Part shown: positions 1 to 55,676 of the stretch, piece after piece
Numbering within the stretch: position 1 is the first letter of the stretch
How the letters are laid out: every line of letters starts with the position of its first letter
NCBI RefSeq assembly: GCF_026226615.1
Contig: NZ_JAJAPB010000016.1
Span: 1-55,676, forward strand
Length of the DNA: 55,676 nucleotides
DNA from: Geovibrio ferrireducens
GTDB taxonomy: Bacteria > Chrysiogenota > Deferribacteres > Deferribacterales > Geovibrionaceae
Direction: 5' to 3'
Made by a program: the position numbers and the translations under genes
The notes under the pieces: generated by a model
Seen by the model: the letters and a program-made list of their open reading frames with translations, nothing else
What the model was told of the DNA's origin: nothing
Database searches by the model: none

Positions 1-31
1 AAAAACACCGCAGCAGTTAAACGATATTTGT

Positions 32-85
32 CCTCGAATTACTTGACATATACAACTGCGAGGAGCGGGAGCGACGCGGCAGTCT
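32..85 (+). repeat. Window-end repeat, left copy
   Basis: This stretch begins cctcgaatta and runs through acatatacaactgcgaggag to gcagtct. The reverse complement of the last ~57 bases of the window matches it: about 31 of the first 34 positions are identical, and gcagtct recurs further in. The part from 'gcgaggag' onward resembles the widespread intergenic repeat that reads gcgaggagcg-aagcgacgaagca. It is non-coding. Its presence at both window ends suggests that the window stops where an assembly met a dispersed repeat. Confidence 0.7.
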
Positions 86-104
86 GAGTTTTTTGCCTTT
101 TCAT

Positions 105-200
105 AAATCATCCCCTGCCCTCCTTTGTCAAAGAAGAGTGTTTTGCACTCAGCTGCAACAGCTTCCCCCTTTTATAAAGGGGGACCGGAGGGGGATTTAA
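105..200 (-). repeat. Double-hairpin repeat with aaatcccccT ends
   Basis: Read on the minus strand, this has the layout aaatccccct, then a hairpin tcccccttt/aaaggggga followed by agctg, then a second weaker hairpin ending in aggagggcagggga and attt. The element at 17099-17184 has the same layout and sequence, so this is a dispersed repeat. It lies downstream of the transglutaminase-like gene and may also terminate its transcript, although no clean U-run follows. Confidence 0.6.
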
Positions 201-228
201 TACGCCCTGAGTCAAGCCCCGCCGCAAG

Positions 229-1896
229 CTAAAACTTCACAACCTTCGGCGCATTTTTAGCAAACTGCGGCATTGTCATGCCGATTGTAGCGTTAATATA
301 TGTCGGGTCGGTTACTGTGTAGCGTTTGCCCTCAAAGGAAACATAGTCCCCTTTCACATTGGATTTAAATGCCACTGCCGCCGCGATATGTCCCGGATAG
401 TCCAGAAAAACCGTATCAAGCTTAAGAAGCTGTCTCACAAGGTACGTGAACAGTATGCTCCTGTCCTCGCAGTCGGAGTACGGGTAATAGATTGTCTCCA
501 TGGCAAAAAGGAACTTCTCCCGCCCGAACTGCTGGTCGTCTGTGGCGTATTTGAAGGCTGTCTGCACAAATTTCAGGATGATGTTCACCGCCTCCTCATC
601 GCTCTTGCCTTTGATAATCGGCGTAAGCTGAGCCAGAAGCGGCTTGCCGGCCCAGTCGGGAAGCCCGGCCTCTCCGTAAAGGCTCACATCTGTCTGCGGG
701 TGGTATTTCAGGTAAACTATATCATTCATGTTATAAGGAACTTTAATGTTGAAAGTCTGCCCGCCGTAGGTGAAGCTCAGGCTGCGCTCTGAAACTTTCC
801 TGCCGAGGTCGGGGTAGTCGGTCATACGGAAATCCATAGCCCTGTCTGCCTTCGGGTAGCTTTTTTCATAGGTGTATACACTGCCCAGATTATTTATAAA
901 TCCGTCTGCGGAGACAGCGTAATATCTTTTGTCGTTAAGCGTGAAGAACGAAACTCCGTAAAGTCTGGTATTTGCCGGAACAAGAAGGTAAACGTTCTCC
1001 TTGTCATAGGCGGTTCTTGTTTCATATCCGGCTTTGCTGAGTATGAACCATGTGAGCAGAACCTTGCCGTTTCTGTCGGCTGCTATTTTACCGGAGGCCT
1101 CACTGACAAGGAGAATGAAACCCCAGTCGGTCATTTTGAGATCTTTTCTGTATTTAAGCAGGTTATTCATCAGGGGTTCATAGTCAGCCAGAGCTGCCTT
1201 TTCCCAGAATTCGCCCAGTTTGCTGCCGCTGAGGGGAGCTTCCGCGCCAAGCTGGAGCTTGGTATCATAGCCGACTTTTATGGGGCTGCCGAAGAAGACA
1301 AACTCAAGAGCCCTCCCCTTGATCGCAGGGGGAGCAACAACCACAGGCGCAGGAACAGGAACCGGAACAGGCTGAGGGATTACAGCCACATCAGGCTGAG
1401 GTTTCGCAACCGGTGCAGGTTCAGGCTTTGCCACTGGAGCAGGTTCAGGCTTCGGTTCAGGTTTCACGATCGGTACAGGCACAGGTTCGGGCTTCGGTTC
1501 AGGCTTCACGATCGGTACAGGCACAGGTTCGGGCTTCGGTTCAGGCTTCGCCACAGGAGCCGGAGGGGCGGGAGGAACGGGTTTTGCAGGTTCAGGAACC
1601 TCAACAGGTCTGGGAGGTGTGGGTTTCACCACCGGAATGGGAGCTTTTTCCACATGCGGCGGCGCAACGGGTATTTTGATCGGCTTAGGTTCGTCAATCT
1701 GCTTGACGGGCTCCTCGGTCTCGACCCTGATCCACATCTCTTTCAGAAATGCAGTAAATTCCTTGTCCCTTTCATCCTTAAACTGCTGGAACTCGTCCAT
1801 CTGCGATTTCATATATTCTTCAAAAGTCTCAGCTTTTATAACTGAAAAAGTGGAAAACACCGTAAGAACTATTAAGGCTGTCCTGCCGAAATGCAT
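229..1896 (-). CDS. Proline-rich exported protein with transglutaminase-like domain
   Basis: This encodes a 555-residue protein with an N-terminal signal peptide (about residues 1-22) and a charged, probably helical stretch (25-60). A long Pro/Lys/Glu/Val-rich segment follows (about 65-195), built on tandem 14-residue units (PKPEPVPVPIVKPE) that are 42 bp near-identical repeats in the DNA. The C-terminal half holds the family's fingerprint: Cys476 in YSDCEDRS, His503 in PGHIAAAV and Asp530 in VTDPTY form a plausible Cys-His-Asp triad. The Pro-rich part looks like a periplasm-spanning spacer, as in TonB-like proteins, and this is inferred. The start is supported by AGGAGG 7 nt upstream. The gene stands alone and its substrate is unknown. 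Confidence 0.8.
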   Translation of the reverse strand: MHFGRTALIVLTVFSTFSVIKAETFEEYMKSQMDEFQQFKDERDKEFTAFLKEMWIRVETEEPVKQIDEPKPIKIPVAPPHVEKAPIPVVKPTPPRPVEVPEPAKPVPPAPPAPVAKPEPKPEPVPVPIVKPEPKPEPVPVPIVKPEPKPEPAPVAKPEPAPVAKPQPDVAVIPQPVPVPVPAPVVVAPPAIKGRALEFVFFGSPIKVGYDTKLQLGAEAPLSGSKLGEFWEKAALADYEPLMNNLLKYRKDLKMTDWGFILLVSEASGKIAADRNGKVLLTWFILSKAGYETRTAYDKENVYLLVPANTRLYGVSFFTLNDKRYYAVSADGFINNLGSVYTYEKSYPKADRAMDFRMTDYPDLGRKVSERSLSFTYGGQTFNIKVPYNMNDIVYLKYHPQTDVSLYGEAGLPDWAGKPLLAQLTPIIKGKSDEEAVNIILKFVQTAFKYATDDQQFGREKFLFAMETIYYPYSDCEDRSILFTYLVRQLLKLDTVFLDYPGHIAAAVAFKSNVKGDYVSFEGKRYTVTDPTYINATIGMTMPQFAKNAPKVVKF

Positions 1897-1990
1897 AGTT
1901 TCCTCCTGACTGGTTAAGAAACCTGAATATAAAATATATTATACAGCTAAAATAACCCGCGGGTGATAGAAAAGTACAGGTAAAAGGAAC

Positions 1991-2017
1991 AAAAAACGCT
2001 CCCGGAAAACGGGAGCG
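1991..2017 (-). terminator. Terminator after greA
   Basis: On the minus strand an 8-bp stem CGCTCCCG/CGGGAGCG with a 5-nt loop is followed at once by TTTTTT. It lies just past the greA stop and closes the accA-to-greA operon. Confidence 0.9.
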
Positions 2018-2032
2018 CCTGATGCTGAGAAT

Positions 2033-2506
2033 TTATTTGAAGGATATTTCTATAATTTCGTATTCGATTTCGCCGCCGGGAGCCTGAACAATAGTCTCAT
2101 CGCCGACTTTTTTATTCACAAGCGCTCTGGAGAGCGGAGAGAGGATAGAAATTGTTCCGCTGCTGATGTCCGCCTCGTCCGGCCCGACTATCTTGTAGGT
2201 TTTTCTTTCTTCTGTATCAACATTTTCCACTGTTACAGTAGCGCCGAAAATAACCTTATCGGAGGAGAGCGAAGATATATCTATAACGTCGAACCTGCCG
2301 ATCTTGCCTTCCAGCTCGGCTATACGCGCTTCTATCATACCCTGCCTTTCCTTGGCGGCATCATACTCGGCGTTTTCGCTTAAGTCACCGTGGCTTCTCG
2401 CCTCGGCTATAGCTTCAACAGCTTCCTTTCTTTCAGTCGTTTTGAGCCTTTCCAGCTCTTTTTTGATCTTTTGAAACCCTTCTTTTGTTATCGGGATTCT
2501 TTCCAT
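2033..2506 (-). CDS. greA: Transcription elongation factor GreA
   Basis: GreA enters the secondary channel of RNA polymerase and stimulates cleavage of backtracked transcripts. The 157-residue product has the family's usual length (E. coli 158). It shows the N-terminal antiparallel coiled coil (about residues 1-75, with the tip sequence LSENAEYDAAKERQ) and the C-terminal FKBP-like domain. I start it at the ATG at 2506 (MERIPITKEG), which has GGAGG six bases upstream. The reading frame is open further upstream, but that part is only xseA in another frame. The gene begins 74 bp inside the 3' end of xseA, so its ribosome site lies within xseA coding sequence. It is the last gene of its operon. 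Confidence 0.95.
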   Translation of the reverse strand: MERIPITKEGFQKIKKELERLKTTERKEAVEAIAEARSHGDLSENAEYDAAKERQGMIEARIAELEGKIGRFDVIDISSLSSDKVIFGATVTVENVDTEERKTYKIVGPDEADISSGTISILSPLSRALVNKKVGDETIVQAPGGEIEYEIIEISFK

Positions 2507-3848
2507 TGCCATCCTCCGAAAGTTTCCTGCCGGTGACGAAGGTGTTAATATAGCCGTCATTGAATCTAATTTCAAGTTCATCTTCGAGATGGACGTCTTT
2601 TGCCTTCCTGACCAACCTGTTGTTTATGCTTACCAGCGCATAGCCTCTTTCCAGAGCCTTTTCGGGGCTGACCCCGCCGAGCCTCGCGCTGAGGAGCTCA
2701 AGTTTCTGTTTATTTTCCTTTAATGCGTCCAGCGAGAGAGTTTTAAGCATCCTCAAAGCGCTGTCCGTTCTGTTTTTCATTCTTTCCAGCCGTATGCCCG
2801 GATGGTGTTTTCTTATCACCCCGGCGCAGGTGTCCAGCTTTCTGGAAACGCCGAAAAGCCTTTCCTTCATCTTCGAGGCTATTTTCTGCTCACGCGCACC
2901 CAGCATATTCTTAAGAGAGGCTATCTTAGCCGCAGGGGAAGAAGCTCCCAGCCTGCGCCCCAGAAAGTCCATCCGCTGGTTTAAGCGGTTGAGCCTGTTC
3001 TCCATGAATGAGCCGAGCCTGCCCTGATAAACCGCAATCTCTTTTTCTCTGACAGCGTAGCCCTCAGAAAGTTTGACCGCAGCCGCAGTGGGTGTGGCGA
3101 CCCTCAGATCCGCCGTGAAGTCGCATATGGAGAAATCTCTCTCATGCCCGACAGCGGAAATACACGGAACCTTCGTCGCCGCAACCGCTCTGGCTACGTT
3201 CTCCTCGCTGAAAACAGCCAGGTCCTCAAGCGAGCCGCCGCCGCGCATAAGCACAACTGCATCATACACCTGCGTAAGGCTTCCCGCCGTGTTCAGCGCC
3301 TTTATAATAGGCAGCGCCGCTTCCTTGCCCTGAACAGGCACAGGCCATATATCAATCACAAACCTGCCGCCGGTCTTTTTTGCGGTGGTTATAAAATCCG
3401 TAACAGCCGCACCCGTGGGTGAGGTTATAAGAGCTATGCGCTCCGGCAGTTCGGGAATATTCTTTTTGCGGGCTTCGTCAAAAAGCCCTTCGGCCTCAAG
3501 CCTGCGCTTGGTTTCCTCAAACTTCTGCCAGAAGAGCCCCACGGAGTCGTACTCAATCTTCCGGGCGATGATCTGGTATGCCCCGTCAGATTCGTAGAGC
3601 TTAAGCTCCCCGGTCACCTCAACGGAATCTCCGTTTTTGGGCGTGTATGAGCGGGCGGACACGGCGGCGTTTTTGAACATAGCCACCCTGATCTTCGCCT
3701 TGTCGTCTTTCAGTGAGAAATACAGATGCCCTCTGGGTGAAACAGAAAAACCTGTTATCTCCCCGCTGATGGTGACTGTGTCCCTGAAAGTGCCCTCAAG
3801 CAGATTTTTAATTGCTTCGGTTATCTCCGTTACTGTGAACCGCTTCAT
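2433..3848 (-). CDS. xseA: Exodeoxyribonuclease VII large subunit
   Basis: This is the catalytic subunit of exonuclease VII, which degrades single-stranded DNA from both ends and acts in repair. The 471-residue product has an N-terminal OB-fold (about 1-100), then the catalytic domain with the signature GGGSLEDLAVFSEE and ISAVGHERDF, then a long helical region. Its last ~24 codons, rich in Lys/Arg/Asn/Asp, overlap greA. Its start overlaps the ftsB-like gene by 41 bp. No small-subunit gene (xseB) was seen next to it. Translation is probably coupled to the genes on either side. Confidence 0.95.
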   Translation of the reverse strand: MKRFTVTEITEAIKNLLEGTFRDTVTISGEITGFSVSPRGHLYFSLKDDKAKIRVAMFKNAAVSARSYTPKNGDSVEVTGELKLYESDGAYQIIARKIEYDSVGLFWQKFEETKRRLEAEGLFDEARKKNIPELPERIALITSPTGAAVTDFITTAKKTGGRFVIDIWPVPVQGKEAALPIIKALNTAGSLTQVYDAVVLMRGGGSLEDLAVFSEENVARAVAATKVPCISAVGHERDFSICDFTADLRVATPTAAAVKLSEGYAVREKEIAVYQGRLGSFMENRLNRLNQRMDFLGRRLGASSPAAKIASLKNMLGAREQKIASKMKERLFGVSRKLDTCAGVIRKHHPGIRLERMKNRTDSALRMLKTLSLDALKENKQKLELLSARLGGVSPEKALERGYALVSINNRLVRKAKDVHLEDELEIRFNDGYINTFVTGRKLSEDGNGKNPDNKRRVSKDQKRAGKAQND

Positions 3849-4110
3849 TGCCTATAATATAAATGTCCTCATCCGGTGAGCGCATATTAAGCTCTTTTCT
3901 GATGAGAAGCTCCAGATATTCCTTATCTTTTTTTATTGCTTCAAGCTCTTTCTGAAGGCTCCTGATCTTGGAATCCATCTCCATAATCTGAGCTTCATAA
4001 GTGTTTTTGAGCCCTACCAGCTCCCTGTATTTCAGCACGCCGTTGTGGCCGAAAAAAAGGTAAAGCACAAGTCCCGCTATCAGTGCAAAGTAAATTAAGC
4101 CTGCTTTCAT
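3808..4110 (-). CDS. FtsB/DivIC-like septum formation protein
   Basis: This small bitopic membrane protein of 100 residues has a short cytoplasmic start, one membrane segment (about residues 3-20, LIYFALIAGLVLYLFF) and a coiled coil (about 30-75) ending in KKDKEYLELLIRKELNM. That layout and the closing motif are typical of the FtsB/DivIC family, which links FtsL and FtsQ at the division site. The ATG at 4110 is chosen because it gives a 4-nt ATGA overlap with the upstream gene. Upstream extension would add 62 residues with no family resemblance. Assignment to FtsB rather than another short coiled-coil membrane protein rests on size and layout. Confidence 0.8.
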   Translation of the reverse strand: MKAGLIYFALIAGLVLYLFFGHNGVLKYRELVGLKNTYEAQIMEMDSKIRSLQKELEAIKKDKEYLELLIRKELNMRSPDEDIYIIGNEAVHSNGDNRSN

Positions 4111-5018
4111 GGTTTTTTCGCCTTCTGCTCCACAATTCTCGCCGCAGCCTGTCTCAGTGTGGCGGGCACTTCCTTTGAACGGGAAATATACTCGACATCC
4201 TGAAACATAAGCCTGCCCACCAGCCCCATTGTTATATCCAGAGGGGTTTTGGGGTTTCTGACTATGGCGCTGATGATAGTATAACTTTTCATCCATTCCT
4301 TGTTCAAGGCAACTTCGCGGAAAATATGCTCCGACGTGCTTTTGTTCTTCACAAGGAACTCAACCTCATCCTCGGTCATTCTGGGATTGCGCATAACGGC
4401 AGATGAAATCTGCTTGTTAGGACTGCGAACCAGCAGCCCGCGCGCCTGTTTGTTCCCTTTGGAGGCAAGTTTTATCTTCTGGGCAATGCTCATTTTCTGA
4501 ATCTGCCCGTAGAGGTTTTCCTCAAGCTCTTTTTTGGTCTCAAAATCCGGCTGCCAGCCGGATATGCCCGTAACTCTCGCCGCTGTATGATCGCTGAGAA
4601 ACGGGTTTTTCAAAAGAAGCACCGCCAGAGACGGTTCATCCACCAGAATATCAGCATCCGCCAGATTTTCCAGAATCTCTTCCTCCGCGGACTGGGCAAA
4701 TGCAGTGAAAATATCCGTCCGCAGACCCTTATTCGCCGCAGCAGCCGCAAAAAACTCCGGCGAATTTTTCATCATCCGGCAAAGGAAAATGAACAGATCA
4801 CCGCTGAGTGAAGGCTCCGTGCAGAGCGCTCCGTAGAGATCCGCTCTGTCCTTAAGCCATTCAAACATGGGCTTTGCAAGGGTTCGCCGCTTCTCCAGAA
4901 CGCACTTCACCCACAGAGGCTCGTCCCCTGCGGGTACTCGGTTTTCCGCAAAAATTATTGATGCAGTGCCGTCATCCGTTTCTGAAGTGAGAAACGAAGA
5001 AGTGGAAATCTCCATCAT
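4107..5018 (-). CDS. Uncharacterised helical-repeat protein
   Basis: I recognise no named family for this 303-residue protein. It is Leu/Ala/Glu-rich, with no signal peptide or membrane segment. It looks like an all-helical solenoid: units with an Asn-Pro or Asn-Lys turn recur (LLLKNPFLS, LVRSPNKQISSAVMRNPRMT, FLVKNKSTSEHIFREVALNKEW, AIVRNPKTPLDI), as in HEAT-like or leucine-rich-repeat-variant proteins. It begins with two Met codons 19 nt after the DUF4416 gene and overlaps the ftsB-like gene by 4 nt, so it belongs to the operon. A binding or scaffold role is a guess from the fold type. Confidence 0.75.
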   Translation of the reverse strand: MMEISTSSFLTSETDDGTASIIFAENRVPAGDEPLWVKCVLEKRRTLAKPMFEWLKDRADLYGALCTEPSLSGDLFIFLCRMMKNSPEFFAAAAANKGLRTDIFTAFAQSAEEEILENLADADILVDEPSLAVLLLKNPFLSDHTAARVTGISGWQPDFETKKELEENLYGQIQKMSIAQKIKLASKGNKQARGLLVRSPNKQISSAVMRNPRMTEDEVEFLVKNKSTSEHIFREVALNKEWMKSYTIISAIVRNPKTPLDITMGLVGRLMFQDVEYISRSKEVPATLRQAAARIVEQKAKKP

Positions 5019-5037
5019 GCCCTCTGCCGCAATATAT

Positions 5038-5583
5038 CTATTCAGATGAACCAGCCGCTGCAGTCTCTGCGATCAGGTGGTTTCGCATTTTCTCAAAAAA
5101 CTCCAGCGCCTGCGGAAATGTGTAGTCCTGAAAGGTCCACGGCAGAGGCTGATAGGCGTTTTTTCTTCTCTGAAGCTGAAGGTCGGCATAAATTCTGCCG
5201 CCTATGTATATTCTGTGGGTAAAATTCTTTGTGCTGGCAGCGACAACTTTTTCAAGCGCCACATAACCGGGATCTACGTTTATAAATCTTTTTCCGTCCC
5301 TCATAAGGCTGTTTTCAAGCTCCACAGCCTTAATCTTGAACTCCGCCAGTCTCTCCGGCGAATCTATAACCTCATACCCTGCGAAATATTTCGACTGTGG
5401 TCTGCCCATTTCCGGGGTGTAGTATTCCGTATGGCTGAAATCAAACTCAGGAGACTTAAATAAGGGCTTCCCGAAGATACTGACGATGGCGGCATCAGGC
5501 TCAGGGAAATATTCCCTGTTGTACAGAACCGCGTTAAAATAAATAACCCTTAAAGGTTCTCTGAAACCGCCGCCGAAAACCAT
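5038..5583 (-). CDS. DUF4416 family protein
   Basis: This is a cytosolic protein of 181 residues with the hallmarks I associate with DUF4416: YFNAVLYNREY near the N-terminus, FDFSHTEYYTPEMG (about 48-61), and the block NVDPGYVALEKVVAASTKNFTHRIYI with GIYADLQL-like sequence after it. The function of the family is unknown. The first base of its ATG is the last base of the hfq stop codon (TGATG), so translation is probably coupled to hfq. It is followed 19 nt later by the helical-repeat gene. Confidence 0.85.
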   Translation of the reverse strand: MVFGGGFREPLRVIYFNAVLYNREYFPEPDAAIVSIFGKPLFKSPEFDFSHTEYYTPEMGRPQSKYFAGYEVIDSPERLAEFKIKAVELENSLMRDGKRFINVDPGYVALEKVVAASTKNFTHRIYIGGRIYADLQLQRRKNAYQPLPWTFQDYTFPQALEFFEKMRNHLIAETAAAGSSE

Positions 5584-5807
5584 CAGGCCATTTCTATTTC
5601 GTCGATTTCCTCGGAAGGCTCGATAGTTGACACTGCGTGTTTGTAGATCATTTTCTGGGAATCATCCTTCAAAATGATCACAAAGTTGTCGAACCCCTTT
5701 ATAAGTCCTTCTATCTTGACTCCGTTAACCAAATAAATAGTCACAGCGATGCGTCTTTTCCTGATATGGTTAAGAAAAACATCCTGAATGTTGACTTTTT
5801 TGCTCAT
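5583..5807 (-). CDS. hfq: RNA chaperone Hfq
   Basis: Hfq forms a hexameric ring that binds small RNAs and mRNAs and helps them pair. The 74-residue protein has both Sm motifs: Sm1 with [21 protein letters not shown] and Sm2 with the diagnostic [10 protein letters not shown] (usual form YKHAISTI). The C-terminal tail is short. It follows miaA by 60 bp, an order seen in many proteobacteria, and has its own promoter in that gap. The ribosome site is an unusual GGGGGT. Its presence makes the small RNA candidates in this window more plausible. Confidence 0.97.
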
Positions 5808-5842
5808 AATACCCCCAGGAGTAATAATAACGTTAATTCACA

Positions 5843-5871
5843 AGTATAAGTCAGGGTTAATTTTTTTTCAA
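5843..5871 (-). promoter_or_regulatory. Promoter of hfq
   Basis: TTGAAA (5866-5871), a 17-nt spacer and TATACT (5843-5848) lie on the minus strand between miaA and hfq. The -35 overlaps the miaA stop codon. This gives hfq and the five genes after it a second entry point inside the operon. Confidence 0.7.
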
Positions 5872-6782
5872 GTCCAATAATCGCGTATGAATGCGGAAAG
5901 CTGGTCTGAGTTTTTGTCATCCCCTGCGCGGAGTTTAGTCAGTCCGTCCATATGCCCGAACCATGTAACCTGCCGCTTGGCGAAGTTGCGGGTCTTCTGC
6001 TGAACAGATGCCAGAACCGAAGGAAAATCAGCCTCCCCCTTCACAAGTGCCGCAGTTTCGCGATAGCCTATCGCCTTAAAGGACTGCATGTTCTCGTTAT
6101 AACCGCAGCCCAGCAGGTTTTTCACCTCATCCGCCCAGCCCGCATCAAACATCTTCACAACACGTTCGTTTATGCGGGCATACATCCGCTCACGTTCATC
6201 CGTTATAATAAAGACGGAATATTTATGCTTCGGGTTAACATGAAAAACTCTCTGCGCCTCACGAACATTCATTTTGCACAGAGCATTTATCTCAAGCCCA
6301 CGGATTATCCTTGTTTTATCGGACGGAGGGACGGATGCGGCAAATTCAGGGTCAACAGACTTAAGCCTTTCATGCAGAAGGGCAAAGCCGTGCTTTCCTC
6401 CCTCTTCCTCCAACGCGGCTCTGAAATTTTCATCCCGCTCCGGTGCACTGAAAATCCCTTTTATGAGAGTTTCCGCATAGAGCCCTGTTCCGCCTGCGAT
6501 GACAGGCAGCCTGCCACGTGAGATTATATCATCAATCAGCTTTTCCGCATGCTCAAAAAAATCACCTGCGGAGTAGGTCTGGTCAGGGTCAAGAATATCT
6601 ATGAGGTGATGGGGAACCGCCGCAAGCTCCTCACCGGAGGGCTTGGCAGTGCCTATGTCCATGCCTCTGTAAACCTGATAAGCATCAGCGCTTATTATCT
6701 CTGCATTATGTCGGAGCGCAAGCTCTATGGCCAGTGCGGTTTTGCCCGTGCCTGTTGCCCCTGTTATTATAGGAATAATCAT
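5868..6782 (-). CDS. miaA: tRNA dimethylallyltransferase MiaA
   Basis: MiaA transfers a dimethylallyl group to N6 of adenosine 37 in tRNAs that read UNN codons. The 304-residue product opens with the P-loop GATGTGKT (about residues 8-15) and continues with the family blocks ISADAYQVYRGMDIGTAKP, VPHHLIDIL and AGGTGLYAETLI. Residues near FAKRQVTWF close the RNA-binding part. I place the start at 6782 because that ATG shares four bases (ATGA) with the mutL stop. A longer open frame upstream is mutL in another frame. Confidence 0.96.
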   Translation of the reverse strand: MIIPIITGATGTGKTALAIELALRHNAEIISADAYQVYRGMDIGTAKPSGEELAAVPHHLIDILDPDQTYSAGDFFEHAEKLIDDIISRGRLPVIAGGTGLYAETLIKGIFSAPERDENFRAALEEEGGKHGFALLHERLKSVDPEFAASVPPSDKTRIIRGLEINALCKMNVREAQRVFHVNPKHKYSVFIITDERERMYARINERVVKMFDAGWADEVKNLLGCGYNENMQSFKAIGYRETAALVKGEADFPSVLASVQQKTRNFAKRQVTWFGHMDGLTKLRAGDDKNSDQLSAFIRDYWT

Positions 6783-8521
6783 CTGTTGAATTTCCTGAAC
6801 AGGGTTTCCTTGTCCAGTGAGTAGGTTATAGGCCTTCCGTGCGGGCATGTATGCGGGTTGGAGGTTTTCAGCAGGTCAGCCATTATCCTGTCCATTTCGG
6901 GAAATGTGAGCTTCTCCCCCGCCTTGACCGCGCATTTGCAGGACATGGTGAGGATTCTGGAATCCTCCTGTCTGCCCTTGGCGCACTCTGCCATTTCGGA
7001 GAGCATCTCCCTTATTTCCTTCTCTATGTTGCGTTTGAGAATATCCGCCGGAACACGGACTATTTTCAGGCTGTCAGTACCGAAAACTTCAAGCCCGAAG
7101 CCGAAAGCAGCCAGATCCTCCGCATTCTCCTCAGCGGCTCTGAGCTCTTCCGCATCCGCCTCCATAACCATAGGTTCAAACAGAACTATGGAAGGTATGT
7201 TCACATTTTTTTCGTTGAGGAACTTCTCATAAAGCACACGCTCATGCGCCACATGCTGATCAACGAAGAACACGCTGCCGTTCATCTCGCATATTATCAG
7301 CGAGTCAAACGCCTGACCGATTATGCGGTAGGGGCGTTCTTCGTATACTGGCTTCTGAGCCTGAGGATGTTCCCTGTATGTATTTGAATAACTTGGCTTT
7401 TCCTGAACTGTCTCCATAACGGAGGTTATGTCGAAGGTGGGTCTGGCTTCCGCCACAAAATATTCCTTCTGCTCTGATGGTTCCGCACCGAACCAGTCGG
7501 GCATGACATTCACGGCGGTATCTTCCTGTCCGGCGGGTGCATTTTTCTTATTATCGAGAGTTTCCTTAACGCAGTCATGAACCATGCCGAAAATATCCCG
7601 CGAGTTCAGCATTTTAACAACAGCTTTGGCAGGATGCACGTTCACGTCCACATCCTCCGGACGCACCTTTATCTCCACTGCGCAGGCAGGGTATCTGTTT
7701 TCGGGAATGAGCCTGTGGTAAGCCTGAACAACCGCCTGAACAACTGCGGCATCCTTCACCACACGCCCGTTAACGGCGACTATCATCGCGTCTCTTCTGT
7801 ATCTCTGCACTGTGGGGAGGCTGGCTGCCATGCGCACGAAAACGCCGCTGTACTCCTTCTCTCCGTAAATAAGTTCATCCACACCCAGAGCGGTTTTTGC
7901 CTTAAGGAGAAAGCTTTCATCCCGCCCTGCGGAAAACACTTCCTTTGAATTGCTTTTAACACGAACGGACACACCGTCGGTAAAAACAGCAAACTGTTTA
8001 ACAAACCTGATTATTTCACGTTCAAGCCCCTGCGGGCTGCCGAAAAATTTCAGCCTTGCGGGAACATTGCGGAAAAGTTCCTTCACTGCCACGCATGTGC
8101 CCTGAACGGACGGAGCGGGACGCAAAGGTTCCGCAGCGCCGAACTTCACGCGGAGCTCGTTCCCCTCGCCTTCTCTGGCACTCATTATGGAAAAATCGCT
8201 TACGGATGATATGGCGGCAAGGGCTTCGCCCCTGAAACCGTAGGAATGTATGTTCCAGATGTCGTCGATGTCTCTTATTTTGCTGGTGGCGAACCTTTCA
8301 ACGGCGGCGGGCAGATCCTCCTTAAGGATTCCCCGCCCGTTGTCGGTTATACGGATGAGGGACAGCCCCCCCTCCTCTATTTCAACGGAAATGCTGTCTG
8401 CGCCTGCGTCAACTGAGTTTTCCATCAGTTCCTTCACGGCATTCAGCGGCTTTTCCACCACCTCGCCCGCCGCAACCTTATTCGAAACGCTTTCGGGGAG
8501 GCGGATGATCTCTTTCATCAT
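6779..8521 (-). CDS. mutL: DNA mismatch repair protein MutL
   Basis: MutL links mismatch recognition by MutS to strand excision. The 580-residue product has the GHKL ATPase N-terminus (ELMENSVDAGA, DNGRGI, YGFRGEALAAIS). Its C-terminal dimerisation domain carries DQHVAHERVLYE, CKCAVKAGEKL and CPHGRP. Those motifs form the metal site of endonuclease-type MutL, expected in bacteria without MutH. The start overlaps the accA stop by one base (TAATG). A second Met follows directly. Confidence 0.97.
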   Translation of the reverse strand: MMKEIIRLPESVSNKVAAGEVVEKPLNAVKELMENSVDAGADSISVEIEEGGLSLIRITDNGRGILKEDLPAAVERFATSKIRDIDDIWNIHSYGFRGEALAAISSVSDFSIMSAREGEGNELRVKFGAAEPLRPAPSVQGTCVAVKELFRNVPARLKFFGSPQGLEREIIRFVKQFAVFTDGVSVRVKSNSKEVFSAGRDESFLLKAKTALGVDELIYGEKEYSGVFVRMAASLPTVQRYRRDAMIVAVNGRVVKDAAVVQAVVQAYHRLIPENRYPACAVEIKVRPEDVDVNVHPAKAVVKMLNSRDIFGMVHDCVKETLDNKKNAPAGQEDTAVNVMPDWFGAEPSEQKEYFVAEARPTFDITSVMETVQEKPSYSNTYREHPQAQKPVYEERPYRIIGQAFDSLIICEMNGSVFFVDQHVAHERVLYEKFLNEKNVNIPSIVLFEPMVMEADAEELRAAEENAEDLAAFGFGLEVFGTDSLKIVRVPADILKRNIEKEIREMLSEMAECAKGRQEDSRILTMSCKCAVKAGEKLTFPEMDRIMADLLKTSNPHTCPHGRPITYSLDKETLFRKFNR

Positions 8522-9474
8522 TACTCCGCGAAAACACCCATGTTGCGGAATTTTTCGTATCTCTGCTCAAAAACCTGTTTAGGTGAGAGAGACTTAATCT
8601 CTTTAAGATGGCGGGCTATCACACCTTTGAGGGTATGAGCCGTCTGGTGATGATTTCTGTGGGCCCCGCCGAGGGGTTCGTTTACTATTTCATCAATCAC
8701 TTCAAGCTCTTTGAGATCCTGAGCGGTGAGTTTCAGAGCCTCAGCCGCACGCCCGGCGTAGGAGGCATCCTTCCAGAGGATAGACGCGCAGCCTTCGGGG
8801 CTGATGACTGAATATGTGGAATGCTCAAGCATGAGAACACGGTTGCCCATAGCTATCGCCAGCGCCCCGCCTGAGCCGCCTTCACCCGTGATTACGGTAA
8901 TCATGGGTACTGTAAGCTCAGCCATAACCATAAGGCTTTTGGCTATCGCCTCAGCCTGTCCTCTTTCTTCCGCCTCTATTCCGGGATAAGCTCCGGGTGT
9001 ATCAACAAATGTTATTACCGGTCTGCCGAATCTCTCAGCCATATCAAACATCCTCTGCGCCTTGCGGTAGCCTTCGGGACTTGCCATACCGAAGTTCCTG
9101 CGGATGTTCTCCTTTGTGTTGCGCCCCTTCTGGTGGCCTATTACCATCACAGGAGCATCATTAAAATTCGCCATGCCGCACACTATAGCCTGATCATCCC
9201 TGAACAGCCTGTCGCCGTGAAGCTCCAGAAAGTCGGTAAACATAAGCTTGATGAAGTCAAGGGTATAGGGGCGTTCGGGGTGGCGCGCCACCATAAGCTT
9301 CTGTGACGGCGTAAGACGCTGGTATATATTTGCTTTTACTCTCTCAAGCCTTTTCTGGAGAGAGTCCATCTCCTTCTGCATTTCAGAGTCGGAGAGGGAG
9401 GACATATTCTTTATTTCGGCTATCTTATTTTCTATCTCAATAATCGGGGCTTCAAAATCCAAGGGCGCTGCCAT
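8521..9474 (-). CDS. accA: Acetyl-CoA carboxylase carboxyltransferase subunit alpha
   Basis: AccA with AccD transfers the carboxyl group from biotin to acetyl-CoA to make malonyl-CoA, the first step of fatty acid synthesis. The 317-residue product (E. coli 319) carries LDFEAPIIEIENKIAEI at the start, RPYTLDFIKLMFTDFLELHGDR, the crotonase-fold blocks VTFVDTPGAYPGIEAEERGQ and GEGGSGGALAIAMG, and a closing PLGGAHRNH. I start at 9474 (MAAPLDFE), which has AAGGAAGG upstream. The open frame continues to 9579, but that part is non-conserved. It is the first gene of the operon ending at greA. Confidence 0.97.
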   Translation of the reverse strand: MAAPLDFEAPIIEIENKIAEIKNMSSLSDSEMQKEMDSLQKRLERVKANIYQRLTPSQKLMVARHPERPYTLDFIKLMFTDFLELHGDRLFRDDQAIVCGMANFNDAPVMVIGHQKGRNTKENIRRNFGMASPEGYRKAQRMFDMAERFGRPVITFVDTPGAYPGIEAEERGQAEAIAKSLMVMAELTVPMITVITGEGGSGGALAIAMGNRVLMLEHSTYSVISPEGCASILWKDASYAGRAAEALKLTAQDLKELEVIDEIVNEPLGGAHRNHHQTAHTLKGVIARHLKEIKSLSPKQVFEQRYEKFRNMGVFAE

Positions 9475-9542
9475 TACTACACCTTCCTTAAAATATTGCG
9501 GACTGTGCCTGTCCGTATTTGAATTTTTGTATATTTCTTTGC

Positions 9543-9580
9543 TATGCTGAACCTTTATAACTGCATAACAGTTCAGCATA
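9543..9580. promoter_or_regulatory. Perfect 10-bp inverted repeat upstream of accA
   Basis: tatgctgaac (9543-9552) and gttcagcata (9571-9580) are exact reverse complements separated by 18 bp, centred about 90 bp before the accA start. It could be an operator for fatty acid control or an mRNA hairpin in the accA leader. It is not a minus-strand terminator because the A-run, not a T-run, lies on its downstream plus side. Confidence 0.5.
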
Positions 9581-9701
9581 AAAAAGATAACTTAAATACA
9601 AATCAGTTTTGCCTATCCGCAGTATCGACTGTTTATATAAGCGTTAAACCTGACAACTGCAAGACAAATTTATCGGGTCATAATTCGCCCCGCAACAAGG
9701 A

Positions 9702-9732
9702 AATCCTGCGGAAGTGCTTCTCCCGCAGGATT
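9702..9732 (-). terminator. Terminator-like hairpin after the DsbA-like gene
   Basis: AATCCTGCGG (9702-9711) pairs perfectly with CCGCAGGATT (9723-9732) around an 11-nt loop, about 20 bp past the DsbA-like stop. The T-run expected on the minus strand is poor. The plus strand has ttttata after it, so it may act better in the other direction. Confidence 0.5.
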
Positions 9733-9750
9733 TTATATTCAAGGCCTTCT

Positions 9751-10599
9751 CTATTTGAATGTTTCGATGGCAAGGTCAAACATTGGGGGTTTAAATCCGC
9801 CTATAAGCTTGCCGTTGAAGTAAAGCGCAGGTGTTCCGCTGACGCCCATAGCCTGTGCGGCCTGCATCTGCTCAGCGATTTTTCCGACTGTTGCATTGTC
9901 ATTTACAAGTGCTTTAAAAGCAGCAGCATCAGCAGTTTTAGCAGCAAAGAAATCTATAATTTCCGCATCTGTTTTCGCATCGAAATCAGGGGTTGTGCTG
10001 TAGAGATCATCATAGAAATTGGCGTTCTGAGCCATTCCCGCTTCAAACACTCTCGCGTAAAGCTCTGCTTTCGGGTGGAAAGCGAGGGGGAAGTGCATAA
10101 AGTATATTGCGACATCCTTTCCTGCGAGTTTTTCTTTCAGGTACTCATGTGTCCTTCTGCAGTAGGGGCACTGAAAGTCGCTTACTTCTACAATGTAGTT
10201 TTTAGCGTCTTTATTGCCGTATGCGAGGGTCAGCTTGCTGAGGTCAATGTTTGCGGGGGGAGTGTTCTTGAAAACAAGCTTATCTTTAATCCCTGTGCCT
10301 GTAGCAACTTCTGTAATGTCGGGAATGATGTATTTTCCATCGGTAAATACATACTGCTCCTGGCTTCTTTCAGCATCTTTGAACGTAAGCTTAACAAATT
10401 TGAGCGCCTCAACACCTTCCACAGGTTCGATAACTTCAACTTCGTAGGTAACATCGTTCATGTTTTTGGAAGTGAAAAACTTGCCGAGATTTTCCTTCAT
10501 AACTGCGGAAACGTCCGCCTCAGGCTTCGCGGTTTCCTTCTGTGCGCCGCATGCTGCGAGTGAAACAAGCAGAAGAACGGCCAAAATGCACTTTTTCAT
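9751..10599 (-). CDS. DsbA/thioredoxin-like periplasmic lipoprotein
   Basis: This is a 282-residue thiol-disulfide oxidoreductase. It has a lipoprotein signal ending LAAC (Cys17 the lipidation site), then about 100 residues without clear motifs. A DsbA-type thioredoxin domain follows, with the redox pair in FQCPYCRR (Cys144 and Cys147) and a cis-Pro loop GVSGTPALYFNGKLIGG near residue 250. The N-terminal part (about 25-115) resembles the dimerisation region of DsbC/DsbG-type isomerases in position, so a disulfide isomerase or a helper in cytochrome c maturation are both possible. It is a single gene, preceded by AAGGAG and by a 7-bp inverted repeat in its leader. Confidence 0.88.
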   Translation of the reverse strand: MKKCILAVLLLVSLAACGAQKETAKPEADVSAVMKENLGKFFTSKNMNDVTYEVEVIEPVEGVEALKFVKLTFKDAERSQEQYVFTDGKYIIPDITEVATGTGIKDKLVFKNTPPANIDLSKLTLAYGNKDAKNYIVEVSDFQCPYCRRTHEYLKEKLAGKDVAIYFMHFPLAFHPKAELYARVFEAGMAQNANFYDDLYSTTPDFDAKTDAEIIDFFAAKTADAAAFKALVNDNATVGKIAEQMQAAQAMGVSGTPALYFNGKLIGGFKPPMFDLAIETFK

Positions 10600-10622
10600 A
10601 ATTCAAAGCTCCTTTTAATATA

Positions 10623-10639
10623 GATTAGTAAAACTAATC
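10623..10639. promoter_or_regulatory. Inverted repeat in the DsbA-like leader
   Basis: GATTAGT and ACTAATC are perfect inverted arms around AAA, 24 bp before the ATG of the DsbA-like gene. It is placed where an operator or leader hairpin would be, and no regulator can be named. Confidence 0.35.
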
Positions 10640-10690
10640 CTAAAGACAGCAAAAGTTACCACAGGTTCCGAAAAAAGTCTAATTAATAAC

Positions 10691-10780
10691 AAAAATCCCG
10701 CGTCCTGCGGGATTTTTGTACACGCTCGCGGTTTGCAAAGCAAACCTTCGCTACGCACGGCGCATTTCCATCCTTGGAGT
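10691..10780 (+). repeat. Three-hairpin repeat, copy 1
   Basis: First hairpin: AAAAATCCCGC/GCGGGATTTTT around gtcct. Connector: acacgctcgcg. Middle hairpin: GGTTTGC/GCAAACC around aaa. Then ttcgctacgcacggcgca and a short final hairpin TCCA/TGGA around tcct. The first hairpin has T-runs on both strands, so it could also terminate transcription from either side. It lies between the glycosyltransferase (3' side) and the DsbA-like gene (5' side). Confidence 0.8.
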
Positions 10781-10808
10781 TGCCAGAGTCTTTTTTTTTC
10801 AGCCACAG

Positions 10809-10880
10809 GTCACTCTGAGCAAAGCGAAGAGTCTCAGCATAATCAAATAAGAGATTCTCCACTGCGTTCAGAATGACAGA
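10809..10880. repeat. Inverted pair of gtca-tctga..gaag repeats
   Basis: gtcactctgagcaaagcgaag (from 10809) and, inverted, the sequence ending ctgcgttcagaatgacag (to 10880) belong to the common intergenic repeat of the form gtcattctga-gcgaagcgaagaatc. The two face each other about 13 bp apart and can form a long imperfect hairpin downstream of the glycosyltransferase gene. Confidence 0.65.
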
Positions 10881-10946
10881 AGCAAAGCCATCAAAGGAGG
10901 GCGGGGGAGGATTTCCCATACACCGCACGGCGGGCTTTATCCTGCG

Positions 10947-12032
10947 TCACATCCCCTTTATTATTTCCTCAATCTTCCGTGCCGATTTCTCCCAGCCGAA
11001 GCGCCGGATATTTTCATACCCTTTATTTATCAATCCGGTGCGCAGTTCCGCGGAATTACGCACACTCAGAACCTTTTCCGCTATATCCGCCGGATTCAGC
11101 GGATCGCAGTAAACAACGCTCTCCGCGCAGACCTCCCTCAGGCTTGCAGCAGGGGATGAAACAACAGGACATCCGCTTGCCTGCGCCTCAAGGGGCGGAA
11201 TGCCGAAACCTTCATAAAGAGAGGGAAAGACAAATACCGACGCGGCGGCATACACAGAAGGGATGTCCGCATCATCTATATAGCCGGTGAAAAACACCCG
11301 GCTTTTCAGTTTTTCAGATCCGTTCACCATAGCAGCAACTGCGGAATCACCCGTTATGAACCCGTCCTTTTTACCCGCTATGACCAGATTCACACCCTCC
11401 ATCAGATCCATAGCCCTCAGCAGAGTGATCAGATTCTTGTTCGGCTTCACATTGCCGACAAAGAGAATGTAGTCATCCGGCAGGGAATACTTTTTTATGA
11501 CATCAGTGTTCCTGGCTCCGCTGAAAAGTTTTTCGTCCACTGCGTTGTAAACAACCTTTATCTTTGCCGCATCCGCCGGGCAGTATTTCAGAATCTCTGT
11601 TTTGGAAAATTCCGAAACAGTGAGCACAATATCAGACAATGTGACGGCGCGGCGCATGACAAACTTCGCATATGCTCTCTGCACTGCGGAGAATATGCCG
11701 CTTTCCGCCGCCAGATGATAAGCATCATGAACCGTCACAAGCCTTTTCCCAGCCCGCAGGGGCAGAAGCGGAACATTGTAGTGCGGCGACCAGAATACAT
11801 CACAGCGCGGAACCTTCCTGAAAAGCTCAGCCTGCTCCCTGACAGAATATATCCCGGATGATGTTTCTATAAGCTTCACTCTGTCTGCCCAAGTGAACGT
11901 CCTTATCTCCTCCGGATTGCCGAGAAGGGTTATATCAAATGAATCAATAAGGAAAGGCACAATATTTCTTATGTATGTCCCTATGCCGGATGCTCTGCAC
12001 ATACGGAAATCAACTGCGAGAACGGTTTTCAT
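10947..12032 (-). CDS. Family 1 (GT4-like) glycosyltransferase
   Basis: This is a 361-residue GT-B fold glycosyltransferase. It has an N-terminal acceptor half opening VDFRMCRASGIGTYIRNI and a C-terminal nucleotide-sugar half with LFVGNVKPNKN. The E-x7-E motif EGFGIPPLEAQASGCPVV lies about residue 280. It probably adds a sugar to a cell-surface glycan, and donor and acceptor cannot be told. It is not in a polysaccharide cluster. It is divergent from ileS, with a 196-bp gap between them, and its nearest ribosome site (GGAG) is rather far from the ATG. Confidence 0.9.
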   Translation of the reverse strand: MKTVLAVDFRMCRASGIGTYIRNIVPFLIDSFDITLLGNPEEIRTFTWADRVKLIETSSGIYSVREQAELFRKVPRCDVFWSPHYNVPLLPLRAGKRLVTVHDAYHLAAESGIFSAVQRAYAKFVMRRAVTLSDIVLTVSEFSKTEILKYCPADAAKIKVVYNAVDEKLFSGARNTDVIKKYSLPDDYILFVGNVKPNKNLITLLRAMDLMEGVNLVIAGKKDGFITGDSAVAAMVNGSEKLKSRVFFTGYIDDADIPSVYAAASVFVFPSLYEGFGIPPLEAQASGCPVVSSPAASLREVCAESVVYCDPLNPADIAEKVLSVRNSAELRTGLINKGYENIRRFGWEKSARKIEEIIKGM

Positions 12033-12161
12033 ATAATTTAAAAACTCCGTGAGCTTTCTGAGGGGGCATTATCACACATTTCTTCCAATCTTTATACCCG
12101 TTTGTGTTTTATTCGCCATAATAAAACAGCCGTCTGACAGCGTCAAAACACCATCCCTCTC

Positions 12162-12190
12162 TTGATTAATGCTCTTTTTAGTGATATGTA
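12162..12190 (+). promoter_or_regulatory. Promoter of ileS
   Basis: TTGATT (12162-12167), a 17-nt spacer and TATGTA (12185-12190) lie about 40 bp before the ileS ATG. There is no room for a T-box leader between this promoter and the gene. Confidence 0.6.
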
Positions 12191-12228
12191 TTTTCTCCCC
12201 CAATAAATCATAAAGGAGTGCTGTCGCG

Positions 12229-15030
12229 ATGGATTACAAAAGCACGCTGAATCTCCCGGAAACCGGATTTCCCATGAAAGCCAACCTCTCCGTGAGAGAG
12301 CCGGAACGCATAAAAAAATGGGACGAAGAGAACGCATATTCCAAAATAATGAAAAAAAGGGAAAACTGCGAAAAATACATTCTCCATGACGGCCCTCCAT
12401 ATGCAAACGGCCATATCCACATCGGACACGCACTGAACAAAATTCTTAAAGATTTCGTGGTGAAGGTAAAATCATTTGAAGGCCGTCAGGCGCCCTACAT
12501 CCCCGGATGGGACTGCCACGGTCTGCCCATTGAACATCAGGTGGATAAAAAGCTCGGCAGCAAGAAGCATGAGCTCTCAAAATCTCAGATAAGAAAGCTC
12601 TGCCGTGAATACGCAACAGAGTTCATAAACATACAGAGGGAAGAGTTCAAGCGTCTCGGCGGTTTCGGCGACTGGGACAACCCGTACATAACCATGGATC
12701 ATGTTTACGAAGCCAAAACCCTTGAGGAGCTTTACAGATTCTTCAACAACGGCGGAGTTTACAAAGGTTCAAAGCCCGTTTACTGGTGCACAAGCTGCGT
12801 TACCGCCCTCGCCGAGGCGGAGGTGGAGTACGATAACCACACATCACACTCCATATATGTCAAATTCCCCGTCCGTGACGCTGACAAGGCAAAGCTCGGA
12901 CTTGCGGCATCAGATAAGGTGTCATCCGTAATCTGGACAACCACGCCATGGACACTCCCTGCGAACCTTGCCGTCTGCGTTCATCCCGATTTTGTTTACG
13001 CTCTCGTAAAAGTCACCGAGGCGGATAACAAAAATCTCGGCGGCGAATACATAGTCGTTGCGGAAGAGCTTCTTGAAAAGCTTCTCGGCGAGTTTAAGAT
13101 AACCGCTTACGAAAAAACGGCAACCTTCAAAGGGGCGGATCTCGAAGGTATAAAAAACAAGCACCCCTTCTATGACAGGGATTCAGCAATAATCCTCGGC
13201 GATCACGTAACCCTTGAAGCGGGCACGGGACTTGTCCACACAGCCCCCGGCCACGGTCAGGAGGACTATGTTGTCGGTCTCAGATACGGCCTTGAGGTGC
13301 TTAACCCTGTGGACGATTACGGTGTGTTTAAAAAGGACACTGAAATATTCGCAGGAGAGCACATAAACAAAGCCAACCCCAAGATAGTCGAACTCCTTGA
13401 TGAAAGCGGCGTTCTTCTCTCCCACGGTAAAATAGAGCACTCCTACCCCCACTGCTGGCGCTGCAAAAACCCCGTAATATTCCGCGCCACCCCACAGTGG
13501 TTTATATCCATGGAAACCAATGACCTGCGCAAAAAGGCGCTGGACGAGATAAAGAGGGTTCAGTGGGTTCCCGCATGGGGACAGAACAGAATCAACGCTA
13601 TGATAGAGCACAGGCCGGACTGGTGCATCAGCCGCCAGAGGACATGGGGCGTACCCATAGCCGTTTTCACCTGCCAGGACTGCGATGAGGTATATATACC
13701 GAAGGATGTTCAGGAAAAAGTTCTCGCCTCTTTCCGTGAGCACGGCGCAGACGCATGGTTCGACATGGAAGCGGAGGAGTTTATCGGCAAGGATGCCAAA
13801 TGCCCGAAATGCGGCGGCGCAAGGCTGAAAAAAGAGACGGACATCCTTGATGTATGGTTCGATTCCGGCGTTTCTCACTCCGCCGTGTGCGAGGAGAGAA
13901 AAGAGCTCGGCTGGCCTGTGAACATGTACCTTGAAGGGAGCGACCAGCACAGGGGCTGGTTCCACAGCACACTCCTTGAGTCAGTCGGCACAAGGGGCAG
14001 AGCGCCGTATGACGAGATACTCACCCACGGATTTGTTGTGGACGGCAAAGGGCGCAAAATGTCCAAGTCCTCCGGCAATGTTGTGGCTCCTGATGAAATA
14101 ATAAAGAAATACGGCGCAGAGGTTCTCCGCCTCTGGGTTTCTGCGGAAGACTACTCGGAAGACATAAGAATCTCCGATGACATAATAAGCCGCCTTGTGG
14201 AATCCTACAGGAAGATCCGCAACACGGCCAGATACCTCCTCGGCGTAATATCCGACTTCAACCCCGATACAGACATGGTTGAATACGATAAGCTGCTTGA
14301 TCTGGACAAATATGCCCTGATCCGCTGGCAGGCTGTGAAGGAGCGCATCTACAACGCATATGACAGATACCAGTTCCACGTGTTTTACCACACGTTCCTG
14401 AACTTCTGCATAAACGACCTCAGTTCCTTCTATCTTGATATAATAAAGGACAGGGTTTACGCATACAGAAAGGATTCGCACCAGCGCAGATCAGCGCAGA
14501 CAGCGCTTTTCACCATAACAAGAGAGATGAGCATAGTAATGGCTCCCATTCTCTCCTTCACTGCGGACGAGATATGGGAGTTCATCCCCGGCTGGAGCGG
14601 CAAAAGCGAACTTGTTTTCGAGGAACTTTTCCCCAAGGTTCTCCCTCTGAAAGATGAAAAACTTGAAGCGAAATGGAACAGAATCATAGAGATAAGAAGA
14701 GAAGTCAACAAAGCCCTTGAACTTGCCAGAACAGAAAAAGTTATAGGGCATTCTCTCGGTGCGAAGGTTATCGTCGGACTCTCAGAAGCCGACAGAGAAA
14801 TCATGTCAGCAGATGAGGGGATAGAGAAAATCTTCATAGTCTCAGAACTTGAGCTTACGGACATAAACACCCTTGAAGGTGCTTACACGTCTGAGGACAA
14901 AACTGTGAAGGTAATAGCAAGCGCATCCGCAAATCAGAAGTGCGAGAGATGCTGGTGTCAGGTTCCCACAGTGGGGGCTGACCCCGCTCACCCGACAATC
15001 TGCTCAAGATGCGCCGAGGCGATAAGCTGA
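12229..15030 (+). CDS. ileS: Isoleucyl-tRNA synthetase
   Basis: This enzyme charges tRNA-Ile. At 933 residues it is the bacterial long form. It has the class I signature HIGH (residues 64-67), the editing domain, KMSKS (610-614) and a C-terminal zinc finger CERCWC...CSRC. The ATG has AAAGGAG upstream. lspA follows after one base, the ileS-lspA order seen in many bacteria. purH is third in the operon. Confidence 0.98.
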   Translation: MDYKSTLNLPETGFPMKANLSVREPERIKKWDEENAYSKIMKKRENCEKYILHDGPPYANGHIHIGHALNKILKDFVVKVKSFEGRQAPYIPGWDCHGLPIEHQVDKKLGSKKHELSKSQIRKLCREYATEFINIQREEFKRLGGFGDWDNPYITMDHVYEAKTLEELYRFFNNGGVYKGSKPVYWCTSCVTALAEAEVEYDNHTSHSIYVKFPVRDADKAKLGLAASDKVSSVIWTTTPWTLPANLAVCVHPDFVYALVKVTEADNKNLGGEYIVVAEELLEKLLGEFKITAYEKTATFKGADLEGIKNKHPFYDRDSAIILGDHVTLEAGTGLVHTAPGHGQEDYVVGLRYGLEVLNPVDDYGVFKKDTEIFAGEHINKANPKIVELLDESGVLLSHGKIEHSYPHCWRCKNPVIFRATPQWFISMETNDLRKKALDEIKRVQWVPAWGQNRINAMIEHRPDWCISRQRTWGVPIAVFTCQDCDEVYIPKDVQEKVLASFREHGADAWFDMEAEEFIGKDAKCPKCGGARLKKETDILDVWFDSGVSHSAVCEERKELGWPVNMYLEGSDQHRGWFHSTLLESVGTRGRAPYDEILTHGFVVDGKGRKMSKSSGNVVAPDEIIKKYGAEVLRLWVSAEDYSEDIRISDDIISRLVESYRKIRNTARYLLGVISDFNPDTDMVEYDKLLDLDKYALIRWQAVKERIYNAYDRYQFHVFYHTFLNFCINDLSSFYLDIIKDRVYAYRKDSHQRRSAQTALFTITREMSIVMAPILSFTADEIWEFIPGWSGKSELVFEELFPKVLPLKDEKLEAKWNRIIEIRREVNKALELARTEKVIGHSLGAKVIVGLSEADREIMSADEGIEKIFIVSELELTDINTLEGAYTSEDKTVKVIASASANQKCERCWCQVPTVGADPAHPTICSRCAEAIS

Positions 15031-15031
15031 T

Positions 15032-15508
15032 ATGAAAAAAGTCCTTATCCCTCTTTTCGCCGTCCTGCTCATTGTTGATCAGGCTACGAAGATCATAGTC
15101 AAAAACACGTTCATGCTCCATGAAACCCGTGAGGTCATACCCGGATTCTTCAACCTGACCTACATACTGAATCCGGGCGCAGCTTTCGGTTTTCTGGCTA
15201 AAATGAACGAAAGCTACCGTCAGCTTTTCTTTGTTCTGGTTACTCTTATAGCGATAGCCGCTGTGGGTTATCTGCTTTACAAAGAACACGAGATGAAGCT
15301 GAGGGCGTTCTCTTACACGCTTATTATTGCCGGAGCGGTCGGCAATTTTATAGATAGGGTTTACATCGGAAAAGTGGTGGATTTTCTGGATTTTTATGTA
15401 TCAGATTACCACTGGCCTGCCTTCAACGTGGCGGACAGTGCTATATCCGTAGGGGTCTGCTTGCTTATGCTTGACCTTTTTCTTCATAAAAGGAGTGAGA
15501 AGAAATGA
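15032..15508 (+). CDS. lspA: Lipoprotein signal peptidase II
   Basis: This inner-membrane aspartic protease removes the signal peptide from lipidated prolipoproteins, such as the DsbA-like lipoprotein in this window. The 158-residue product has four membrane segments and the family blocks [32 protein letters not shown] and [11 protein letters not shown]. The last two contain the two catalytic Asp residues. It starts one base after ileS and shares ATGA with purH. Confidence 0.97.
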
Positions 15509-17058
15509 TAGTAAAACCTGAAAGAGCGCTGATCAGCGTTTCCAAGAAAGAAGGCGTAGCCGAATTCGCAAAAGAGCTTGCCGCAAGAGGGGTTGAAATA
15601 ATCTCCACAGGCGGGACAGCCAAACTTCTGAAAGAAAGCGGAATCAGAATCACAGAAATAGGTGAGTTCACCGGATTTCCCGAAATGCTGGACGGCAGGG
15701 TAAAAACCCTTCACCCCAGAGTGCACGGCGGCATCCTTAACGTCCGTGACGATGCGGAACACCAGAAAACCATGAAGGAGCACGGCCTCAAAAACATTGA
15801 TATTGTTGCCGTCAACCTTTACCCCTTTGAGGAAACTGTCTGTAAAGCTGGCGTAAGTCTTGACGAAATAATCGAAAACATAGACATAGGCGGCCCGTCC
15901 ATGGTGAGAAGCGCCGCTAAAAACCACAAGTTCGTAACTATCATAGTGGACGGAGCGGATTACAAACGCGTTATAACCGAAATGGACGCACAGGGCGGAA
16001 CCACCCTTGAAACCAGACGCGATCTGGCAAGAAAGGCATACGGACACACTGCGCTGTATGACAGCATCATCGCAGGCTTCTTCAACAACCTTCTGGGTGT
16101 TAAGTTCCCCGATGAATACACCCTCCCCGCGCGCAAGAAACAGGGTATGCGCTACGGCGAAAACCCTCATCAGGACTCAGCTTTTTACGTTCAGCCCCTT
16201 ATTAAGGAGCCGGGCGTTTCCACCGGGGTTCAGCTCCACGGAAAAGAGCTTTCCTTCAATAACATAGTAGACATCAACGCCGCTGCTGAGATCATAAAGG
16301 ACTTCTGCGGAGAACCGGCGATCACAATCATAAAACACACCAACCCCTGCGGCACAGCCACAGGCTCAACCCTCCTTGAGGCTTACGAGCGCGCCCTTGA
16401 GTGCGACCCCGTGAGCGCATTCGGCGGCATAGTCGGCGCTAACAGGGAGGTGGACAAGGCCACTGCGGAAAAACTCGCCGAGCTTTTCCTTGAGGTCATA
16501 GTCGCACCCTCATTCAGCAAAGAGGCAAAAGAGATCCTTGAACAGAAAAAGAACCTCCGTCTCATAGAGATAGGTGATCTCTCCGGAGCGAGGGACAATG
16601 AGCTTGACGTTAAAAAGGTCACAGGCGGCGTTCTGCTTCAGGACAGAGACCTTCACTCCTTTGACGACATAGCCGCCCTCCCTTCACCCTCCAAACGCAA
16701 ACCCACCGAAGGCGAGCTTAAGGCCATGGCTTTTGCATGGAAAGTTGCGAAACATGTTAAATCAAACGCGATAATATACGCCAACGAATATCAGTCCATA
16801 GGTGTGGGCGCAGGGCAGATGAGCCGTGTTGACTCCGCCAGAATAGCCGCTTTCAAGGCGAAAAAACCCCTTCAGGGATGCGTAATGGCAAGCGATGCGT
16901 TCTTCCCCTTCCGCGACAGCGTGGATCAGGCGGCTGAACAGGGCATAACTGCCATAATCTCCCCCGGCGGCTCAATCAGGGATGAGGAAGTCATTCAGGC
17001 TGCGGATGAGCACGGCATAGCCATGATCTTCACCGGCATCCGTCACTTTAAACATTAA
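15505..17058 (+). CDS. purH: Bifunctional AICAR transformylase / IMP cyclohydrolase
   Basis: PurH does the last two steps of IMP synthesis. The 517-residue product has the N-terminal MGS-like cyclohydrolase domain (about 1-195, with [19 protein letters not shown] and GRVKTLHP). The transformylase domain follows, with [16 protein letters not shown] and, near the end, [12 protein letters not shown]. It overlaps lspA by 4 nt. The other pur genes here (purD, purE) follow after a 330-bp gap full of repeats, so purH may be transcribed apart from them. Confidence 0.98.
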
Positions 17059-17098
17059 AATTGGCGGCAAGCAGAAAAACAAACTTAAGTTCACCTAC

Positions 17099-17184
17099 AA
17101 AATCCCCCTCTATCCCCCTTTAAAAAAGGGGGAAGCTGATAAGAACACCCCTCTTTCATAAAGAGGGGCAGGGGGAGATTTTAA
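17099..17184 (+). repeat. Double-hairpin repeat with aaatcccccT ends
   Basis: This is the same family as 105-200: aaaatccccctc at the left, hairpin ccccctttt-like/aaaaggggg followed by aagctg, second hairpin cccctcttt/aaagagggg, and a closing cagggggagattt that is complementary to the left end. It lies 40 bp past purH and could end its transcript, but it lacks a U-run. Confidence 0.65.
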
Positions 17185-17210
17185 TGAATAAATCACACAT
17201 TGCCTGACCA

Positions 17211-17376
17211 CGAATGCGTGAGCAGCAGGACAGGATGTACCTGTCTGCGAACTATCATCAAAATAGCATTACAATTCCATGGATGGAATTGCGCCGTGCG
17301 AAGTGAAGCCGTGTTACCACGGCGCGAATGTGTGAGCAGCAGGACAGGATGTACCTGTCTGCGAACTATCATCAAA
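17211..17376 (-). repeat. Three-hairpin repeat, copy 2 (partly dimeric)
   Basis: Read on the minus strand: first hairpin gacagg/cctgtc around tacat, connector, middle hairpin GCCGTG/CACGGC, connector cttcacttcgcacggcgc, last hairpin CAATTCCA/TGGAATTG around tcca. After this the first hairpin and connector recur: 17211-17262 and 17325-17376 are 52-bp direct repeats with one mismatch. The element ends 12 bp before the purD start and so forms its leader. Confidence 0.85.
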
Positions 17377-17388
17377 TAAGGATTAGCA

Positions 17389-18675
17389 ATGAAAATACTT
17401 GTTGTAGGCAGCGGGGGCAGGGAACACGCCCTCGCATGGAAACTGGCTCAGAATCCCAAGGTTGAGGAAATCTTCGTTGCTCCCGGCAACGGCGGAACCG
17501 CTCTGGAAAACAAAGTAACCAACATCCGCATAAAAGCCACCGACCTTAAGGAGCTTGCGGATTTTGCAAAAACAAACGGCGTGGCGCTCACCGTTGTCGG
17601 CCCGGAAGATCCCCTCGCCGCAGGCATAGTGGACTACTTTCAGGAACGCGGGCTGCGCGTCTTCGGTCCTTGCAGAGCGGCAGCGCAGATTGAGGCAAGC
17701 AAAGCCTTCGCAAAGGAGATGATGGTTGCTGCGGGAATACCCACGGCATTTTACAGGGAGTTCACCGATTTTGAAGCGGCGAACGCCTATGTACATGAAA
17801 AAGGCGCACCCATCGTTATCAAAGCGGACGGACTGGCGGCAGGCAAAGGTGTTACCGTTGCCTTCACTGTGAAGGAAGCGGAAGCCGCACTGAAAGAGAT
17901 CTTCATAGACAATATCTTCGGCGAGGCCGGAAACAGAGTGGTGGTTGAGGAATTCCTCAACGGAGAGGAAGCCTCTTACCTTGCCTTTTCCGACGGGGAA
18001 ACCGTTCTGCCGATGGTTTCGAGTCAGGATCATAAGGCTGTTTACGACGATGACAAAGGCCCCAATACAGGCGGAATGGGCGCCTACTCCCCCGCACCCG
18101 TGGTTACGGATGAAATATTCGATTTCGCAACGCAGAAAATAGCCTATCCCCTGATAAACGAGTTTAAAAAGCGCGGCATAAAATATGTCGGTATAATTTA
18201 CGCAGGGCTGATGATCACAGCAGACGGCGTGAAGGTGCTTGAGTTCAACGCCCGCTTCGGCGACCCGGAGACTCAGCCGGTGCTGACAAGGCTCAATTCC
18301 GATCTGCTTGAAATTTTCGAGGCATGCATAGACGGCAGGCTTAAGGAAATCAGCGCGGACTGGAGTACAGAACCCGCTGTGTGCGTTGTCATGGCCTCAG
18401 GCGGCTACCCCAAGGACTATGAAAAAGGCTATGAGATAAACGGCATAGCAGATGCAGATAAAATAAAAGGCGTAAAGGTATTCCACGCGGGAACCGCAAC
18501 TGTGGATAAAACAACCGTAAACACCGGAGGACGCGTTCTGGGAGTTACCGCAAGGGGTAAAGACCTTGAGGAAACCATAGAGCGTGCCTACGAAGCGGTG
18601 AAAAAAATATACTGGACAAACGCCCACTTCCGTAAAGACATCGGAGCTAAGGCGCTCAGGAGGCTTAAGAAATGA
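17389..18675 (+). CDS. purD: Phosphoribosylamine-glycine ligase
   Basis: PurD joins glycine to phosphoribosylamine in purine synthesis. The 428-residue product is an ATP-grasp enzyme with an N-terminal VVGSGGREHALAW, GPEDPLAAGIVD, the ATP-grasp core IKADGLAAGKGV and the signature FNARFGDPETQP. Its AAGG ribosome site follows directly on the copy 2 repeat, so the repeat lies in its 5' leader. It shares ATGA with purE. Confidence 0.98.
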   Translation: MKILVVGSGGREHALAWKLAQNPKVEEIFVAPGNGGTALENKVTNIRIKATDLKELADFAKTNGVALTVVGPEDPLAAGIVDYFQERGLRVFGPCRAAAQIEASKAFAKEMMVAAGIPTAFYREFTDFEAANAYVHEKGAPIVIKADGLAAGKGVTVAFTVKEAEAALKEIFIDNIFGEAGNRVVVEEFLNGEEASYLAFSDGETVLPMVSSQDHKAVYDDDKGPNTGGMGAYSPAPVVTDEIFDFATQKIAYPLINEFKKRGIKYVGIIYAGLMITADGVKVLEFNARFGDPETQPVLTRLNSDLLEIFEACIDGRLKEISADWSTEPAVCVVMASGGYPKDYEKGYEINGIADADKIKGVKVFHAGTATVDKTTVNTGGRVLGVTARGKDLEETIERAYEAVKKIYWTNAHFRKDIGAKALRRLKK

Positions 18676-19178
18676 GTAAAGTCGGCATCATAATGGGCAG
18701 CAAGTCAGACCTCGGTATAGCCGAAGCTGCCATTAAGGTTCTTAAAGACTTCAATGTGCCCTGCGAAGTTATTGTTTCAAGCGCACACAGAACCCCCGAA
18801 CGCACAGGAGAATGGGCAAGAAATGCCGAGAACAACGGCTTCTCCGTGATAATAGCTCTGGCGGGCGCAGCAGCACACCTTGCCGGTGTCGTAGCCAGCG
18901 AGACCAACCTCCCCGTTGTGGCTGTCCCTGTTTCCGCTACAACCTTAGGCGGTCTTGATGCCCTGCTCTCTATGGTGCAGATGCCCGGCGGCATACCTGT
19001 TGCCACAATGGCAATCGGCAGCGCAGGAGCAAAAAACGCAGCTCTTTTCGCATGTCAGATAATAGCCAGATCAGATGCTGCGCTTAACGCAAAACTGAAA
19101 ACCTACCGAGAGAACATGAAGCAGGAAGTCTACAAGGCTAACGAAGAAGTACAGGCAATGCTGAACGGCGCACAATAA
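18672..19178 (+). CDS. purE: N5-carboxyaminoimidazole ribonucleotide mutase
   Basis: PurE converts N5-CAIR to CAIR. The 168-residue product has the class I signature MGSKSDLGIAEAA near the N-terminus, SSAHRTPER and GAAAHLAGVVA. No purK was seen in the window. It overlaps purD by 4 nt and is followed one base after its stop by tsaC. Confidence 0.97.
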   Translation: MSKVGIIMGSKSDLGIAEAAIKVLKDFNVPCEVIVSSAHRTPERTGEWARNAENNGFSVIIALAGAAAHLAGVVASETNLPVVAVPVSATTLGGLDALLSMVQMPGGIPVATMAIGSAGAKNAALFACQIIARSDAALNAKLKTYRENMKQEVYKANEEVQAMLNGAQ

Positions 19179-19179
19179 A

Positions 19180-19791
19180 ATGCTTATAATGAAGGCGGAT
19201 TCGTCCGCATTCAAAAAAATATTCTCTCAGGCGGGCTCACTAAACGAGCCCGTCATCTTTCCTACAGATACAATCTACGGCATAGGCGCGTCCGTGCGGG
19301 ACATAACCGCCAATGAGAAAATTTACGAAATCAAAGGCAGGGAAGTGAACAAACCCTTTCCTGTGCTTGTCGGATCAATAAAACAGGTTGAGGAGATAGC
19401 AGAACCATCCCCTGCGGCTCTGAATCTGCTGAAAAACTGTCCGTTTCCGTGCACACTGGTTCTTAAGGCAAAGGAAAATCTGCATCCATTAATGACGCTG
19501 AACGGAAATGTTGCGGTCCGCCTGCCGAAGACCGAGCCTCTGGCGGGCTTTTTACGTGAATACGGCGCAGTTACCGCCACAAGCGCCAACCTGTCCGGCA
19601 TTCCATATGAAGGCGGGATAGAGAATATGGTCAAAACTTTTTGCACAAAGGTAAATTTCTATTTATACCAAAATAATACGGACACTTCACCGTCCGCCAT
19701 TGTGGATTTTACCTTTTCTTTACCGCAAATTATACGTAAATCAGACATAATCAGCCTTGACATTATAATGTCATATGCTAATTTATGCTGA
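19180..19791 (+). CDS. tsaC: L-threonylcarbamoyladenylate synthase (TsaC/YrdC/Sua5 family)
   Basis: This enzyme makes threonylcarbamoyl-AMP for the t6A37 modification of tRNA. The 203-residue product has the family motifs FPTDTIYGIGA, KIYEIKGREVNKPFPVLV, VAVRLPK and ATSANLSG. It is a short (TsaC-type) form without the Sua5 extension. It starts one base after purE. Its last ~35 bp contain the promoter and palindrome of the following cytochrome gene, so that region has a double role. Confidence 0.93.
   Translation: MLIMKADSSAFKKIFSQAGSLNEPVIFPTDTIYGIGASVRDITANEKIYEIKGREVNKPFPVLVGSIKQVEEIAEPSPAALNLLKNCPFPCTLVLKAKENLHPLMTLNGNVAVRLPKTEPLAGFLREYGAVTATSANLSGIPYEGGIENMVKTFCTKVNFYLYQNNTDTSPSAIVDFTFSLPQIIRKSDIISLDIIMSYANLC
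19757..19784 (+). promoter_or_regulatory. Promoter of the triheme cytochrome with operator-like palindrome
   Basis: TTGACA (19757-19762), a 16-nt spacer and TAATTT (19779-19784) lie inside the end of tsaC. A perfect 16-bp palindrome TGACATTATAATGTCA (19758-19773) covers the -35 and half the spacer, the position of a repressor site. The regulator is unknown. Confidence 0.6.
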
Positions 19792-19814
19792 TAGATTTCA
19801 TAAAGGAGAAGATT

Positions 19815-20165
19815 ATGAAAAAACTCATAGTTGCAATGGTTGTCGTCTGTTTTGCAGTTGCTGCGGCAATCGCGGCTGGTCCCGCAAAAATCGACCTTAA
19901 AACATGGGTAGCAGGCGAACCTTCCAAAGCTGCTGTTCAGTTCCCCCACGATGTACACCAGGCTAAAAACGAATGTACTGACTGCCACGTTAAAGCAGAC
20001 GGCGGTCCGCTTAAAAACCTTAAAGCAGGCGGAGAAGTTAACTTCAAAGGTGCTATCAAAGTTAAAGCGACTAAAAACGATGCTCACGACAACTTCTGCT
20101 GGGAATGCCATGTAGCGAAAAAAGTTCCTCAGGGCAAATCCTGCAACAAATGCCACGCGAAATAA
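19815..20165 (+). CDS. Triheme c7-like periplasmic cytochrome
   Basis: This is a 116-residue exported cytochrome with a signal peptide (about 1-21). It has three CxxCH haem sites: Cys54-His58, Cys95-His99 and Cys110-His114. Other histidines at 45, 48 and 91 are placed to be the second axial ligands. Spacing and size match the c3/c7 class of small periplasmic electron carriers (PpcA-like), used in metal or sulfur respiration. I start at 19815 because AAAGGAG stands just before it and the signal peptide begins there. It has its own promoter and terminator. Confidence 0.92.
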   Translation: MKKLIVAMVVVCFAVAAAIAAGPAKIDLKTWVAGEPSKAAVQFPHDVHQAKNECTDCHVKADGGPLKNLKAGGEVNFKGAIKVKATKNDAHDNFCWECHVAKKVPQGKSCNKCHAK

Positions 20166-20190
20166 CAGCAGCATAGCTTAAAAAAACAAC

Positions 20191-20219
20191 AGCCCCGGAC
20201 AGCCGTTCGGGGCTTTCTT
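20191..20219 (+). terminator. Terminator after the triheme cytochrome
   Basis: AGCCCCG (20191-20197) pairs with CGGGGCT (20208-20214) and is followed by ttctt. It lies 25 bp past the cytochrome stop, between convergent genes. Confidence 0.85.
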
Positions 20220-20240
20220 ATTTCTATAAGGCAGTAAGAG

Positions 20241-21542
20241 CTACTTCACCACAGTTTCGTTGCTTACCACAAGGTTCCTGCCCATATTTTTTGCCTGATA
20301 CAGCCTTTCGTCAGCCAGATTAACCAGCTTCTCGCTGCATCTGGTTTCTGAAATGCATGCAACGCCGAAGCTGCCTGTAATGCGGGCGCTGATCCCTTTG
20401 AAAACTGTTGATTCAATGGTTTTACGCAGCTTTTCAGCCAGAGTGTATGCTCCGCCGCAGTCGGTTTCCGGGAGGAGGATGATAAACTCCTCACCGCCGT
20501 AGCGGGCAACGCTGTCCGAATCTCTCGTGAGTGAGCGGGCAATAGAGGCTATCTCTCTGATCACTTCATCACCAAGTATGTGCCCGAACCTGTCGTTGAT
20601 TCTTTTGAAATGGTCAATATCGAACAGTATCACTGAATACGGTTCTTTTGTGCGGCGGAATCTGCTGTCTTCCTTGCTGAGTGTTTCATAAAAGTAGCGT
20701 CTGTTGTATATACCGGTGAGTCCGTCCGTAATGGCCTGAAGCTGGAGAAGTTTGTTTGTCTTTTCCATGTCGTCCAGCAGAATTTTATTGAGAAGATGTG
20801 CCCTCAGACGCAGATAGAACTCCTCCACATCAAAAGGCTTATGAAAAAAGTCATTAACTCCCGTATAAAACAGGCTGTTGCGGACTTCCCTGTCATCAGA
20901 GACGGTCATGGCTATAATGGGGATATTCTTGAAGTTATAGTCTTTTTTAAGAAAGTTGACAAACTCGCCGCTGGTTTTACCCGAACCGAAGAAGTAATCG
21001 ATCAGAACAATATCCGGCACATAACTCCCGCTTTTCAGCAGATCCATTGCGCTGTCAATATTTTCCATACATATGGGACTCACGCCGGATTTTTTCAGAA
21101 GACCGCTGATAAAGTTCCGCTGGAGCTTGCTGTCCTCAACGAGAAGAGCTTTCATTCCGCCGAAACAGCAGGTTCCCACGAAGTCTTTGACATTCTGCAG
21201 AAAGACACCTAGACCTTCCCTTACAGAGTTTTTCAGAAAATAGCCGAACGCTCCGTTCTGAAAACACTGTATGCGCACCGAATCATCAATAAGGGAGGTA
21301 ATGATGATCACAGTTGTCTGTTCAAATCTCTGTTCATACTTCATTTCCCTGCACAGATCCAACCCTTTACCGTCCGGCAAAACCATGTCCAGCGTAACTA
21401 CATCGTAATCATTTTCTGCCAGTTTTTTTCTTGCCTCAGCGAGATCAGCCGCTTCATCAACTTTGTAGCTGAATTTTTCCAGCTCGGTTCTGATGCTTTT
21501 GCGGATGAGCCTGCTGTCATCAACAACTAATGCTTTTTCCAT
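20241..21542 (-). CDS. Diguanylate cyclase with two receiver domains
   Basis: This is a 433-residue response regulator that should make cyclic di-GMP. It has receiver 1 (about 1-118, phospho-acceptor Asp52 in TLDMVLPDG), receiver 2 (about 130-250, Asp182 in VLIDYFF) and a GGDEF domain (about 265-433). The active-site motif is GGEEF (349-353), and RDSD (340-343) is placed five residues ahead as an intact inhibitory site, so product feedback is expected. I start at 21542 (MEKALVVDD), seven codons inside the open frame. No histidine kinase lies nearby. Confidence 0.92.
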   Translation of the reverse strand: MEKALVVDDSRLIRKSIRTELEKFSYKVDEAADLAEARKKLAENDYDVVTLDMVLPDGKGLDLCREMKYEQRFEQTTVIIITSLIDDSVRIQCFQNGAFGYFLKNSVREGLGVFLQNVKDFVGTCCFGGMKALLVEDSKLQRNFISGLLKKSGVSPICMENIDSAMDLLKSGSYVPDIVLIDYFFGSGKTSGEFVNFLKKDYNFKNIPIIAMTVSDDREVRNSLFYTGVNDFFHKPFDVEEFYLRLRAHLLNKILLDDMEKTNKLLQLQAITDGLTGIYNRRYFYETLSKEDSRFRRTKEPYSVILFDIDHFKRINDRFGHILGDEVIREIASIARSLTRDSDSVARYGGEEFIILLPETDCGGAYTLAEKLRKTIESTVFKGISARITGSFGVACISETRCSEKLVNLADERLYQAKNMGRNLVVSNETVVK

Positions 21543-21706
21543 ACCAAACCTATATCGATTCAACCAGTGAATAATAATTATATAATAATTACCGGAACGA
21601 ATAATACCACCTGATTTAAATATTTCACAGTGAAAAAATGCAGATTTATTCAGAAGAGCGGTTAGTGAGGTTTAACTGATTCGGAATGAACAGATAAAAA
21701 AATTAA

Positions 21707-22609
21707 CTATTTTGCTTTCGGATGGGTTTGATCGTACACTCTCAGGAGATCACTGAGGTTCAGGTGAGTATATTTCTGCGTTGTGGAGAGGGATTCATGC
21801 CCCAGAAGCTCCTGAATGGTGCGGAGATCAGCCCCGCCCTCAAGAAGATGTGTGGCGAAGGAATGCCTGAACGAGTGCGGAGAGAAATCCGGCGGAAGCC
21901 CCGCCTCTTTCAGATACTTCTCCACAATGCGCCCGACAGAGCGTTCGGTCAGTCTTGTGCCGTATTTGTTGAGGAACACAGCATCATCCTTCGGGTAATG
22001 CCCCTCAGCAGGCACATCGGCACGCACACGCATATATTCCGCTATAAGTTCCCCCAGTATATCACCAAGGGGGATTATGCGCTCCTTCTTCCCCTTTCCG
22101 CGAACGCGCATGCGCATGCCGCGGAGGTCAACATCGGAAATATTCAGCCCTGTGAGCTCAGAAACACGCACACCCGTTCCGTACATAAGCTCCAGTATAA
22201 GCGCATCACGCATTCCGGCGGCTTCTGTTTTGTCAGGAAGTTCAAGGAGGTTCAGGAGGTCGTCTATATTAAAGACATTAAAGGCTTTTTTCTCTTTTTT
22301 CGGAAATTTAAGCATACGGGCGTGGTTGTCATCGGTGATCCCTTTTTTATGCAGAAATTTAAAGAATGATTTCAGGCAGGCTATCTTTCGTTCCGCTGTG
22401 GATTTTGAAATGTCCCTGTCAAAAAGTGAGGCGGCAAACCCACGCAGAATAAAGAAATCCACAGATTTCACATCGTTTATTTTTTCAGTTTCCAGATATT
22501 CAGCAAGTTCGGTCAGATCACCGGAATACGCCTTTATTGTATGCTCTGAGGCGTTTTTTTCGTTTTTCAGGTACAAAATGAAATCGGCGATCGCACGGTC
22601 TTTATTCAT
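21707..22609 (-). CDS. xerC: Tyrosine recombinase XerC/XerD family
   Basis: This is a site-specific recombinase of 300 residues, the usual Xer length. It has an N-terminal SAM-like domain (about 5-90) and the catalytic domain with GTGVRVSELTGL (Arg), HSFRHSFATHLLEGG (His, Arg), LGHESLSTTQKYTH (His, catalytic Tyr). Its place after topA-trmFO matches the conserved topA-trmFO-xerC order, hence XerC, acting on dif in chromosome dimer resolution. The start at 22609 is chosen on homology: the 24 upstream codons are the translated repeat copy 3. No good ribosome site exists other than GGA within that repeat. Confidence 0.93.
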   Translation of the reverse strand: MNKDRAIADFILYLKNEKNASEHTIKAYSGDLTELAEYLETEKINDVKSVDFFILRGFAASLFDRDISKSTAERKIACLKSFFKFLHKKGITDDNHARMLKFPKKEKKAFNVFNIDDLLNLLELPDKTEAAGMRDALILELMYGTGVRVSELTGLNISDVDLRGMRMRVRGKGKKERIIPLGDILGELIAEYMRVRADVPAEGHYPKDDAVFLNKYGTRLTERSVGRIVEKYLKEAGLPPDFSPHSFRHSFATHLLEGGADLRTIQELLGHESLSTTQKYTHLNLSDLLRVYDQTHPKAK

Positions 22610-22612
22610 AAT

Positions 22613-22705
22613 CTTAATCCAAACATCCTGTCGGATTAAGATACACGCTCGCGCCGTGAAAAACACGTCTTCTCTGCGCACGGCGCAGTCCCGTCCGTGG
22701 GACTG
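22613..22705 (+). repeat. Three-hairpin repeat, copy 3
   Basis: First hairpin CTTAATCC/GGATTAAG around aaacatcctgtc, connector acacgctcgcgc, middle stem CGTG/CACG, connector cttctctgcgcacggcg, last hairpin CAGTCCC/GGGACTG around gtccgt. It ends 3 bp from the xerC start codon and so is the xerC leader. Confidence 0.85.
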
Positions 22706-22774
22706 TATTCATAACCTTAATCCGCTTTTATACTGAGTGATCCTTCACTGATTCAGGATCACGCTATCCTGCTT

Positions 22775-24085
22775 CTATATTTCAGTTTTATCCAGAAAAG
22801 CCTTCAAAGCGCTGACAGCCTTTTCCGCCATCATGCTTTTTTTCAGTTTTTTGTCCTTTATCCGCTCTTCCGGAGCGGGCAGCATACCGAAGTGAAAATT
22901 GCTCGGCACGTATTTTTTCCGTGTCGCCTCGTATTTATCGGTAACAAACAGACCCAGCGAGCCGAGGGCGGTTTCCCTCGGAAATGCTCTGCTTTCGCCT
23001 CCGGTGAGCCTCAGTGCGAGGTCATGCCCGGCGATGAGTCCGGATGCTATGGATTCCAGATAGCCTTCCACGCCTGTTATCTGTCCTGCGAAGTATAATC
23101 CGTCCTCATACCTGAATCTGTCGTCCAGTTTAGAGGGGGAATTGATATATGTGTTGCGGTGAACAGAACCGTAACGGAGAAATTCTGCGTTTTCAAGCCC
23201 CGGAATCATCCGGAACACCCTTTTCTGCTCGCCGGTCTTCATCTTGGTCTGACAGCCCACAAGATTGTAAGCCGTGCCCTCCTCATTCTCCTTACGGAGC
23301 TGAAGAACGGCGTAGTACCTCTTATCTGTTTCAGGATGCTCAAGCCCGACAGGTTTCAAAGGGCCGAATGCAAGGGTTTTGCGGCCTCTGGCAGCCATTT
23401 CCTCAATGGGCATGCACCCTTCAAACATGTTCATTTTCTCGAAGTCCTCAAAGGCAACCTTTTCAGAATCCATGAGCGCATCATAAAAGGCATCGTACTC
23501 ACCCTTTGTCATAGGACAGTTGAGATAATCAGGGTCACCTTTGCCGTAGCGGCTTTTGAAATAGCACTTGGTCATATCCACTGAGTCGAAATCTATAATG
23601 GGCGATATGGCATCAAAGAAATACAGTCCGCCGCCCATCAGGTTCTTTATTTTATCAGCCAGAATATCCGATGTCAGAGGACCGCTTGCGATAATCAGCG
23701 GTCTGTCAGCGGGAATCTCCCTGACCTCACCGCGCATTATGCGCACGTTCTCCATTGCGGAAAGCGTTTCGGTGACTCTGGCGGAGAACATCTCCCTGTC
23801 CACGGCAAGTGAGCCGCCCGCAGGAACCCTGCACTCTTTCGCAATGCGGATAAGGAGACTGTCCATAAGCTCCAGTTCCGCCTTGAGGAGACCCGAACCC
23901 GTATCTGTCGCCTCCGCCTTGAGGGAGTTGGAGCATACAAGCTCTGCAAAACCGCCGCCGGAGTGGGCGGGGGTCATTACGTCAGGGCGCATCTCATAAA
24001 TAATCACAGGGATATTGCGTTTGGCAAGCTGATAAGCGGCCTCGCTCCCTGCGAGACCGCCGCCTATTATATGAACGGGATTCAT
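22775..24085 (-). CDS. trmFO: Folate/FAD-dependent tRNA (uracil-54) methyltransferase TrmFO
   Basis: TrmFO makes m5U54 in the T-loop of tRNAs from methylenetetrahydrofolate. The 436-residue product opens with the FAD site HIIGGGLAGSEAA, then YEMRP, CSNSLKAE, and has the family block YFDAISPI, NCPMTKGEYDAFY and a closing GYLESIASG. It lies 7 bp after topA and before xerC, a gene order shared with many Firmicutes and other TrmFO bacteria. Confidence 0.97.
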   Translation of the reverse strand: MNPVHIIGGGLAGSEAAYQLAKRNIPVIIYEMRPDVMTPAHSGGGFAELVCSNSLKAEATDTGSGLLKAELELMDSLLIRIAKECRVPAGGSLAVDREMFSARVTETLSAMENVRIMRGEVREIPADRPLIIASGPLTSDILADKIKNLMGGGLYFFDAISPIIDFDSVDMTKCYFKSRYGKGDPDYLNCPMTKGEYDAFYDALMDSEKVAFEDFEKMNMFEGCMPIEEMAARGRKTLAFGPLKPVGLEHPETDKRYYAVLQLRKENEEGTAYNLVGCQTKMKTGEQKRVFRMIPGLENAEFLRYGSVHRNTYINSPSKLDDRFRYEDGLYFAGQITGVEGYLESIASGLIAGHDLALRLTGGESRAFPRETALGSLGLFVTDKYEATRKKYVPSNFHFGMLPAPEERIKDKKLKKSMMAEKAVSALKAFLDKTEI

Positions 24086-24092
24086 TAAAAGA

Positions 24093-26453
24093 CTATTCCT
24101 TAACGGTTATTGTACCGTCTTCCAGAGTCTGAATCGGTTTGGCGTTTTTGCATTTGGGATATGCTGTGCAGGCGAAGAAGCGGCCTCTGGGCCCTTTCTT
24201 GAGCGCCATCGGGCTGCCGCATTTCTCGCATTTGACATTTTCGTCAACCTTGAGAATCTCAGGGGAAATATTCCCCTTGGCATCCGTGGTAATATTAGCG
24301 GTAAAGCTGCATTCCGGGTAGCCTGAGCAGGCTATGAAGTTGCCCCTTCTGCCTTTCTTAACGGCAAGCTTGCCGCCGCATTTCGGGCAGGGGGTGCTGA
24401 TCTCCGCCGTCATCTCCTCCACAAGCTTCACCTTGCCTTCCTCATCACGCACATACTGCTTGATGTTCTTGCATTCCGGATAGCCGGAGCAGGCAAGCAT
24501 TTCACCGAAGCGGGACTTTTTGATAACCATCTCTTTCCCGCATTTGTCGCACTCTATGCCTGTGGATTCGTTTTTGGGCTTCTCTATAAGCTTTATACTT
24601 CCGTCCTCCTGCCTTTCGTAATCGGAGGAGAAATCACACTCAGGATATTTTGAGCAGGCTGCGAATGAGCCGTTTTTTCCGTATTTTATAACCAGTCCGC
24701 CGCCGCATTTCGGGCATTCGGAATCAAGGGTCAAATTAACGCTGAACTGCTTTTCCGCAACATCAAGAACAGGCTTGAAGCTTCTGAAAAATTCATCCAG
24801 AACCTCATCCCACTTAACTGCGCCTTCTGCAACCTTATCCAGATCGGTTTCAAGACCTGCGGTGAATTTTATTTCAAAGATGCTGGGAAAATTGCTGACA
24901 AGAAGCCTGTTCACAATGCGGCCAAGCTCTGTGGGGCGGAGTTTTTTCTCCGCTGTTTCAACATATTCCCTTTCCTGTATGGTTGAGATGATGGAAGCGT
25001 ATGTACTTGGGCGGCCGATTCCTTCCTGTTCAAGGGTTTTGATTATGCTCGCCTCAGTGTACCTTGCGGGGGGCTGAGTAAAGTTCTGTTTGGGGTCAAA
25101 GCTTTCCGCTTTTGCGGGAGTGTTCTCTTTTATATCGAAGAGGATAGCCTCGGCATCCTTCTGCGCCTCTTCGTCCCCTTCTATGTAAAGCTTTCTGAAA
25201 CCGGGAAATTTAAGGATTTTGCCCTGAGTTTTGAACTCATAGGCTCCGCCTGTGATTGTTATCGTGCTCTGGTCATATTCGGCATCGGCCATCTGGCTCG
25301 CCACAAAACGTTCCCAGATCAGCTTGTACAGCTTATACTGCTCTGCTGTAAGAAACTTTTCCACTGATTCAGGAGTACGCTCAACAGATGTGGGGCGTAT
25401 GGCCTCGTGAGCGTCCTGAGTTTTCACTTTTGTTTCTTTTGCCTTTCTTACGCCTTTTGTGAGGAAGTCTGAGCCGAATTCCTTTTTGATGTAGTCCGCC
25501 GCTTCCTTAGCTGCCTCATCGGATATTCTCACCGAGTCGGTACGCATATAGGTGATAAGACCCGCAGGTCCCTGAGCGCCGAGATCCATACCCTCATAAA
25601 GCTTCTGTGCATTGACCATTGTCCGCTTTGCGGAGTAACCCAGCTTGCGGCTGGCCTCCTGCTGAAGCATTGAGGTGGAGAAAGGCAGGGGCGCCTTCTG
25701 CATTACGGTTTTTCTCGCGACATCAGTCACGGAGAATGAGGCTTTCCTGAGGTCGGAGAGAACCTTGTCCGCCTCTTCCTTCTTACCGACTTTTATCTTT
25801 TTGCCGTCCTTTTTTTCAAGTCTGGCTTTGAGTTTTCTGTTTTCGTCATTATCCAGAAGGAACATGCCGTCTATTGTCCAGTATTCCTCCGGCTTAAACT
25901 TCTCTATCTCCTCCTCGCGCTCACAGATGAGGCGGAGAGCCACGGACTGCACCCTTCCGGCGGATAAGCCGAACTTAAGCGGCTTCCACAGAAGCGGGCT
26001 GACCAGATAGCCCACAAGCCTGTCCAGCACGCGGCGGGACTGCTGAGCCATTGCCATGTCCATGTTTATATCAACAGGGTTCTCTATCCCCTCGTGAATA
26101 CCTTTCTTGGTAATCTCGTTGAAATAGACCCTTTTCACTTTTTCCATGTTCTTTTTGCCGAGTTCGCCGGCTATATGCCATGCGATGGCCTCCCCTTCAC
26201 GGTCGGGGTCGGGAGCGAGGAAGATTTTTTCCGCAGTCTGAGCCTCTTTTTTGAGGTCATCCAGCACCTTTTTCTTTCCTCTGATTGTGATGTACTCAGG
26301 CTGAAAGCCGTTTTCTATATCGACCCCCAGCTTGTTTGAGGGAAGATCTTTAACATGTCCCACACTTGCAAGAACTTTATAACTTCTGCCCAGATATTTT
26401 TCTATGGTTTTGGCTTTCGCCGGAGACTCAACAATAACAAGGTTTTTAGCCAT
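24093..26453 (-). CDS. topA: DNA topoisomerase I
   Basis: Type IA topoisomerase relaxes negative supercoils. The 786-residue product has the Toprim domain (VESPAKAKTIEKYLG at the N-terminus, LAPDPDREGEAIAWH about 75-90) and the catalytic Tyr in TYMRTDSVRIS (about 300). Four C-terminal Cys4 zinc-ribbon repeats follow (CPKCGG...CSKYPEC, CDKCGK...CSGYPEC, CPKCGG...CSGYPEC, CEKCGS...CTAYPKC). It follows smg by 14 bp and precedes trmFO by 7 bp. Confidence 0.98.
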   Translation of the reverse strand: MAKNLVIVESPAKAKTIEKYLGRSYKVLASVGHVKDLPSNKLGVDIENGFQPEYITIRGKKKVLDDLKKEAQTAEKIFLAPDPDREGEAIAWHIAGELGKKNMEKVKRVYFNEITKKGIHEGIENPVDINMDMAMAQQSRRVLDRLVGYLVSPLLWKPLKFGLSAGRVQSVALRLICEREEEIEKFKPEEYWTIDGMFLLDNDENRKLKARLEKKDGKKIKVGKKEEADKVLSDLRKASFSVTDVARKTVMQKAPLPFSTSMLQQEASRKLGYSAKRTMVNAQKLYEGMDLGAQGPAGLITYMRTDSVRISDEAAKEAADYIKKEFGSDFLTKGVRKAKETKVKTQDAHEAIRPTSVERTPESVEKFLTAEQYKLYKLIWERFVASQMADAEYDQSTITITGGAYEFKTQGKILKFPGFRKLYIEGDEEAQKDAEAILFDIKENTPAKAESFDPKQNFTQPPARYTEASIIKTLEQEGIGRPSTYASIISTIQEREYVETAEKKLRPTELGRIVNRLLVSNFPSIFEIKFTAGLETDLDKVAEGAVKWDEVLDEFFRSFKPVLDVAEKQFSVNLTLDSECPKCGGGLVIKYGKNGSFAACSKYPECDFSSDYERQEDGSIKLIEKPKNESTGIECDKCGKEMVIKKSRFGEMLACSGYPECKNIKQYVRDEEGKVKLVEEMTAEISTPCPKCGGKLAVKKGRRGNFIACSGYPECSFTANITTDAKGNISPEILKVDENVKCEKCGSPMALKKGPRGRFFACTAYPKCKNAKPIQTLEDGTITVKE

Positions 26454-26467
26454 ACACCCGCACCTGC

Positions 26468-26884
26468 TTAGTGATCGTATTCCTCGTAATCCCCTGCGCT
26501 TTCAGCAAAAAGGGACTTTTTCTCCATGAGGTTAAAGAGAACATGGTTTTTCACCTGCTCAACCCCTATGCGGTAGTTATCCGTATCAAGGAGCGACTCT
26601 ATAACAGTTTCCAGCGACACCATGTCCATAACCCCTGTGATGTTGAGCTTCTGGAGATAGTTCATCGCCTCGTCGGTGAAAATATTTTTCTCTTTTCTGG
26701 AGAAGTATCTGTAGCCCGCAAAAGGGGCAAAGCTGTTCATGTCAAGAACGGCAAGCACCTGTCTTATCTCGTTGTCCTCAAACCCTGTGGACTGGAGATA
26801 GTCGGCAAGGTCCTTTTCGCTGACCTTGTCAGAGGAGTCGATGTAATCGATTACCAGGTTAAGTGCAATCACAAACTTTTCCAC
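26468..26884 (-). CDS. smg: Smg/DUF494 family protein
   Basis: This is a 138-residue acidic, helical protein of unknown function. It shows the family pattern: a helix-rich start followed by DLADYLQSTGFEDNEIRQVLAVLDMN, a basic-aromatic middle and ETVIESLLD. The dprA-smg-topA order is the same as in E. coli and supports the name. Its ATG lies 26 bp inside dprA. The sequence has diverged from the proteobacterial form, so the assignment leans on context. Confidence 0.8.
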   Translation of the reverse strand: MEKFVIALNLVIDYIDSSDKVSEKDLADYLQSTGFEDNEIRQVLAVLDMNSFAPFAGYRYFSRKEKNIFTDEAMNYLQKLNITGVMDMVSLETVIESLLDTDNYRIGVEQVKNHVLFNLMEKKSLFAESAGDYEEYDH

Positions 26885-27986
26885 CTGCGCCTCCGTTTAT
26901 TCTGTATTTGCCGTCAATGTCGCAAATTATAACGCCTTCAAGCTCAAGCTCGCTGAGGATTACCATCATATCACCGACTTTCATTGCTGCCGTGATGCAA
27001 AGTTCGTCTCTGTTCAGGGGGCCTTTTGCAAGGAGGTTATAGATTTTGTGCTTTTCAGGACTGTCAAAGACTATATTACTCTCTTCTTGTTTGTCAATGA
27101 ATTTTCCCCTCGGCAGAAGGCGGCTGAACTCCTCCACAACGTCGTAGTAGCTCTCTATGAGCCGTGCCCCGTTCCTGATCAGGTCGTTGGTCGCCCGGTT
27201 TCTGCTGTCCGGCGAGGCGGGTACTGCGAACACCTCCCTGCCCTGCTCATTTGCGTATCTGGCGGTGATGAGTGAGCCGCTTTTTGTGGAGGCCTCCACA
27301 ACGACAACACCGTGGGAAACTCCGCTTATTATTCTGTTTCGTATGGGAAAATTGCGTGCGTGAGGCGGCTCGTCCAGGGGAAATTCGCTTAAAAAACAGC
27401 CGGATTCACAGACCTTGTCCGCGTACCTGACATTGGCTTCCGGGTAAAGGCTCATCAGCCCGTTGCCGAGAACCGCTGTTGTATACCCCTTCTTAAGTGC
27501 TCCCCTGTGGGCGTGAATGTCTATTCCGGCGGCAAAGCCGCTTACCACATTGAACCCGACCTCAGCCAGATCCTCTGACAGTTTTTCGGTGTAGGCCATT
27601 GATGTACGGGAGGCATTTCTGGAACCCACAACAGCTATGCAGGGCATGCGCAGGGGCTCAAGCCTCCCCCTGCTGAAAAGCACGGCGGGCGGGGAATGAA
27701 TCTCCCTGAGCATGGGCGGATAGCCGCCCTCCTCTATTGTTGTTATGTCTATATTATGTTTCCGTGCGAGGTTTATCTGGTCTTCTACAAATTTCCTGTC
27801 CACATTGCGGCTTATCACTGCCTGCGCCTGACGCTGATTGAATCCGGCCTCGGCAAGCTCCGTCACTCCGAGGTCAAACACGCCGTCCAGTGTGCCCAGC
27901 CTCCCCAGAACTTTTGAAACTGTCTCATCGCTTATCCCTTTAACAGATTTCAGCGCGAGGTAAGTATAAGCCAGACGGAAATTCAA
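26859..27986 (-). CDS. dprA: DNA processing protein DprA
   Basis: DprA binds incoming single-stranded DNA and loads RecA in natural transformation. It is also found in non-competent species. The 375-residue product has an N-terminal helix-hairpin-helix region, then the Rossmann-fold DNA-binding core with YPPMLREIHSPPAVLFSRG, VGSRNAS, VSGFAAGIDIHAHRGAL and FPIRNRIISG. A C-terminal winged helix ends it. No other competence gene lies in the window. Confidence 0.96.
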   Translation of the reverse strand: MNFRLAYTYLALKSVKGISDETVSKVLGRLGTLDGVFDLGVTELAEAGFNQRQAQAVISRNVDRKFVEDQINLARKHNIDITTIEEGGYPPMLREIHSPPAVLFSRGRLEPLRMPCIAVVGSRNASRTSMAYTEKLSEDLAEVGFNVVSGFAAGIDIHAHRGALKKGYTTAVLGNGLMSLYPEANVRYADKVCESGCFLSEFPLDEPPHARNFPIRNRIISGVSHGVVVVEASTKSGSLITARYANEQGREVFAVPASPDSRNRATNDLIRNGARLIESYYDVVEEFSRLLPRGKFIDKQEESNIVFDSPEKHKIYNLLAKGPLNRDELCITAAMKVGDMMVILSELELEGVIICDIDGKYRINGGAGGKVCDCT

Positions 27987-27998
27987 TATACCTTTCCT

Positions 27999-29129
27999 TT
28001 ATTCGAAATACTTGTGTATGCCGTAAGCAAGGCTGATCCACATATCAGCCGAAGCTGTGACAGTGGGCATAGGCACGTAGAAGTCCCCGCTGTGCAGCGG
28101 CGGATGGTTCCCCTTCTCATTTGCCCCGGTCCAGAGGAAAACCCCTTTCACAAGCCTCACGTACTCGGAAAAGTCCTCCCCGCCGAGGGTGAGCTTATCA
28201 TAGGGTATGCGGGGAAGGTTTTCAGCGTCGGCAAGTTCGCATATAAACGCAGCAAGGGAAGGATCATTTATCACTGGGTGCGTGCCGTCCTTTATATCAA
28301 GCTCAATCTTAACTCCGTAAAGCTCTTCAATGCTCAGTGCGAGGGATTTCAGCCCCTTTTCGATAACCGCCTTCACTTCCGTATGGAAATAGCGGAAAGT
28401 GCCTTTCAGCTCGACCTTATCAGGGATAATGTTGTCTGCGCTTCCTCCGTGTATGCTCCCGAAGGATATGAGACCGGGGAGTGTCGGGTCTTTCAGACGG
28501 CTGACAATCATCTGTGCCTTTGTCACATAGTCCGCGGCGGCGGTGATTGTGTCATTGCCGAGGTGAGGCATGGCGGCGTGGGTGGCTCTGCCTGTGAAGG
28601 TGAGCGCTATATGGTGGGAACCGGCCATGCAGGGGCCTGATTTAACAGCGGATTTCCCCATGGGGATCTCGTTTTCGGCGTGGGCGGCGAAGATACAGTC
28701 CACAGCGTCAAGGCAGCCCTGCTCTATCATAAACTTAGCGCCGCTGACTATCTCTTCCGCGGGCTGAAAGATATAGCGTATGTTTACCTTCGGTTTGGTT
28801 TTGCTCCTCTGCACAGCTTCCAGAAGCAGGAGAAGGGCAGTCATATTATGGTGATGTCCGCAGAGGTGTTTATATTCGGTTTTTTCGGGATTGGCAGGCA
28901 GCGCGTCAATATCCGCCCTGAAGGCGACTGTTTTTTCAGCACCGAAATCCAGAGTGCCGTAGCAGCCTGTATCAAAAATATGGGAAGGAGTTATCCCGTT
29001 TTTCTCCAGAAATGACACTATGTATTTTGTTGTCTGATACTCTTTGAATGACGGTTCCGCAAGAACAGCCAGATCGTCCATTAGCCTTACGGCGAGCCCC
29101 TGATCGGGCTGAATTCGGTCTGCCGGCAT
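27999..29129 (-). CDS. M20-family amidohydrolase
   Basis: This is a metal-dependent peptidase or deacylase of 376 residues. The metal ligands show in CGHHHNMTALLLL, FQPAEEIVSGAKFM (Glu), AAHAENEIPMG (His) and near the end LGGEDFSEY and HSGDFYV. This pattern fits the M20D group (hippurate and N-acyl-amino-acid hydrolases). Substrate cannot be told. I choose the ATG at 29129, which has AGGAGG 8 nt upstream. The one two codons earlier is only 2 nt from it. It leads into dprA 12 bp later. Confidence 0.88.
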   Translation of the reverse strand: MPADRIQPDQGLAVRLMDDLAVLAEPSFKEYQTTKYIVSFLEKNGITPSHIFDTGCYGTLDFGAEKTVAFRADIDALPANPEKTEYKHLCGHHHNMTALLLLLEAVQRSKTKPKVNIRYIFQPAEEIVSGAKFMIEQGCLDAVDCIFAAHAENEIPMGKSAVKSGPCMAGSHHIALTFTGRATHAAMPHLGNDTITAAADYVTKAQMIVSRLKDPTLPGLISFGSIHGGSADNIIPDKVELKGTFRYFHTEVKAVIEKGLKSLALSIEELYGVKIELDIKDGTHPVINDPSLAAFICELADAENLPRIPYDKLTLGGEDFSEYVRLVKGVFLWTGANEKGNHPPLHSGDFYVPMPTVTASADMWISLAYGIHKYFE

Positions 29130-29230
29130 GAGCATATCCTCCTCACCTTCTGCTAATTTACTTACTGAAAAACATTAAGGTCAAGGGAAAAAACAAAAAA
29201 AGCTGCGTACGCTGACTGATGACAAATACA

Positions 29231-29257
29231 AAAAGCCCTCCTTTCACAAAGGAGGGC
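29231..29257 (-). terminator. Terminator after lolA
   Basis: GCCCTCCTTT (29235-29244) pairs perfectly with AAAGGAGGGC (29248-29257). On the minus strand it is followed by TTTTTG. The ccctccttt/aaaggaggg stem also resembles one half of the aaatcccccT repeat family. Confidence 0.85.
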
Positions 29258-29295
29258 CGGGAAGGATTTATGTTATTCAGTCAGAAATGTGCGGC

Positions 29296-29895
29296 TTAAT
29301 TATATTCGAAGACTTCGGTTCCGGGAGGAACTGTCGGTTCAAATACCTTTTTATCTATGTCTGCGTTAAGCTGGATGTTGGTGAAGGTCACTTCGGTTTT
29401 GTTGCCTGTGGGATCCTCGCTGATCACTTTTGTTATCCTGCTGCCGTCTGTCTCAACTTTTATATATCTCACGCCTATGTCGCTCAGGGGCACAAGGTTA
29501 AGCACATTGTTCCCGCCCAGCGTCACATGGAAATTTTTGCGGATGTTGCCTATGTCAAGCATAAGCCTTGTTATAGCATTCTGGTTGCCTTCGGCATTTT
29601 TCTGGCGGACAAGCTGGCGTATCTCGCTGTCGTAGTAGTCCACCCTGTCGGATGTGAAAAGATAATACTGTCTGTAAGGGTAGCTGTAGTCCCACAGGGC
29701 ACGGTATTTGTTGATAACGTAAATCCTGCCCACATATTCGTCCTTGCCGAAGTTCTCTATCTCGGTAATCTGCCTGAAATCAGCTCTGTAGCTTTGCAGG
29801 TTGCTGAACGAACCGAGTATTTCGTCTATTGTTGCGCCGAAAGCGCCGGTACTTATACAAAGCACCGTTAAAAGCATTATGATCTTCTTCTTCAT
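29296..29895 (-). CDS. lolA: Outer-membrane lipoprotein carrier LolA
   Basis: This periplasmic chaperone carries lipoproteins to the outer membrane, so the organism has two membranes. The 199-residue product has a signal peptide (about 1-20), SYRADFRQITEIENFG, a tract on Trp/Tyr residues typical of the LolA half-barrel (ALWDYSYPYRQYYLFTSDRVDYYD) and a closing FEPTVPPGTEVF. The start has GGAGG 6 nt upstream. It has its own promoter and terminator. Confidence 0.92.
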   Translation of the reverse strand: MKKKIIMLLTVLCISTGAFGATIDEILGSFSNLQSYRADFRQITEIENFGKDEYVGRIYVINKYRALWDYSYPYRQYYLFTSDRVDYYDSEIRQLVRQKNAEGNQNAITRLMLDIGNIRKNFHVTLGGNNVLNLVPLSDIGVRYIKVETDGSRITKVISEDPTGNKTEVTFTNIQLNADIDKKVFEPTVPPGTEVFEYN

Positions 29896-29920
29896 TCAAA
29901 CCTCCGCCTGAATCAGCCGT

Positions 29921-29948
29921 ATCATATTCTGACATTTCTAAGTGTCAA
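29921..29948 (-). promoter_or_regulatory. Promoter of lolA
   Basis: TTGACA (29943-29948), a 16-nt spacer and TATGAT (29921-29926) lie on the minus strand 26 bp before the lolA ATG. This is a near-consensus housekeeping promoter. Confidence 0.8.
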
Positions 29949-30222
29949 AGGTTTTATTGAACATTAAGGAAAAAGCCGAAAAGGCATCTTTTGCAAAATA
30001 AATTTTATCAATTGACTTTATCAAGCATATACAACAACTAACAGTTATCAAATAATATACCCGTGTTTAATTATTGACTGTACCTATAAATATTCAGCCC
30101 ATACCTTAAAAAATAACAAAAACACCCCCTATGTTCCATTTTTTATTATCCATGCCTATTTATACACCGTTTCAATATTAATATAGCAACCAAATACTCC
30201 GTATACCCTTATATTTTAGGGC
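29949..30222. other. AT-rich intergenic region, no gene seen
   Basis: This gap between the divergent lolA and pyruvate carboxylase genes is much richer in A and T than the rest of the window. It holds no open frame of note, no repeat family member and no convincing hairpin. It is likely regulatory spacer or curved DNA. Confidence 0.5.
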
Positions 30223-30251
30223 TTGACATCAATAATACATTATTTTATTAT
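30223..30251 (+). promoter_or_regulatory. Promoter of pyruvate carboxylase
   Basis: TTGACA (30223-30228), a 17-nt spacer and TATTAT (30246-30251) lie about 30 bp before the gene. Both hexamers are near consensus, which suggests strong expression. Confidence 0.85.
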
Positions 30252-30281
30252 CGAATACTTTCAAGATACAGAGGATAAGTT

Positions 30282-33200
30282 ATGCGAATTAAGAAGCTTA
30301 TGTCCGCAAACAGGGGCGAAATCGCCATCAGAACCTTCCGTGCCTGTACAGAGCTTGGAATACGCACAGTTGCTGTGTACTCCACAGAAGACCGCTACTC
30401 ACTCCACAGATATAAAGCGGACGAGGCTTATCACATAGGACGCGGGCTTGACCCGGTGGCTGCTTACCTCAATATTGACGAAATTGTCGAACTCGCCGTG
30501 CGCGAAAATATAGATGCCATACACCCCGGCTACGGCTTCCTTGCCGAAAACGCAGACTTTGCCGCTGCCTGTGAGGACAAGGGAATTATTTTTGTCGGCC
30601 CATCCCCTGAAACAATAAAAATTTTCGGTGACAAGAAAAGCGCCAAGGATCTCGCCGTTTCCTGCGGTGTACCAGTCATCAGAGGCTCAAAAGGCGTGGT
30701 GCAGGATCTTGCAGAAGCGAAAAAAGCAGCGGCTGACATCGGCTTTCCTGTACTGCTCAAAGCCATTGCAGGCGGTGGAGGAAGAGGAATCCGCATCGCA
30801 AGGGACGACAGGGAGCTCGCAGACAACTTTGACTCCGCCAAAAGCGAAGCCCTCAAAGCCTTCGGCAACGGCGATATTATTATTGAGAAATATATAGAAA
30901 AACCCAAACATATAGAGGTTCAGCTTCTGGGTGACAGGGGCGGGAACGTAATCCACCTTTTCGAGCGTGACTGTTCGGTTCAGCGCAGGCATCAGAAACT
31001 CATAGAAATAGCCCCTTCCATCAACGTTCCACAGACAACCCTTGATAAAATGTACGAGGCCTCCATAGCCATAGGCAGGGCATCCGGACTGAAAAACGCC
31101 GCCACTGTCGAATTTCTTGTGGATAAAAATAACGACTTCTACTTTCTGGAGGTCAACCCCCGCATTCAGGTTGAGCACACCGTCACAGAGCTCATAACCG
31201 GGATAGACATAGTGCAGAGCCAGATATTCATCAGCGCAGGCGATCTCATGTCCGGCGAAAACATTGATATAAAATCACAGGAAGCCGTAACAAAATCAGG
31301 CTACGCCATCCAGTGCCGCGTCACAACGGAAGACCCGCGGAACAACTTCATGCCGGATACGGGCGAAATCGAAGCTTACAGGATAGCCACAGGCTTCGGT
31401 GTGCGTCTGGATGCGGGCAACGGCTTTACAAACGCAAAAATCACTCCCCACTACGACTCACTGCTGGTGAAAGTTTCCACTCACTCGCTCCAGTTTCACC
31501 GCGCAGCAAGCAAAATGCTCCGCTCCCTGAGCGAATTCAGAATAAGAGGGGTGAAAACCAATATCCCCTTCCTTGAAAAAGTCATAAACCACAAGGATTT
31601 CCTTGAGGGCAACATATGCACAACCTTCGTGGACAACACCCCGGAGCTTTTTCAGTTTCCCGCACCGAAGGACAGAGCAACCAAGGCGCTTATGTTCCTT
31701 GCCAATAACATTGTGAACAACCCGTCCGGAGTTAAGCTCACCCCTGAGCGCATACTGCCCAAGACCGATGCGCCGCTGATCCCCTACGGAGAAAAAATCC
31801 CCTCCGGCACCAGGGATATACTCATGCGCAGCGGTGTACAGGGAGTGATGGATCACATCCGCAACTCAAAAGAGGTTCTTTTTACAGATACAACATTCAG
31901 GGATGCCCACCAGTCGCTCCTTGCTACCAGAGTGCGCACAAATGACATGCTGAAAATCTCCGATGCATACGCAAGACACCTCAGCCAGCTTTTTTCACTG
32001 GAGATGTGGGGAGGCGCAACATTCGACGTGGCATACAGATTCCTCAAGGAATCGCCGTGGGACAGGCTCCGTCTGCTCCGTGAGCGCATACCGAATGTAC
32101 TTTTCCAGATGCTTCTGCGCGCCTCAAACGCAGTGGGTTACACCAATTATCCCGATAACGTGGTGAAGGCTTTCATCAAACAGGCCTCCGAATCCGGCAT
32201 TGACGTATTCAGAATATTCGACTGCTTCAACTGGACCGATCAGATGATTCCCGCCATTGAGGAAGTTAAGAAGAACGGCCGCATAGCAGAGGCGGCAATC
32301 TGTTATACCGGGGACATAGAAAACCCCGCAAAAAGCAAATACTCCCTCAAATACTACACCGGACTGGCGAAAGAACTGGCTGACGCCGGTACGGATATAA
32401 TAGGCATTAAGGATATGGCAGGGCTGCTTAAACCTTACGCCGCGAAAACCCTTGTGAAGGCTATCAAGGAGGAGACGGGGCTTCCCGTTCACTTCCACAC
32501 CCACGACACAAGCGGAAACGGCGAGGCCGCAGTGCTCATGGCAATAGAGGGCGGAGCAGACATAGTTGACGCAGCCATAAGCTCCATGAGCGGGCTTACC
32601 AGCCAGCCGAACCTGAACTCCGTACTCGCAGCCACAGCATTCACCAGAAAAGCGTCCTCGGTAGATGCGGAGTGGAGCCAGAAAGTTTCCGACTATTTTG
32701 AGCGTGTGCGCCGGTACTACTTCCCGTTTGAAAGCGGGCTCAAATCCGCAACCGCTGAGGTCTACAAGCATGAGATCCCCGGCGGACAGTACTCAAACCT
32801 CATTGTGCAGGTGGAGGCCATGGGGCTTATCGACCGCTGGGAAGAGGTGCGCAATATGTACGCCCATGTAAATGCCGAACTGGGCGATATAATCAAGGTT
32901 ACCCCATCATCCAAGGTGGTCGGAGATTTTGCACTATTTCTCGTTAGAAACAATCTTTCAGTTGACGATATATACGATAAGAGTGATACACTGTCATATC
33001 CGGACTCAGTTGTGTCATTTTTCAAAGGGATGCTCGGCCAGCCTTACGGCGGCTTCCCTTACAGACTTCAAAAAGCTGTTCTGAAAGATGAAAAACCCAT
33101 AACCGAACGTCCGGGGGATGCTCTGGCTCCCTATGACTTCGAGGCGGCACATGCTGAGCTCAAAAACACCTTCGGGCGTGATTTTAACAATGAAGAAGTT

Positions 33201-33716
33201 TTAGCATATGCTCTCTATCCGGCAGTATTTAAGGATTTCGTAAAATTCACAGCCGAATACGGAGATCCGTCAGTGTTTGATACCAAATCCTTCTTCTACC
33301 CCCTCCGTAAGGAAGAAGAGATAGAGGTGAGGATAGAACAGGGTAAGACACTGATAATCAAATACCTCGGCGAGAGCATGCCCGATGAGAAAGGCTTCCG
33401 CAAAGTTTACTTTGAGTTAAATGGAACCCCGCGTACAGTTAAAATTAAAGATAACACATTGACAGACATTATAAAGTCAAATATTAAAGGTGAACTGGGC
33501 AATCCGCAGGATATATGCGCCACAATGCCCGGAGCAATCACCAAAATAAACGTGAAAAAAGGTGATAAGGTCAGCAAGGGCGATCTTCTTGCAGTGACCG
33601 AAGCCATGAAAATCGAGACCAAGATTTCCGCCGCATCCGGCGGTGAAGTTGCAGAAGTCCTCTTAAACCAAGGGGATAAGATTGAGGCGGGCGACCTCAT
33701 AATAAAACTGAGCTGA
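30282..33716 (+). CDS. pyc: Pyruvate carboxylase
   Basis: This single 1144-residue chain converts pyruvate to oxaloacetate, refilling the TCA cycle. The biotin carboxylase domain (about 1-450) has MSANRGEIAIRTFRA, HPGYGFLAENA, KAIAGGGGRGIR and EVNPRIQVEHTVTE. The carboxyltransferase domain (about 525-800) has LFTDTTFRDAHQSLLATRVR and the metal motif HFHTHD. An allosteric/linker region follows, and the C-terminal biotinyl domain carries EAMKIE with the biotin attached to Lys1110. It stands alone, with a strong promoter and GAGGAT before the ATG. Confidence 0.98.
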   Translation: MRIKKLMSANRGEIAIRTFRACTELGIRTVAVYSTEDRYSLHRYKADEAYHIGRGLDPVAAYLNIDEIVELAVRENIDAIHPGYGFLAENADFAAACEDKGIIFVGPSPETIKIFGDKKSAKDLAVSCGVPVIRGSKGVVQDLAEAKKAAADIGFPVLLKAIAGGGGRGIRIARDDRELADNFDSAKSEALKAFGNGDIIIEKYIEKPKHIEVQLLGDRGGNVIHLFERDCSVQRRHQKLIEIAPSINVPQTTLDKMYEASIAIGRASGLKNAATVEFLVDKNNDFYFLEVNPRIQVEHTVTELITGIDIVQSQIFISAGDLMSGENIDIKSQEAVTKSGYAIQCRVTTEDPRNNFMPDTGEIEAYRIATGFGVRLDAGNGFTNAKITPHYDSLLVKVSTHSLQFHRAASKMLRSLSEFRIRGVKTNIPFLEKVINHKDFLEGNICTTFVDNTPELFQFPAPKDRATKALMFLANNIVNNPSGVKLTPERILPKTDAPLIPYGEKIPSGTRDILMRSGVQGVMDHIRNSKEVLFTDTTFRDAHQSLLATRVRTNDMLKISDAYARHLSQLFSLEMWGGATFDVAYRFLKESPWDRLRLLRERIPNVLFQMLLRASNAVGYTNYPDNVVKAFIKQASESGIDVFRIFDCFNWTDQMIPAIEEVKKNGRIAEAAICYTGDIENPAKSKYSLKYYTGLAKELADAGTDIIGIKDMAGLLKPYAAKTLVKAIKEETGLPVHFHTHDTSGNGEAAVLMAIEGGADIVDAAISSMSGLTSQPNLNSVLAATAFTRKASSVDAEWSQKVSDYFERVRRYYFPFESGLKSATAEVYKHEIPGGQYSNLIVQVEAMGLIDRWEEVRNMYAHVNAELGDIIKVTPSSKVVGDFALFLVRNNLSVDDIYDKSDTLSYPDSVVSFFKGMLGQPYGGFPYRLQKAVLKDEKPITERPGDALAPYDFEAAHAELKNTFGRDFNNEEVLAYALYPAVFKDFVKFTAEYGDPSVFDTKSFFYPLRKEEEIEVRIEQGKTLIIKYLGESMPDEKGFRKVYFELNGTPRTVKIKDNTLTDIIKSNIKGELGNPQDICATMPGAITKINVKKGDKVSKGDLLAVTEAMKIETKISAASGGEVAEVLLNQGDKIEAGDLIIKLS

Positions 33717-33719
33717 CAA

Positions 33720-33860
33720 GGGCTTTTTACGGAAGTCCCCCTTCACTGACGAAAAGCCCGTCAGCTCACGGCGTAGTCTGAATTGGGCGATTCAGGCTAA
33801 GTTCCTTCCAGCTTGAGGGTTAAGGCGGCTCCGGTTTTCCGGGGTCGCCTCCCCTCTTTA
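33720..33860. other. Structured non-coding stretch after pyruvate carboxylase
   Basis: Several pairings are packed in this 140 bp: GGGCTTTT (33720) with AAAAGCCC (33752); an alternative TGACG/CGTCA around that second arm; TGAAT/ATTCA around tgggcg (33779-33794); and a GC-rich hairpin GGCG-g-CTCCGG/CCGGGG-t-CGCC around TTTT (about 33823-33849). It may include the pyc terminator, but no U-run follows any stem. It matches no RNA family I recognise. Confidence 0.4.
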
Positions 33861-33870
33861 CTATTAATGC

Positions 33871-33961
33871 CAAATTCCCTTCCATGGGAATTTGACATAC
33901 ACGCTCGCGGTCTGCAAAGCAGACCTTCGCTTCGCACGACGCAGTTCCATCCATGGAACTG
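33871..33961 (+). repeat. Three-hairpin repeat, copy 4
   Basis: First hairpin CAAATTCCC/GGGAATTTG around ttccat, connector acacgctcgc, middle hairpin GGTCTGC/GCAGACC around aaa, connector ttcgcttcgcacgacg, last hairpin CAGTTCCA/TGGAACTG around tcca. All three stems are complete. It lies between the convergent pyc and uvrC genes. Confidence 0.9.
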
Positions 33962-34058
33962 TGACAATTAGCCGAACTCAGGTTCCGCTGAAATCTCCGC
34001 AATAAATTGCTTCGATTCGCTCCACGGACACGTCCCTGTGTCTCGTTTTTCCCGCTCC

Positions 34059-34140
34059 AAAAACTACATCCTGTGTTTTTTACGCACACGCTCGCGCCGT
34101 GATAAACACGGCTTCGCTTCGCACGGCGCATGTCCTGTAT
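34059..34140 (+). repeat. Three-hairpin repeat, copy 5 (last hairpin lost)
   Basis: First hairpin AAAAAC/GTTTTT around tacatcctgt, connector acacgctcgc, middle hairpin GCCGTG/CACGGC around ataaa, connector ttcgcttcgcacggcgca. It then breaks off at tgtcctgtatt without a closing stem, 7 bp before copy 6. Confidence 0.85.
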
Positions 34141-34147
34141 TGATAAT

Positions 34148-34241
34148 CCAAAATTCACCATCCCTGGGAATTTTGGATACACGCTCGCGCCGTGGTAAAC
34201 ACGGCTTCGCTTCGCACGGCGCAGTTCCATCCTTGGAACTG
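34148..34241 (+). repeat. Three-hairpin repeat, copy 6
   Basis: First hairpin CCAAAATTC/GAATTTTGG around accatccctgg, connector acacgctcgc, middle hairpin GCCGTG/CACGGC around gtaaa, connector ttcgcttcgcacggcg, last hairpin CAGTTCCA/TGGAACTG around tcct. It ends about 34 bp from the uvrC stop. Confidence 0.9.
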
Positions 34242-34274
34242 TCTGAGACTCTGTGCCGGCGCCCGGAGTGAAGT

Positions 34275-36074
34275 TCAGACAGTTCTGAGATACTCCGCCA
34301 CACGCAGGCAGACATCAAGGGGAATACCCGTTTCGATGTTGATCTCCTCCGCTGTGATCCCTTTGCGGGCATATATATCAGGCATGGTTTCAAGGAGTTT
34401 TCTCAGGCGTTTTTCTCCCAGCCCTTCAATCCCCAGCATCGGCGATTTGGTGAGGTTTTTCAGCGCAAGGCTGCGGGAATAAGTGATTGCGAACCTGTGC
34501 GCCTCGTCCCTCATCCTCTGAACAGACATCAGAAGCGGATCATTTTTCTTAAGATTAACAGGATTCTTACGCCCGTAAAGGTGTATGGACTCTATGGATT
34601 CCGCACCTTCGTGCTTCATGAATTTAATACTGCGCCCTTTGGAGATGGAAATGAACAGCGAGTCAGACCCCGCCTCTTCCGCCGCCCGCACAGCGGAATT
34701 AAGCTGCCCAATGCCGCCGTCTATTATATACAAGTCCGCCGCAGTTTCAGAGCCTTCGGCTATGTTCTCCATCTTTCTGGTAAAAAGTTCGTAGATAGAT
34801 GTAAAATCGTCATTTTCAGCGGATTTTATCTTATATTTCCTGTATTCGCCCTTTGCGAAGTGTCCGTCTATGCTTGTAACCGCAACGCCGACAGTATGGT
34901 TTCCGCCGAGGTGGGAAATATCTATGCACTCTATGCGGCGGATGTCCCTGTCTGTTTTCAGCAGGCTTTTCAGCCTCTCCCCGACATCCTTCCTTCTGCC
35001 GAGCTGGCGGATGTGTGTTTCCGTCTGGATTCGGGCATTCTCCAGCGCTGTTTCATGCAGTTTTTTAAACCCTCTGGTGATGACGGTTTTCTTTTTTCCC
35101 GCCATTTTGCTCAGTGCATCAGCCAGCCGTGAGTTATCATCCAGACCGAAGGGAACCACAACATCGGGAAACTGGCGCACCTGTCCGTAAAACTGCATAA
35201 TGTATGATTCCAGAATGTTTTCAGCGTCTTCATCCTCAAAGAATACCGTCTCGCTCCCTATGAGCTTGCCGTTTCTGATGAACTGCATGGTGATTCCGGG
35301 AAGATTTTCAAAGGTGTGAGGAATGAACACATCCACCGCGCGATGTTTATCGGTGAAAACCACCGTCTGGCGGTAAAACAGCTTTTCCATTGAGCGCAGC
35401 CTGTCCCTGATGAAGGCGGCCTTCTCATACTCCATCCGTTCGGAATAGACCGCCATATCCGCCTTAAGGCGTTCTTTAACACCATCAGTATCACCTTTGA
35501 AGAAGGTGCGGATCTGCTCCACCATCTTCATGTACTCTTCCTCGGTTATGGTTCCTTCGCAGGGGCCGAGGCATTTTTTTATCTGAAATTTCAGGCAGTG
35601 CTTTTTCTCTGAAAATTTGCGGTCATTGCATGAGCGCAGGGGGAAAACACGCAGAATCTCCGCCAGAATGCCGCGCAGTTCGCTGGCGTTCACAAAAGGA
35701 CCGAAGTATGAGGAGTTTTCATCCGATGTGTTTCTGGTTACGGCCAGCTTGGGGAAACGTTCGCCAGTGATCTTTATGTACGGATAGCTTTTGGAATCCT
35801 TAAGCCTGATATTGTATCTGGGCTGTTCCGTTTTGATAAAATTAGCTTCCAGCAGAAGGGCTTCCGCCTCATTATCAGTCACAACAAACCGCAGGGAGAC
35901 CGCCGCCTGAACCATACGGAGCACTTTGACAGGCTTATCGGTATCGGCAAAATATGATGACACGCGGGAGCGAAGGTTCTTGGCCTTGCCCACATATAAA
36001 ATTTCGCCTTTTTTGCCTGTAAAAAGGTAAACGCCGGGATATTCGGGTATTTCGTGAAGCGGGTATTTGTCCAT
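34275..36074 (-). CDS. uvrC: Excinuclease ABC subunit C
   Basis: UvrC makes both incisions in nucleotide excision repair. The 599-residue product has the GIY-YIG nuclease (about 10-95, PGVYLFTGKKGEILYVGKAKNLRSR), the UVR motif (about 200-235, MEYEKAAFIRDRLRSME), the RNase H-like nuclease (CIDISHLGG, DGGIGQLNSA) and C-terminal helix-hairpin-helix motifs (PMLGIEGLGEKRLRKLLE). No clear ribosome site precedes the ATG, so the start is the family's conventional one. It is transcribed alone. Confidence 0.97.
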   Translation of the reverse strand: MDKYPLHEIPEYPGVYLFTGKKGEILYVGKAKNLRSRVSSYFADTDKPVKVLRMVQAAVSLRFVVTDNEAEALLLEANFIKTEQPRYNIRLKDSKSYPYIKITGERFPKLAVTRNTSDENSSYFGPFVNASELRGILAEILRVFPLRSCNDRKFSEKKHCLKFQIKKCLGPCEGTITEEEYMKMVEQIRTFFKGDTDGVKERLKADMAVYSERMEYEKAAFIRDRLRSMEKLFYRQTVVFTDKHRAVDVFIPHTFENLPGITMQFIRNGKLIGSETVFFEDEDAENILESYIMQFYGQVRQFPDVVVPFGLDDNSRLADALSKMAGKKKTVITRGFKKLHETALENARIQTETHIRQLGRRKDVGERLKSLLKTDRDIRRIECIDISHLGGNHTVGVAVTSIDGHFAKGEYRKYKIKSAENDDFTSIYELFTRKMENIAEGSETAADLYIIDGGIGQLNSAVRAAEEAGSDSLFISISKGRSIKFMKHEGAESIESIHLYGRKNPVNLKKNDPLLMSVQRMRDEAHRFAITYSRSLALKNLTKSPMLGIEGLGEKRLRKLLETMPDIYARKGITAEEINIETGIPLDVCLRVAEYLRTV

Positions 36075-36152
36075 CAGGGTTATTATAATAAATAAATCAT
36101 TTTTGTGGAGAAGATAATTTAATCAGACCGGGAGTGTGAACTCAAATACAAA

Positions 36153-36183
36153 AGAGATTGTTTCACTTCGTTCGCAATGACAG
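36153..36183 (-). repeat. gtcattgcgaa..gaagcaatct repeat
   Basis: agagattgtttcacttcgttcgcaatgacag is one copy of the common intergenic repeat whose other orientation reads gtcattgcgaacgaagtgaaacaatc. A close relative stands at 48979-49006. It lies between uvrC and the chemotaxis receptor. Confidence 0.7.
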
Positions 36184-36222
36184 TTATTTACGTCACAACG
36201 GAGAGCAATATGACGCGGCAGT

Positions 36223-36241
36223 AAAAGGGGGCATTGCCCCC
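36223..36241 (-). terminator. Terminator after the chemotaxis receptor
   Basis: GGGGGC/GCCCCC with a 3-nt loop (36227-36241), followed on the minus strand by TTTTAC, lies 28 bp past the receptor stop codon. Confidence 0.8.
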
Positions 36242-36268
36242 TCCTGCTTTTCGCATATTCAAAAAGTC

Positions 36269-37915
36269 TTAAGTCCTGAACCTGCCCACAAGCTCCTCCA
36301 GACCTTCGGCCTGTTTGCTGAGTTCGCTGACTGTGGTGGCTATCTCATCAATCGACATGGAACTGCGCTCAATATTGCCGGAGATAACCTGTGTGTTCTG
36401 GTTTATGTTCTGGATAGCCGTTACCTGCTCCTCCACACTGGCCGCGATAATTCCGCTGGTGGTGTCTATCAGCTTGACTGATTCCACTATGCGGTCAAAG
36501 AAGCTCTGTGTTTCCTCAATAATCTCAACTCCGCCTTCGACTTTGCCCTTAGCTTTTGACATGCTTTCGGAAGCCACGTCAGCCTCATTCTGGAGCGCGG
36601 TTATTATGCTGTCGATCTCTTTGATAGCGCTCTGGGAGCGTTCCGCAAGCTTACGGACTTCATCAGCCACAACAGCGAATCCGCGCCCGTGTTCTCCCGC
36701 CCTTGCTGCCTCTATTGCGGCATTAAGCGCCAGAAGGTTGGTTTGATCAGCTATATCATTAATAACATTAAGTATATTACCGATACGGCGGGATGACTGT
36801 GAAAGGTTGTCAACCGTAGCACCCAGATTATCCACATTGCTTTTTATATCGGTTATCTCTTTAACAGCGGAAAGAAGCTTCGCTCTGCCTGCTGTTATGT
36901 TTTTATCCGCGGTTTCGGTTTTGTCCTTCATCTCATCCAGCGAGCGCAGAACCTCTTCTGAGGAAACGCTTATCTCTTCCGTGGCGGAAGCGGTTGCAAC
37001 TATCTGCGAGGACTGGTCGCCGAAGCTCACCGCAAGCTGCTCAGATGTTGCGGAAAGCTGTGTGCTTCCTGCCGCCACCTGCCGCGCTGAATCCTTGACT
37101 GTATTTATAATCTCATTGAGTTTTTTAACAAACCTGTTGAAATGCCCTGCCATTTCCCCTATTTCATCATTGCCTTTCACAGGGAGGGAAACAGTAAGGT
37201 CGCCCTCACCTTCTGAGATCTGCCTGAGAACATCATTAGCACTCTTTATACCGCTGAGGAGTGCCCGTGCGATAATAACAGAAACCACAAAGCCGAAAAG
37301 CAGCCCGACAACAACGAAGGCAATGAGTTCATATCCTGCGCGCTTTTCAACCGCATTTGATCTTGTTTCAAGCTCTTCTATTAATTTGTCATTCACTTCC
37401 GTGAGCGCATCTATCTGGTCTCTCATTGCCTGAAACGCAGCAGCACCCTCATTGAGCGTGAGCATAAGAGCAGTCGCCCTGCCTTCACTGGTATCTGCTT
37501 TTCGGGCTTCCACAATTTTTAATGAAACTGTCTCCCACTCCCTTCTCTGGCGATCATACTCCGCCAGAAGAGCTTTTTCATCAGGAGTGGTTGCCGTTTC
37601 TCTGTATTTGTTCATTCTGTCGCGGGACTGCTGGGCATTGTCATTGTAATCTTTCAGCAGTTTCTGGAAATTATCGCTTTCCGCATTGGAAAAAATCATA
37701 GTTCTCTCAGCAATAAGAAGCTGGTGGAGATCCCTGTCAGCCTCAAGGAGAAGCTGTACGGCAGGCATCCGGATTCTGAGAGCCTCAGAGAGAAGATCGT
37801 CAATGCTCTGAGTGCTTTTATGCCCCACAAAACCGCTGACGGCAAGGAGAACAAGCAGGATTCCGAAGCTGATAAAAAGTTTGGTTTTTATCCTGATATT
37901 ATTTAACAACGACAT
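36269..37915 (-). CDS. Methyl-accepting chemotaxis protein
   Basis: This is a 548-residue receptor. It has membrane segment 1 (about 12-30), a periplasmic four-helix-bundle sensor (about 31-190), membrane segment 2 (about 193-215), HAMP (about 216-270) and the signalling domain. The conserved hairpin tip [24 protein letters not shown] contacts CheA/CheW. The ligand is not predictable from the sensor. The chain ends in ELVGRFRT, without a CheR-docking pentapeptide. GAGG precedes the ATG. No che genes lie nearby. Confidence 0.95.
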
Positions 37916-37964
37916 AGAAAGCCTCTCAAAACAAGAATTTGGTTCTTTCGCAGCTACATAAACA

Positions 37965-37992
37965 ATTATACGATCGAGTGACTAATTATCAA
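37965..37992 (-). promoter_or_regulatory. Promoter of the chemotaxis receptor
   Basis: TTGATA (37987-37992), a 16-nt spacer and a consensus TATAAT (37965-37970) lie about 50 bp before the ATG. It is a housekeeping-type promoter, not the sigma-28 type common for chemotaxis genes. Confidence 0.75.
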
Positions 37993-38021
37993 GCTAAAGT
38001 GATTTGAAATAAACTTTGACT

Positions 38022-38044
38022 CCCCGCCGGAATGCCCGGCGGGG
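38022..38044 (-). terminator. GC-rich hairpin after trpA
   Basis: CCCCGCCGG (38022-38030) and CCGGCGGGG (38036-38044) are complementary, 11 bp past the trpA stop. The U-run is poor (agtcaaagttt), so it may be a weak terminator or an mRNA end stabiliser of the trp operon. Confidence 0.6.
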
Positions 38045-38054
38045 TTAAATTTGA

Positions 38055-38756
38055 CTAAAGAAGAGACTTTACAAATTCTGAATATTCCGCAGAATTTTTC
38101 TGGAGCTTAACAGCCGCAGTGCCCACCACAAAGCCGTCCGCAACCTTAAGCGCCTTGTCCGCGTCAGTTTTGTCCTTTATGCCGAAGCCCATCACTATTT
38201 TTTTATCGGTAAACGCTTTTATCTGCTGTATGCGTTCAGATATTTCAGGGGAGGACAAGTCCACACTGCCCCCGGTTATACCCCTTATACCTATGAAGTA
38301 TATGAAATCGCCCTGCATCACAGCGGCTTTCTTTATATCCTCCTCGCGGGATTCGGGAGTAACGAACGGAATCAGAGGAATCTCAAACCCCTGATCATAA
38401 AAATAGCTGTGGAGCATGTTCGGCACATCAGGGATAATGAGCCCTGAGAGCACATCCTTGAAATCGTCCGAGAATTTCTTTATTCCGTAGTTATATATAA
38501 TATTTGCATATGTCATTACGTACAGTTTCGCTTTCCCTTTGCTGAGGGTTTTAAGCCCTGCGAGAACATCCCCTGCCTTCACACCTGAGCCCAGAGCCTC
38601 CTGCACGGCAGAGGCTATCACGGGGCCGTCCGCCACGGGTTCGCTGAACGGAACGCCGATCTCCACAAATTCGTATCCGGCGCTTATTACAGCATCAAAA
38701 CATTTAACGAAGCTCTCCCTGTCAGGATAGTTGCCTACAATGTATATACCTCTCAT
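38055..38756 (-). CDS. trpA: Tryptophan synthase alpha subunit
   Basis: TrpA cleaves indole-glycerol phosphate and passes indole to TrpB. The 233-residue product is shorter than the usual ~265, mainly at the N-terminus. It keeps the core [20 protein letters not shown] with the catalytic Glu and Asp, GLIIPDVP, and the phosphate-binding [12 protein letters not shown] and VVGTAAVK. Its ATG shares four bases with the trpB stop. It is the last gene of the trp operon. Confidence 0.93.
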
Positions 38757-39895
38757 ATATCCCTCTCTGAATCCTTGTCTCCCCTGCCGGAGAGGTTGAT
38801 AAGCACCTTTCTGCCTTTGAACTTATCCTTATTTTTCAGCACATAGGCTATGGCGTGGCTCGATTCCACAGCGGGAACTATCCCTTCCCTGCGGGCAAGC
38901 TCACGGAAGGCGAAAACAGCGTCCTCATCCCTGACCTTGTCATATGTCACCCTGCCTGTTCCGTGCAGGTATGAGTGTTCAGGCCCTATGCCCGGATAAT
39001 CCAGCCCCGCGGCGATTGAGTGCACATCTGCAACCTGCCCGTCCGCAGTCTGCACAAGGTAGGTCACACATCCGTGGAGAATCCCCGCCCTGCCCTTTCC
39101 TATGGCCATGGCGTGATCCCCTTCGTTATCTGAGAGACCGCCAGCCTCTATGCCGTAAAGCTCGCAGGAGGTGTCAAGAAAGCCTTTGAATATGCCTATG
39201 GCGTTGCTGCCGCCGCCCACACAGGCCACCACAGCATCAGGGAGAAAGCCCATCTCCTTGAAGCTTGCCCTTGCCTCCCTGCCGATTACGCTCTGGAAGT
39301 GCGCAACCATCTCCGGAAACGGGTGAGGCCCTATGACGGAGCCGATTATGTAATGAGTGTCCTCAACATTTTTAACCCAGTCACGCATAGCTGCGTTTGT
39401 GGCATCTTTCAGGGTTTTTGAGCCGTCATGGACAAGCTCAAGCTTAGCTCCCAGAAGCTTCATTCTGTCCACATTGGGCTTCTGTCTCGCAGCATCCACC
39501 GCACCCATGTACACTGTGCAGTCCAGCCCGAAGAGTGCTGCAACCGTGGCAGTAGCCACACCATGCTGTCCGGCTCCTGTCTCGGCGATTATCCTTTTTT
39601 TACCCATGTAGCGGGTAAGGAGTGCCTGAGCTATAGTATTATTTATCTTATGGGAGCCTGTGTGGTTAAGGTCTTCCCTTTTAAGGTAAATCTCGACTCC
39701 GTATTCCTCGGACATCCTTGAGGCATAGTAAACCGGGGAGGGTCTGCCTATGTAGGTTGTACTGTATCTGGCGAGATCCTTCTTAAACTCAGGGTCGTCC
39801 TTAAGCATGTTAAACTCTCTTTCAAGCTGTTCCAGTGCCGGAACAAGGGTTTCGGGAACGAACATTCCGCCGAAATCACCGAAAAATCCTTTCAT
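38753..39895 (-). CDS. trpB: Tryptophan synthase beta subunit
   Basis: TrpB condenses indole with serine using PLP. The 380-residue product has [15 protein letters not shown] with the PLP lysine (about residue 86), [16 protein letters not shown], the phosphate loop GGGSNAIG and a C-terminal NLSGRGDKD. It is the standard TrpB1 partner of TrpA. A second, TrpB2-type gene is at 54057-55412. It overlaps trpA and trpF by 4 nt each. Confidence 0.97.
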
Positions 39896-40431
39896 ATATC
39901 CGCTCCTCTTACTGCATCTATAAATTTTTTCATAAGTTCATAATCCTTTACGCCGTCTTTCTCCACTCCGGAGGAGACATCAGCCCCGAACGGGCGCACA
40001 GCTTTCACAGCATCCGCAACGTTTCCGGGGTTCAGCCCGCCGGAGATAAGCAGCTTATCCCTGTAGGCGCTTAGCCATTCGGGAAAGCCTTTGTATATGC
40101 CTGAGCCTCTGCTTGCGTCATAAACGAAAAGGGCGCATTCAGTGTCCCGCTCGTCTCTGTCTGATGCGTAGGCGAGATTAGGCAGGTTCACCGCCTCGGA
40201 CACCTGAACATAGTCCGCCAGATGCGCCGCCTCCTTCACCTCATCAAAGCTTACGCCCACAATGAACGTCTTTATCCTTCCCTGAGCGTATGTTATCAGC
40301 TTGGCCGCATCTTCGGCGTTCACGTATCTTCTGCTGGGTTTATGCATCACGAAGCCCGCGGCATCGTACCCCAGTTCAACCGCCTTATCTATCTGCTCAA
40401 ATGTTTTTAAACCGCAGACTTTTACAAACAT
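39892..40431 (-). CDS. trpF: Phosphoribosylanthranilate isomerase
   Basis: TrpF carries out the Amadori rearrangement before indole-glycerol phosphate formation. The 179-residue TIM barrel is a little short for the family. It shows [12 protein letters not shown] with the catalytic Cys, [25 protein letters not shown] with its Asp equivalent region, and [15 protein letters not shown]. It overlaps trpC by 10 nt and trpB by 4 nt. Confidence 0.95.
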
Positions 40432-41171
40432 GCAGCCGCCATCATCTCAGCGAAAAGCTCCTCTATTCTGTCGGAAGCCATAAGCCCTGAGCCTATAAGG
40501 AACGCATCCGCCCCTGCTCCGCGCATCATGGCCACATCCATCGGCTTTTTCATGCCGCTTTCCGCCACCTTCATATAGTCGCCGTTCAGAATATCCAGCA
40601 TGTGCGCACCGTAACCCATGTTTATCTCAAGTGTTTTGAGGTTGCGGTTGTTCACCCCCAGAAGCTTGGGTTCACAGGCCAGAACTGTCTCTATCTCCTC
40701 AAGGGCGTGTACCTCAAAAAGTACCTCCAGCCCCAGAATCCGTGCCTTTTTAGCGAGATAAAGCATCTCATCCTTATTCAGCACCGAGGCCATGAGCAGA
40801 ACACAGTCCGCCCCTGCGGAGTAGGCGTTTGTTATCTGCTTTTCATCAATGATAAAATCCTTGCAGAGAACGGGAATCTTAATCTCCGCCGCAACCGCCG
40901 CCAGATCGTTTATGCTCCCCTTGAAGTATTTTTCATCACAGAGAACACTCACCGCACCTGCGCCGAGGCGTTCGTAGGTTTTTGCCTGAACAACCGGATC
41001 TGCCGCCGTGTTTATATCACCCAGAGAAGGGGAAGCCTTCTTGACCTCCGCTATTATCGGCTTTGTCCTGAGCGATTCCCTGAAATTCAGTACAGGCTTT
41101 GTCCGCCTGCCCGGAAAGGTTTTCAGGGTTTCCATCTCTCTGCGTTTATTGGCTATTATTTCATCCAGCAT
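40422..41171 (-). CDS. trpC: Indole-3-glycerol phosphate synthase
   Basis: TrpC closes the indole ring. The 249-residue barrel has MLDEIIANKRREM at the start, IIAEVKKASPSLGDI, CKDFIIDEKQI and GVNNRNLKTLEI with catalytic Lys and Asn, and AESGMKKPMDV. I start at 41171, one base after the trpD stop (TAA-A-ATG). An upstream Met would put ten non-conserved residues in front. Confidence 0.96.
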   Translation of the reverse strand: MLDEIIANKRREMETLKTFPGRRTKPVLNFRESLRTKPIIAEVKKASPSLGDINTAADPVVQAKTYERLGAGAVSVLCDEKYFKGSINDLAAVAAEIKIPVLCKDFIIDEKQITNAYSAGADCVLLMASVLNKDEMLYLAKKARILGLEVLFEVHALEEIETVLACEPKLLGVNNRNLKTLEINMGYGAHMLDILNGDYMKVAESGMKKPMDVAMMRGAGADAFLIGSGLMASDRIEELFAEMMAAACL

Positions 41172-41172
41172 T

Positions 41173-42156
41173 TTATCCTCTGAGGCTTTCGAGTTTTTCA
41201 ACCACTTTTCCGCTTTTTATCACGGATTTCGCCTTTTCAAAACCATCTTTCATATCAGCGCAGATTCCGCTCACATAAAAAGCCAGAGCCGTGTTCAGGG
41301 CTATGAGATCCGTGAGCTGTTCGTCCTCACCGGCTATGGCTCTGAGAAATTTGGACTTTGCGTCCTCTCCGTCAGTGACCACAGGCATTTCAAAGGGTGT
41401 GAAGAAATCAGCCGGGTTAACGCTGAATTTCTCGACTCCGCCGGATGTTATCCTGTAGCAGAGTGTGGGGGCGCTGCTTGAAACCTCGTCATATCCGTCT
41501 TCGGAACTGTAGAGGATTACCCCTGTTCTGCCCAGTTTTTCCATGGCTTTTGCCAGTTTTTCAAGCTTGTCTATGTTGCTGATCCCTATGAGCTGGTAAT
41601 CAGGGTCGCAGGGGTTTGAGAGAGGGCCGAGAAAATTGAACACCGTGGGAACCTTGATAGCTCTTCTCACCGGGCCTGCGTACTTCATTGCGGGGTGGAA
41701 CTTCGGTGCGAAGAGGAAAACATAGCCGTGCTTCTCGAAATACTCGCTGTCCTTTCCTTCGTCAAACTCTATGGGAACGCCGAGATGACGCAGAATATCT
41801 GCGGAGCCTACCTTGCCGCTCTGTGCGACATTTCCGTGTTTGACTATGTTTACGCCCGCCGCCGCCAGCACAAGGGAGACCGCAGTGGAGACATTGATTG
41901 TGGATTTGCCGTCACCGCCTGTTCCGCAGGTGTCGATGACTATCCTGTCGCCCTTATCCAGACGTATCTTCTTCTTGTTCATGGCGTTTGCCGCACCGGC
42001 TATCTCGTCCGGAGTTTCACCCCGAAGGCGCATAGCCACCAGAACGGCCGCTATCTCCGCCTCGGTGAGTTCCCCCGCCATTATCGCATCAAAAAGTTCG
42101 CTTGCCTCTTCAAAGCTCAGCTCATGCCCCATAGCGGTTTTCTGTACCAGCGTCAT
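41173..42156 (-). CDS. trpD: Anthranilate phosphoribosyltransferase
   Basis: TrpD joins phosphoribosyl pyrophosphate to anthranilate. The 327-residue product has the nucleoside-phosphorylase-III-type fold and the binding loop CGTGGDGKSTINVSTAVS (about 78-96), KHGNVAQSGKVGSAD, FLFAPKFHPAMK and FNFLGPLSNP. It overlaps trpG by 4 nt and is followed one base later by trpC. Confidence 0.97.
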   Translation of the reverse strand: MTLVQKTAMGHELSFEEASELFDAIMAGELTEAEIAAVLVAMRLRGETPDEIAGAANAMNKKKIRLDKGDRIVIDTCGTGGDGKSTINVSTAVSLVLAAAGVNIVKHGNVAQSGKVGSADILRHLGVPIEFDEGKDSEYFEKHGYVFLFAPKFHPAMKYAGPVRRAIKVPTVFNFLGPLSNPCDPDYQLIGISNIDKLEKLAKAMEKLGRTGVILYSSEDGYDEVSSSAPTLCYRITSGGVEKFSVNPADFFTPFEMPVVTDGEDAKSKFLRAIAGEDEQLTDLIALNTALAFYVSGICADMKDGFEKAKSVIKSGKVVEKLESLRG

Positions 42157-42707
42157 TTTATCCCCCTTGCGAAATTTATGAAATTAGTGACCATTTTCGC
42201 ACCCTCTTCACTGCGCACCGATTCCGGGTGAAACTGAACACCGAAGAGCATTTTTTCCTTATCTTCCATAGCCATAACCTCGCCGTCGCTTTTTGCTCTG
42301 GCTGTCACGAGATGATCCGCACCTTTGACGGCAAGGGAGTGGTAGCGCACTGCGTCAAACTCATTTATCCCTTCAAAAATAACGCTTTTCTCCGCCTTCA
42401 CCCTGTCTATCTTTCCGTGCATAACCGACTTTGCCCTGCCCACCTCATAACCCAGATGATAGCCTATCGCCTGCATTCCGAGGCAGACACCGAATATGGG
42501 CTTTCTGCCTGCGTATTCTTTCAGGTAGTGCAGGCTTGTGCCTGAGTTTGCAGGGTGCGAAGGGCCGGGGGATATTATAATCCCTTCGTATTTATCGGCA
42601 TTAACCGTTTCGTTATTCTTTATCAGCTCAACCTCCGCGCCGTTCAGCCTGAACAGGGCATACAGGTTGTATGTGAATGAATCGTAGTTATCAACGAGCA
42701 AAAACAT
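42153..42707 (-). CDS. trpG: Anthranilate synthase glutamine amidotransferase component
   Basis: TrpG supplies ammonia from glutamine to TrpE. The 184-residue class I amidotransferase has VDNYDSFTYNLY, the oxyanion loop ISPGPSHP, the nucleophile in FGVCLGMQAIG (Cys about 78) and the His/Glu pair in GVQFHPESVRSEEG. It overlaps trpE by 17 nt and trpD by 4 nt, so TrpE:TrpG balance is probably kept by translational coupling. Confidence 0.96.
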   Translation of the reverse strand: MFLLVDNYDSFTYNLYALFRLNGAEVELIKNNETVNADKYEGIIISPGPSHPANSGTSLHYLKEYAGRKPIFGVCLGMQAIGYHLGYEVGRAKSVMHGKIDRVKAEKSVIFEGINEFDAVRYHSLAVKGADHLVTARAKSDGEVMAMEDKEKMLFGVQFHPESVRSEEGAKMVTNFINFARGIK

Positions 42708-44163
42708 TGCTGTCCTCCAGATTTTTCAGTCTTTCGCAAGCGGCGAACATTGCGTTGAGCTTGTTATTTACCTCTTTGAATTCGTTTTCCGGCTTACTGT
42801 CGTAAACTATACCCGCTCCGGCGCGGAGTATCATTTTATCCGGCTTAACAAGCGCACTTCTGATAGTTATGCATGTGTCGAGGTTGCCGCTGTAGCCGAA
42901 GTAGCCTACGCACCCTGCGTAAAAGCCTCTGGTTGTGGTTTCGTATTTGCTGATAAGCTCCATAGCCCGCACCTTCGGCGCACCGCTTACTGTGCCCGCT
43001 GGGAAGGTTTTCATAAATGCGTTCAGGGGCGAAAAGCCTTCCTTCAGCTTTCCGGAGACAGATGAAACAATGTGAACCACATGGGAATAAACCTCCGCCT
43101 GAAAGCATTCGTCAACATTCACGCTCTCAGGTTCGCATCCGGCGTAAAGGTCGTTTCGGGCAAGGTCAAGGAGCATAAGGTGCTCTGAAATCTCTTTCGG
43201 GTCATTAAGGAGAGCGTTCTTTATTCCTTCTATGTCATCGCCTATGGGGTAAGTTCCCGCTATGGGCTTGAGTACCGCCTTTTTGCCAACCACTTTCAGG
43301 TGGATTTCGGGGGATGAACCGCAGAGAACATCTTTTCCGAACTTGAGATAAAACATATAAGGAGAAGGGTTTACATTTCGCAGCGCCCTGTAGAAGCTCA
43401 CAGGGTTTACCTTAGCCTTAATCTCGAACCTGTTGGAGAGAACAACCTGAATAGCCTCGCCTTCGATTATCTCTCCCCTGAGCTTCTCCACAAGCTCCAT
43501 ATATTCAGGCTGCTCAAACTCCTTAACAGGGTCAGCCATACCGGAATCGTGGGAGTCAAAGTTAAGTCCGTGAAGCTCGCCCGCCATAGCCTCAGTGCGT
43601 TTTACCGCCTTGGCGTATGCCTCTTCCGCATCCCCTTTAAGCGGAACGGAGCATGCGGCGTAAATTCTTCCCATGCGGTTGTCAAACACATAGAACTCAT
43701 CCACTTCGAAAAAGCCTATGAGGTTCTCATCTGAAGGTTCAGGGAGAAGCTCGCGGAGTGTGCCCATATAGTTTGCTGATTCGTAGCCGAAATAGCCCAC
43801 AAAACCGCCCGCGAAATCGCCGAAGCGTCCGTCGTTATAGCCTTTGCTTTTGAAAAACTCCTGACCCAGATAGTCCATGGGGTTCATCATAAAGGTGTTC
43901 TTCTTGCCCCCTTTCTCTTCTGTGATGGTTCCGCCCTTAAAGGTTATCACCCTCTTGGGCTTGCGGCCGAAGAAAGAGAACCTTGAAAAAGTCTTATCAA
44001 GATTCGCACTCTCCAGAAGAAAAACATGCTTCTCATTTGAAAAATTGCGGAGAAGGGCAATGGGCGTGAGCGTGTCCCCGGCTATCTCCCTGTAAACCGT
44101 AGCCCGGTCATACTTCGCTCCGTCTGCTATCTCCTTGAAAACACTCAGTTCGGGATAGATCAT
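42691..44163 (-). CDS. trpE: Anthranilate synthase component I
   Basis: TrpE turns chorismate into anthranilate and is normally feedback-inhibited by tryptophan. The 490-residue product has the N-terminal regulatory part with LLESANLDKTFSRFSFFG, where the LLES element commonly binds Trp. The chorismate-binding core includes EAIQVVLSNRF, LKPIAGTYPIG, PAGTVSGAPKVRAMELI and RAGAGIVYDSKPENEF. It is the first structural gene of the operon, about 480 bp from the leader peptide. TAGGAG precedes the ATG. Confidence 0.97.
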   Translation of the reverse strand: MIYPELSVFKEIADGAKYDRATVYREIAGDTLTPIALLRNFSNEKHVFLLESANLDKTFSRFSFFGRKPKRVITFKGGTITEEKGGKKNTFMMNPMDYLGQEFFKSKGYNDGRFGDFAGGFVGYFGYESANYMGTLRELLPEPSDENLIGFFEVDEFYVFDNRMGRIYAACSVPLKGDAEEAYAKAVKRTEAMAGELHGLNFDSHDSGMADPVKEFEQPEYMELVEKLRGEIIEGEAIQVVLSNRFEIKAKVNPVSFYRALRNVNPSPYMFYLKFGKDVLCGSSPEIHLKVVGKKAVLKPIAGTYPIGDDIEGIKNALLNDPKEISEHLMLLDLARNDLYAGCEPESVNVDECFQAEVYSHVVHIVSSVSGKLKEGFSPLNAFMKTFPAGTVSGAPKVRAMELISKYETTTRGFYAGCVGYFGYSGNLDTCITIRSALVKPDKMILRAGAGIVYDSKPENEFKEVNNKLNAMFAACERLKNLEDSNVFAR

Positions 44164-44250
44164 GCTGTTAACTCCTATCTTAATTAATTTTTATTTATTC
44201 ATTCTTCAGTTATTTCTATAAACCCTTGTAGGTTTTCATTCGTTTAAGCA

Positions 44251-44346
44251 TTTTCAAAAAACTACATCCTGTGTTTTTTGAAAAGACGCTCGCGGCGGGG
44301 TAACCCCGCCTTCGCTTCGCACGGCGCATTCCCGTCCGTGGGAATG
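44251..44346 (+). repeat. Three-hairpin repeat, copy 7
   Basis: First hairpin TTTTCAAAAAAC/GTTTTTTGAAAA (12 bp) around tacatcctgt, connector gacgctcgc, middle hairpin GGCGGGG/CCCCGCC around taa, connector ttcgcttcgcacggcg, last hairpin CATTCCC/GGGAATG around gtccgt. It lies inside the transcribed trp leader, 87 bp before trpE. Confidence 0.9.
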
Positions 44347-44390
44347 TGTGACTACCCTCATCACCAACTCCGAATAGTCAAAGCGTGTGT

Positions 44391-44524
44391 CCTGACTGCA
44401 CAGGATGTCGGCAGTCGGACTATAAACGGCTCCGCGGATGGAGCCGCGCCGTGCGAAGCGAAGACGCATTCACTGCGGCGCGAGCGTGTGTCCTGACTGC
44501 ACAGGATGTGGCAGTCAGGACTAT
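44391..44524 (-). repeat. Three-hairpin repeat, copy 8 (partly dimeric)
   Basis: On the minus strand: first hairpin GTCCTGACTGC/GCAGTCAGGAC around cacatcctgt, connector acacgctcgc, middle CGCA/TGCG, connector cttcgcttcgcacggcg, last hairpin CGGCTCC/GGAGCCG around atccgc. A second, imperfect copy of the first hairpin and connector follows (44391-44425). It lies inside the transcribed trp leader, directly after the second terminator. Confidence 0.85.
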
Positions 44525-44563
44525 AAAAACAGAAAGGGGGTCGCTGTTTTCACAACGACCCCC
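44521..44563 (-). terminator. Second terminator in the trp leader
   Basis: On the minus strand GGGGGTCGTTGT pairs with ACAGCGACCCCC (12 bp with one wobble) around a GAAA tetraloop, followed by TTTCTGTTTTT. It stands about 20 nt past the attenuator, between trpL and trpE. It must be read through for trpE to be expressed from the leader promoter. Confidence 0.8.
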
Positions 44564-44582
44564 TCTTAAATTCGGTTAAACC

Positions 44583-44616
44583 AAAAAGAGCCGCGCGGCA
44601 TGTACCACGCGGCTCT
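44583..44616 (-). terminator. trp attenuator
   Basis: On the minus strand GAGCCGCG pairs with CGCGGCTC. The stem extends inward by four more pairs (two of them wobble) to an ACAU loop, and TTTTT follows. It begins 30 nt past the trpL stop codon, the position of the classic attenuator. Confidence 0.85.
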
Positions 44617-44632
44617 GTATTATCACAGTATC

Positions 44633-44665
44633 AGCGGACAGCCTCCTATTCCGAAAGCGTCCACC
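44633..44665 (-). promoter_or_regulatory. Pause/anti-antiterminator hairpin (1:2) of the trp leader
   Basis: GGTGGAC (44665-44659 on the minus strand, covering two of the Trp codons) can pair with GTCCGCT (44639-44633). A ribosome stalled at the Trp codons would cover the first arm, as the attenuation model needs. The competing 2:3 pairing I find is weak (GGCTGT with the AC..AGCC just before and in the attenuator stem). Confidence 0.5.
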
Positions 44666-44711
44666 ACCAAAAATTAGCTGTAAAGTTGAAACCTTTAAAT
44701 GCCATTTCCAT
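44646..44711 (-). CDS. trpL: trp operon leader peptide
   Basis: This 21-codon frame ends FTANFWWWTLSE then TAG. It has three consecutive Trp codons (44661-44669), typical of a trp leader peptide. It lies downstream of a good promoter and is followed by the attenuator hairpin. The predicted transcription start is only about 3 nt before the first ATG, so translation would be leaderless. A second ATG at 44705 is the alternative. No ribosome site is visible for either. The downstream genes are trpEGDCFBA, so ribosome-mediated attenuation by charged tRNA-Trp is the expected control. Confidence 0.88.
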   Translation of the reverse strand: MEMAFKGFNFTANFWWWTLSE

Positions 44712-44719
44712 AATCAGCG

Positions 44720-44747
44720 ATTATAAGTATCTGTATAAAGAAGTCAA
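44720..44747 (-). promoter_or_regulatory. Promoter of the trp operon
   Basis: TTGACT (44742-44747), a 16-nt spacer and a consensus TATAAT (44720-44725) lie on the minus strand. The -35 overlaps the TGA of the MFS gene. Just upstream a 15-bp palindrome, gcggaaa-t-tttccgc (44748-44762), spans the last MFS codons and is a possible operator. Confidence 0.85.
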
Positions 44748-45892
44748 GCGGAAATTTTCCGCCTTTCCTGCATGAACCACGCAGCGGCGATGGAAACAGA
44801 AACCACAGAACCGATCAGAAGCAGAAAAGCATTCCACCCGAACCTGCTGTAAACAAACCCCGGAAGGAATGAACCGAAGGTTCCGCCGCCGTAATAGAAG
44901 GAAACATACAGTCCGTTGGTTATCCCTTTTTTATCCTCCGCTATCTTGTTGACATAGCCGGATGCCACTGAGTGCGCCAGAAACATGCCGCAGCAGAAAA
45001 GGAACATGCCGAAAAACATAACGTAAAGGCTCGGATAGGTAAACAGAAACAGTGTGCAGGCATAAAACACGAGAGCCGTGAAAACCGTGTTCATCTCTCC
45101 GCCGAAAATCTTGATTATCCGCAGCGCATTCAGCGACATGACTATACCCATGATATAGCCCATGTACATGATGCCTATGGTGAAGGAGGACGAACCCGCG
45201 CTTATCTCCCTCACCCTGAAAGGTATGAAGTTCAGAATTGCGGCAAAGGTAAAGAAAGTGGCGAAAATAAGCAGATAGATTGTGGCGAACTGCCTTTTTT
45301 TAAGCACATCCAGAACAGAACGGACGCTGAATTTTGAAATCTGTATCTCCGCTTCGTGGAGGCTGCGGATAAGCACAAATGCAAGCGAAAGGCTGAAAGC
45401 GAGTATGAGAAATGTCCAGCGCCAGCCGAAGTATGAGGCGATAAGCCCTGAAAAAAATCTGCCCGCAAAACCGCCGAGGATAGTGGACGAGATGTAGTAT
45501 GCCATCTGCTTCTGCACTGTTTCCCTTTTGGTGACGGTGGATATGTAGGTCATTATGGAAGTGAGCACCGCAGGAATAGCCATGCCGACAAAAAAACGTA
45601 TGACTATCAGCAGGTGGAAATTATCCGTAAAAAAGAACGCAAGCTGGAGAAGAGCCAATGCGCCTATACCTATTGAAAAAAGCTTTTTTGAGGAAAACGA
45701 TTCCAGCATATAGCCGTAAACAATCGGCGCAATGCCAAGGGGAATCATGGTGACAGTGGTGAGAAGAGCCGCCTGCTCCTTGCTTACGCCGAATTCGCTC
45801 ATCAATATGGGCTGTAAGGGCTGGGGGGCATACAGGGCGGAAAATGTCATGACCGTGGCATACACCATGATCAGTGTATGGTAAGTTCGCAC
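44744..45892 (-). CDS. MFS transporter
   Basis: This is a 382-residue permease with about 12 membrane segments in two bundles of six. The N-terminal half has FSALYAPQPLQPILMSEFGVS and the linker motif GYMLESFSSKKLF. It resembles the YnfM-like drug/metabolite efflux group (PQPLQP is typical). The substrate cannot be told. It starts 2 nt after the DUF1461 gene and ends in the trp promoter. Its position next to the trp leader makes an aromatic compound a tempting, unproved substrate. Confidence 0.88.
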   Translation of the reverse strand: MRTYHTLIMVYATVMTFSALYAPQPLQPILMSEFGVSKEQAALLTTVTMIPLGIAPIVYGYMLESFSSKKLFSIGIGALALLQLAFFFTDNFHLLIVIRFFVGMAIPAVLTSIMTYISTVTKRETVQKQMAYYISSTILGGFAGRFFSGLIASYFGWRWTFLILAFSLSLAFVLIRSLHEAEIQISKFSVRSVLDVLKKRQFATIYLLIFATFFTFAAILNFIPFRVREISAGSSSFTIGIMYMGYIMGIVMSLNALRIIKIFGGEMNTVFTALVFYACTLFLFTYPSLYVMFFGMFLFCCGMFLAHSVASGYVNKIAEDKKGITNGLYVSFYYGGGTFGSFLPGFVYSRFGWNAFLLLIGSVVSVSIAAAWFMQERRKISA

Positions 45893-45894
45893 TT

Positions 45895-46635
45895 CTAGTT
45901 TATCCCTCTGTTCAGGCTGAAAAGCACACCTGCTATAAACATAAGTGCAGTATAAAAAACAAATGCTAATATGACAAGCATTAAGGCTATATAACCGAAA
46001 ATATCCGGAGCATGCATCAGAACGGTCATCAGGGATTCTTCATAATAAAAAAACCACTGGTGCTCCTTAAAAACCACTTCATGAAGGAAGTAGAAAACCT
46101 CTTTTACACCGAAAGCATAAATCAATAACCCGCTCAGGCAGAGAACACCCAGAGTCACCGGAACGGCAATAATCGGTCTCGCAGGACGGATCTTCTGGTT
46201 CGCCATGGCGATAATGCAGAAAAGGGAAGCCACAATGAAAAAGTATGAGCTTATCTTAAACCAGAAAACAACATCCGAAACATCCATAAGATGCTGAATT
46301 TCAGGTGTTGTGAGGAGTTTGTATGACTGCTCAGTCATCATTGGCCTGAACTCGATATTCTCAAGCCCTTCACCCGCGCTGTTGATTGCCCTGCTTATTT
46401 CACCGAAGAGCCTTTCATGCTCCTCCCTATCGGTGAGGACGAACAGTTTTTTCTCGCTGTCGGCGTTTTTCGGGGCGTATTTCCGCACCATGCCGTCAAT
46501 ATCAAGCATTTTGTACATGGAGGAATAGCCGAAGTCAAATTTTGACATAGCTGTCCAGGAAAAGAAGGCGGAAGTGTAAAAAAGGCATACGCCGAAGAGT
46601 ATGTTAAGCAGAATACCTGCCGTTTTTTTGTTCAT
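45895..46635 (-). CDS. DUF1461-like membrane protein
   Basis: This is a 246-residue protein with about four membrane segments: one near the N-terminus (8-30), then a soluble extracytoplasmic loop (about 35-120). Three further segments follow, the last two separated by FYFLHEVVFKEHQWFFYYEESLMTVLMHAP. That HE..F..HQWFF...SL block is the DUF1461 signature I know. Function is unknown. It lies 4 nt after the HD-GYP gene and 2 nt before the MFS gene, so it is in their operon. Confidence 0.75.
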   Translation of the reverse strand: MNKKTAGILLNILFGVCLFYTSAFFSWTAMSKFDFGYSSMYKMLDIDGMVRKYAPKNADSEKKLFVLTDREEHERLFGEISRAINSAGEGLENIEFRPMMTEQSYKLLTTPEIQHLMDVSDVVFWFKISSYFFIVASLFCIIAMANQKIRPARPIIAVPVTLGVLCLSGLLIYAFGVKEVFYFLHEVVFKEHQWFFYYEESLMTVLMHAPDIFGYIALMLVILAFVFYTALMFIAGVLFSLNRGIN

Positions 46636-46639
46636 AATT

Positions 46640-47785
46640 TCAAAGCCCCTCGTCGGGCGTGTCCTTGTAGGTATCTCTTACGGTGATAAATTTATCAAGA
46701 TTATCAAAAAATACTTTAACCAGAGCAGGGTCAAAATGCTCTCCGCTCTCTTCCCTGAGAAGGTTCAGAATCCGTTCCATTTCCCATGCTTTTTTATACA
46801 CCCTGTCGCTTCCGAGGGCATCAAAAACGTCTGCAATGGCGGTTATGCGGCCGAAAATATGTATATCCCCGCCGGAAAGGCCGTAAGGGTAGCCCTTTCC
46901 GTTCCATTTCTCATGATGGGTGAGTGCCACCGTTGCCGCAGCTTTCAGTATTTTCCTTTCGGAATGCCTGAGTATGTTGTAGCCCATAACAGCGTGGCTG
47001 CGCATAACTTCCCATTCCTCATCATTAAGCTTGCCGGGTTTCAGAAGTATGGCATCGGGAATGGCAACCTTCCCTATGTCATGCATGGGCGAGGCCATTT
47101 TCAGGAGTTCGGCCTCCTTTTCGTTCATGCCGCTGCCGATAGCCAGAATGTAGGAGTATTCGGCAACCCTTTTCACATGGTAGCCCGTCTCCTTTGAGCG
47201 CATCTCCCCGGCTTCCGCCATGGTAAAGATAATCTCCTTCTGCGTGTGTTCTATCTCCTGCTGCATAAGCACTGTGGAAAGCTCCTTCCCTGTGTAGGTA
47301 GCGGCCAGCATCAGCCTGCGCACATCCTCCTCGGTGAATTTTCCTTCCTCAGTCATTTTATTTATAGCCTGAAAAACCCCTATGACGTTTCCTTCCGGGT
47401 CGTGGTAGGGGATTGCGATCATGTTTCTTGTGCGGTAGCCTGTCTGCATGTCCACGGTTTTGTCAAAACGAGGATCGCTGTAGGCATCGTTTATGATAAT
47501 CACCTCATCATTCTCCGCGGCTTTCCCCGCAATGCCGCTTCCCAGAGGAATGCTTATCCTGTCCAGCCCGTGGGCAACCTTTGTCCAGAGGATGTCCCAG
47601 CGTCTGTCTATCAGCCAGACCGTACACCTGTCCGCCACGACAAGATCACGCCCCATATCAGCCAGAATCACAAGCATCTGATCCAGACGGTGTTCGTTTG
47701 CAATCAGGCCTATGTAGCTGAAAATAGATGCTACAAGCTCTTCTGCCGTGGGCTCCGGTCTGGAGATGTACAGCTTCTCAGACAT
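46640..47785 (-). CDS. GAF / HD-GYP cyclic di-GMP phosphodiesterase
   Basis: This is a 381-residue protein. It has a GAF sensor domain (about 25-180, with DRCTVWLIDRRWDILWTKVAHG and FQAINKM) and an HD-GYP domain (about 195-365). The HD pair is in ASPMHDIGKVAIPD and the full GYP motif is HHEKWNGKGYPYGLSG, so an active phosphodiesterase is expected, opposing the diguanylate cyclase at 20241-21542. The GAF domain could sense a small molecule or redox state. It is preceded by the 53-residue membrane protein gene. Confidence 0.93.
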   Translation of the reverse strand: MSEKLYISRPEPTAEELVASIFSYIGLIANEHRLDQMLVILADMGRDLVVADRCTVWLIDRRWDILWTKVAHGLDRISIPLGSGIAGKAAENDEVIIINDAYSDPRFDKTVDMQTGYRTRNMIAIPYHDPEGNVIGVFQAINKMTEEGKFTEEDVRRLMLAATYTGKELSTVLMQQEIEHTQKEIIFTMAEAGEMRSKETGYHVKRVAEYSYILAIGSGMNEKEAELLKMASPMHDIGKVAIPDAILLKPGKLNDEEWEVMRSHAVMGYNILRHSERKILKAAATVALTHHEKWNGKGYPYGLSGGDIHIFGRITAIADVFDALGSDRVYKKAWEMERILNLLREESGEHFDPALVKVFFDNLDKFITVRDTYKDTPDEGL

Positions 47786-47786
47786 A

Positions 47787-47948
47787 TCATTTCTTCCTTG
47801 ATTCTAAAAACATATGCACAAACACAATTACTACCATAACAGCAGCAGTTGCAAGCAAAATCATTTTCCCGTCAGTCATGGCCGACTGGAAATGCTTCTG
47901 GGCTGAGGCCACCCTTTCAGGCAGCTGGCTGTGATAAATAAGGTTCAT
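47787..47948 (-). CDS. Small single-pass membrane protein
   Basis: This 53-residue frame lies between the flavin reductase stop (2 nt gap) and the HD-GYP start (1 nt gap). It has AGGGAG 6 nt before its ATG, so it is almost surely a gene. The first ~28 residues are soluble (NLIYHSQLPERVASAQKHF). Residues about 29-46 are a strong membrane segment (MILLATAAVMVVIVFVHMF), and the tail is ESRKK. Positive-inside reasoning puts the Lys/Arg tail in the cytoplasm. No family is recognised. It may anchor or tune the HD-GYP protein that follows, which is inference from position alone. Confidence 0.8.
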   Translation of the reverse strand: MNLIYHSQLPERVASAQKHFQSAMTDGKMILLATAAVMVVIVFVHMFLESRKK

Positions 47949-47950
47949 CG

Positions 47951-48454
47951 CTACTCCCTGAATATTTTCAATACTTCTCCTATATAGATTCGGTGATAAT
48001 CCTTAGCCGGATAAAATTTTTCTGCACCTTCATCCAGAAAATTACGGCTGTCCATATCCTGAAAATATATCTTTTTGCAGAGAAGCACCAGTCTTGCCTG
48101 CTCAAATGCCGTTGAACCGCCTACGGGAATAGCCGTGAGCCCGGTTTCCAGCGCCTTATCGTAATCCCTGCCTGACTTTGAGCCGCAGAAATTAAGCGCC
48201 GGGCGGAACTCCTCACTGAAAAAAGAGAGGGTAAATTCATCATTCTTTTCCATAAAGCCGTAAGTGTATCTGGTGGGGCGCACATAAACAGTTGCGGCGG
48301 GCTTATTCCAGAGAATACCGAGGCCGCCCCAGCTTGCGGTCATGGTGTTGTAAGAATCGGGTGTGCCCGCCGTGATCAGCGTCCAGTCTTTGCCGATCAG
48401 CCTGAAAGGGTTGTCGCTGAGTTCTTCAGGCTTAATGATATCAAAATGCTTCAT
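47951..48454 (-). CDS. Flavin reductase-like FMN-binding protein
   Basis: This is a 167-residue split-barrel flavoprotein with TLITAGTPDSYNTMTASWGGLGILWNKP and VRPTRYTYGFMEKNDEFTLSFF. These blocks are typical of flavin reductase-like proteins that bind FMN and use NAD(P)H or pass electrons on. The physiological partner is unknown. It overlaps the upstream cytochrome c gene by 4 nt, which suggests a redox unit of the two. Confidence 0.85.
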   Translation of the reverse strand: MKHFDIIKPEELSDNPFRLIGKDWTLITAGTPDSYNTMTASWGGLGILWNKPAATVYVRPTRYTYGFMEKNDEFTLSFFSEEFRPALNFCGSKSGRDYDKALETGLTAIPVGGSTAFEQARLVLLCKKIYFQDMDSRNFLDEGAEKFYPAKDYHRIYIGEVLKIFRE

Positions 48455-48720
48455 TTATTCTCCTTTGATGCGAGAAATTCCGCCACTGCTGAGGCTTCGC
48501 TCCCGGTTATTTTAAGCCCGAAGCCCTTCATTCTGTCAATGGTGGAAGCCCACTTCTTCTGATCATACTGTTTTTTCAAAGCAAGCTCAAGGCTGTGGCA
48601 TCCGGCGCATTTAGAAGTAAAAACCTTTTCACCGTCAGCCGCTTTTGCGTTTACGGTTATCAGTATACAGACAGAAATTACAACGATTAGAAAGATAATA
48701 AAAGATTTTAAAGATTTCAT
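48451..48720 (-). CDS. Small mono-haem c-type cytochrome
   Basis: This is an 89-residue exported protein with a signal peptide or N-terminal anchor (about 7-27) and one haem site CAGCH (Cys38, Cys41, His42). Met64 in the DRMKGFG stretch is a likely sixth ligand. The start at 48720 has AAGGAGG upstream. The frame is open further back, but those 31 codons are the translated repeat copy 9. It heads the operon leading through flavin reductase to the MFS transporter. Confidence 0.9.
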   Translation of the reverse strand: MKSLKSFIIFLIVVISVCILITVNAKAADGEKVFTSKCAGCHSLELALKKQYDQKKWASTIDRMKGFGLKITGSEASAVAEFLASKENK

Positions 48721-48742
48721 GACTTGCCTCCTTGATCTGATA

Positions 48743-48834
48743 ATAAAAATCCGCACATCCTGTCGGATTTTTATACACGCTCGCGCCGTGGTAAACACGG
48801 CTTCGCTGCGCACGGCGTCGGCACTTCCTGTGCC
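48743..48834 (+). repeat. Three-hairpin repeat, copy 9
   Basis: First hairpin ATAAAAATCCG/CGGATTTTTAT around cacatcctgt, connector acacgctcgc, middle hairpin GCCGTG/CACGGC around gtaaa, connector ttcgctgcgcacggcg, last hairpin GGCAC/GTGCC around ttcct. It lies 22 bp before the cytochrome c start. Confidence 0.9.
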
Positions 48835-48855
48835 TCATTCATCTGAGACCTGATA

Positions 48856-48927
48856 ATAAAAATCCGTACATCCTGTCGGATTTTTATACACGCTCGCGCC
48901 GTGATGAACACGGCTTCGCTGCGCACG
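48856..48927 (+). repeat. Three-hairpin repeat, copy 10 (last hairpin lost)
   Basis: First hairpin with the same stem as copy 9 around tacatcctgt, connector acacgctcgc, middle hairpin GCCGTG/CACGGC around atgaa, connector ttcgctgcgcacg, then truncated. It stands 21 bp from copy 9 in the same orientation, so the pair looks like a local duplication. Confidence 0.85.
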
Positions 48928-48978
48928 CCAAATTAGCGAGACCGCCGCGCCGCTGAAGCTCCACGCAGTGACACCCTT

Positions 48979-49061
48979 CATTGCGAACGAAGTGAAGCAA
49001 TCTCACTTAAACAGCAGCATCGTCCCTTCTCAGTGTCATTCTGAACGCAGTGAAGAATCCC
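48979..49061 (+). repeat. Two gtcatt-type intergenic repeats
   Basis: cattgcgaacgaagtgaag (from 48979) and gtgtcattctgaacgcagtg (from 49033, running to gaagaatccc) are two variants of the same widespread repeat, here in tandem. With copies 9 and 10 they fill the 419-bp gap between DUF554 and cytochrome c. No gene is seen in that gap. Confidence 0.7.
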
Positions 49062-49139
49062 AATGCGCCGTTTTCCTTCACACACAGGGTTCAGGAGCAT
49101 CACAGAAGCGGCTGTCGCTCATACCTAATTTTATCACAG

Positions 49140-49832
49140 CTATGACAGGATCAAAGTCAGATAATCATAAATCGGAGTGATAAAAATAGCAGGAAGCATG
49201 TTTGCCGTGCGGAATCTGGCTATGCCGGCCATCCCTATTCCGATGCTGAGAATAATTACTCCGCCCGTGACAGAAATAGCGCTGACGTACATAGGCTCGC
49301 TGAGAAGAAATCTTAAATTAAACGCCAGAAGGCTCAATATTCCCTGATAAATAAAAACACTGACAGCGGAAAAAATTACGCCTATTCCCAGTGTCGAGGC
49401 GAGGATAACCGATATTATGCCGTCAAGAAGGCTTTTCACATACAAAAGGCTAGGATCATTCATAAGCCCGTCCTTTATACTGCCCAGTATGGCGAAGGAG
49501 CCCACGCAGTAGATAACCGATGCAGTCACAAACCCGTTTACAAAGTTCTCCGACTTGCTCTTGATCGCTTTCCTCAGGGTTTCCCCAAGCTGCTCCAGCC
49601 TGCCCTCTATGTTCAGAAGCTCGCCTATTACCGTTCCGATAACAAGGGAGACTATAACAGGGAAAAAGTCATGATCCTCAAAAGCCATTTTAATGCCGAG
49701 AACCGCCACGGCAAGCCCCACAACCTTCACCACCGAGTCCTTAACCGATTCGCCCAGCCTCTTGCCGAAGACAAGCCCGGCCACGCTTCCGGCCACTATG
49801 GCCGCGCTGTTTACCACTGTTCCGATGATCAC
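49140..49832 (-). CDS. DUF554 family membrane protein
   Basis: This is a 230-residue inner-membrane protein with about six segments. It starts GTVVNSAAIVAGSVAGLVFG and has KSENFVNGFVTASVIYCVGSFAILGSIKDGL and DGIISVILASTLGIGVIFSA, the usual DUF554 blocks. The function is not established. It overlaps the phospholipase D-like gene by 4 nt and is last in its operon. Confidence 0.88.
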   Translation of the reverse strand: MIIGTVVNSAAIVAGSVAGLVFGKRLGESVKDSVVKVVGLAVAVLGIKMAFEDHDFFPVIVSLVIGTVIGELLNIEGRLEQLGETLRKAIKSKSENFVNGFVTASVIYCVGSFAILGSIKDGLMNDPSLLYVKSLLDGIISVILASTLGIGVIFSAVSVFIYQGILSLLAFNLRFLLSEPMYVSAISVTGGVIILSIGIGMAGIARFRTANMLPAIFITPIYDYLTLILS

Positions 49833-50401
49833 CTGAAAAACCTCTCCACATATTCAGTGGCTTCCGCCGCCAGAGATTCCGACTCAAGGCGCATGGTCAC
49901 TTCATCATTATAATTAAACGCGCTGTAGGTATAGTTATGACTGCCGGAATAGACTATCCGCCCGTCAATAACTGTCATTTTTGTATGAAGGCGCTTTTTC
50001 GGGCTGTCATAAAGAACAACCGCACCGGCCCCAGCCAGTGCTGCGCCTGTTTCCCTGTTCGCCTTGGTGAGGAAGGATTTTTCATCCTCCTCAACATCAA
50101 ACACTACCCTGACCTTCACGCCTCTTTTGGCGGCATTTTCAAGGGAAAGGAGCAAAAGCTCCGTATCGGCGGGCTTGTCCCTGTCCGCTTTGAACATATA
50201 AATTGTCATGTCTATTGAGCGTTCCGCGGAAGTAATATCGTCAATCAGCGGCACGATGAGCCTTTTTCCGTCCAGAAAGGCAACCTCCGCCGTGTGCGTG
50301 TGCAGACGCGCGGAAAGGTTGGAATATACGAAAAAGACTATAAAAACAAATGCGATTAATAGTTTAAAGACCCGCGACCGAGCGGAGCGCTTCCCAGACA
50401 T
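49829..50401 (-). CDS. Phospholipase D-like/nuclease protein with one HKD motif
   Basis: This is a 190-residue protein with an N-terminal membrane anchor or signal (about 10-30, VFKLLIAFVFIVFFVYS) and a single PLD domain with HTKMTVIDGRIVYSGSHN (HxKxxxxD). A single motif suggests a dimeric enzyme such as the Nuc-type endonucleases, probably acting outside the cytoplasmic membrane. I start at 50401, 38 bp inside engB. The open frame further back is engB in another frame. It shares ATGA with DUF554. Confidence 0.85.
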   Translation of the reverse strand: MSGKRSARSRVFKLLIAFVFIVFFVYSNLSARLHTHTAEVAFLDGKRLIVPLIDDITSAERSIDMTIYMFKADRDKPADTELLLLSLENAAKRGVKVRVVFDVEEDEKSFLTKANRETGAALAGAGAVVLYDSPKKRLHTKMTVIDGRIVYSGSHNYTYSAFNYNDEVTMRLESESLAAEATEYVERFFR

Positions 50402-50939
50402 TATCTTTACCGTGTCCCGTAAGAGACGAGTAAAGAAAGAAATGTTCCTTATCAATTCCCACTTCCTCTGCAATAAGGCGAACCTGTTTTGCAATCTGAT
50501 TGTTTGAAAGTTTATCTGTTTTTGTGAGTATCACCAAAGTGTGGGTTTCCGTCTCGGAAAGCCAGCTCAGCATGTCCATATCCTCTTCGGACGGGAGGCG
50601 GCGTATGTCCAGAATCAGCACACATGCTTTCAGGTTGTCCCTCTTGGTGAGATAAGTCTCTATGCACTTTGCCCACGATGCCCTTTCCGACTTGGAGACG
50701 GCGGCAAAGCCGTATCCGGGCAGATCCACAAACATTATTTCATTATCAATATTGAAAAAATTAAGCGTTCTGGTCTTGCCGGGTTTGGCGCTGACCTTAA
50801 CCAGCTTTTTACGTCCGAGAAGCGAGTTTATCATGGACGACTTGCCCACGTTGCTTCGCCCCACAAAGGCTATTTCCGGCAGCGCGCTTTCGGGGTAGTC
50901 CTTCTCGAATACTGCCGATTTCACAAATTCCGCATTCAC
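50364..50939 (-). CDS. engB: Ribosome biogenesis GTPase EngB (YihA/YsxC)
   Basis: This essential GTPase is involved in large ribosomal subunit assembly. The 191-residue product has the G1 loop FVGRSNVGKSS (about 26-36), G3 FVDLPGYG, G4 LTKTDKLS and a closing TGHGKDNVWEAL. It starts with an ATGA overlap on the DHH phosphoesterase stop. Confidence 0.96.
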   Translation of the reverse strand: MNAEFVKSAVFEKDYPESALPEIAFVGRSNVGKSSMINSLLGRKKLVKVSAKPGKTRTLNFFNIDNEIMFVDLPGYGFAAVSKSERASWAKCIETYLTKRDNLKACVLILDIRRLPSEEDMDMLSWLSETETHTLVILTKTDKLSNNQIAKQVRLIAEEVGIDKEHFFLYSSLTGHGKDNVWEALRSVAGL

Positions 50940-51781
50940 TCAAAAACCCCCATGTCACGGAGCAGACACTTCATGCCGAAGCCGAAATCCACACTGAATC
51001 CTGCTGCGTTTTTGTGTCCTCCGCCGCCGTTTCTCACTGCGATTTCAGCCACATCAACCTCCGGGATTGAGCGCAGCGAGACTTTCTTCTTCTGAGCATT
51101 GACTATCACCACGTAATCCACGCCGAGTTCATTTGTGATGTAGTTGCCCACTTCGGAGTTGTACTCCTCGCAGAAAACGGCATATGCACTGCGCCCCTGC
51201 GTATCCGTAAACTGAAAGCCGGACTTGGCGGAGTTGCGGATATATCTGTCGCGCCTGTCTTCTTCTATTTCGATAATGAGCGTTTCGCTCTCGCCGAATT
51301 CGGCGGAGGGCACGGCGAGAAACCTTGCCTCGAACCTGTCTATACCCAGCTTCATAAAGAGGATGTTCATCTGGAGACTGTCAGTGCGTTTCATGTGCCA
51401 CATGTCAAAGTCGTTCACGCAGTCCACAAAGTCCGCATATGGGGAAACATCGTACCCCTGCGCCTCAAGCCATTCGTAGGTGAGCTTTGTGGCTGATTTC
51501 GTGGTGTCATGCACCACGCCGTGGTTCCCCTTGAGCCATGAGGAGGTGGGGTGATGGTCGATGAAGGTTATTTCCGTTTCGCCCAGCACACTCTCATAAG
51601 CCCTTTTGGATGGGGAAACATCCGTGATAATCACGCCGTCGTAGCCGCCGCTCTCTTCCTCAAGCGCCTGATCAACATCATTATAGTTGAGGTACAGCGT
51701 GTTCACGTTTTTCAGGTATTTCTTGATCAGTATGCCGCAGCCTACTCCGTCAAGATCGTTGTGTGATATATGAAGATGCAA
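50936..51781 (-). CDS. DHH-family phosphoesterase
   Basis: This is a 281-residue metal-dependent hydrolase. The DHH part has HNDLDGVGCG, ITDVSP and FIDHHPTSSW. The DHHA1 part has VRNGGGGHKNAAGFSVD. Such proteins degrade nano-RNAs, pAp or cyclic di-nucleotide products. FIDHH with a short linker looks more like the NrnB side than NrnA. Given the c-di-GMP enzymes in the window, a role in pGpG breakdown is possible but unproved. It overlaps engB by 4 nt. Confidence 0.9.
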   Translation of the reverse strand: MHLHISHNDLDGVGCGILIKKYLKNVNTLYLNYNDVDQALEEESGGYDGVIITDVSPSKRAYESVLGETEITFIDHHPTSSWLKGNHGVVHDTTKSATKLTYEWLEAQGYDVSPYADFVDCVNDFDMWHMKRTDSLQMNILFMKLGIDRFEARFLAVPSAEFGESETLIIEIEEDRRDRYIRNSAKSGFQFTDTQGRSAYAVFCEEYNSEVGNYITNELGVDYVVIVNAQKKKVSLRSIPEVDVAEIAVRNGGGGHKNAAGFSVDFGFGMKCLLRDMGVFE

Positions 51782-51837
51782 AATACACTCCTTGTTTTAA
51801 TTATAATAACCGGCATCGCAGACCGGACTTTCAGGCA

Positions 51838-52257
51838 CTACTCGCCGATTATTTTCACAAGCACACGCTTACGCCGTCTGCCGTCAAACTCACCGTAGAA
51901 TATCTGCTCCCATGTGCCGAAGTCAAGCCGCCCTTCGGTAACGGCGACAACGACCTCCCTGCCCATTATCTGGCGTTTGTGGTGTGCATCCCCGTTGTCC
52001 TCCCCTGTGAGGTTGTGTCTGTAGCGGGTGAGGGGCTCATGGGGCGCAAGCTCCTCCAGCCATTTTGCGTAATCGGTGAGAAGCCCGTCCTCATCGTCAT
52101 TTATAAAAACAGAGGCTGTTATGTGCATGGCATTAACCAGACACAGCCCCTCCTGTATGCCGCTTTCAGCCAGAGCCCTCTCCACATCACGGGTGATGTT
52201 GATGAACTCCATGCGCTTTGTGGTGTTAAAGAAAAGCTCTCTGCGGAATGATTTCAT
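51838..52257 (-). CDS. yjbQ: YjbQ/UPF0047 family protein
   Basis: This 139-residue cytosolic protein has the family pattern: [41 protein letters not shown] in the first half and [13 protein letters not shown]-like sequence with [19 protein letters not shown] in the second. UPF0047 proteins have been linked to weak thiamin phosphate synthase activity. The true role is unclear. It lies 56 bp before the DHH gene and just after the small RNA locus. Confidence 0.88.
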
Positions 52258-52304
52258 ATATTTACCTTATAAGCTCGTTAAAAAACCCGTTCATTCAGGT
52301 ATCC

Positions 52305-52333
52305 TTGACATCTATGCCCTTTTGTACCATAAT
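52305..52333 (+). promoter_or_regulatory. Promoter of the candidate small RNA
   Basis: TTGACA (52305-52310), a 17-nt spacer and CATAAT (52328-52333) lie on the plus strand, against the direction of every gene nearby. The predicted start is at about 52340, exactly the first base of the hairpin RNA. Confidence 0.7.
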
Positions 52334-52339
52334 ACAAGT

Positions 52340-52400
52340 GGAGACTCGGCTCACAGACTGCTTTCGGGTGGTTTGTGAAGCATTGTCTCCTTTCTTTTTA
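52340..52400 (+). ncRNA. Candidate ~60 nt structured small RNA
   Basis: The predicted transcript opens with GGAGAC (52340-52345), which pairs with GTCTCC (52385-52390). Within this, CACAGACTGC pairs over ten positions (three G-U) with GTGGTTTGTG around a tttcgg loop. The outer stem is followed by TTTCTTTTT. Promoter, full-length fold and U-rich end are all present with no open frame, so an independent RNA is likely. Its 3' end runs into the last codons of the convergent DUF3800 gene. It matches no family I know. The alternative is a terminator-only hairpin with a chance promoter. Confidence 0.6.
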
Positions 52401-53279
52401 TCTGCTTCTGCTTGTGTAGGGATCCGGCACATATGTTATCCCGTACATATATATACTGCTTCCATTTTTTTCCGCCTCACCCTTAAACTGCAAATCATAC
52501 AGCCAGCCAGAAAAATCTTTCAGATCCTGCCTCACAGGAGCATCCATCCCTGCGCTTGGAATACGAAAGCACTGATTTATAAGATATATACATACATCTG
52601 CTGCCTGTACCGGGTATGACAAACTGGAAGAAACAAAAAGTGGCACAGGAACAATGATGCCGCTTCGTTGCTTTCCGACAGATGTTTTAAGGAAATAGTT
52701 ATGCAGTCTGTTAATGAATCTTCTGTCTTCCGACTCCTCAACTTCATCCATGACAATGATTCCGTGCTCTTTTCTTTCCTTAAGAAAAAAGTAAAACCGT
52801 TCAAAAAGAAAAACGTGATCTTTGCGGAGATAATCCTCGTATTCGAAGTTTTCAGGTTTGCGAACATTTTTCGGAATAGCAGAGGCAAAAAGATAACATT
52901 CATGTTCTCTTAAGAGCTCCATTATCGAACCGGCCATTCCTACCGATGCCTGACCATAAGCCAGAAATTCCTTTTTGGCAGGATTAGTCTTCTCCAAGCC
53001 TTTCGTCAGAAATTTTCTGCATAAACTCCTTCGTTCATCATCCTCAAGCGGCAAATCCATACTTGCCCACTTCAGTCTGTCTTTATCAAGAAGCTTAGAT
53101 CCCTTGAGTTCTTTATTAAACTGTTTCAGATGTGTGCCAAAATAATTCAGTTCAAGATTAAGCCAATCCTTAACAAAAGCCCATAGTTTTCCGGAGTGAA
53201 TCGCAAACCCGCCCCTTACCTCATAGGGCATGGTTCTGTGGTCATGTCCGCTCTCATCCATAAACAGAAGCCAGCTCAT
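52398..53279 (-). CDS. DUF3800 domain protein
   Basis: This is a 293-residue protein opening LLFMDESGHD, the DUF3800 signature. Asp8 (with Glu9), Asp178 in IIVMDEVEES and Asp228 in VQAADVCIY are spaced like the acidic triad of an RNase H-like fold, which is the fold usually proposed for the family. DUF3800 genes are patchily distributed and often sit near mobile or defence genes. This one is more AT-rich than its neighbours. It starts one base after DUF2905 and uses an AGGAG inside the end of that gene, so it is coupled to it. Confidence 0.85.
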   Translation of the reverse strand: MSWLLFMDESGHDHRTMPYEVRGGFAIHSGKLWAFVKDWLNLELNYFGTHLKQFNKELKGSKLLDKDRLKWASMDLPLEDDERRSLCRKFLTKGLEKTNPAKKEFLAYGQASVGMAGSIMELLREHECYLFASAIPKNVRKPENFEYEDYLRKDHVFLFERFYFFLKERKEHGIIVMDEVEESEDRRFINRLHNYFLKTSVGKQRSGIIVPVPLFVSSSLSYPVQAADVCIYLINQCFRIPSAGMDAPVRQDLKDFSGWLYDLQFKGEAEKNGSSIYMYGITYVPDPYTSRSR

Positions 53280-53280
53280 T

Positions 53281-53493
53281 TTATCTCCTGAAAAAAATAT
53301 TCAGAATAACAGTGAGGACAATGCTCACTATGATGGAGGTAACTATAGGGAAATGAAAGGAGAAGTTCTTCCCTTTAAAGGCTATGTCACCGGGCAGGCG
53401 GCCGAGGCCGAACTTCCCGCCCACAGTGAATATCACCCCGGCTACAACAAGGACAATGCCCGTAACAATCAGAATTTTGCCAATTCCGCCCAT
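53281..53493 (-). CDS. DUF2905 small membrane protein
   Basis: This is a 70-residue protein with two membrane segments (about 5-25 and 47-67). Between them lies the family motif GLGRLPGDIAFKGKNFSFHFPI. The function is unknown. It follows queH with no gap (stop and start adjoin) and has the DUF3800 gene directly behind it. Confidence 0.92.
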   Translation of the reverse strand: MGGIGKILIVTGIVLVVAGVIFTVGGKFGLGRLPGDIAFKGKNFSFHFPIVTSIIVSIVLTVILNIFFRR

Positions 53494-54060
53494 CTAAAGC
53501 CCCTCTTTCAGTCCGGCGAATTTCTTAGCCAGCCGCCCTTTGAAGGCATCCTCCTCACTGTATATGCAGCCGCAGTATTTCTGGCGGTACATCTCAAGCC
53601 GCTTTGATTCGTCTATGCCGTGCTGCCAGCCTTCACGCCAGTCTTCGTAGTGAAACGGCACACAGTATTTCTTCGCCGCCGCCTCGCACATTTCGATAAT
53701 AAGTTCATGCTTCTGGTATCTGCTGTAAAGCAGTGTGGTGGAGAAGCAGTCAAACCCCTTCTCCGCCGCAGTCTGCGCCGCTTTCTCCATACGTGATGAA
53801 TAGCAGTATGCGCAACGCATATTCTCACGGTAGGCGGCGTTTCTTGCGAAATCCGTCAGGCCGTAAGTATCATCCGCAATCATTTCAATCCCCTGTGCCC
53901 TGTTGAACAGGACAGCCTGCTCAAAGCGGGCGTAAAGCTCCATGAGCGGGTGTATGTTCGGGTTGAAAAAATATGCGCATATATCGTGCCCGCCCTCTTT
54001 CAGTTCCCTTACGGGATAAACTGAACAGGGGGCGCAGCACTGATGAAGGAGTATTCTCAT
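53494..54060 (-). CDS. queH: Epoxyqueuosine reductase QueH
   Basis: QueH makes queuosine in tRNA from epoxyqueuosine and is the unrelated substitute for QueG. The 188-residue product has LLHQCCAPCSVYPV at the N-terminus (Cys8, Cys9, Cys12), FNPNIHPLMEY-like sequence, CAYCYSSR and KYCGCIYSEED. Together these Cys residues hold the iron-sulfur and metal centres. It overlaps trpB2 by 4 nt. Confidence 0.94.
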   Translation of the reverse strand: MRILLHQCCAPCSVYPVRELKEGGHDICAYFFNPNIHPLMELYARFEQAVLFNRAQGIEMIADDTYGLTDFARNAAYRENMRCAYCYSSRMEKAAQTAAEKGFDCFSTTLLYSRYQKHELIIEMCEAAAKKYCVPFHYEDWREGWQHGIDESKRLEMYRQKYCGCIYSEEDAFKGRLAKKFAGLKEGL

Positions 54061-55412
54061 TTCACTTCCGGAAGATGTTTCAGGGATTCTGCAATCGCCG
54101 CTTCGGGGTATGCGTAGTCCTCAAGCTTGCCGTCGGTGAACGCCTCATATGACATCATGTCGAAATGTCCGTGTCCGCTGAGGCAGAAAAGCAGGGTTTT
54201 GGCCTCTCCGCTCTCTTTGCATTTCAGGGCTTCCTTGATTGTGGCGGCTATGGCGTGTGAGGATTCCGGAGCAGGAACCACACCCTCTTCCTTCGCGAAC
54301 ATAAGCGCGCTGTTGAAAACCTCAAGCTGGGGAACGCTCTGCGCTGTGATAAGCCCCTGATTGTAAAGCGCGCTCACCAGAGGAGACTCCCCGTGATAAC
54401 GCAGACCGCCGGAGTGGATCGCGGGCGGCTCAAAGTCATGTCCGAGGGTGTACATCTGCATAATGGGCGTAAGCTTCGCCACATCGCCGTAATCGTAGGT
54501 GTAGATGCCTTTGGTCAGCGTGGGACAGCTTGCGGGCTCCACGGCAACGGCCGTGACGTTTTTGCCGTTCATTTTATCCAGAACAAAGGGGAAGGCTATT
54601 CCCGCAAAGTTCGAGCCGCCGCCGCATGATGCGAATATCATATCAGGATAAGCGCCGATCTTGGCAAACTGCTTCTGCGCCTCAAGACCGATTACGGTCT
54701 GATGAAGGCAGACATGGTTGAGCACGGAGCCGAGGGCATAGTTAGTGTCCTTGCGCCCTGCCGCCTCCTCCACAGCCTCGCTTATGGCAAGACCCAGACT
54801 GCCCGGCATGTCGGGATTGCGTTTCAGGGCTTCACGCCCTGCGTTTGTGAGTTCAGACGGACTGGGGAAAATCTCCGCGCCGAACATTTTCATAAAGGCT
54901 TTTCTGTAAGGTTTCTGGAAGTAGCTGACCTTAACCATGTAAACCCTGCACTCCATGCCGAACTGCGCGCAGGAGAAGCTGAGCGCACTGCCCCACTGCC
55001 CTGCTCCTGTTTCGGTGGTGAGCCTTTTTATTCCGGCTTCTTTGTTGTAATAGGCCTGCGCCACGGCAGTATTTGTCTTGTGACTGCCTGCGGGGGAAAG
55101 CCCCTCGTATTTATAGTATATTTTTGCGGGCGTACCGAGGGCTTTTTCCAGCCTTCTTGCCCTTATAAGGGGCGACGGCCGCCACAGGGATATTATTTCG
55201 CGAACCTCATCGGGGATGTCGATCCATCTTTTATCTGTCATTTCCTGCTCAAGCAGAGCAGGGGGAAAAATCGCAAGAAGCTCTTCGGGCGCAACAGGCT
55301 TGCCCGTTGCGGGGCTTATAGGGGGTGCGGGAAGCTTGGGCATATCCGCCATAATGTTGTACCACTGCTTGGGAACTTCGCTTTTATCCAGATACACTCT
55401 GTCTTTATCCAT
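54057..55412 (-). CDS. trpB2: TrpB2-type tryptophan synthase beta chain
   Basis: This is a 451-residue PLP enzyme of the long TrpB2 group. It has the lysine loop SPAGSHKTNTAVAQAYYNKEAG, TETGAGQWGSALSF, the phosphate loop CGGGSNFAG and LSGHGHFDM. Many bacteria carry TrpB2 beside the normal TrpAB. It condenses indole, or in some cases phosphoserine-derived aminoacrylate, without TrpA. It lies 10 kb from the trp operon and is not under the trpL leader. GGAGGG precedes the ATG. Confidence 0.94.
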   Translation of the reverse strand: MDKDRVYLDKSEVPKQWYNIMADMPKLPAPPISPATGKPVAPEELLAIFPPALLEQEMTDKRWIDIPDEVREIISLWRPSPLIRARRLEKALGTPAKIYYKYEGLSPAGSHKTNTAVAQAYYNKEAGIKRLTTETGAGQWGSALSFSCAQFGMECRVYMVKVSYFQKPYRKAFMKMFGAEIFPSPSELTNAGREALKRNPDMPGSLGLAISEAVEEAAGRKDTNYALGSVLNHVCLHQTVIGLEAQKQFAKIGAYPDMIFASCGGGSNFAGIAFPFVLDKMNGKNVTAVAVEPASCPTLTKGIYTYDYGDVAKLTPIMQMYTLGHDFEPPAIHSGGLRYHGESPLVSALYNQGLITAQSVPQLEVFNSALMFAKEEGVVPAPESSHAIAATIKEALKCKESGEAKTLLFCLSGHGHFDMMSYEAFTDGKLEDYAYPEAAIAESLKHLPEVK

Positions 55413-55490
55413 GATTGTTACGCCCTCCGTAAAAACTGATATACCCGCTCATTTTAGGTGAACTTAAGCGAGTTTTCAATATATTATAGG

Positions 55491-55519
55491 TAAAATGGTA
55501 AAGGCGGCATAAAATGGTA
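55491..55519. promoter_or_regulatory. Direct repeat upstream of trpB2
   Basis: taaaatggta occurs at 55491-55500 and again at 55510-55519, 19 bp apart, about two helical turns. It lies just behind a TATAAT-like -10 on the minus strand (about 55483-55488). This is the usual site for a regulator binding as a dimer on direct repeats. No regulator is known. Confidence 0.35.
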
Positions 55520-55584
55520 TCGGGAATCCTGCCGTACAGAGAGAACCGCTGCTCCGCAAGGTGCGAGCTATGAGAAAAAATAAT

Positions 55585-55676
55585 TGTCATTCTGAGGCAA
55601 AGCCGAAGAATCCCTGACTTTTGAGACTGCTTCGTCATTTTACTCCTCGCAGTTGTATATGTTATTTAATTCGAGG
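55585..55676 (-). repeat. Intergenic repeats and right window-end copy
   Basis: tgtcattctgaggcaaagcc (from 55585, on to gaagaatccc) is a further gtcatt-type repeat. From 55620 to the end, the reverse complement reads cctcgaatta..acatatacaactgcgaggag..gacgaagcagtct, matching the left end of the window at 32-85. No gene is seen upstream of trpB2. Confidence 0.7.

Follow-up and report, generated by a model that had tools for sequence, protein, structure and literature searches.

A high-copy intergenic three-hairpin repeat with CsrA-type loops in Geovibrio ferrireducens and two congeners

Three-hairpin repeats in the window

The window, the whole stretch of 55,676 nucleotides of Geovibrio ferrireducens DNA that was analysed, carries ten copies of a three-hairpin repeat, a count made in an earlier sequence-only reading and borne out by a covariance model, which finds the same ten. 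The connector TTCGCTTCGCACGGCG has ten matches in the window at up to three mismatches, compared with 0.51 expected by chance and a maximum of 2 in shuffles. The numbered copies below are covariance model matches; two extra partial copies and the parts of copy 9, the reference copy, are given with them.

10687..10781, plus strand: copy 1, hairpins 1-2-3
17211..17271, minus strand: extra partial copy (hairpin 1 and connector), 93% like 17325-17385, family D4
17273..17366, minus strand: copy 2, between two plus-strand genes
22609..22704, plus strand: copy 3
33865..33960, plus strand: copy 4, first in a cluster of three
34052..34147, plus strand: copy 5, without a proper hairpin 3, running into copy 6
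34144..34240, plus strand: copy 6
44250..44345, plus strand: copy 7, upstream of the minus-strand trpE-like gene at 42691-44163
44382..44426, minus strand: extra partial hairpin 1 next to copy 8, resembling 44483-44527 at 84%, family D7
44428..44523, minus strand: copy 8, oriented against copy 7, with a GGA strand antisense to both neighbouring genes
48741..48835, plus strand: copy 9
48743..48774, plus strand: copy 9 hairpin 1, arms 48743-48753 and 48764-48774, bulged base 48754
48755-48763, plus strand: copy 9 hairpin 1 apex, ACA-TCC-TGT (ACA-GGA-UGU on the sense strand)
48775..48784, plus strand: copy 9 connector 1, ACACGCTCGC
48785..48801, plus strand: copy 9 hairpin 2, GCCGTG-GTAAA-CACGGC
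48802..48817, plus strand: copy 9 connector 2, TTCGCTGCGCACGGCG, with a variable base within sense-strand GCGNAGC
48820..48834, plus strand: copy 9 hairpin 3, GGCAC-TTCCT-GTGCC (sense loop AGGAA)
48854..48927, plus strand: copy 10, in tandem with copy 9 at a period of 113, without hairpin 3

All ten copies of the earlier list exist, but those placed at 17211 and 44391 lie on the minus strand, each next to a truncated extra hairpin 1, and the listed order of hairpins 1-2-3 in each copy fails at 34059 and 48856, which have no proper hairpin 3. The conserved loop that it described in hairpin 1 is present; it missed that hairpin 3 has the same TCC(N)TG and that hairpin 2 loops differ. At the locus of copy 9 in G002, one of the two congeners (G001 and G002) of the genome of this stretch (G000), hairpin 2 is GGCAGG-ATGAA-CCTGCC.

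Copy number, spread and mobility genes

Searches with the covariance model, which was built from TCC-loop copies, found at least 150 copies in the genome of this stretch and at least 150 and at least 107 in the two congeners, all of these numbers being lower bounds, while in relatives beyond the genus the repeat is few or absent. The unit is about 95 bp long, intergenic and dispersed; the copies in G000 fall into 122 clusters, and the arrays, which reach five copies in G002, have a locus-specific tandem organisation and locus-specific spacers. Matches outside the genus are often weak (E up to 0.006), and at E 1e-5 with stricter filters, among a capped 83 scored candidates, those left outside the genus come from G007, G016, G036 and G049. 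Across 919 kb, the pattern of a second, rarer repeat, with other connectors and the same type of outer loops, matched at 4 places, three of them clear by eye. Rfam had zero gathering matches within the window. The two matches listed, Ocean-V (E 0.3) and UCA1 (E 0.82), both fell far under gathering scores and were rejected, and when five loci were searched up to E 5, none of the Rfam matches was to CsrB, TwoAYGGAY or Bacillaceae-1.

The sequence-only reading had seen no transposase or RAYT gene in the window; in the whole genomes of G000, G001 and G002 the Y1 (RAYT-type) transposase PF01797 has 0 matches. The reverse transcriptase PF00078, which a retroelement-derived repeat (group II intron, retron or DGR) should have, has 0 matches in G000 and G002 and 1 in G001, and these negatives rule against a RAYT or reverse transcriptase origin. 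Of the linked enzymes that the reading had proposed looking for, a recombinase is present in the window: a tyrosine recombinase gene adjoins the copy at 22609. If this xerC/D-like gene starts, as we read it, at the ATG of MNKDRAIADF, copy 3 would lie directly upstream of it; it is probably housekeeping XerC/XerD. The longer GTG start in the open reading frame list would run into copy 3.

The reading had suggested looking for empty sites; of the 17 listed sites at which a sister species has no detected copy, about nine hold remnants, as judged by eye. Direct repeats of neighbouring gene ends flank several copies, and for some of these repeats the hairpin 3 apex is the exact starting point. The flanking-repeat score was 16 or more in 39 of 93 tested copies (null 95th percentile 15.1, 99th 32.5), although middling scores prove little and some represent tandem element copies. 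A duplication of the target, whose sequence would then have served as template for the arms, was considered and dropped, because tandem duplication with partial loss is simpler: orthologous regions show arrays with gene-end spacers, and the remnants at copy-less sites and the recurrence of the same hairpin 3 arms at unrelated loci also speak against it.

Stem covariation and turnover

In the variable stems, 92.5% of cells are paired and 7.5% unpaired. Two-sided stem changes numbered 1127, compared with 346 in shuffles, and G-U intermediates were rare. The covariation claimed from the sequence thus lies far above shuffles, and it strongly supports the accompanying proposal of selection on single-stranded structure. 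The stems had also been called freely varying; they do vary and stay paired, but they are not wholly free, since some pairs are fixed. Counting from the apex of hairpin 1, A-T makes up pair 8 in 112 and pair 9 in 109 of 125 copies; in hairpin 2, 128 of the 136 copies scored have G-C as their outermost pair. Of 125 copies of hairpin 1, 119 were assigned a bulged base, a choice made so as to favour pairing. With 9 of 150 model matches left unparsed, hairpin 1 had at least 8 pairs in 125 of 141 parsed copies and hairpin 3 at least 5 pairs in 114 of 134. Among the 141 parsed copies there are 125 distinct hairpin 1 arms, which agrees with the claim that the family is unlike classical REP elements with their kept stem sequence.

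At corresponding loci of the sister species, two-sided changes outnumbered one-sided changes in hairpin 1 (61 vs 23) and hairpin 2 (77 vs 15) and equalled them in hairpin 3 (34 vs 33), in a comparison of 42 non-independent pairs of best-scoring copies in which one site may enter up to three times and some pairs, for example from contigs C5 and C14, may be non-orthologous. Hairpin 2 was often swapped whole while hairpin 1 remained unchanged. The rare G-U pairs and the two-sided excess in hairpins 1 and 2 favour the stem-rebuilding process that had been offered as the other possibility, but one-sided mutation is also at work, as the equal changes in hairpin 3 and the 7.5% of unpaired cells indicate. 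Template switching is reported, in the excerpted text of PMC8794818, to make multi-base compensatory changes in RNA genes. Taken together, these results partly support the earlier choice between structure selection and stem rebuilding, which missed the sense strand, the CsrA-consensus loops, the tandem arrays and the fixed pairs.

Sense-strand loops and candidate CsrA sites

The strand read first is antisense for most flanking genes. On the opposite strand, hairpins 1 and 3 display C-A-N-GGA-N-G loops, which is the CsrA/RsmA binding consensus; the sense-strand loop consensus is CANGGANG. In the parsed stems, TCC was present in 118 of 125 hairpin 1 loops and 102 of 114 hairpin 3 loops and absent in 7 and 12. 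It was followed by (N)TG in 116 of 118 and 98 of 102, the tally having required TG after TCC, which 2 and 4 loops failed. The base facing the loop T is free (hairpin 1, A75 G25 T8 C8; hairpin 3, A51 T28 G13 C6). It is followed by a pair that is C-G in almost all copies, and then by one that varies with pairing kept. Excerpts of PMC7652899 give the CsrA SELEX consensus as RUACARGGAUGU with an ANGGAN hexaloop, and the CsrB repeats as CAGGA(U/A/C)G.

An intergenic hairpin scan of 919 kb of the two congeners, built on the geometry of the element itself and counting loop registers, had TCC as its commonest loop (115 of 609; the next had 26). Of these TCC hairpins, 104 lay inside detected elements; outside elements in the same scan they were not enriched (11 of 460). 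Outside the genus, 20 loci in ten genomes have other connectors and stems, with TCC in the loop of 24 of 42 called hairpins; the closing pairs vary, and 24 of 24 TCC hairpins read A(N)GGA in sense, by eye and on weak matches. CsrA acts as a dimer, and hence on two sites per RNA. Each RNA of the repeat would offer at least two, since hairpin 1 and hairpin 3 both carry GGA in their loops as part of A(N)GGA, with more in arrays. The gene csrA is present in the same genome as the repeat: it is single-copy in G000, G001 and G002, and in G000 it adjoins fliW and encodes a protein that matches solved CsrA/RsmA proteins, including 2JPP. It also occurs in many genomes without the element.

Among 98 decided loci there are 81 in which the gene on the hairpin 3 side, as called by codon score, points toward the element, so that the GGA strand is sense there; the opposite orientation was found in 17 of 98, and in copy 8 of the window. 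This count started from 124 clusters, 16 of which had flanks that were too short, and the hairpin 3-side gene was undecided in 10 of the other 108. At co-directional loci the numbers were 51 vs 12, and where genes run against the contig majority, 9 of 13 loci still follow the gene. Orientation also correlates with replication direction, with a replichore correlation in G002. A purely replication-driven orientation was set aside, as the association with genes looks stronger (Fisher p 0.037 and 0.063), although these tests are small and the sites of G000, G001 and G002 overlap. Where the gene reads toward the element (39 of 48 arrays), the median distance to its stop codon is 41 bp. Arrays lie beside a recognisable ribosome-binding site and start in 12 of 48 cases, compared with 59 of 396 random intergenic positions. 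This gives weak support to general start-codon control, and start-codon repression is not the general rule, since only these 12 arrays lie near such a site.

We propose, with a probability of roughly 55%, that this dispersed intergenic repeat supplies transcripts with paired candidate CsrA sites and has its stems renewed by copying at the DNA level. Transcribed in the gene direction (the minus strand as first read), the RNA would form two hairpins with CsrA/RsmA-type loops flanking a plain one. The stem sequence would be free, and pairing and loops held, because CsrA would read an A(N)GGA loop on top of a paired stem. With repeats mostly just downstream of genes and in sense, single or in tandem, transcripts would gain pairs of CsrA sites, or larger numbers where the repeats form arrays, and the elements may act both in local CsrA control and jointly as a spread-out CsrA sponge. 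The stems would be renewed largely as units by template switching inside the hairpin and by gene conversion between copies, the latter clearest for hairpin 2, and tandem duplication would homogenise each array. Several observations temper this proposal. A constraint acting purely on RNA would not usually leave G-U pairs so rare; TCC hairpins are not enriched outside elements, so that the repeat may hold its loop only as one of its parts; and the many weak matches outside the genus lower confidence. Most CsrA SELEX hairpins have four or fewer contiguous pairs, according to excerpts of PMC7652899, so long stable stems may disfavour CsrA binding.

The same DNA-level features could instead belong to a non-autonomous mobile element of an IS200/IS605-like kind, whose hairpins act as single-stranded DNA and whose loops and hairpin 1 bulge are recognised by a mobility or recombination enzyme. 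Dispersal into 122 clusters, the rarity of G-U (G-T) pairs, the bulge in 119 of 125 hairpin 1 copies, the gene-end direct repeats that in several copies start from the exact hairpin 3 apex, and the replichore-correlated orientation in G002 would all fit. We consider it unlikely, given that the two mobility enzymes searched were absent (PF01797 in all three genomes, PF00078 in G000 and G002), that orientation follows the neighbouring gene even against the majority (9 of 13, in small tests), that weak distant matches keep only the A(N)GGA of the loop, and that about half of the listed copy-less sites (9 of 17, by eye) hold remnants. Quite unlikely, in our judgement, is a selfish or neutral palindrome without function, its arms kept perfect by template switching and its copies made by tandem duplication and gene conversion: the two-sided changes with few G-U intermediates, the tandem arrays with locus-specific spacers and the remnants at orthologous sites would be expected of it, but template switching alone would account neither for loops of hairpins 1 and 3 that keep A(N)GGA, when those of hairpin 2 are different, nor for the gene-sense bias. 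That the hairpins are mRNA 3'-end elements, either terminators or stabilising hairpins as proposed for REP, with the loop sequence irrelevant, seems very unlikely. The 41 bp median to the stop codon and the often A-rich and T-rich outer arms of hairpin 1 point that way; however, connector 1 (ACACGC), with no T-run, follows hairpin 1 on the plus strand, and the loop, which in a terminator could vary, is one of the best-conserved parts here.

Building on the CsrA reading, we put forward only tentatively the wider claim that a self-spreading repeat has distributed hundreds of putative CsrA sites across the chromosome, in sense at gene ends, turning ordinary mRNAs into a CsrA sponge, with stems replaced whole by DNA copying and the protein-read loop held. 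If true, it would mean growth of a regulatory network through a modular hairpin repeat, and a repeat that delivers CsrA-type sites to the ends of genes would offer a new route to building or buffering a global regulon. The family further documents, in nature, how whole hairpins are replaced; its copies are numerous and can be matched locus by locus between sister species, which allows a direct test of how the two arms of a stem change together.

CsrA-sequestering RNAs are already known; among the papers listed from the open-access literature (PMC) we found no account of this repeat or of any dispersed repeat bearing CsrA sites. REP, REPIN and BIME elements with RAYT resemble this repeat in being short palindromes that lie between genes, both scattered and as tandem mosaics. 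Its genomes, however, gave no match to a Y1 transposase (0 in G000, G001 and G002), and its stem sequence varies and its loop is conserved, in contrast to the conserved stems of REP and REPIN. CsrB/CsrC and RsmX/Y/Z, as excerpted from PMC7652899, similarly hold many GGA motifs in hairpin loops, and the five-copy arrays of G002 would hold about ten such hairpins; those RNAs, however, come from dedicated sRNA genes, whereas this repeat occurs as at least 150 short intergenic copies, most of them in sense. According to the excerpted text of a 2014 paper (PMC4333381), the sRNAs identified until then as sequestering CsrA were all from Gammaproteobacteria, and two others, TwoAYGGAY (RF01731) and Bacillaceae-1 (RF01690), were proposed by motif match as CsrA binders. 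These have paired GGA-loop hairpins outside Gammaproteobacteria as well, but the present repeat differs in its connectors, central plain hairpin and high copy number. Template-switch stem evolution (PMC8794818, in excerpt) shares the multi-base compensatory change in a single event, although it is described there as a general mutational mechanism in RNA genes, with no repeat family. The repetitive hairpin-forming elements of sponge mitochondria (PMC2800124) are also dispersed and intergenic, and in the excerpted description they are the reverse, with stems conserved and loops varying. The TAACTGA direct repeats of Beggiatoaceae (PMC4679880) are abundant, intergenic and discussed as post-transcriptional control sites with CsrA considered; their author, in the text excerpted, finds no GGA motif and CsrA unlikely, whereas the GGA loops here are constant.

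Copies of the element and covariation of its stems

The ten three-hairpin copies described by the sequence-only reading are real: the covariance model R1, built from 24 copies of the element, also finds ten in the window, eight on the plus and two on the minus strand. Connector 2, which lies between hairpins 2 and 3, has ten matches at three or fewer mismatches in the window, compared to 0.51 expected by chance. Hairpin 3 is missing from the copies at 34059 and 48856, and truncated extra hairpins are found at 17211 and 44382. When R1 was searched against the whole genome and its relatives, as that reading had proposed, the element was found genome-wide in the own genome (G000, 2.97 Mb) and in two congeners, G001 and G002. 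There are at least 150 copies in G000 (all 150 scored of 962 candidates match, with E of 0.01 or better), at least 150 in the complete genome of G002 and at least 107 in G001. The element matches in 13 of 39 genomes, G000 included, and the ten matching genomes outside the genus hold 1 to 10 matches each, many of them weak. In a phylum sample searched at E 1e-5 with stricter filters, it was found in 7 of 50 genomes, again including G000. A 459 kb stretch of G002 carries 69 hits in 30 clusters, and a 460 kb stretch of G001 carries 39 hits in 17 clusters. Tandem arrays are common in G002. Their units are near-identical and measure roughly 90 to 240 bp, and the spacer, which is specific to the locus, can contain the terminal part of the adjacent gene. 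In the draft genome G000, at least 15 contig ends are no further than about 120 bp from a copy, as would be expected if arrays break the assembly.

The claim that the stems vary while pairing is kept holds across the genome. In 139 aligned copies, 92.5% of cells are standard pairs (7.5% are unpaired overall) compared to 61.0% in shuffles, and 1127 cells are changed on both sides compared to 346 in shuffles, in an alignment that was fitted to the structure and thus favours the pairing figures. Two-sided changes are present in all 27 pairs, and no slid version of the pairing comes close. With the hairpins anchored by the loop alone and the bulge chosen to favour pairing, Watson-Crick pairing reaches 94-99% among 125 copies at pairs 3 to 9 of hairpin 1. 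Script parsing gave 125 distinct arms for hairpin 1, 35 for hairpin 2 and 96 for hairpin 3, and some stem pairs of the element are fixed.

Loop motif, position relative to genes and CsrA

Hairpins 1 and 3 have the loop TCC(N)TG in common. Since the base facing the T can be any of the four, the two do not form a conserved base pair; the pair after the T position is C-G, and the following pair is variable with pairing kept. On the opposite strand, which we call the sense or GGA strand, the motif reads C-A-N-G-G-A-N-G, or CAGGANG in shorter loops. At the level of sequence, it agrees with published features of CsrA, a protein controlling many mRNAs, and of RsmE: PMC7652899 describes CsrA SELEX ligands with fully conserved ACA and GGA in which AC pairs with GU, RsmE complexes with an ANGGAN hexaloop, and CsrB with CAGGA(U/A/C)G repeats. 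Hairpins 3 and 1 are present in the predicted folds of all six sense-strand pieces (z-scores -2.2 to -5.1); in three of the six predicted minimum-energy folds the 3′ arm of hairpin 2 pairs instead with the conserved GCGCCGUG of connector 2. This alternative fold is possible since connector 2 contains CACGGC(G), a sequence resembling the 3′ arm of hairpin 2 in its most frequent allele; it applies to window 48785-48817 and to the other copies that carry the GCCGTG allele. Connector 2 (e.g. window 48802-48817) also reads GCGNAGC on the sense strand, with N free; it resembles the GNA-loop DNA mini-hairpin and could be a fourth small hairpin of the element.

Of the 124 clusters of G000, 108 had usable flanks; in 81 of these the gene on the hairpin 3 side points toward the element, in 17 it points away and in 10 its direction is undecided. 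The gene on the hairpin 1 side is on the same strand in 59 clusters and on the other strand in 40, and at co-directional loci the GGA strand is sense in 51 and against in 12. Of 48 arrays in the G001 and G002 stretches, 39 have a hairpin-3-side gene that points toward the element, and the median distance to its stop codon is 41 bp. Only 12 of the 48 are found 70 nt or less from a ribosome-binding site and start, compared to 59 of 396 random positions. Taken together, these counts show that the elements are mostly sense and 3′ of genes.

Connectors and stems have diverged at the 20 loci in ten genomes outside the genus, several of which are weak matches (E up to 0.006), and in both G003 and G037 two loci are near-copies or lie next to each other. 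Of the 42 hairpins called at these loci, 24 have TCC in the loop, 17 have neither TCC nor GGA, and one has GGA; the latter is at a locus of G005, the only one for which the strand could not be set. By eye, every one of the 24 TCC loops shows A(N)GGA on the sense strand, and the closing pairs vary. Among the 39 genomes, csrA is present in all 13 that match the element, and none of the eight csrA-less genomes has a match. This co-occurrence favours a link to CsrA weakly, because the genomes are related and many csrA-bearing ones lack the element. A single csrA is found in each of G000, G001 and G002; in G000 it overlaps a fliW gene, and its protein matches solved CsrA/RsmA structures, including RsmE 2JPP. 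Judged from sequence, a putative reader of the RNA, CsrA or a CsrA-like protein, gives the best account of what the element combines: A(N)GGA loops that are fixed, stems that vary freely but stay paired, a plain hairpin between two outer sites, and placement in the sense of the genes.

Turnover of stems and copies

Besides the putative RNA reader, the mode of stem change needs a copying process at the DNA level. Few cells carry a one-sided change that leaves a different standard pair (mostly G-U): no pair has more than 7 such cells out of about 135, the exceptions being the two pairs at the apex of hairpins 1 and 3 (21 and 19 cells), and no pair of hairpin 2 has more than one. Across 42 pairs of copies taken from matching sites in the three species, the base pairs of hairpin 2 are unchanged in 157 cases, show two-sided Watson-Crick changes in 77 and one-sided changes in 15; the same counts are 279, 61 and 23 for hairpin 1 and 123, 34 and 33 for hairpin 3. 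Further two-sided changes leave a wobble or no pair on one side (7, 3 and 20 in hairpins 1, 2 and 3). At locus 48741, G000 and G001 share the hairpin 2 stem GCCGTG/CACGGC and G002 has GGCAGG/CCTGCC; at locus 17273 the stem of hairpin 2 is different in each of the three species with hairpin 1 nearly the same. The two-sided turnover and these whole hairpin 2 swaps point to replacement largely as a unit, through template switching within the hairpin (PMC8794818) or conversion from another copy.

The G002 stretch has 30 clusters: 11 also occur in G001, 17 went undetected there and 2 lack an anchor. For the 17 clusters of the G001 stretch, the numbers in G002 are 10 shared, 5 undetected and 2 lacking an anchor. 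Of the 22 sites without a detected copy, 17 were inspected by eye, and about nine of these still contain remnants that can be recognised. The family is therefore of old standing in the genus, with local turnover. Genome-wide searches found no Y1 (RAYT-type) transposase in G000, G001 or G002; the search for reverse transcriptase found none in G000 or G002 and one in G001.

Further repeats

At contig positions C2:278492, C4:9484, C10:32351 and C1:23814 of G000 (loci L003, L005, L016 and L024), direct repeats flank the element; they are about 40-70 bp long and come from the 3′ end of the adjacent gene. By eye, the repeat copies at L005 and L016 have synonymous differences only, and the start of several of these gene-end repeats coincides exactly with the apex of hairpin 3. 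A second, rarer three-hairpin repeat has other connectors (CACTCGCAG ... TTGCTGCTCTCACTCCGT) and outer loops CATCC(N)TG, with 4 pattern matches in 919 kb, three of them clear by eye. Other dispersed repeats, of types GAGATTGTTTCACTTCGTTCGCAATGA and GATTCTCCACTGCGTTCAGAATGACA, lie beside elements in G000.

Positions of the further repeats
G001 412861 and 413089, G002 218838 (joined coordinates): second three-hairpin repeat
L001 downstream flank: second three-hairpin repeat
Window 36154-36180, 48978-49004, 10853-10878 and 49034-49059: GAGATTGTTTCACTTCGTTCGCAATGA/GATTCTCCACTGCGTTCAGAATGACA-type repeats
L007 flank: GAGATTGTTTCACTTCGTTCGCAATGA/GATTCTCCACTGCGTTCAGAATGACA-type repeat

The window segment at about 36520-36870, part of a gene that by eye is methyl-accepting chemotaxis protein-like, has matches of roughly 66-88% identity at many places across the three genomes and is probably a paralogous signalling domain.

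Follow-up and report, generated by a model that had tools for sequence, protein, structure and literature searches.

The window, by which we mean the whole 55,676-nucleotide stretch of Geovibrio ferrireducens DNA analysed here, carries trpE, trpG, trpD, trpC, trpF, trpB and trpA on its minus strand (38055 to 44163), as identified with Pfam, which bears out the complete trpEGDCFBA operon that had been proposed to lie downstream of a hidden attenuator. On the same strand, a -35 box (TTGACT, 44747-44742) overlaps the stop codon of an MFS gene lying upstream and is followed, after a spacer of 16 nt, by a -10 box (TATAAT, 44725-44720); an ATG at 44711, 8 nt past the -10 box, opens trpL, a frame of 21 codons (MEMAFKGFNFTANFWWWTLSE, 44711-44646) that has no Shine-Dalgarno sequence and contains three consecutive Trp codons (TGGTGGTGG, 44661 to 44669). 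Promoter, start codon and frame all lie where the original prediction had placed them. The promoter agrees with the consensus at 11 of 12 letters and ranks best among the promoter-like sites of the window region, which number 4 against 1.0 expected. Judged from the spacing to the -10 box, transcription would begin on the minus strand at A44714 or A44711, since a distance of 8 nt to the ATG permits either a 3-nt leader or no leader, that is, a 5' UTR of 0-3 nt; this is consistent with the earlier statement that an ATG follows the promoter within about 3 nt.

Downstream of trpL on the minus strand, hairpin 3:4, hereafter T1, consists of 13 pairs (44616-44587, -25.4 kcal/mol) followed by four further U to 44583, in agreement with the hairpin and U tail described previously. 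That description had treated T1 as the only attenuator hairpin; T1 is indeed present, but the picture of a single hairpin is incomplete, because a second conserved terminator, T2 (hairpin 5:6, 44567-44533, minus strand, about -27 kcal/mol), follows it, with an interrupted U tract (TTTCTGTTTTT) reaching to 44522. Also absent from the original prediction were two dispersed intergenic palindromic repeats (44249 to 44515, minus strand) that separate the leader from trpE. Such repeats, 60-100 nt in length, have 89 matches in the window genome in both orientations, several of them at contig ends, and they resemble REP/BIME elements. The additional length between T2 and trpE is similar in L004 and missing in L005, and the 300-nt stretch, consisting mostly of these repeats, was ruled out as a part of the switch. 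A promoter search on the minus strand between T2 and trpE found no separate trpE promoter. The window leader as a whole folds with a z of -3.9, its stability being matched by none of 200 shuffles; an Rfam scan of it yielded no family at the gathering threshold, and the matches below threshold were taken as chance.

To compare this leader among relatives, a TrpE protein search in 60 genomes was used to collect loci with upstream DNA, and the resulting set comprised the window and 22 members of the order Deferribacterales whose loci cover the leader, representing 9 genera and 6 families, with the genus of the window designated g1. An ORF containing WWW occurs 180-550 nt before trpE in the window and in 22 of 22 relatives, and the leader of L006 even has WWWW. 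Loss of the Trp codons in relatives, which would have spoken against the original prediction, was thus not seen. Conservation of the trpL peptide had been suggested as a further check; it holds for the WWW but not for the remainder, which differs between genera except that the residue after the motif is T, R or one of a few others. A covariance model of the leader recovered all 23 leaders at E < 1e-13, each upstream of trpE, a result that serves as a check of breadth rather than a discovery because 16 of the 23 were in the alignment of the model. Its weak matches away from trpE (G007, G009, G018, G022, G028 and G030) showed no Trp leader and are likely plain terminators. For families f4 and f6 and the remainder of the phylum, the covariance and leader searches gave nothing convincing; most genomes of f4 and f6 (e.g. 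G023 and G029) are without a close trpE match or a trp leader, which suggests that Trp synthesis has been lost or is otherwise regulated there. Alphaproteobacterial and other trpE loci, tried as a comparison set, contained few convincing trp leaders and were uninformative. With the TrpR family model, no match over the cut-off was obtained in the window genome or the 60 relatives.

The position of the promoter relative to trpL proved nearly constant across this set. When a sigma-70 weight matrix, built from E. coli frequencies, was run on the 150 nt before WWW, in 20 of the 22 leaders with upstream DNA an in-frame ATG followed the -10 box of the best promoter at a distance of 5-8 nt. Of the two exceptions, L020 has such a promoter in second rank, with the ATG at 9 nt, and L025 keeps TTTACA in register with no good -10 box in its top two. 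With this choice of start, the ATG precedes WWW by 12 codons in roughly half of the leaders and by 10-17 codons in the others. Predicted anti-SD pairing before the trpL ATG is no stronger than -4.0 kcal/mol in 22 of 22 leaders, and that before trpE amounts to -6.8 to -11.6 kcal/mol in the 11 checked. In L007, L010, L011, L013 and L015-L017, the longest trpL frame begins inside the promoter; its first ATG was rejected as the start and a later in-frame ATG fits, and automatic annotation would pick the wrong start in these genomes.

A trpL with a true leader, lacking a Shine-Dalgarno sequence and transcribed from farther upstream, for example by read-through from the MFS gene, would make the promoter match fortuitous. 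The MFS gene is co-oriented, only a weak terminator-like site precedes trpL, and the start position of transcription is deduced from spacing, all of which would suit such an arrangement. The genes upstream of trpL, as named by eye, are nevertheless of different kinds (MFS only in g1 and g2; elsewhere radical-SAM, DusB-like, MCP, SecA, FeoB-like and others), so that the promoter-ATG geometry has not been inherited along with a common upstream gene, and its constancy in 20 of 22 leaders makes a leadered trpL quite improbable. We therefore regard leaderless translation of trpL as well supported, with a transcription start predicted from the -10 spacing. The radical-SAM gene upstream in L007, L008, L012 and L014 has a CPFCASG motif and appears RlmN/Cfr-like by eye.

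Folding of the leader in the absence of a ribosome yields both hairpin 1:2, whose 5' strand includes the Trp codons, and T1, and the mutually exclusive alternatives 1:2, 2:3 and 3:4 fold in every genome shown in the comparison. To represent a ribosome halted at the first of the Trp codons, the first 12 nt were masked; region 2 then pairs with region 3, at -13 to -26 kcal/mol, before region 4 has been transcribed, and in the window the predicted antiterminator 2:3 (44597 to 44643, minus strand) has -16.0 kcal/mol. In all genomes shown, the stability of T1 exceeds that of 2:3, and the choice between them must therefore be kinetic, that is, set by folding order, a dependence shared with other trp attenuators. 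The locus thus combines the features of a ribosome-mediated trp attenuator, namely a tandem-Trp leader ORF, exclusive 1:2, 2:3 and 3:4 pairings and a terminator before the first gene. The trp attenuator with an essentially leaderless trpL put forward in the original prediction is accordingly upheld at the level of sequence and extended by comparison to the order, and we consider a leaderless, ribosome-mediated attenuator highly probable.

T2 accompanies this switch in 23 of 23 leaders, 10-31 nt past T1 (with manual placement of T2 in L003 and of T1 in L019 and L023). Tandem terminators are otherwise rare in genomes of Deferribacterales, where only 1 pair within 60 nt was found among 240 terminators sampled from 1.2 Mb. 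In g6, 20 nt separate the end of T2 from the trpE start, which leaves no room for a promoter, so that T2 must be read through. A third hairpin lies between T1 and T2 in L006, nested in the possible 4:5 helix.

The two terminators appear to be connected by a pairing of the 3' arm of T1 (region 4) with the 5' arm of T2 (region 5). This 4:5 hairpin is possible in the window (44555 to 44594, minus strand), where it is weak, as elsewhere in g1, at -12.8 kcal/mol with several G-U pairs, and it folds in 23 of 23 leaders at -12.8 to -31 kcal/mol, the figure for L006 including the nested hairpin. When whole leaders were scanned for partners of region 5, region 4 ranked first in 22 of 22. Compared with 5' arms of terminators sampled from the same genome, the leader's own T2 arm outranked all others in 11 of 11 genomes outside g1, and within g1 it was equalled or surpassed by 11 of 54 arms (window), 3 of 28 and 1 of 19; among 239 pooled arms, those doing as well as the own T2 numbered 0-3 for leaders outside g1 and 17, 8 and 4 for those of g1.

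Pair counts, made by script on anchored arms, point in the same direction. Across the six core columns outside g1, 4:5 comprises 117 Watson-Crick, 0 G-U and 3 mismatched pairs of 120, compared with 109, 10 and 1, respectively, for the stem of T2 itself and 107, 9 and 4 for the control pairing 3:6, which was considered in place of 4:5 and rejected as less well conserved. In L008, L012, L018 and L023, for example, 4:5 is Watson-Crick at core positions where the T2 stem wobbles. Region 5 thus seems to be matched more closely to region 4 than to its partner in the T2 stem, which would be hard to explain if T2 were a mere terminator. Exchanging T2 among genera reduced the pairing (permutation p = 0.0023 for Watson-Crick pairs and 0.00005 with G-U included), although the sample amounts effectively to about 9 genera and these statistics are only guides because the sequences are related by descent.

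We propose that RNA polymerase starts at, or no more than 3 nt from, the trpL AUG and that the leaderless end is where ribosomes load. When Trp-tRNA is ample, the ribosome would pass WWW to the stop codon and cover region 2, T1 would form and transcription would end, and any polymerases escaping T1 would meet T2. During Trp shortage, the ribosome would stall on WWW and mask region 1, region 2 would pair with region 3, and T1 would be blocked; the freed region 4 could then capture region 5, opening T2 and allowing trpE to be transcribed. The promoter spacing, the WWW leader, the 1:2, 2:3 and 3:4 potential, the conserved T2 and the order-wide 4:5 complementarity together make such a six-segment chain, which opens T1 and then T2 behind a leaderless trpL, a probable reading; its predicted elements are the transcription start, the stalling and the 4:5 switch itself, the last being weakest in g1.

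The complementarity of T1 and T2 might instead reflect shared composition, with an ordinary four-segment leaderless attenuator and a T2 that acts as a back-up passed at a fixed rate. Both terminators do have GGCC-type stems, a common terminator composition, and the classical 1:2, 2:3 and 3:4 alternatives would be enough for regulation; moreover, the 4:5 pairing of g1 is not clearly above random pairings, T2 is very stable, and the U tract of T2 in the window is interrupted. On the other hand, a fixed strong terminator before trpE in 23 of 23 genomes would cap expression during starvation, 4:5 keeps Watson-Crick pairs at core positions where the T2 stem wobbles, and the own T2 stands above all sampled terminators outside g1. 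We therefore consider this four-segment arrangement unlikely and favor, on balance, a chained double terminator across the order. For the window itself the assessment differs: in g1, 4:5 has only -12.8 to -14.8 kcal/mol and many G-U pairs, against a far stronger T2 of -27 to -30 kcal/mol, so that the chain is least certain in the genus of the window, where its action might be reduced or purely kinetic. Given this weakness and the interrupted U tract, the chain is to be read as a claim about the order, and its efficient action in the window is somewhat doubtful.

The relative roles of T1 and T2 could also be reversed, with T2 as the truly regulated terminator and T1 as a protector hairpin, corresponding to C:D of a his-type A-F series. 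Genus g5 (family f2; L019, L020 and L023) would fit this scheme, as its T1 U tract is degenerate and that of T2 good. In the other genera, however, at least four U follow T1, which outside g1 also surpasses T2 in stability in nearly all cases, and T1 should therefore terminate there; a purely protective T1 thus appears improbable for the order. In L019, L020 and L023, the U tract has been lost from T1 and kept in T2, as if these leaders were shifting towards the his type.

The proposed chain can be compared with several known systems. With the E. coli trpL attenuator it shares the tandem-Trp leader ORF, the 1:2, 2:3 and 3:4 alternatives and the terminator before trpE, but trpL of Deferribacterales is predicted to be leaderless, TrpR was not found and a second terminator is present. 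Campylobacter-type trp leaders are predicted to have a ribosome binding site (PMC3847290). In Streptomyces lividans, trpL1 (MFAHSTRNWWWTAHPAAH) is leaderless by RNA-seq, has a WWWT motif and lies upstream of trpE (PMC8079986); it differs in that trpE is monocistronic and in being described as having two hairpins and a single uridine-rich stretch in place of two full terminators. In Sinorhizobium meliloti, the trpL RNA begins at the trpL ATG (PMC7298713), as predicted here, and attenuation likewise operates without a trp repressor, whereas trpE(G) is monocistronic, trans action of both peptide and RNA has been demonstrated, and the phylum is another. The original prediction had suggested testing this likeness with regard to trans action and, through the neighboring MFS gene, to efflux. 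Here too, a terminated RNA is predicted, about 130 nt long and beginning at the AUG, which would suit action in the manner of rnTrpL or peTrpL, but conservation of the peptide across genera stops at WWW, and synteny with an efflux gene is confined to g1 and g2. Neither analogy is supported by these comparisons, and we consider trans action of the trpL RNA or peptide very improbable.

A parallel in design is the enterobacterial his attenuator, in which six segments form a chain of AB, CD and EF hairpins, as opposed to BC and DE, that is flipped by the ribosome (PMC10989985). The six segments and the leader ribosome that flips a hairpin chain would be common to both; the amino acid is different, the sequence is unrelated, and, whereas T1 is a terminator, no such role is described for CD, the middle hairpin of his. 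Because every genus except g5 has a T1 with a U tract, we do not classify the Deferribacterales leader as his-type. In the largely open-access literature that our search covered, there was no report of trp attenuation in Deferribacteres or of a trp attenuator with two terminators.

These results would extend leaderless trpL to a third phylum and provide comparative evidence that the arrangement has been maintained across an order. The extra hairpin of the his attenuator was modelled to lower basal read-through when a repressor is absent (PMC1183508), and T2 would similarly reduce basal read-through in bacteria without TrpR. We see about even chances that stalling of a single ribosome inactivates two successive intrinsic terminators, with the freed 3' arm of the first acting as antiterminator of the second, that trpL is obligatorily leaderless and that two terminators in series offset the missing Trp repressor. 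The leader thereby offers a testable design for low basal expression from an attenuator without a repressor, a question that arose from the comparison of trp with his (PMC1183508), and family f2, whose T1 no longer has a U tract, might represent a natural intermediate between the trp type and the his type.
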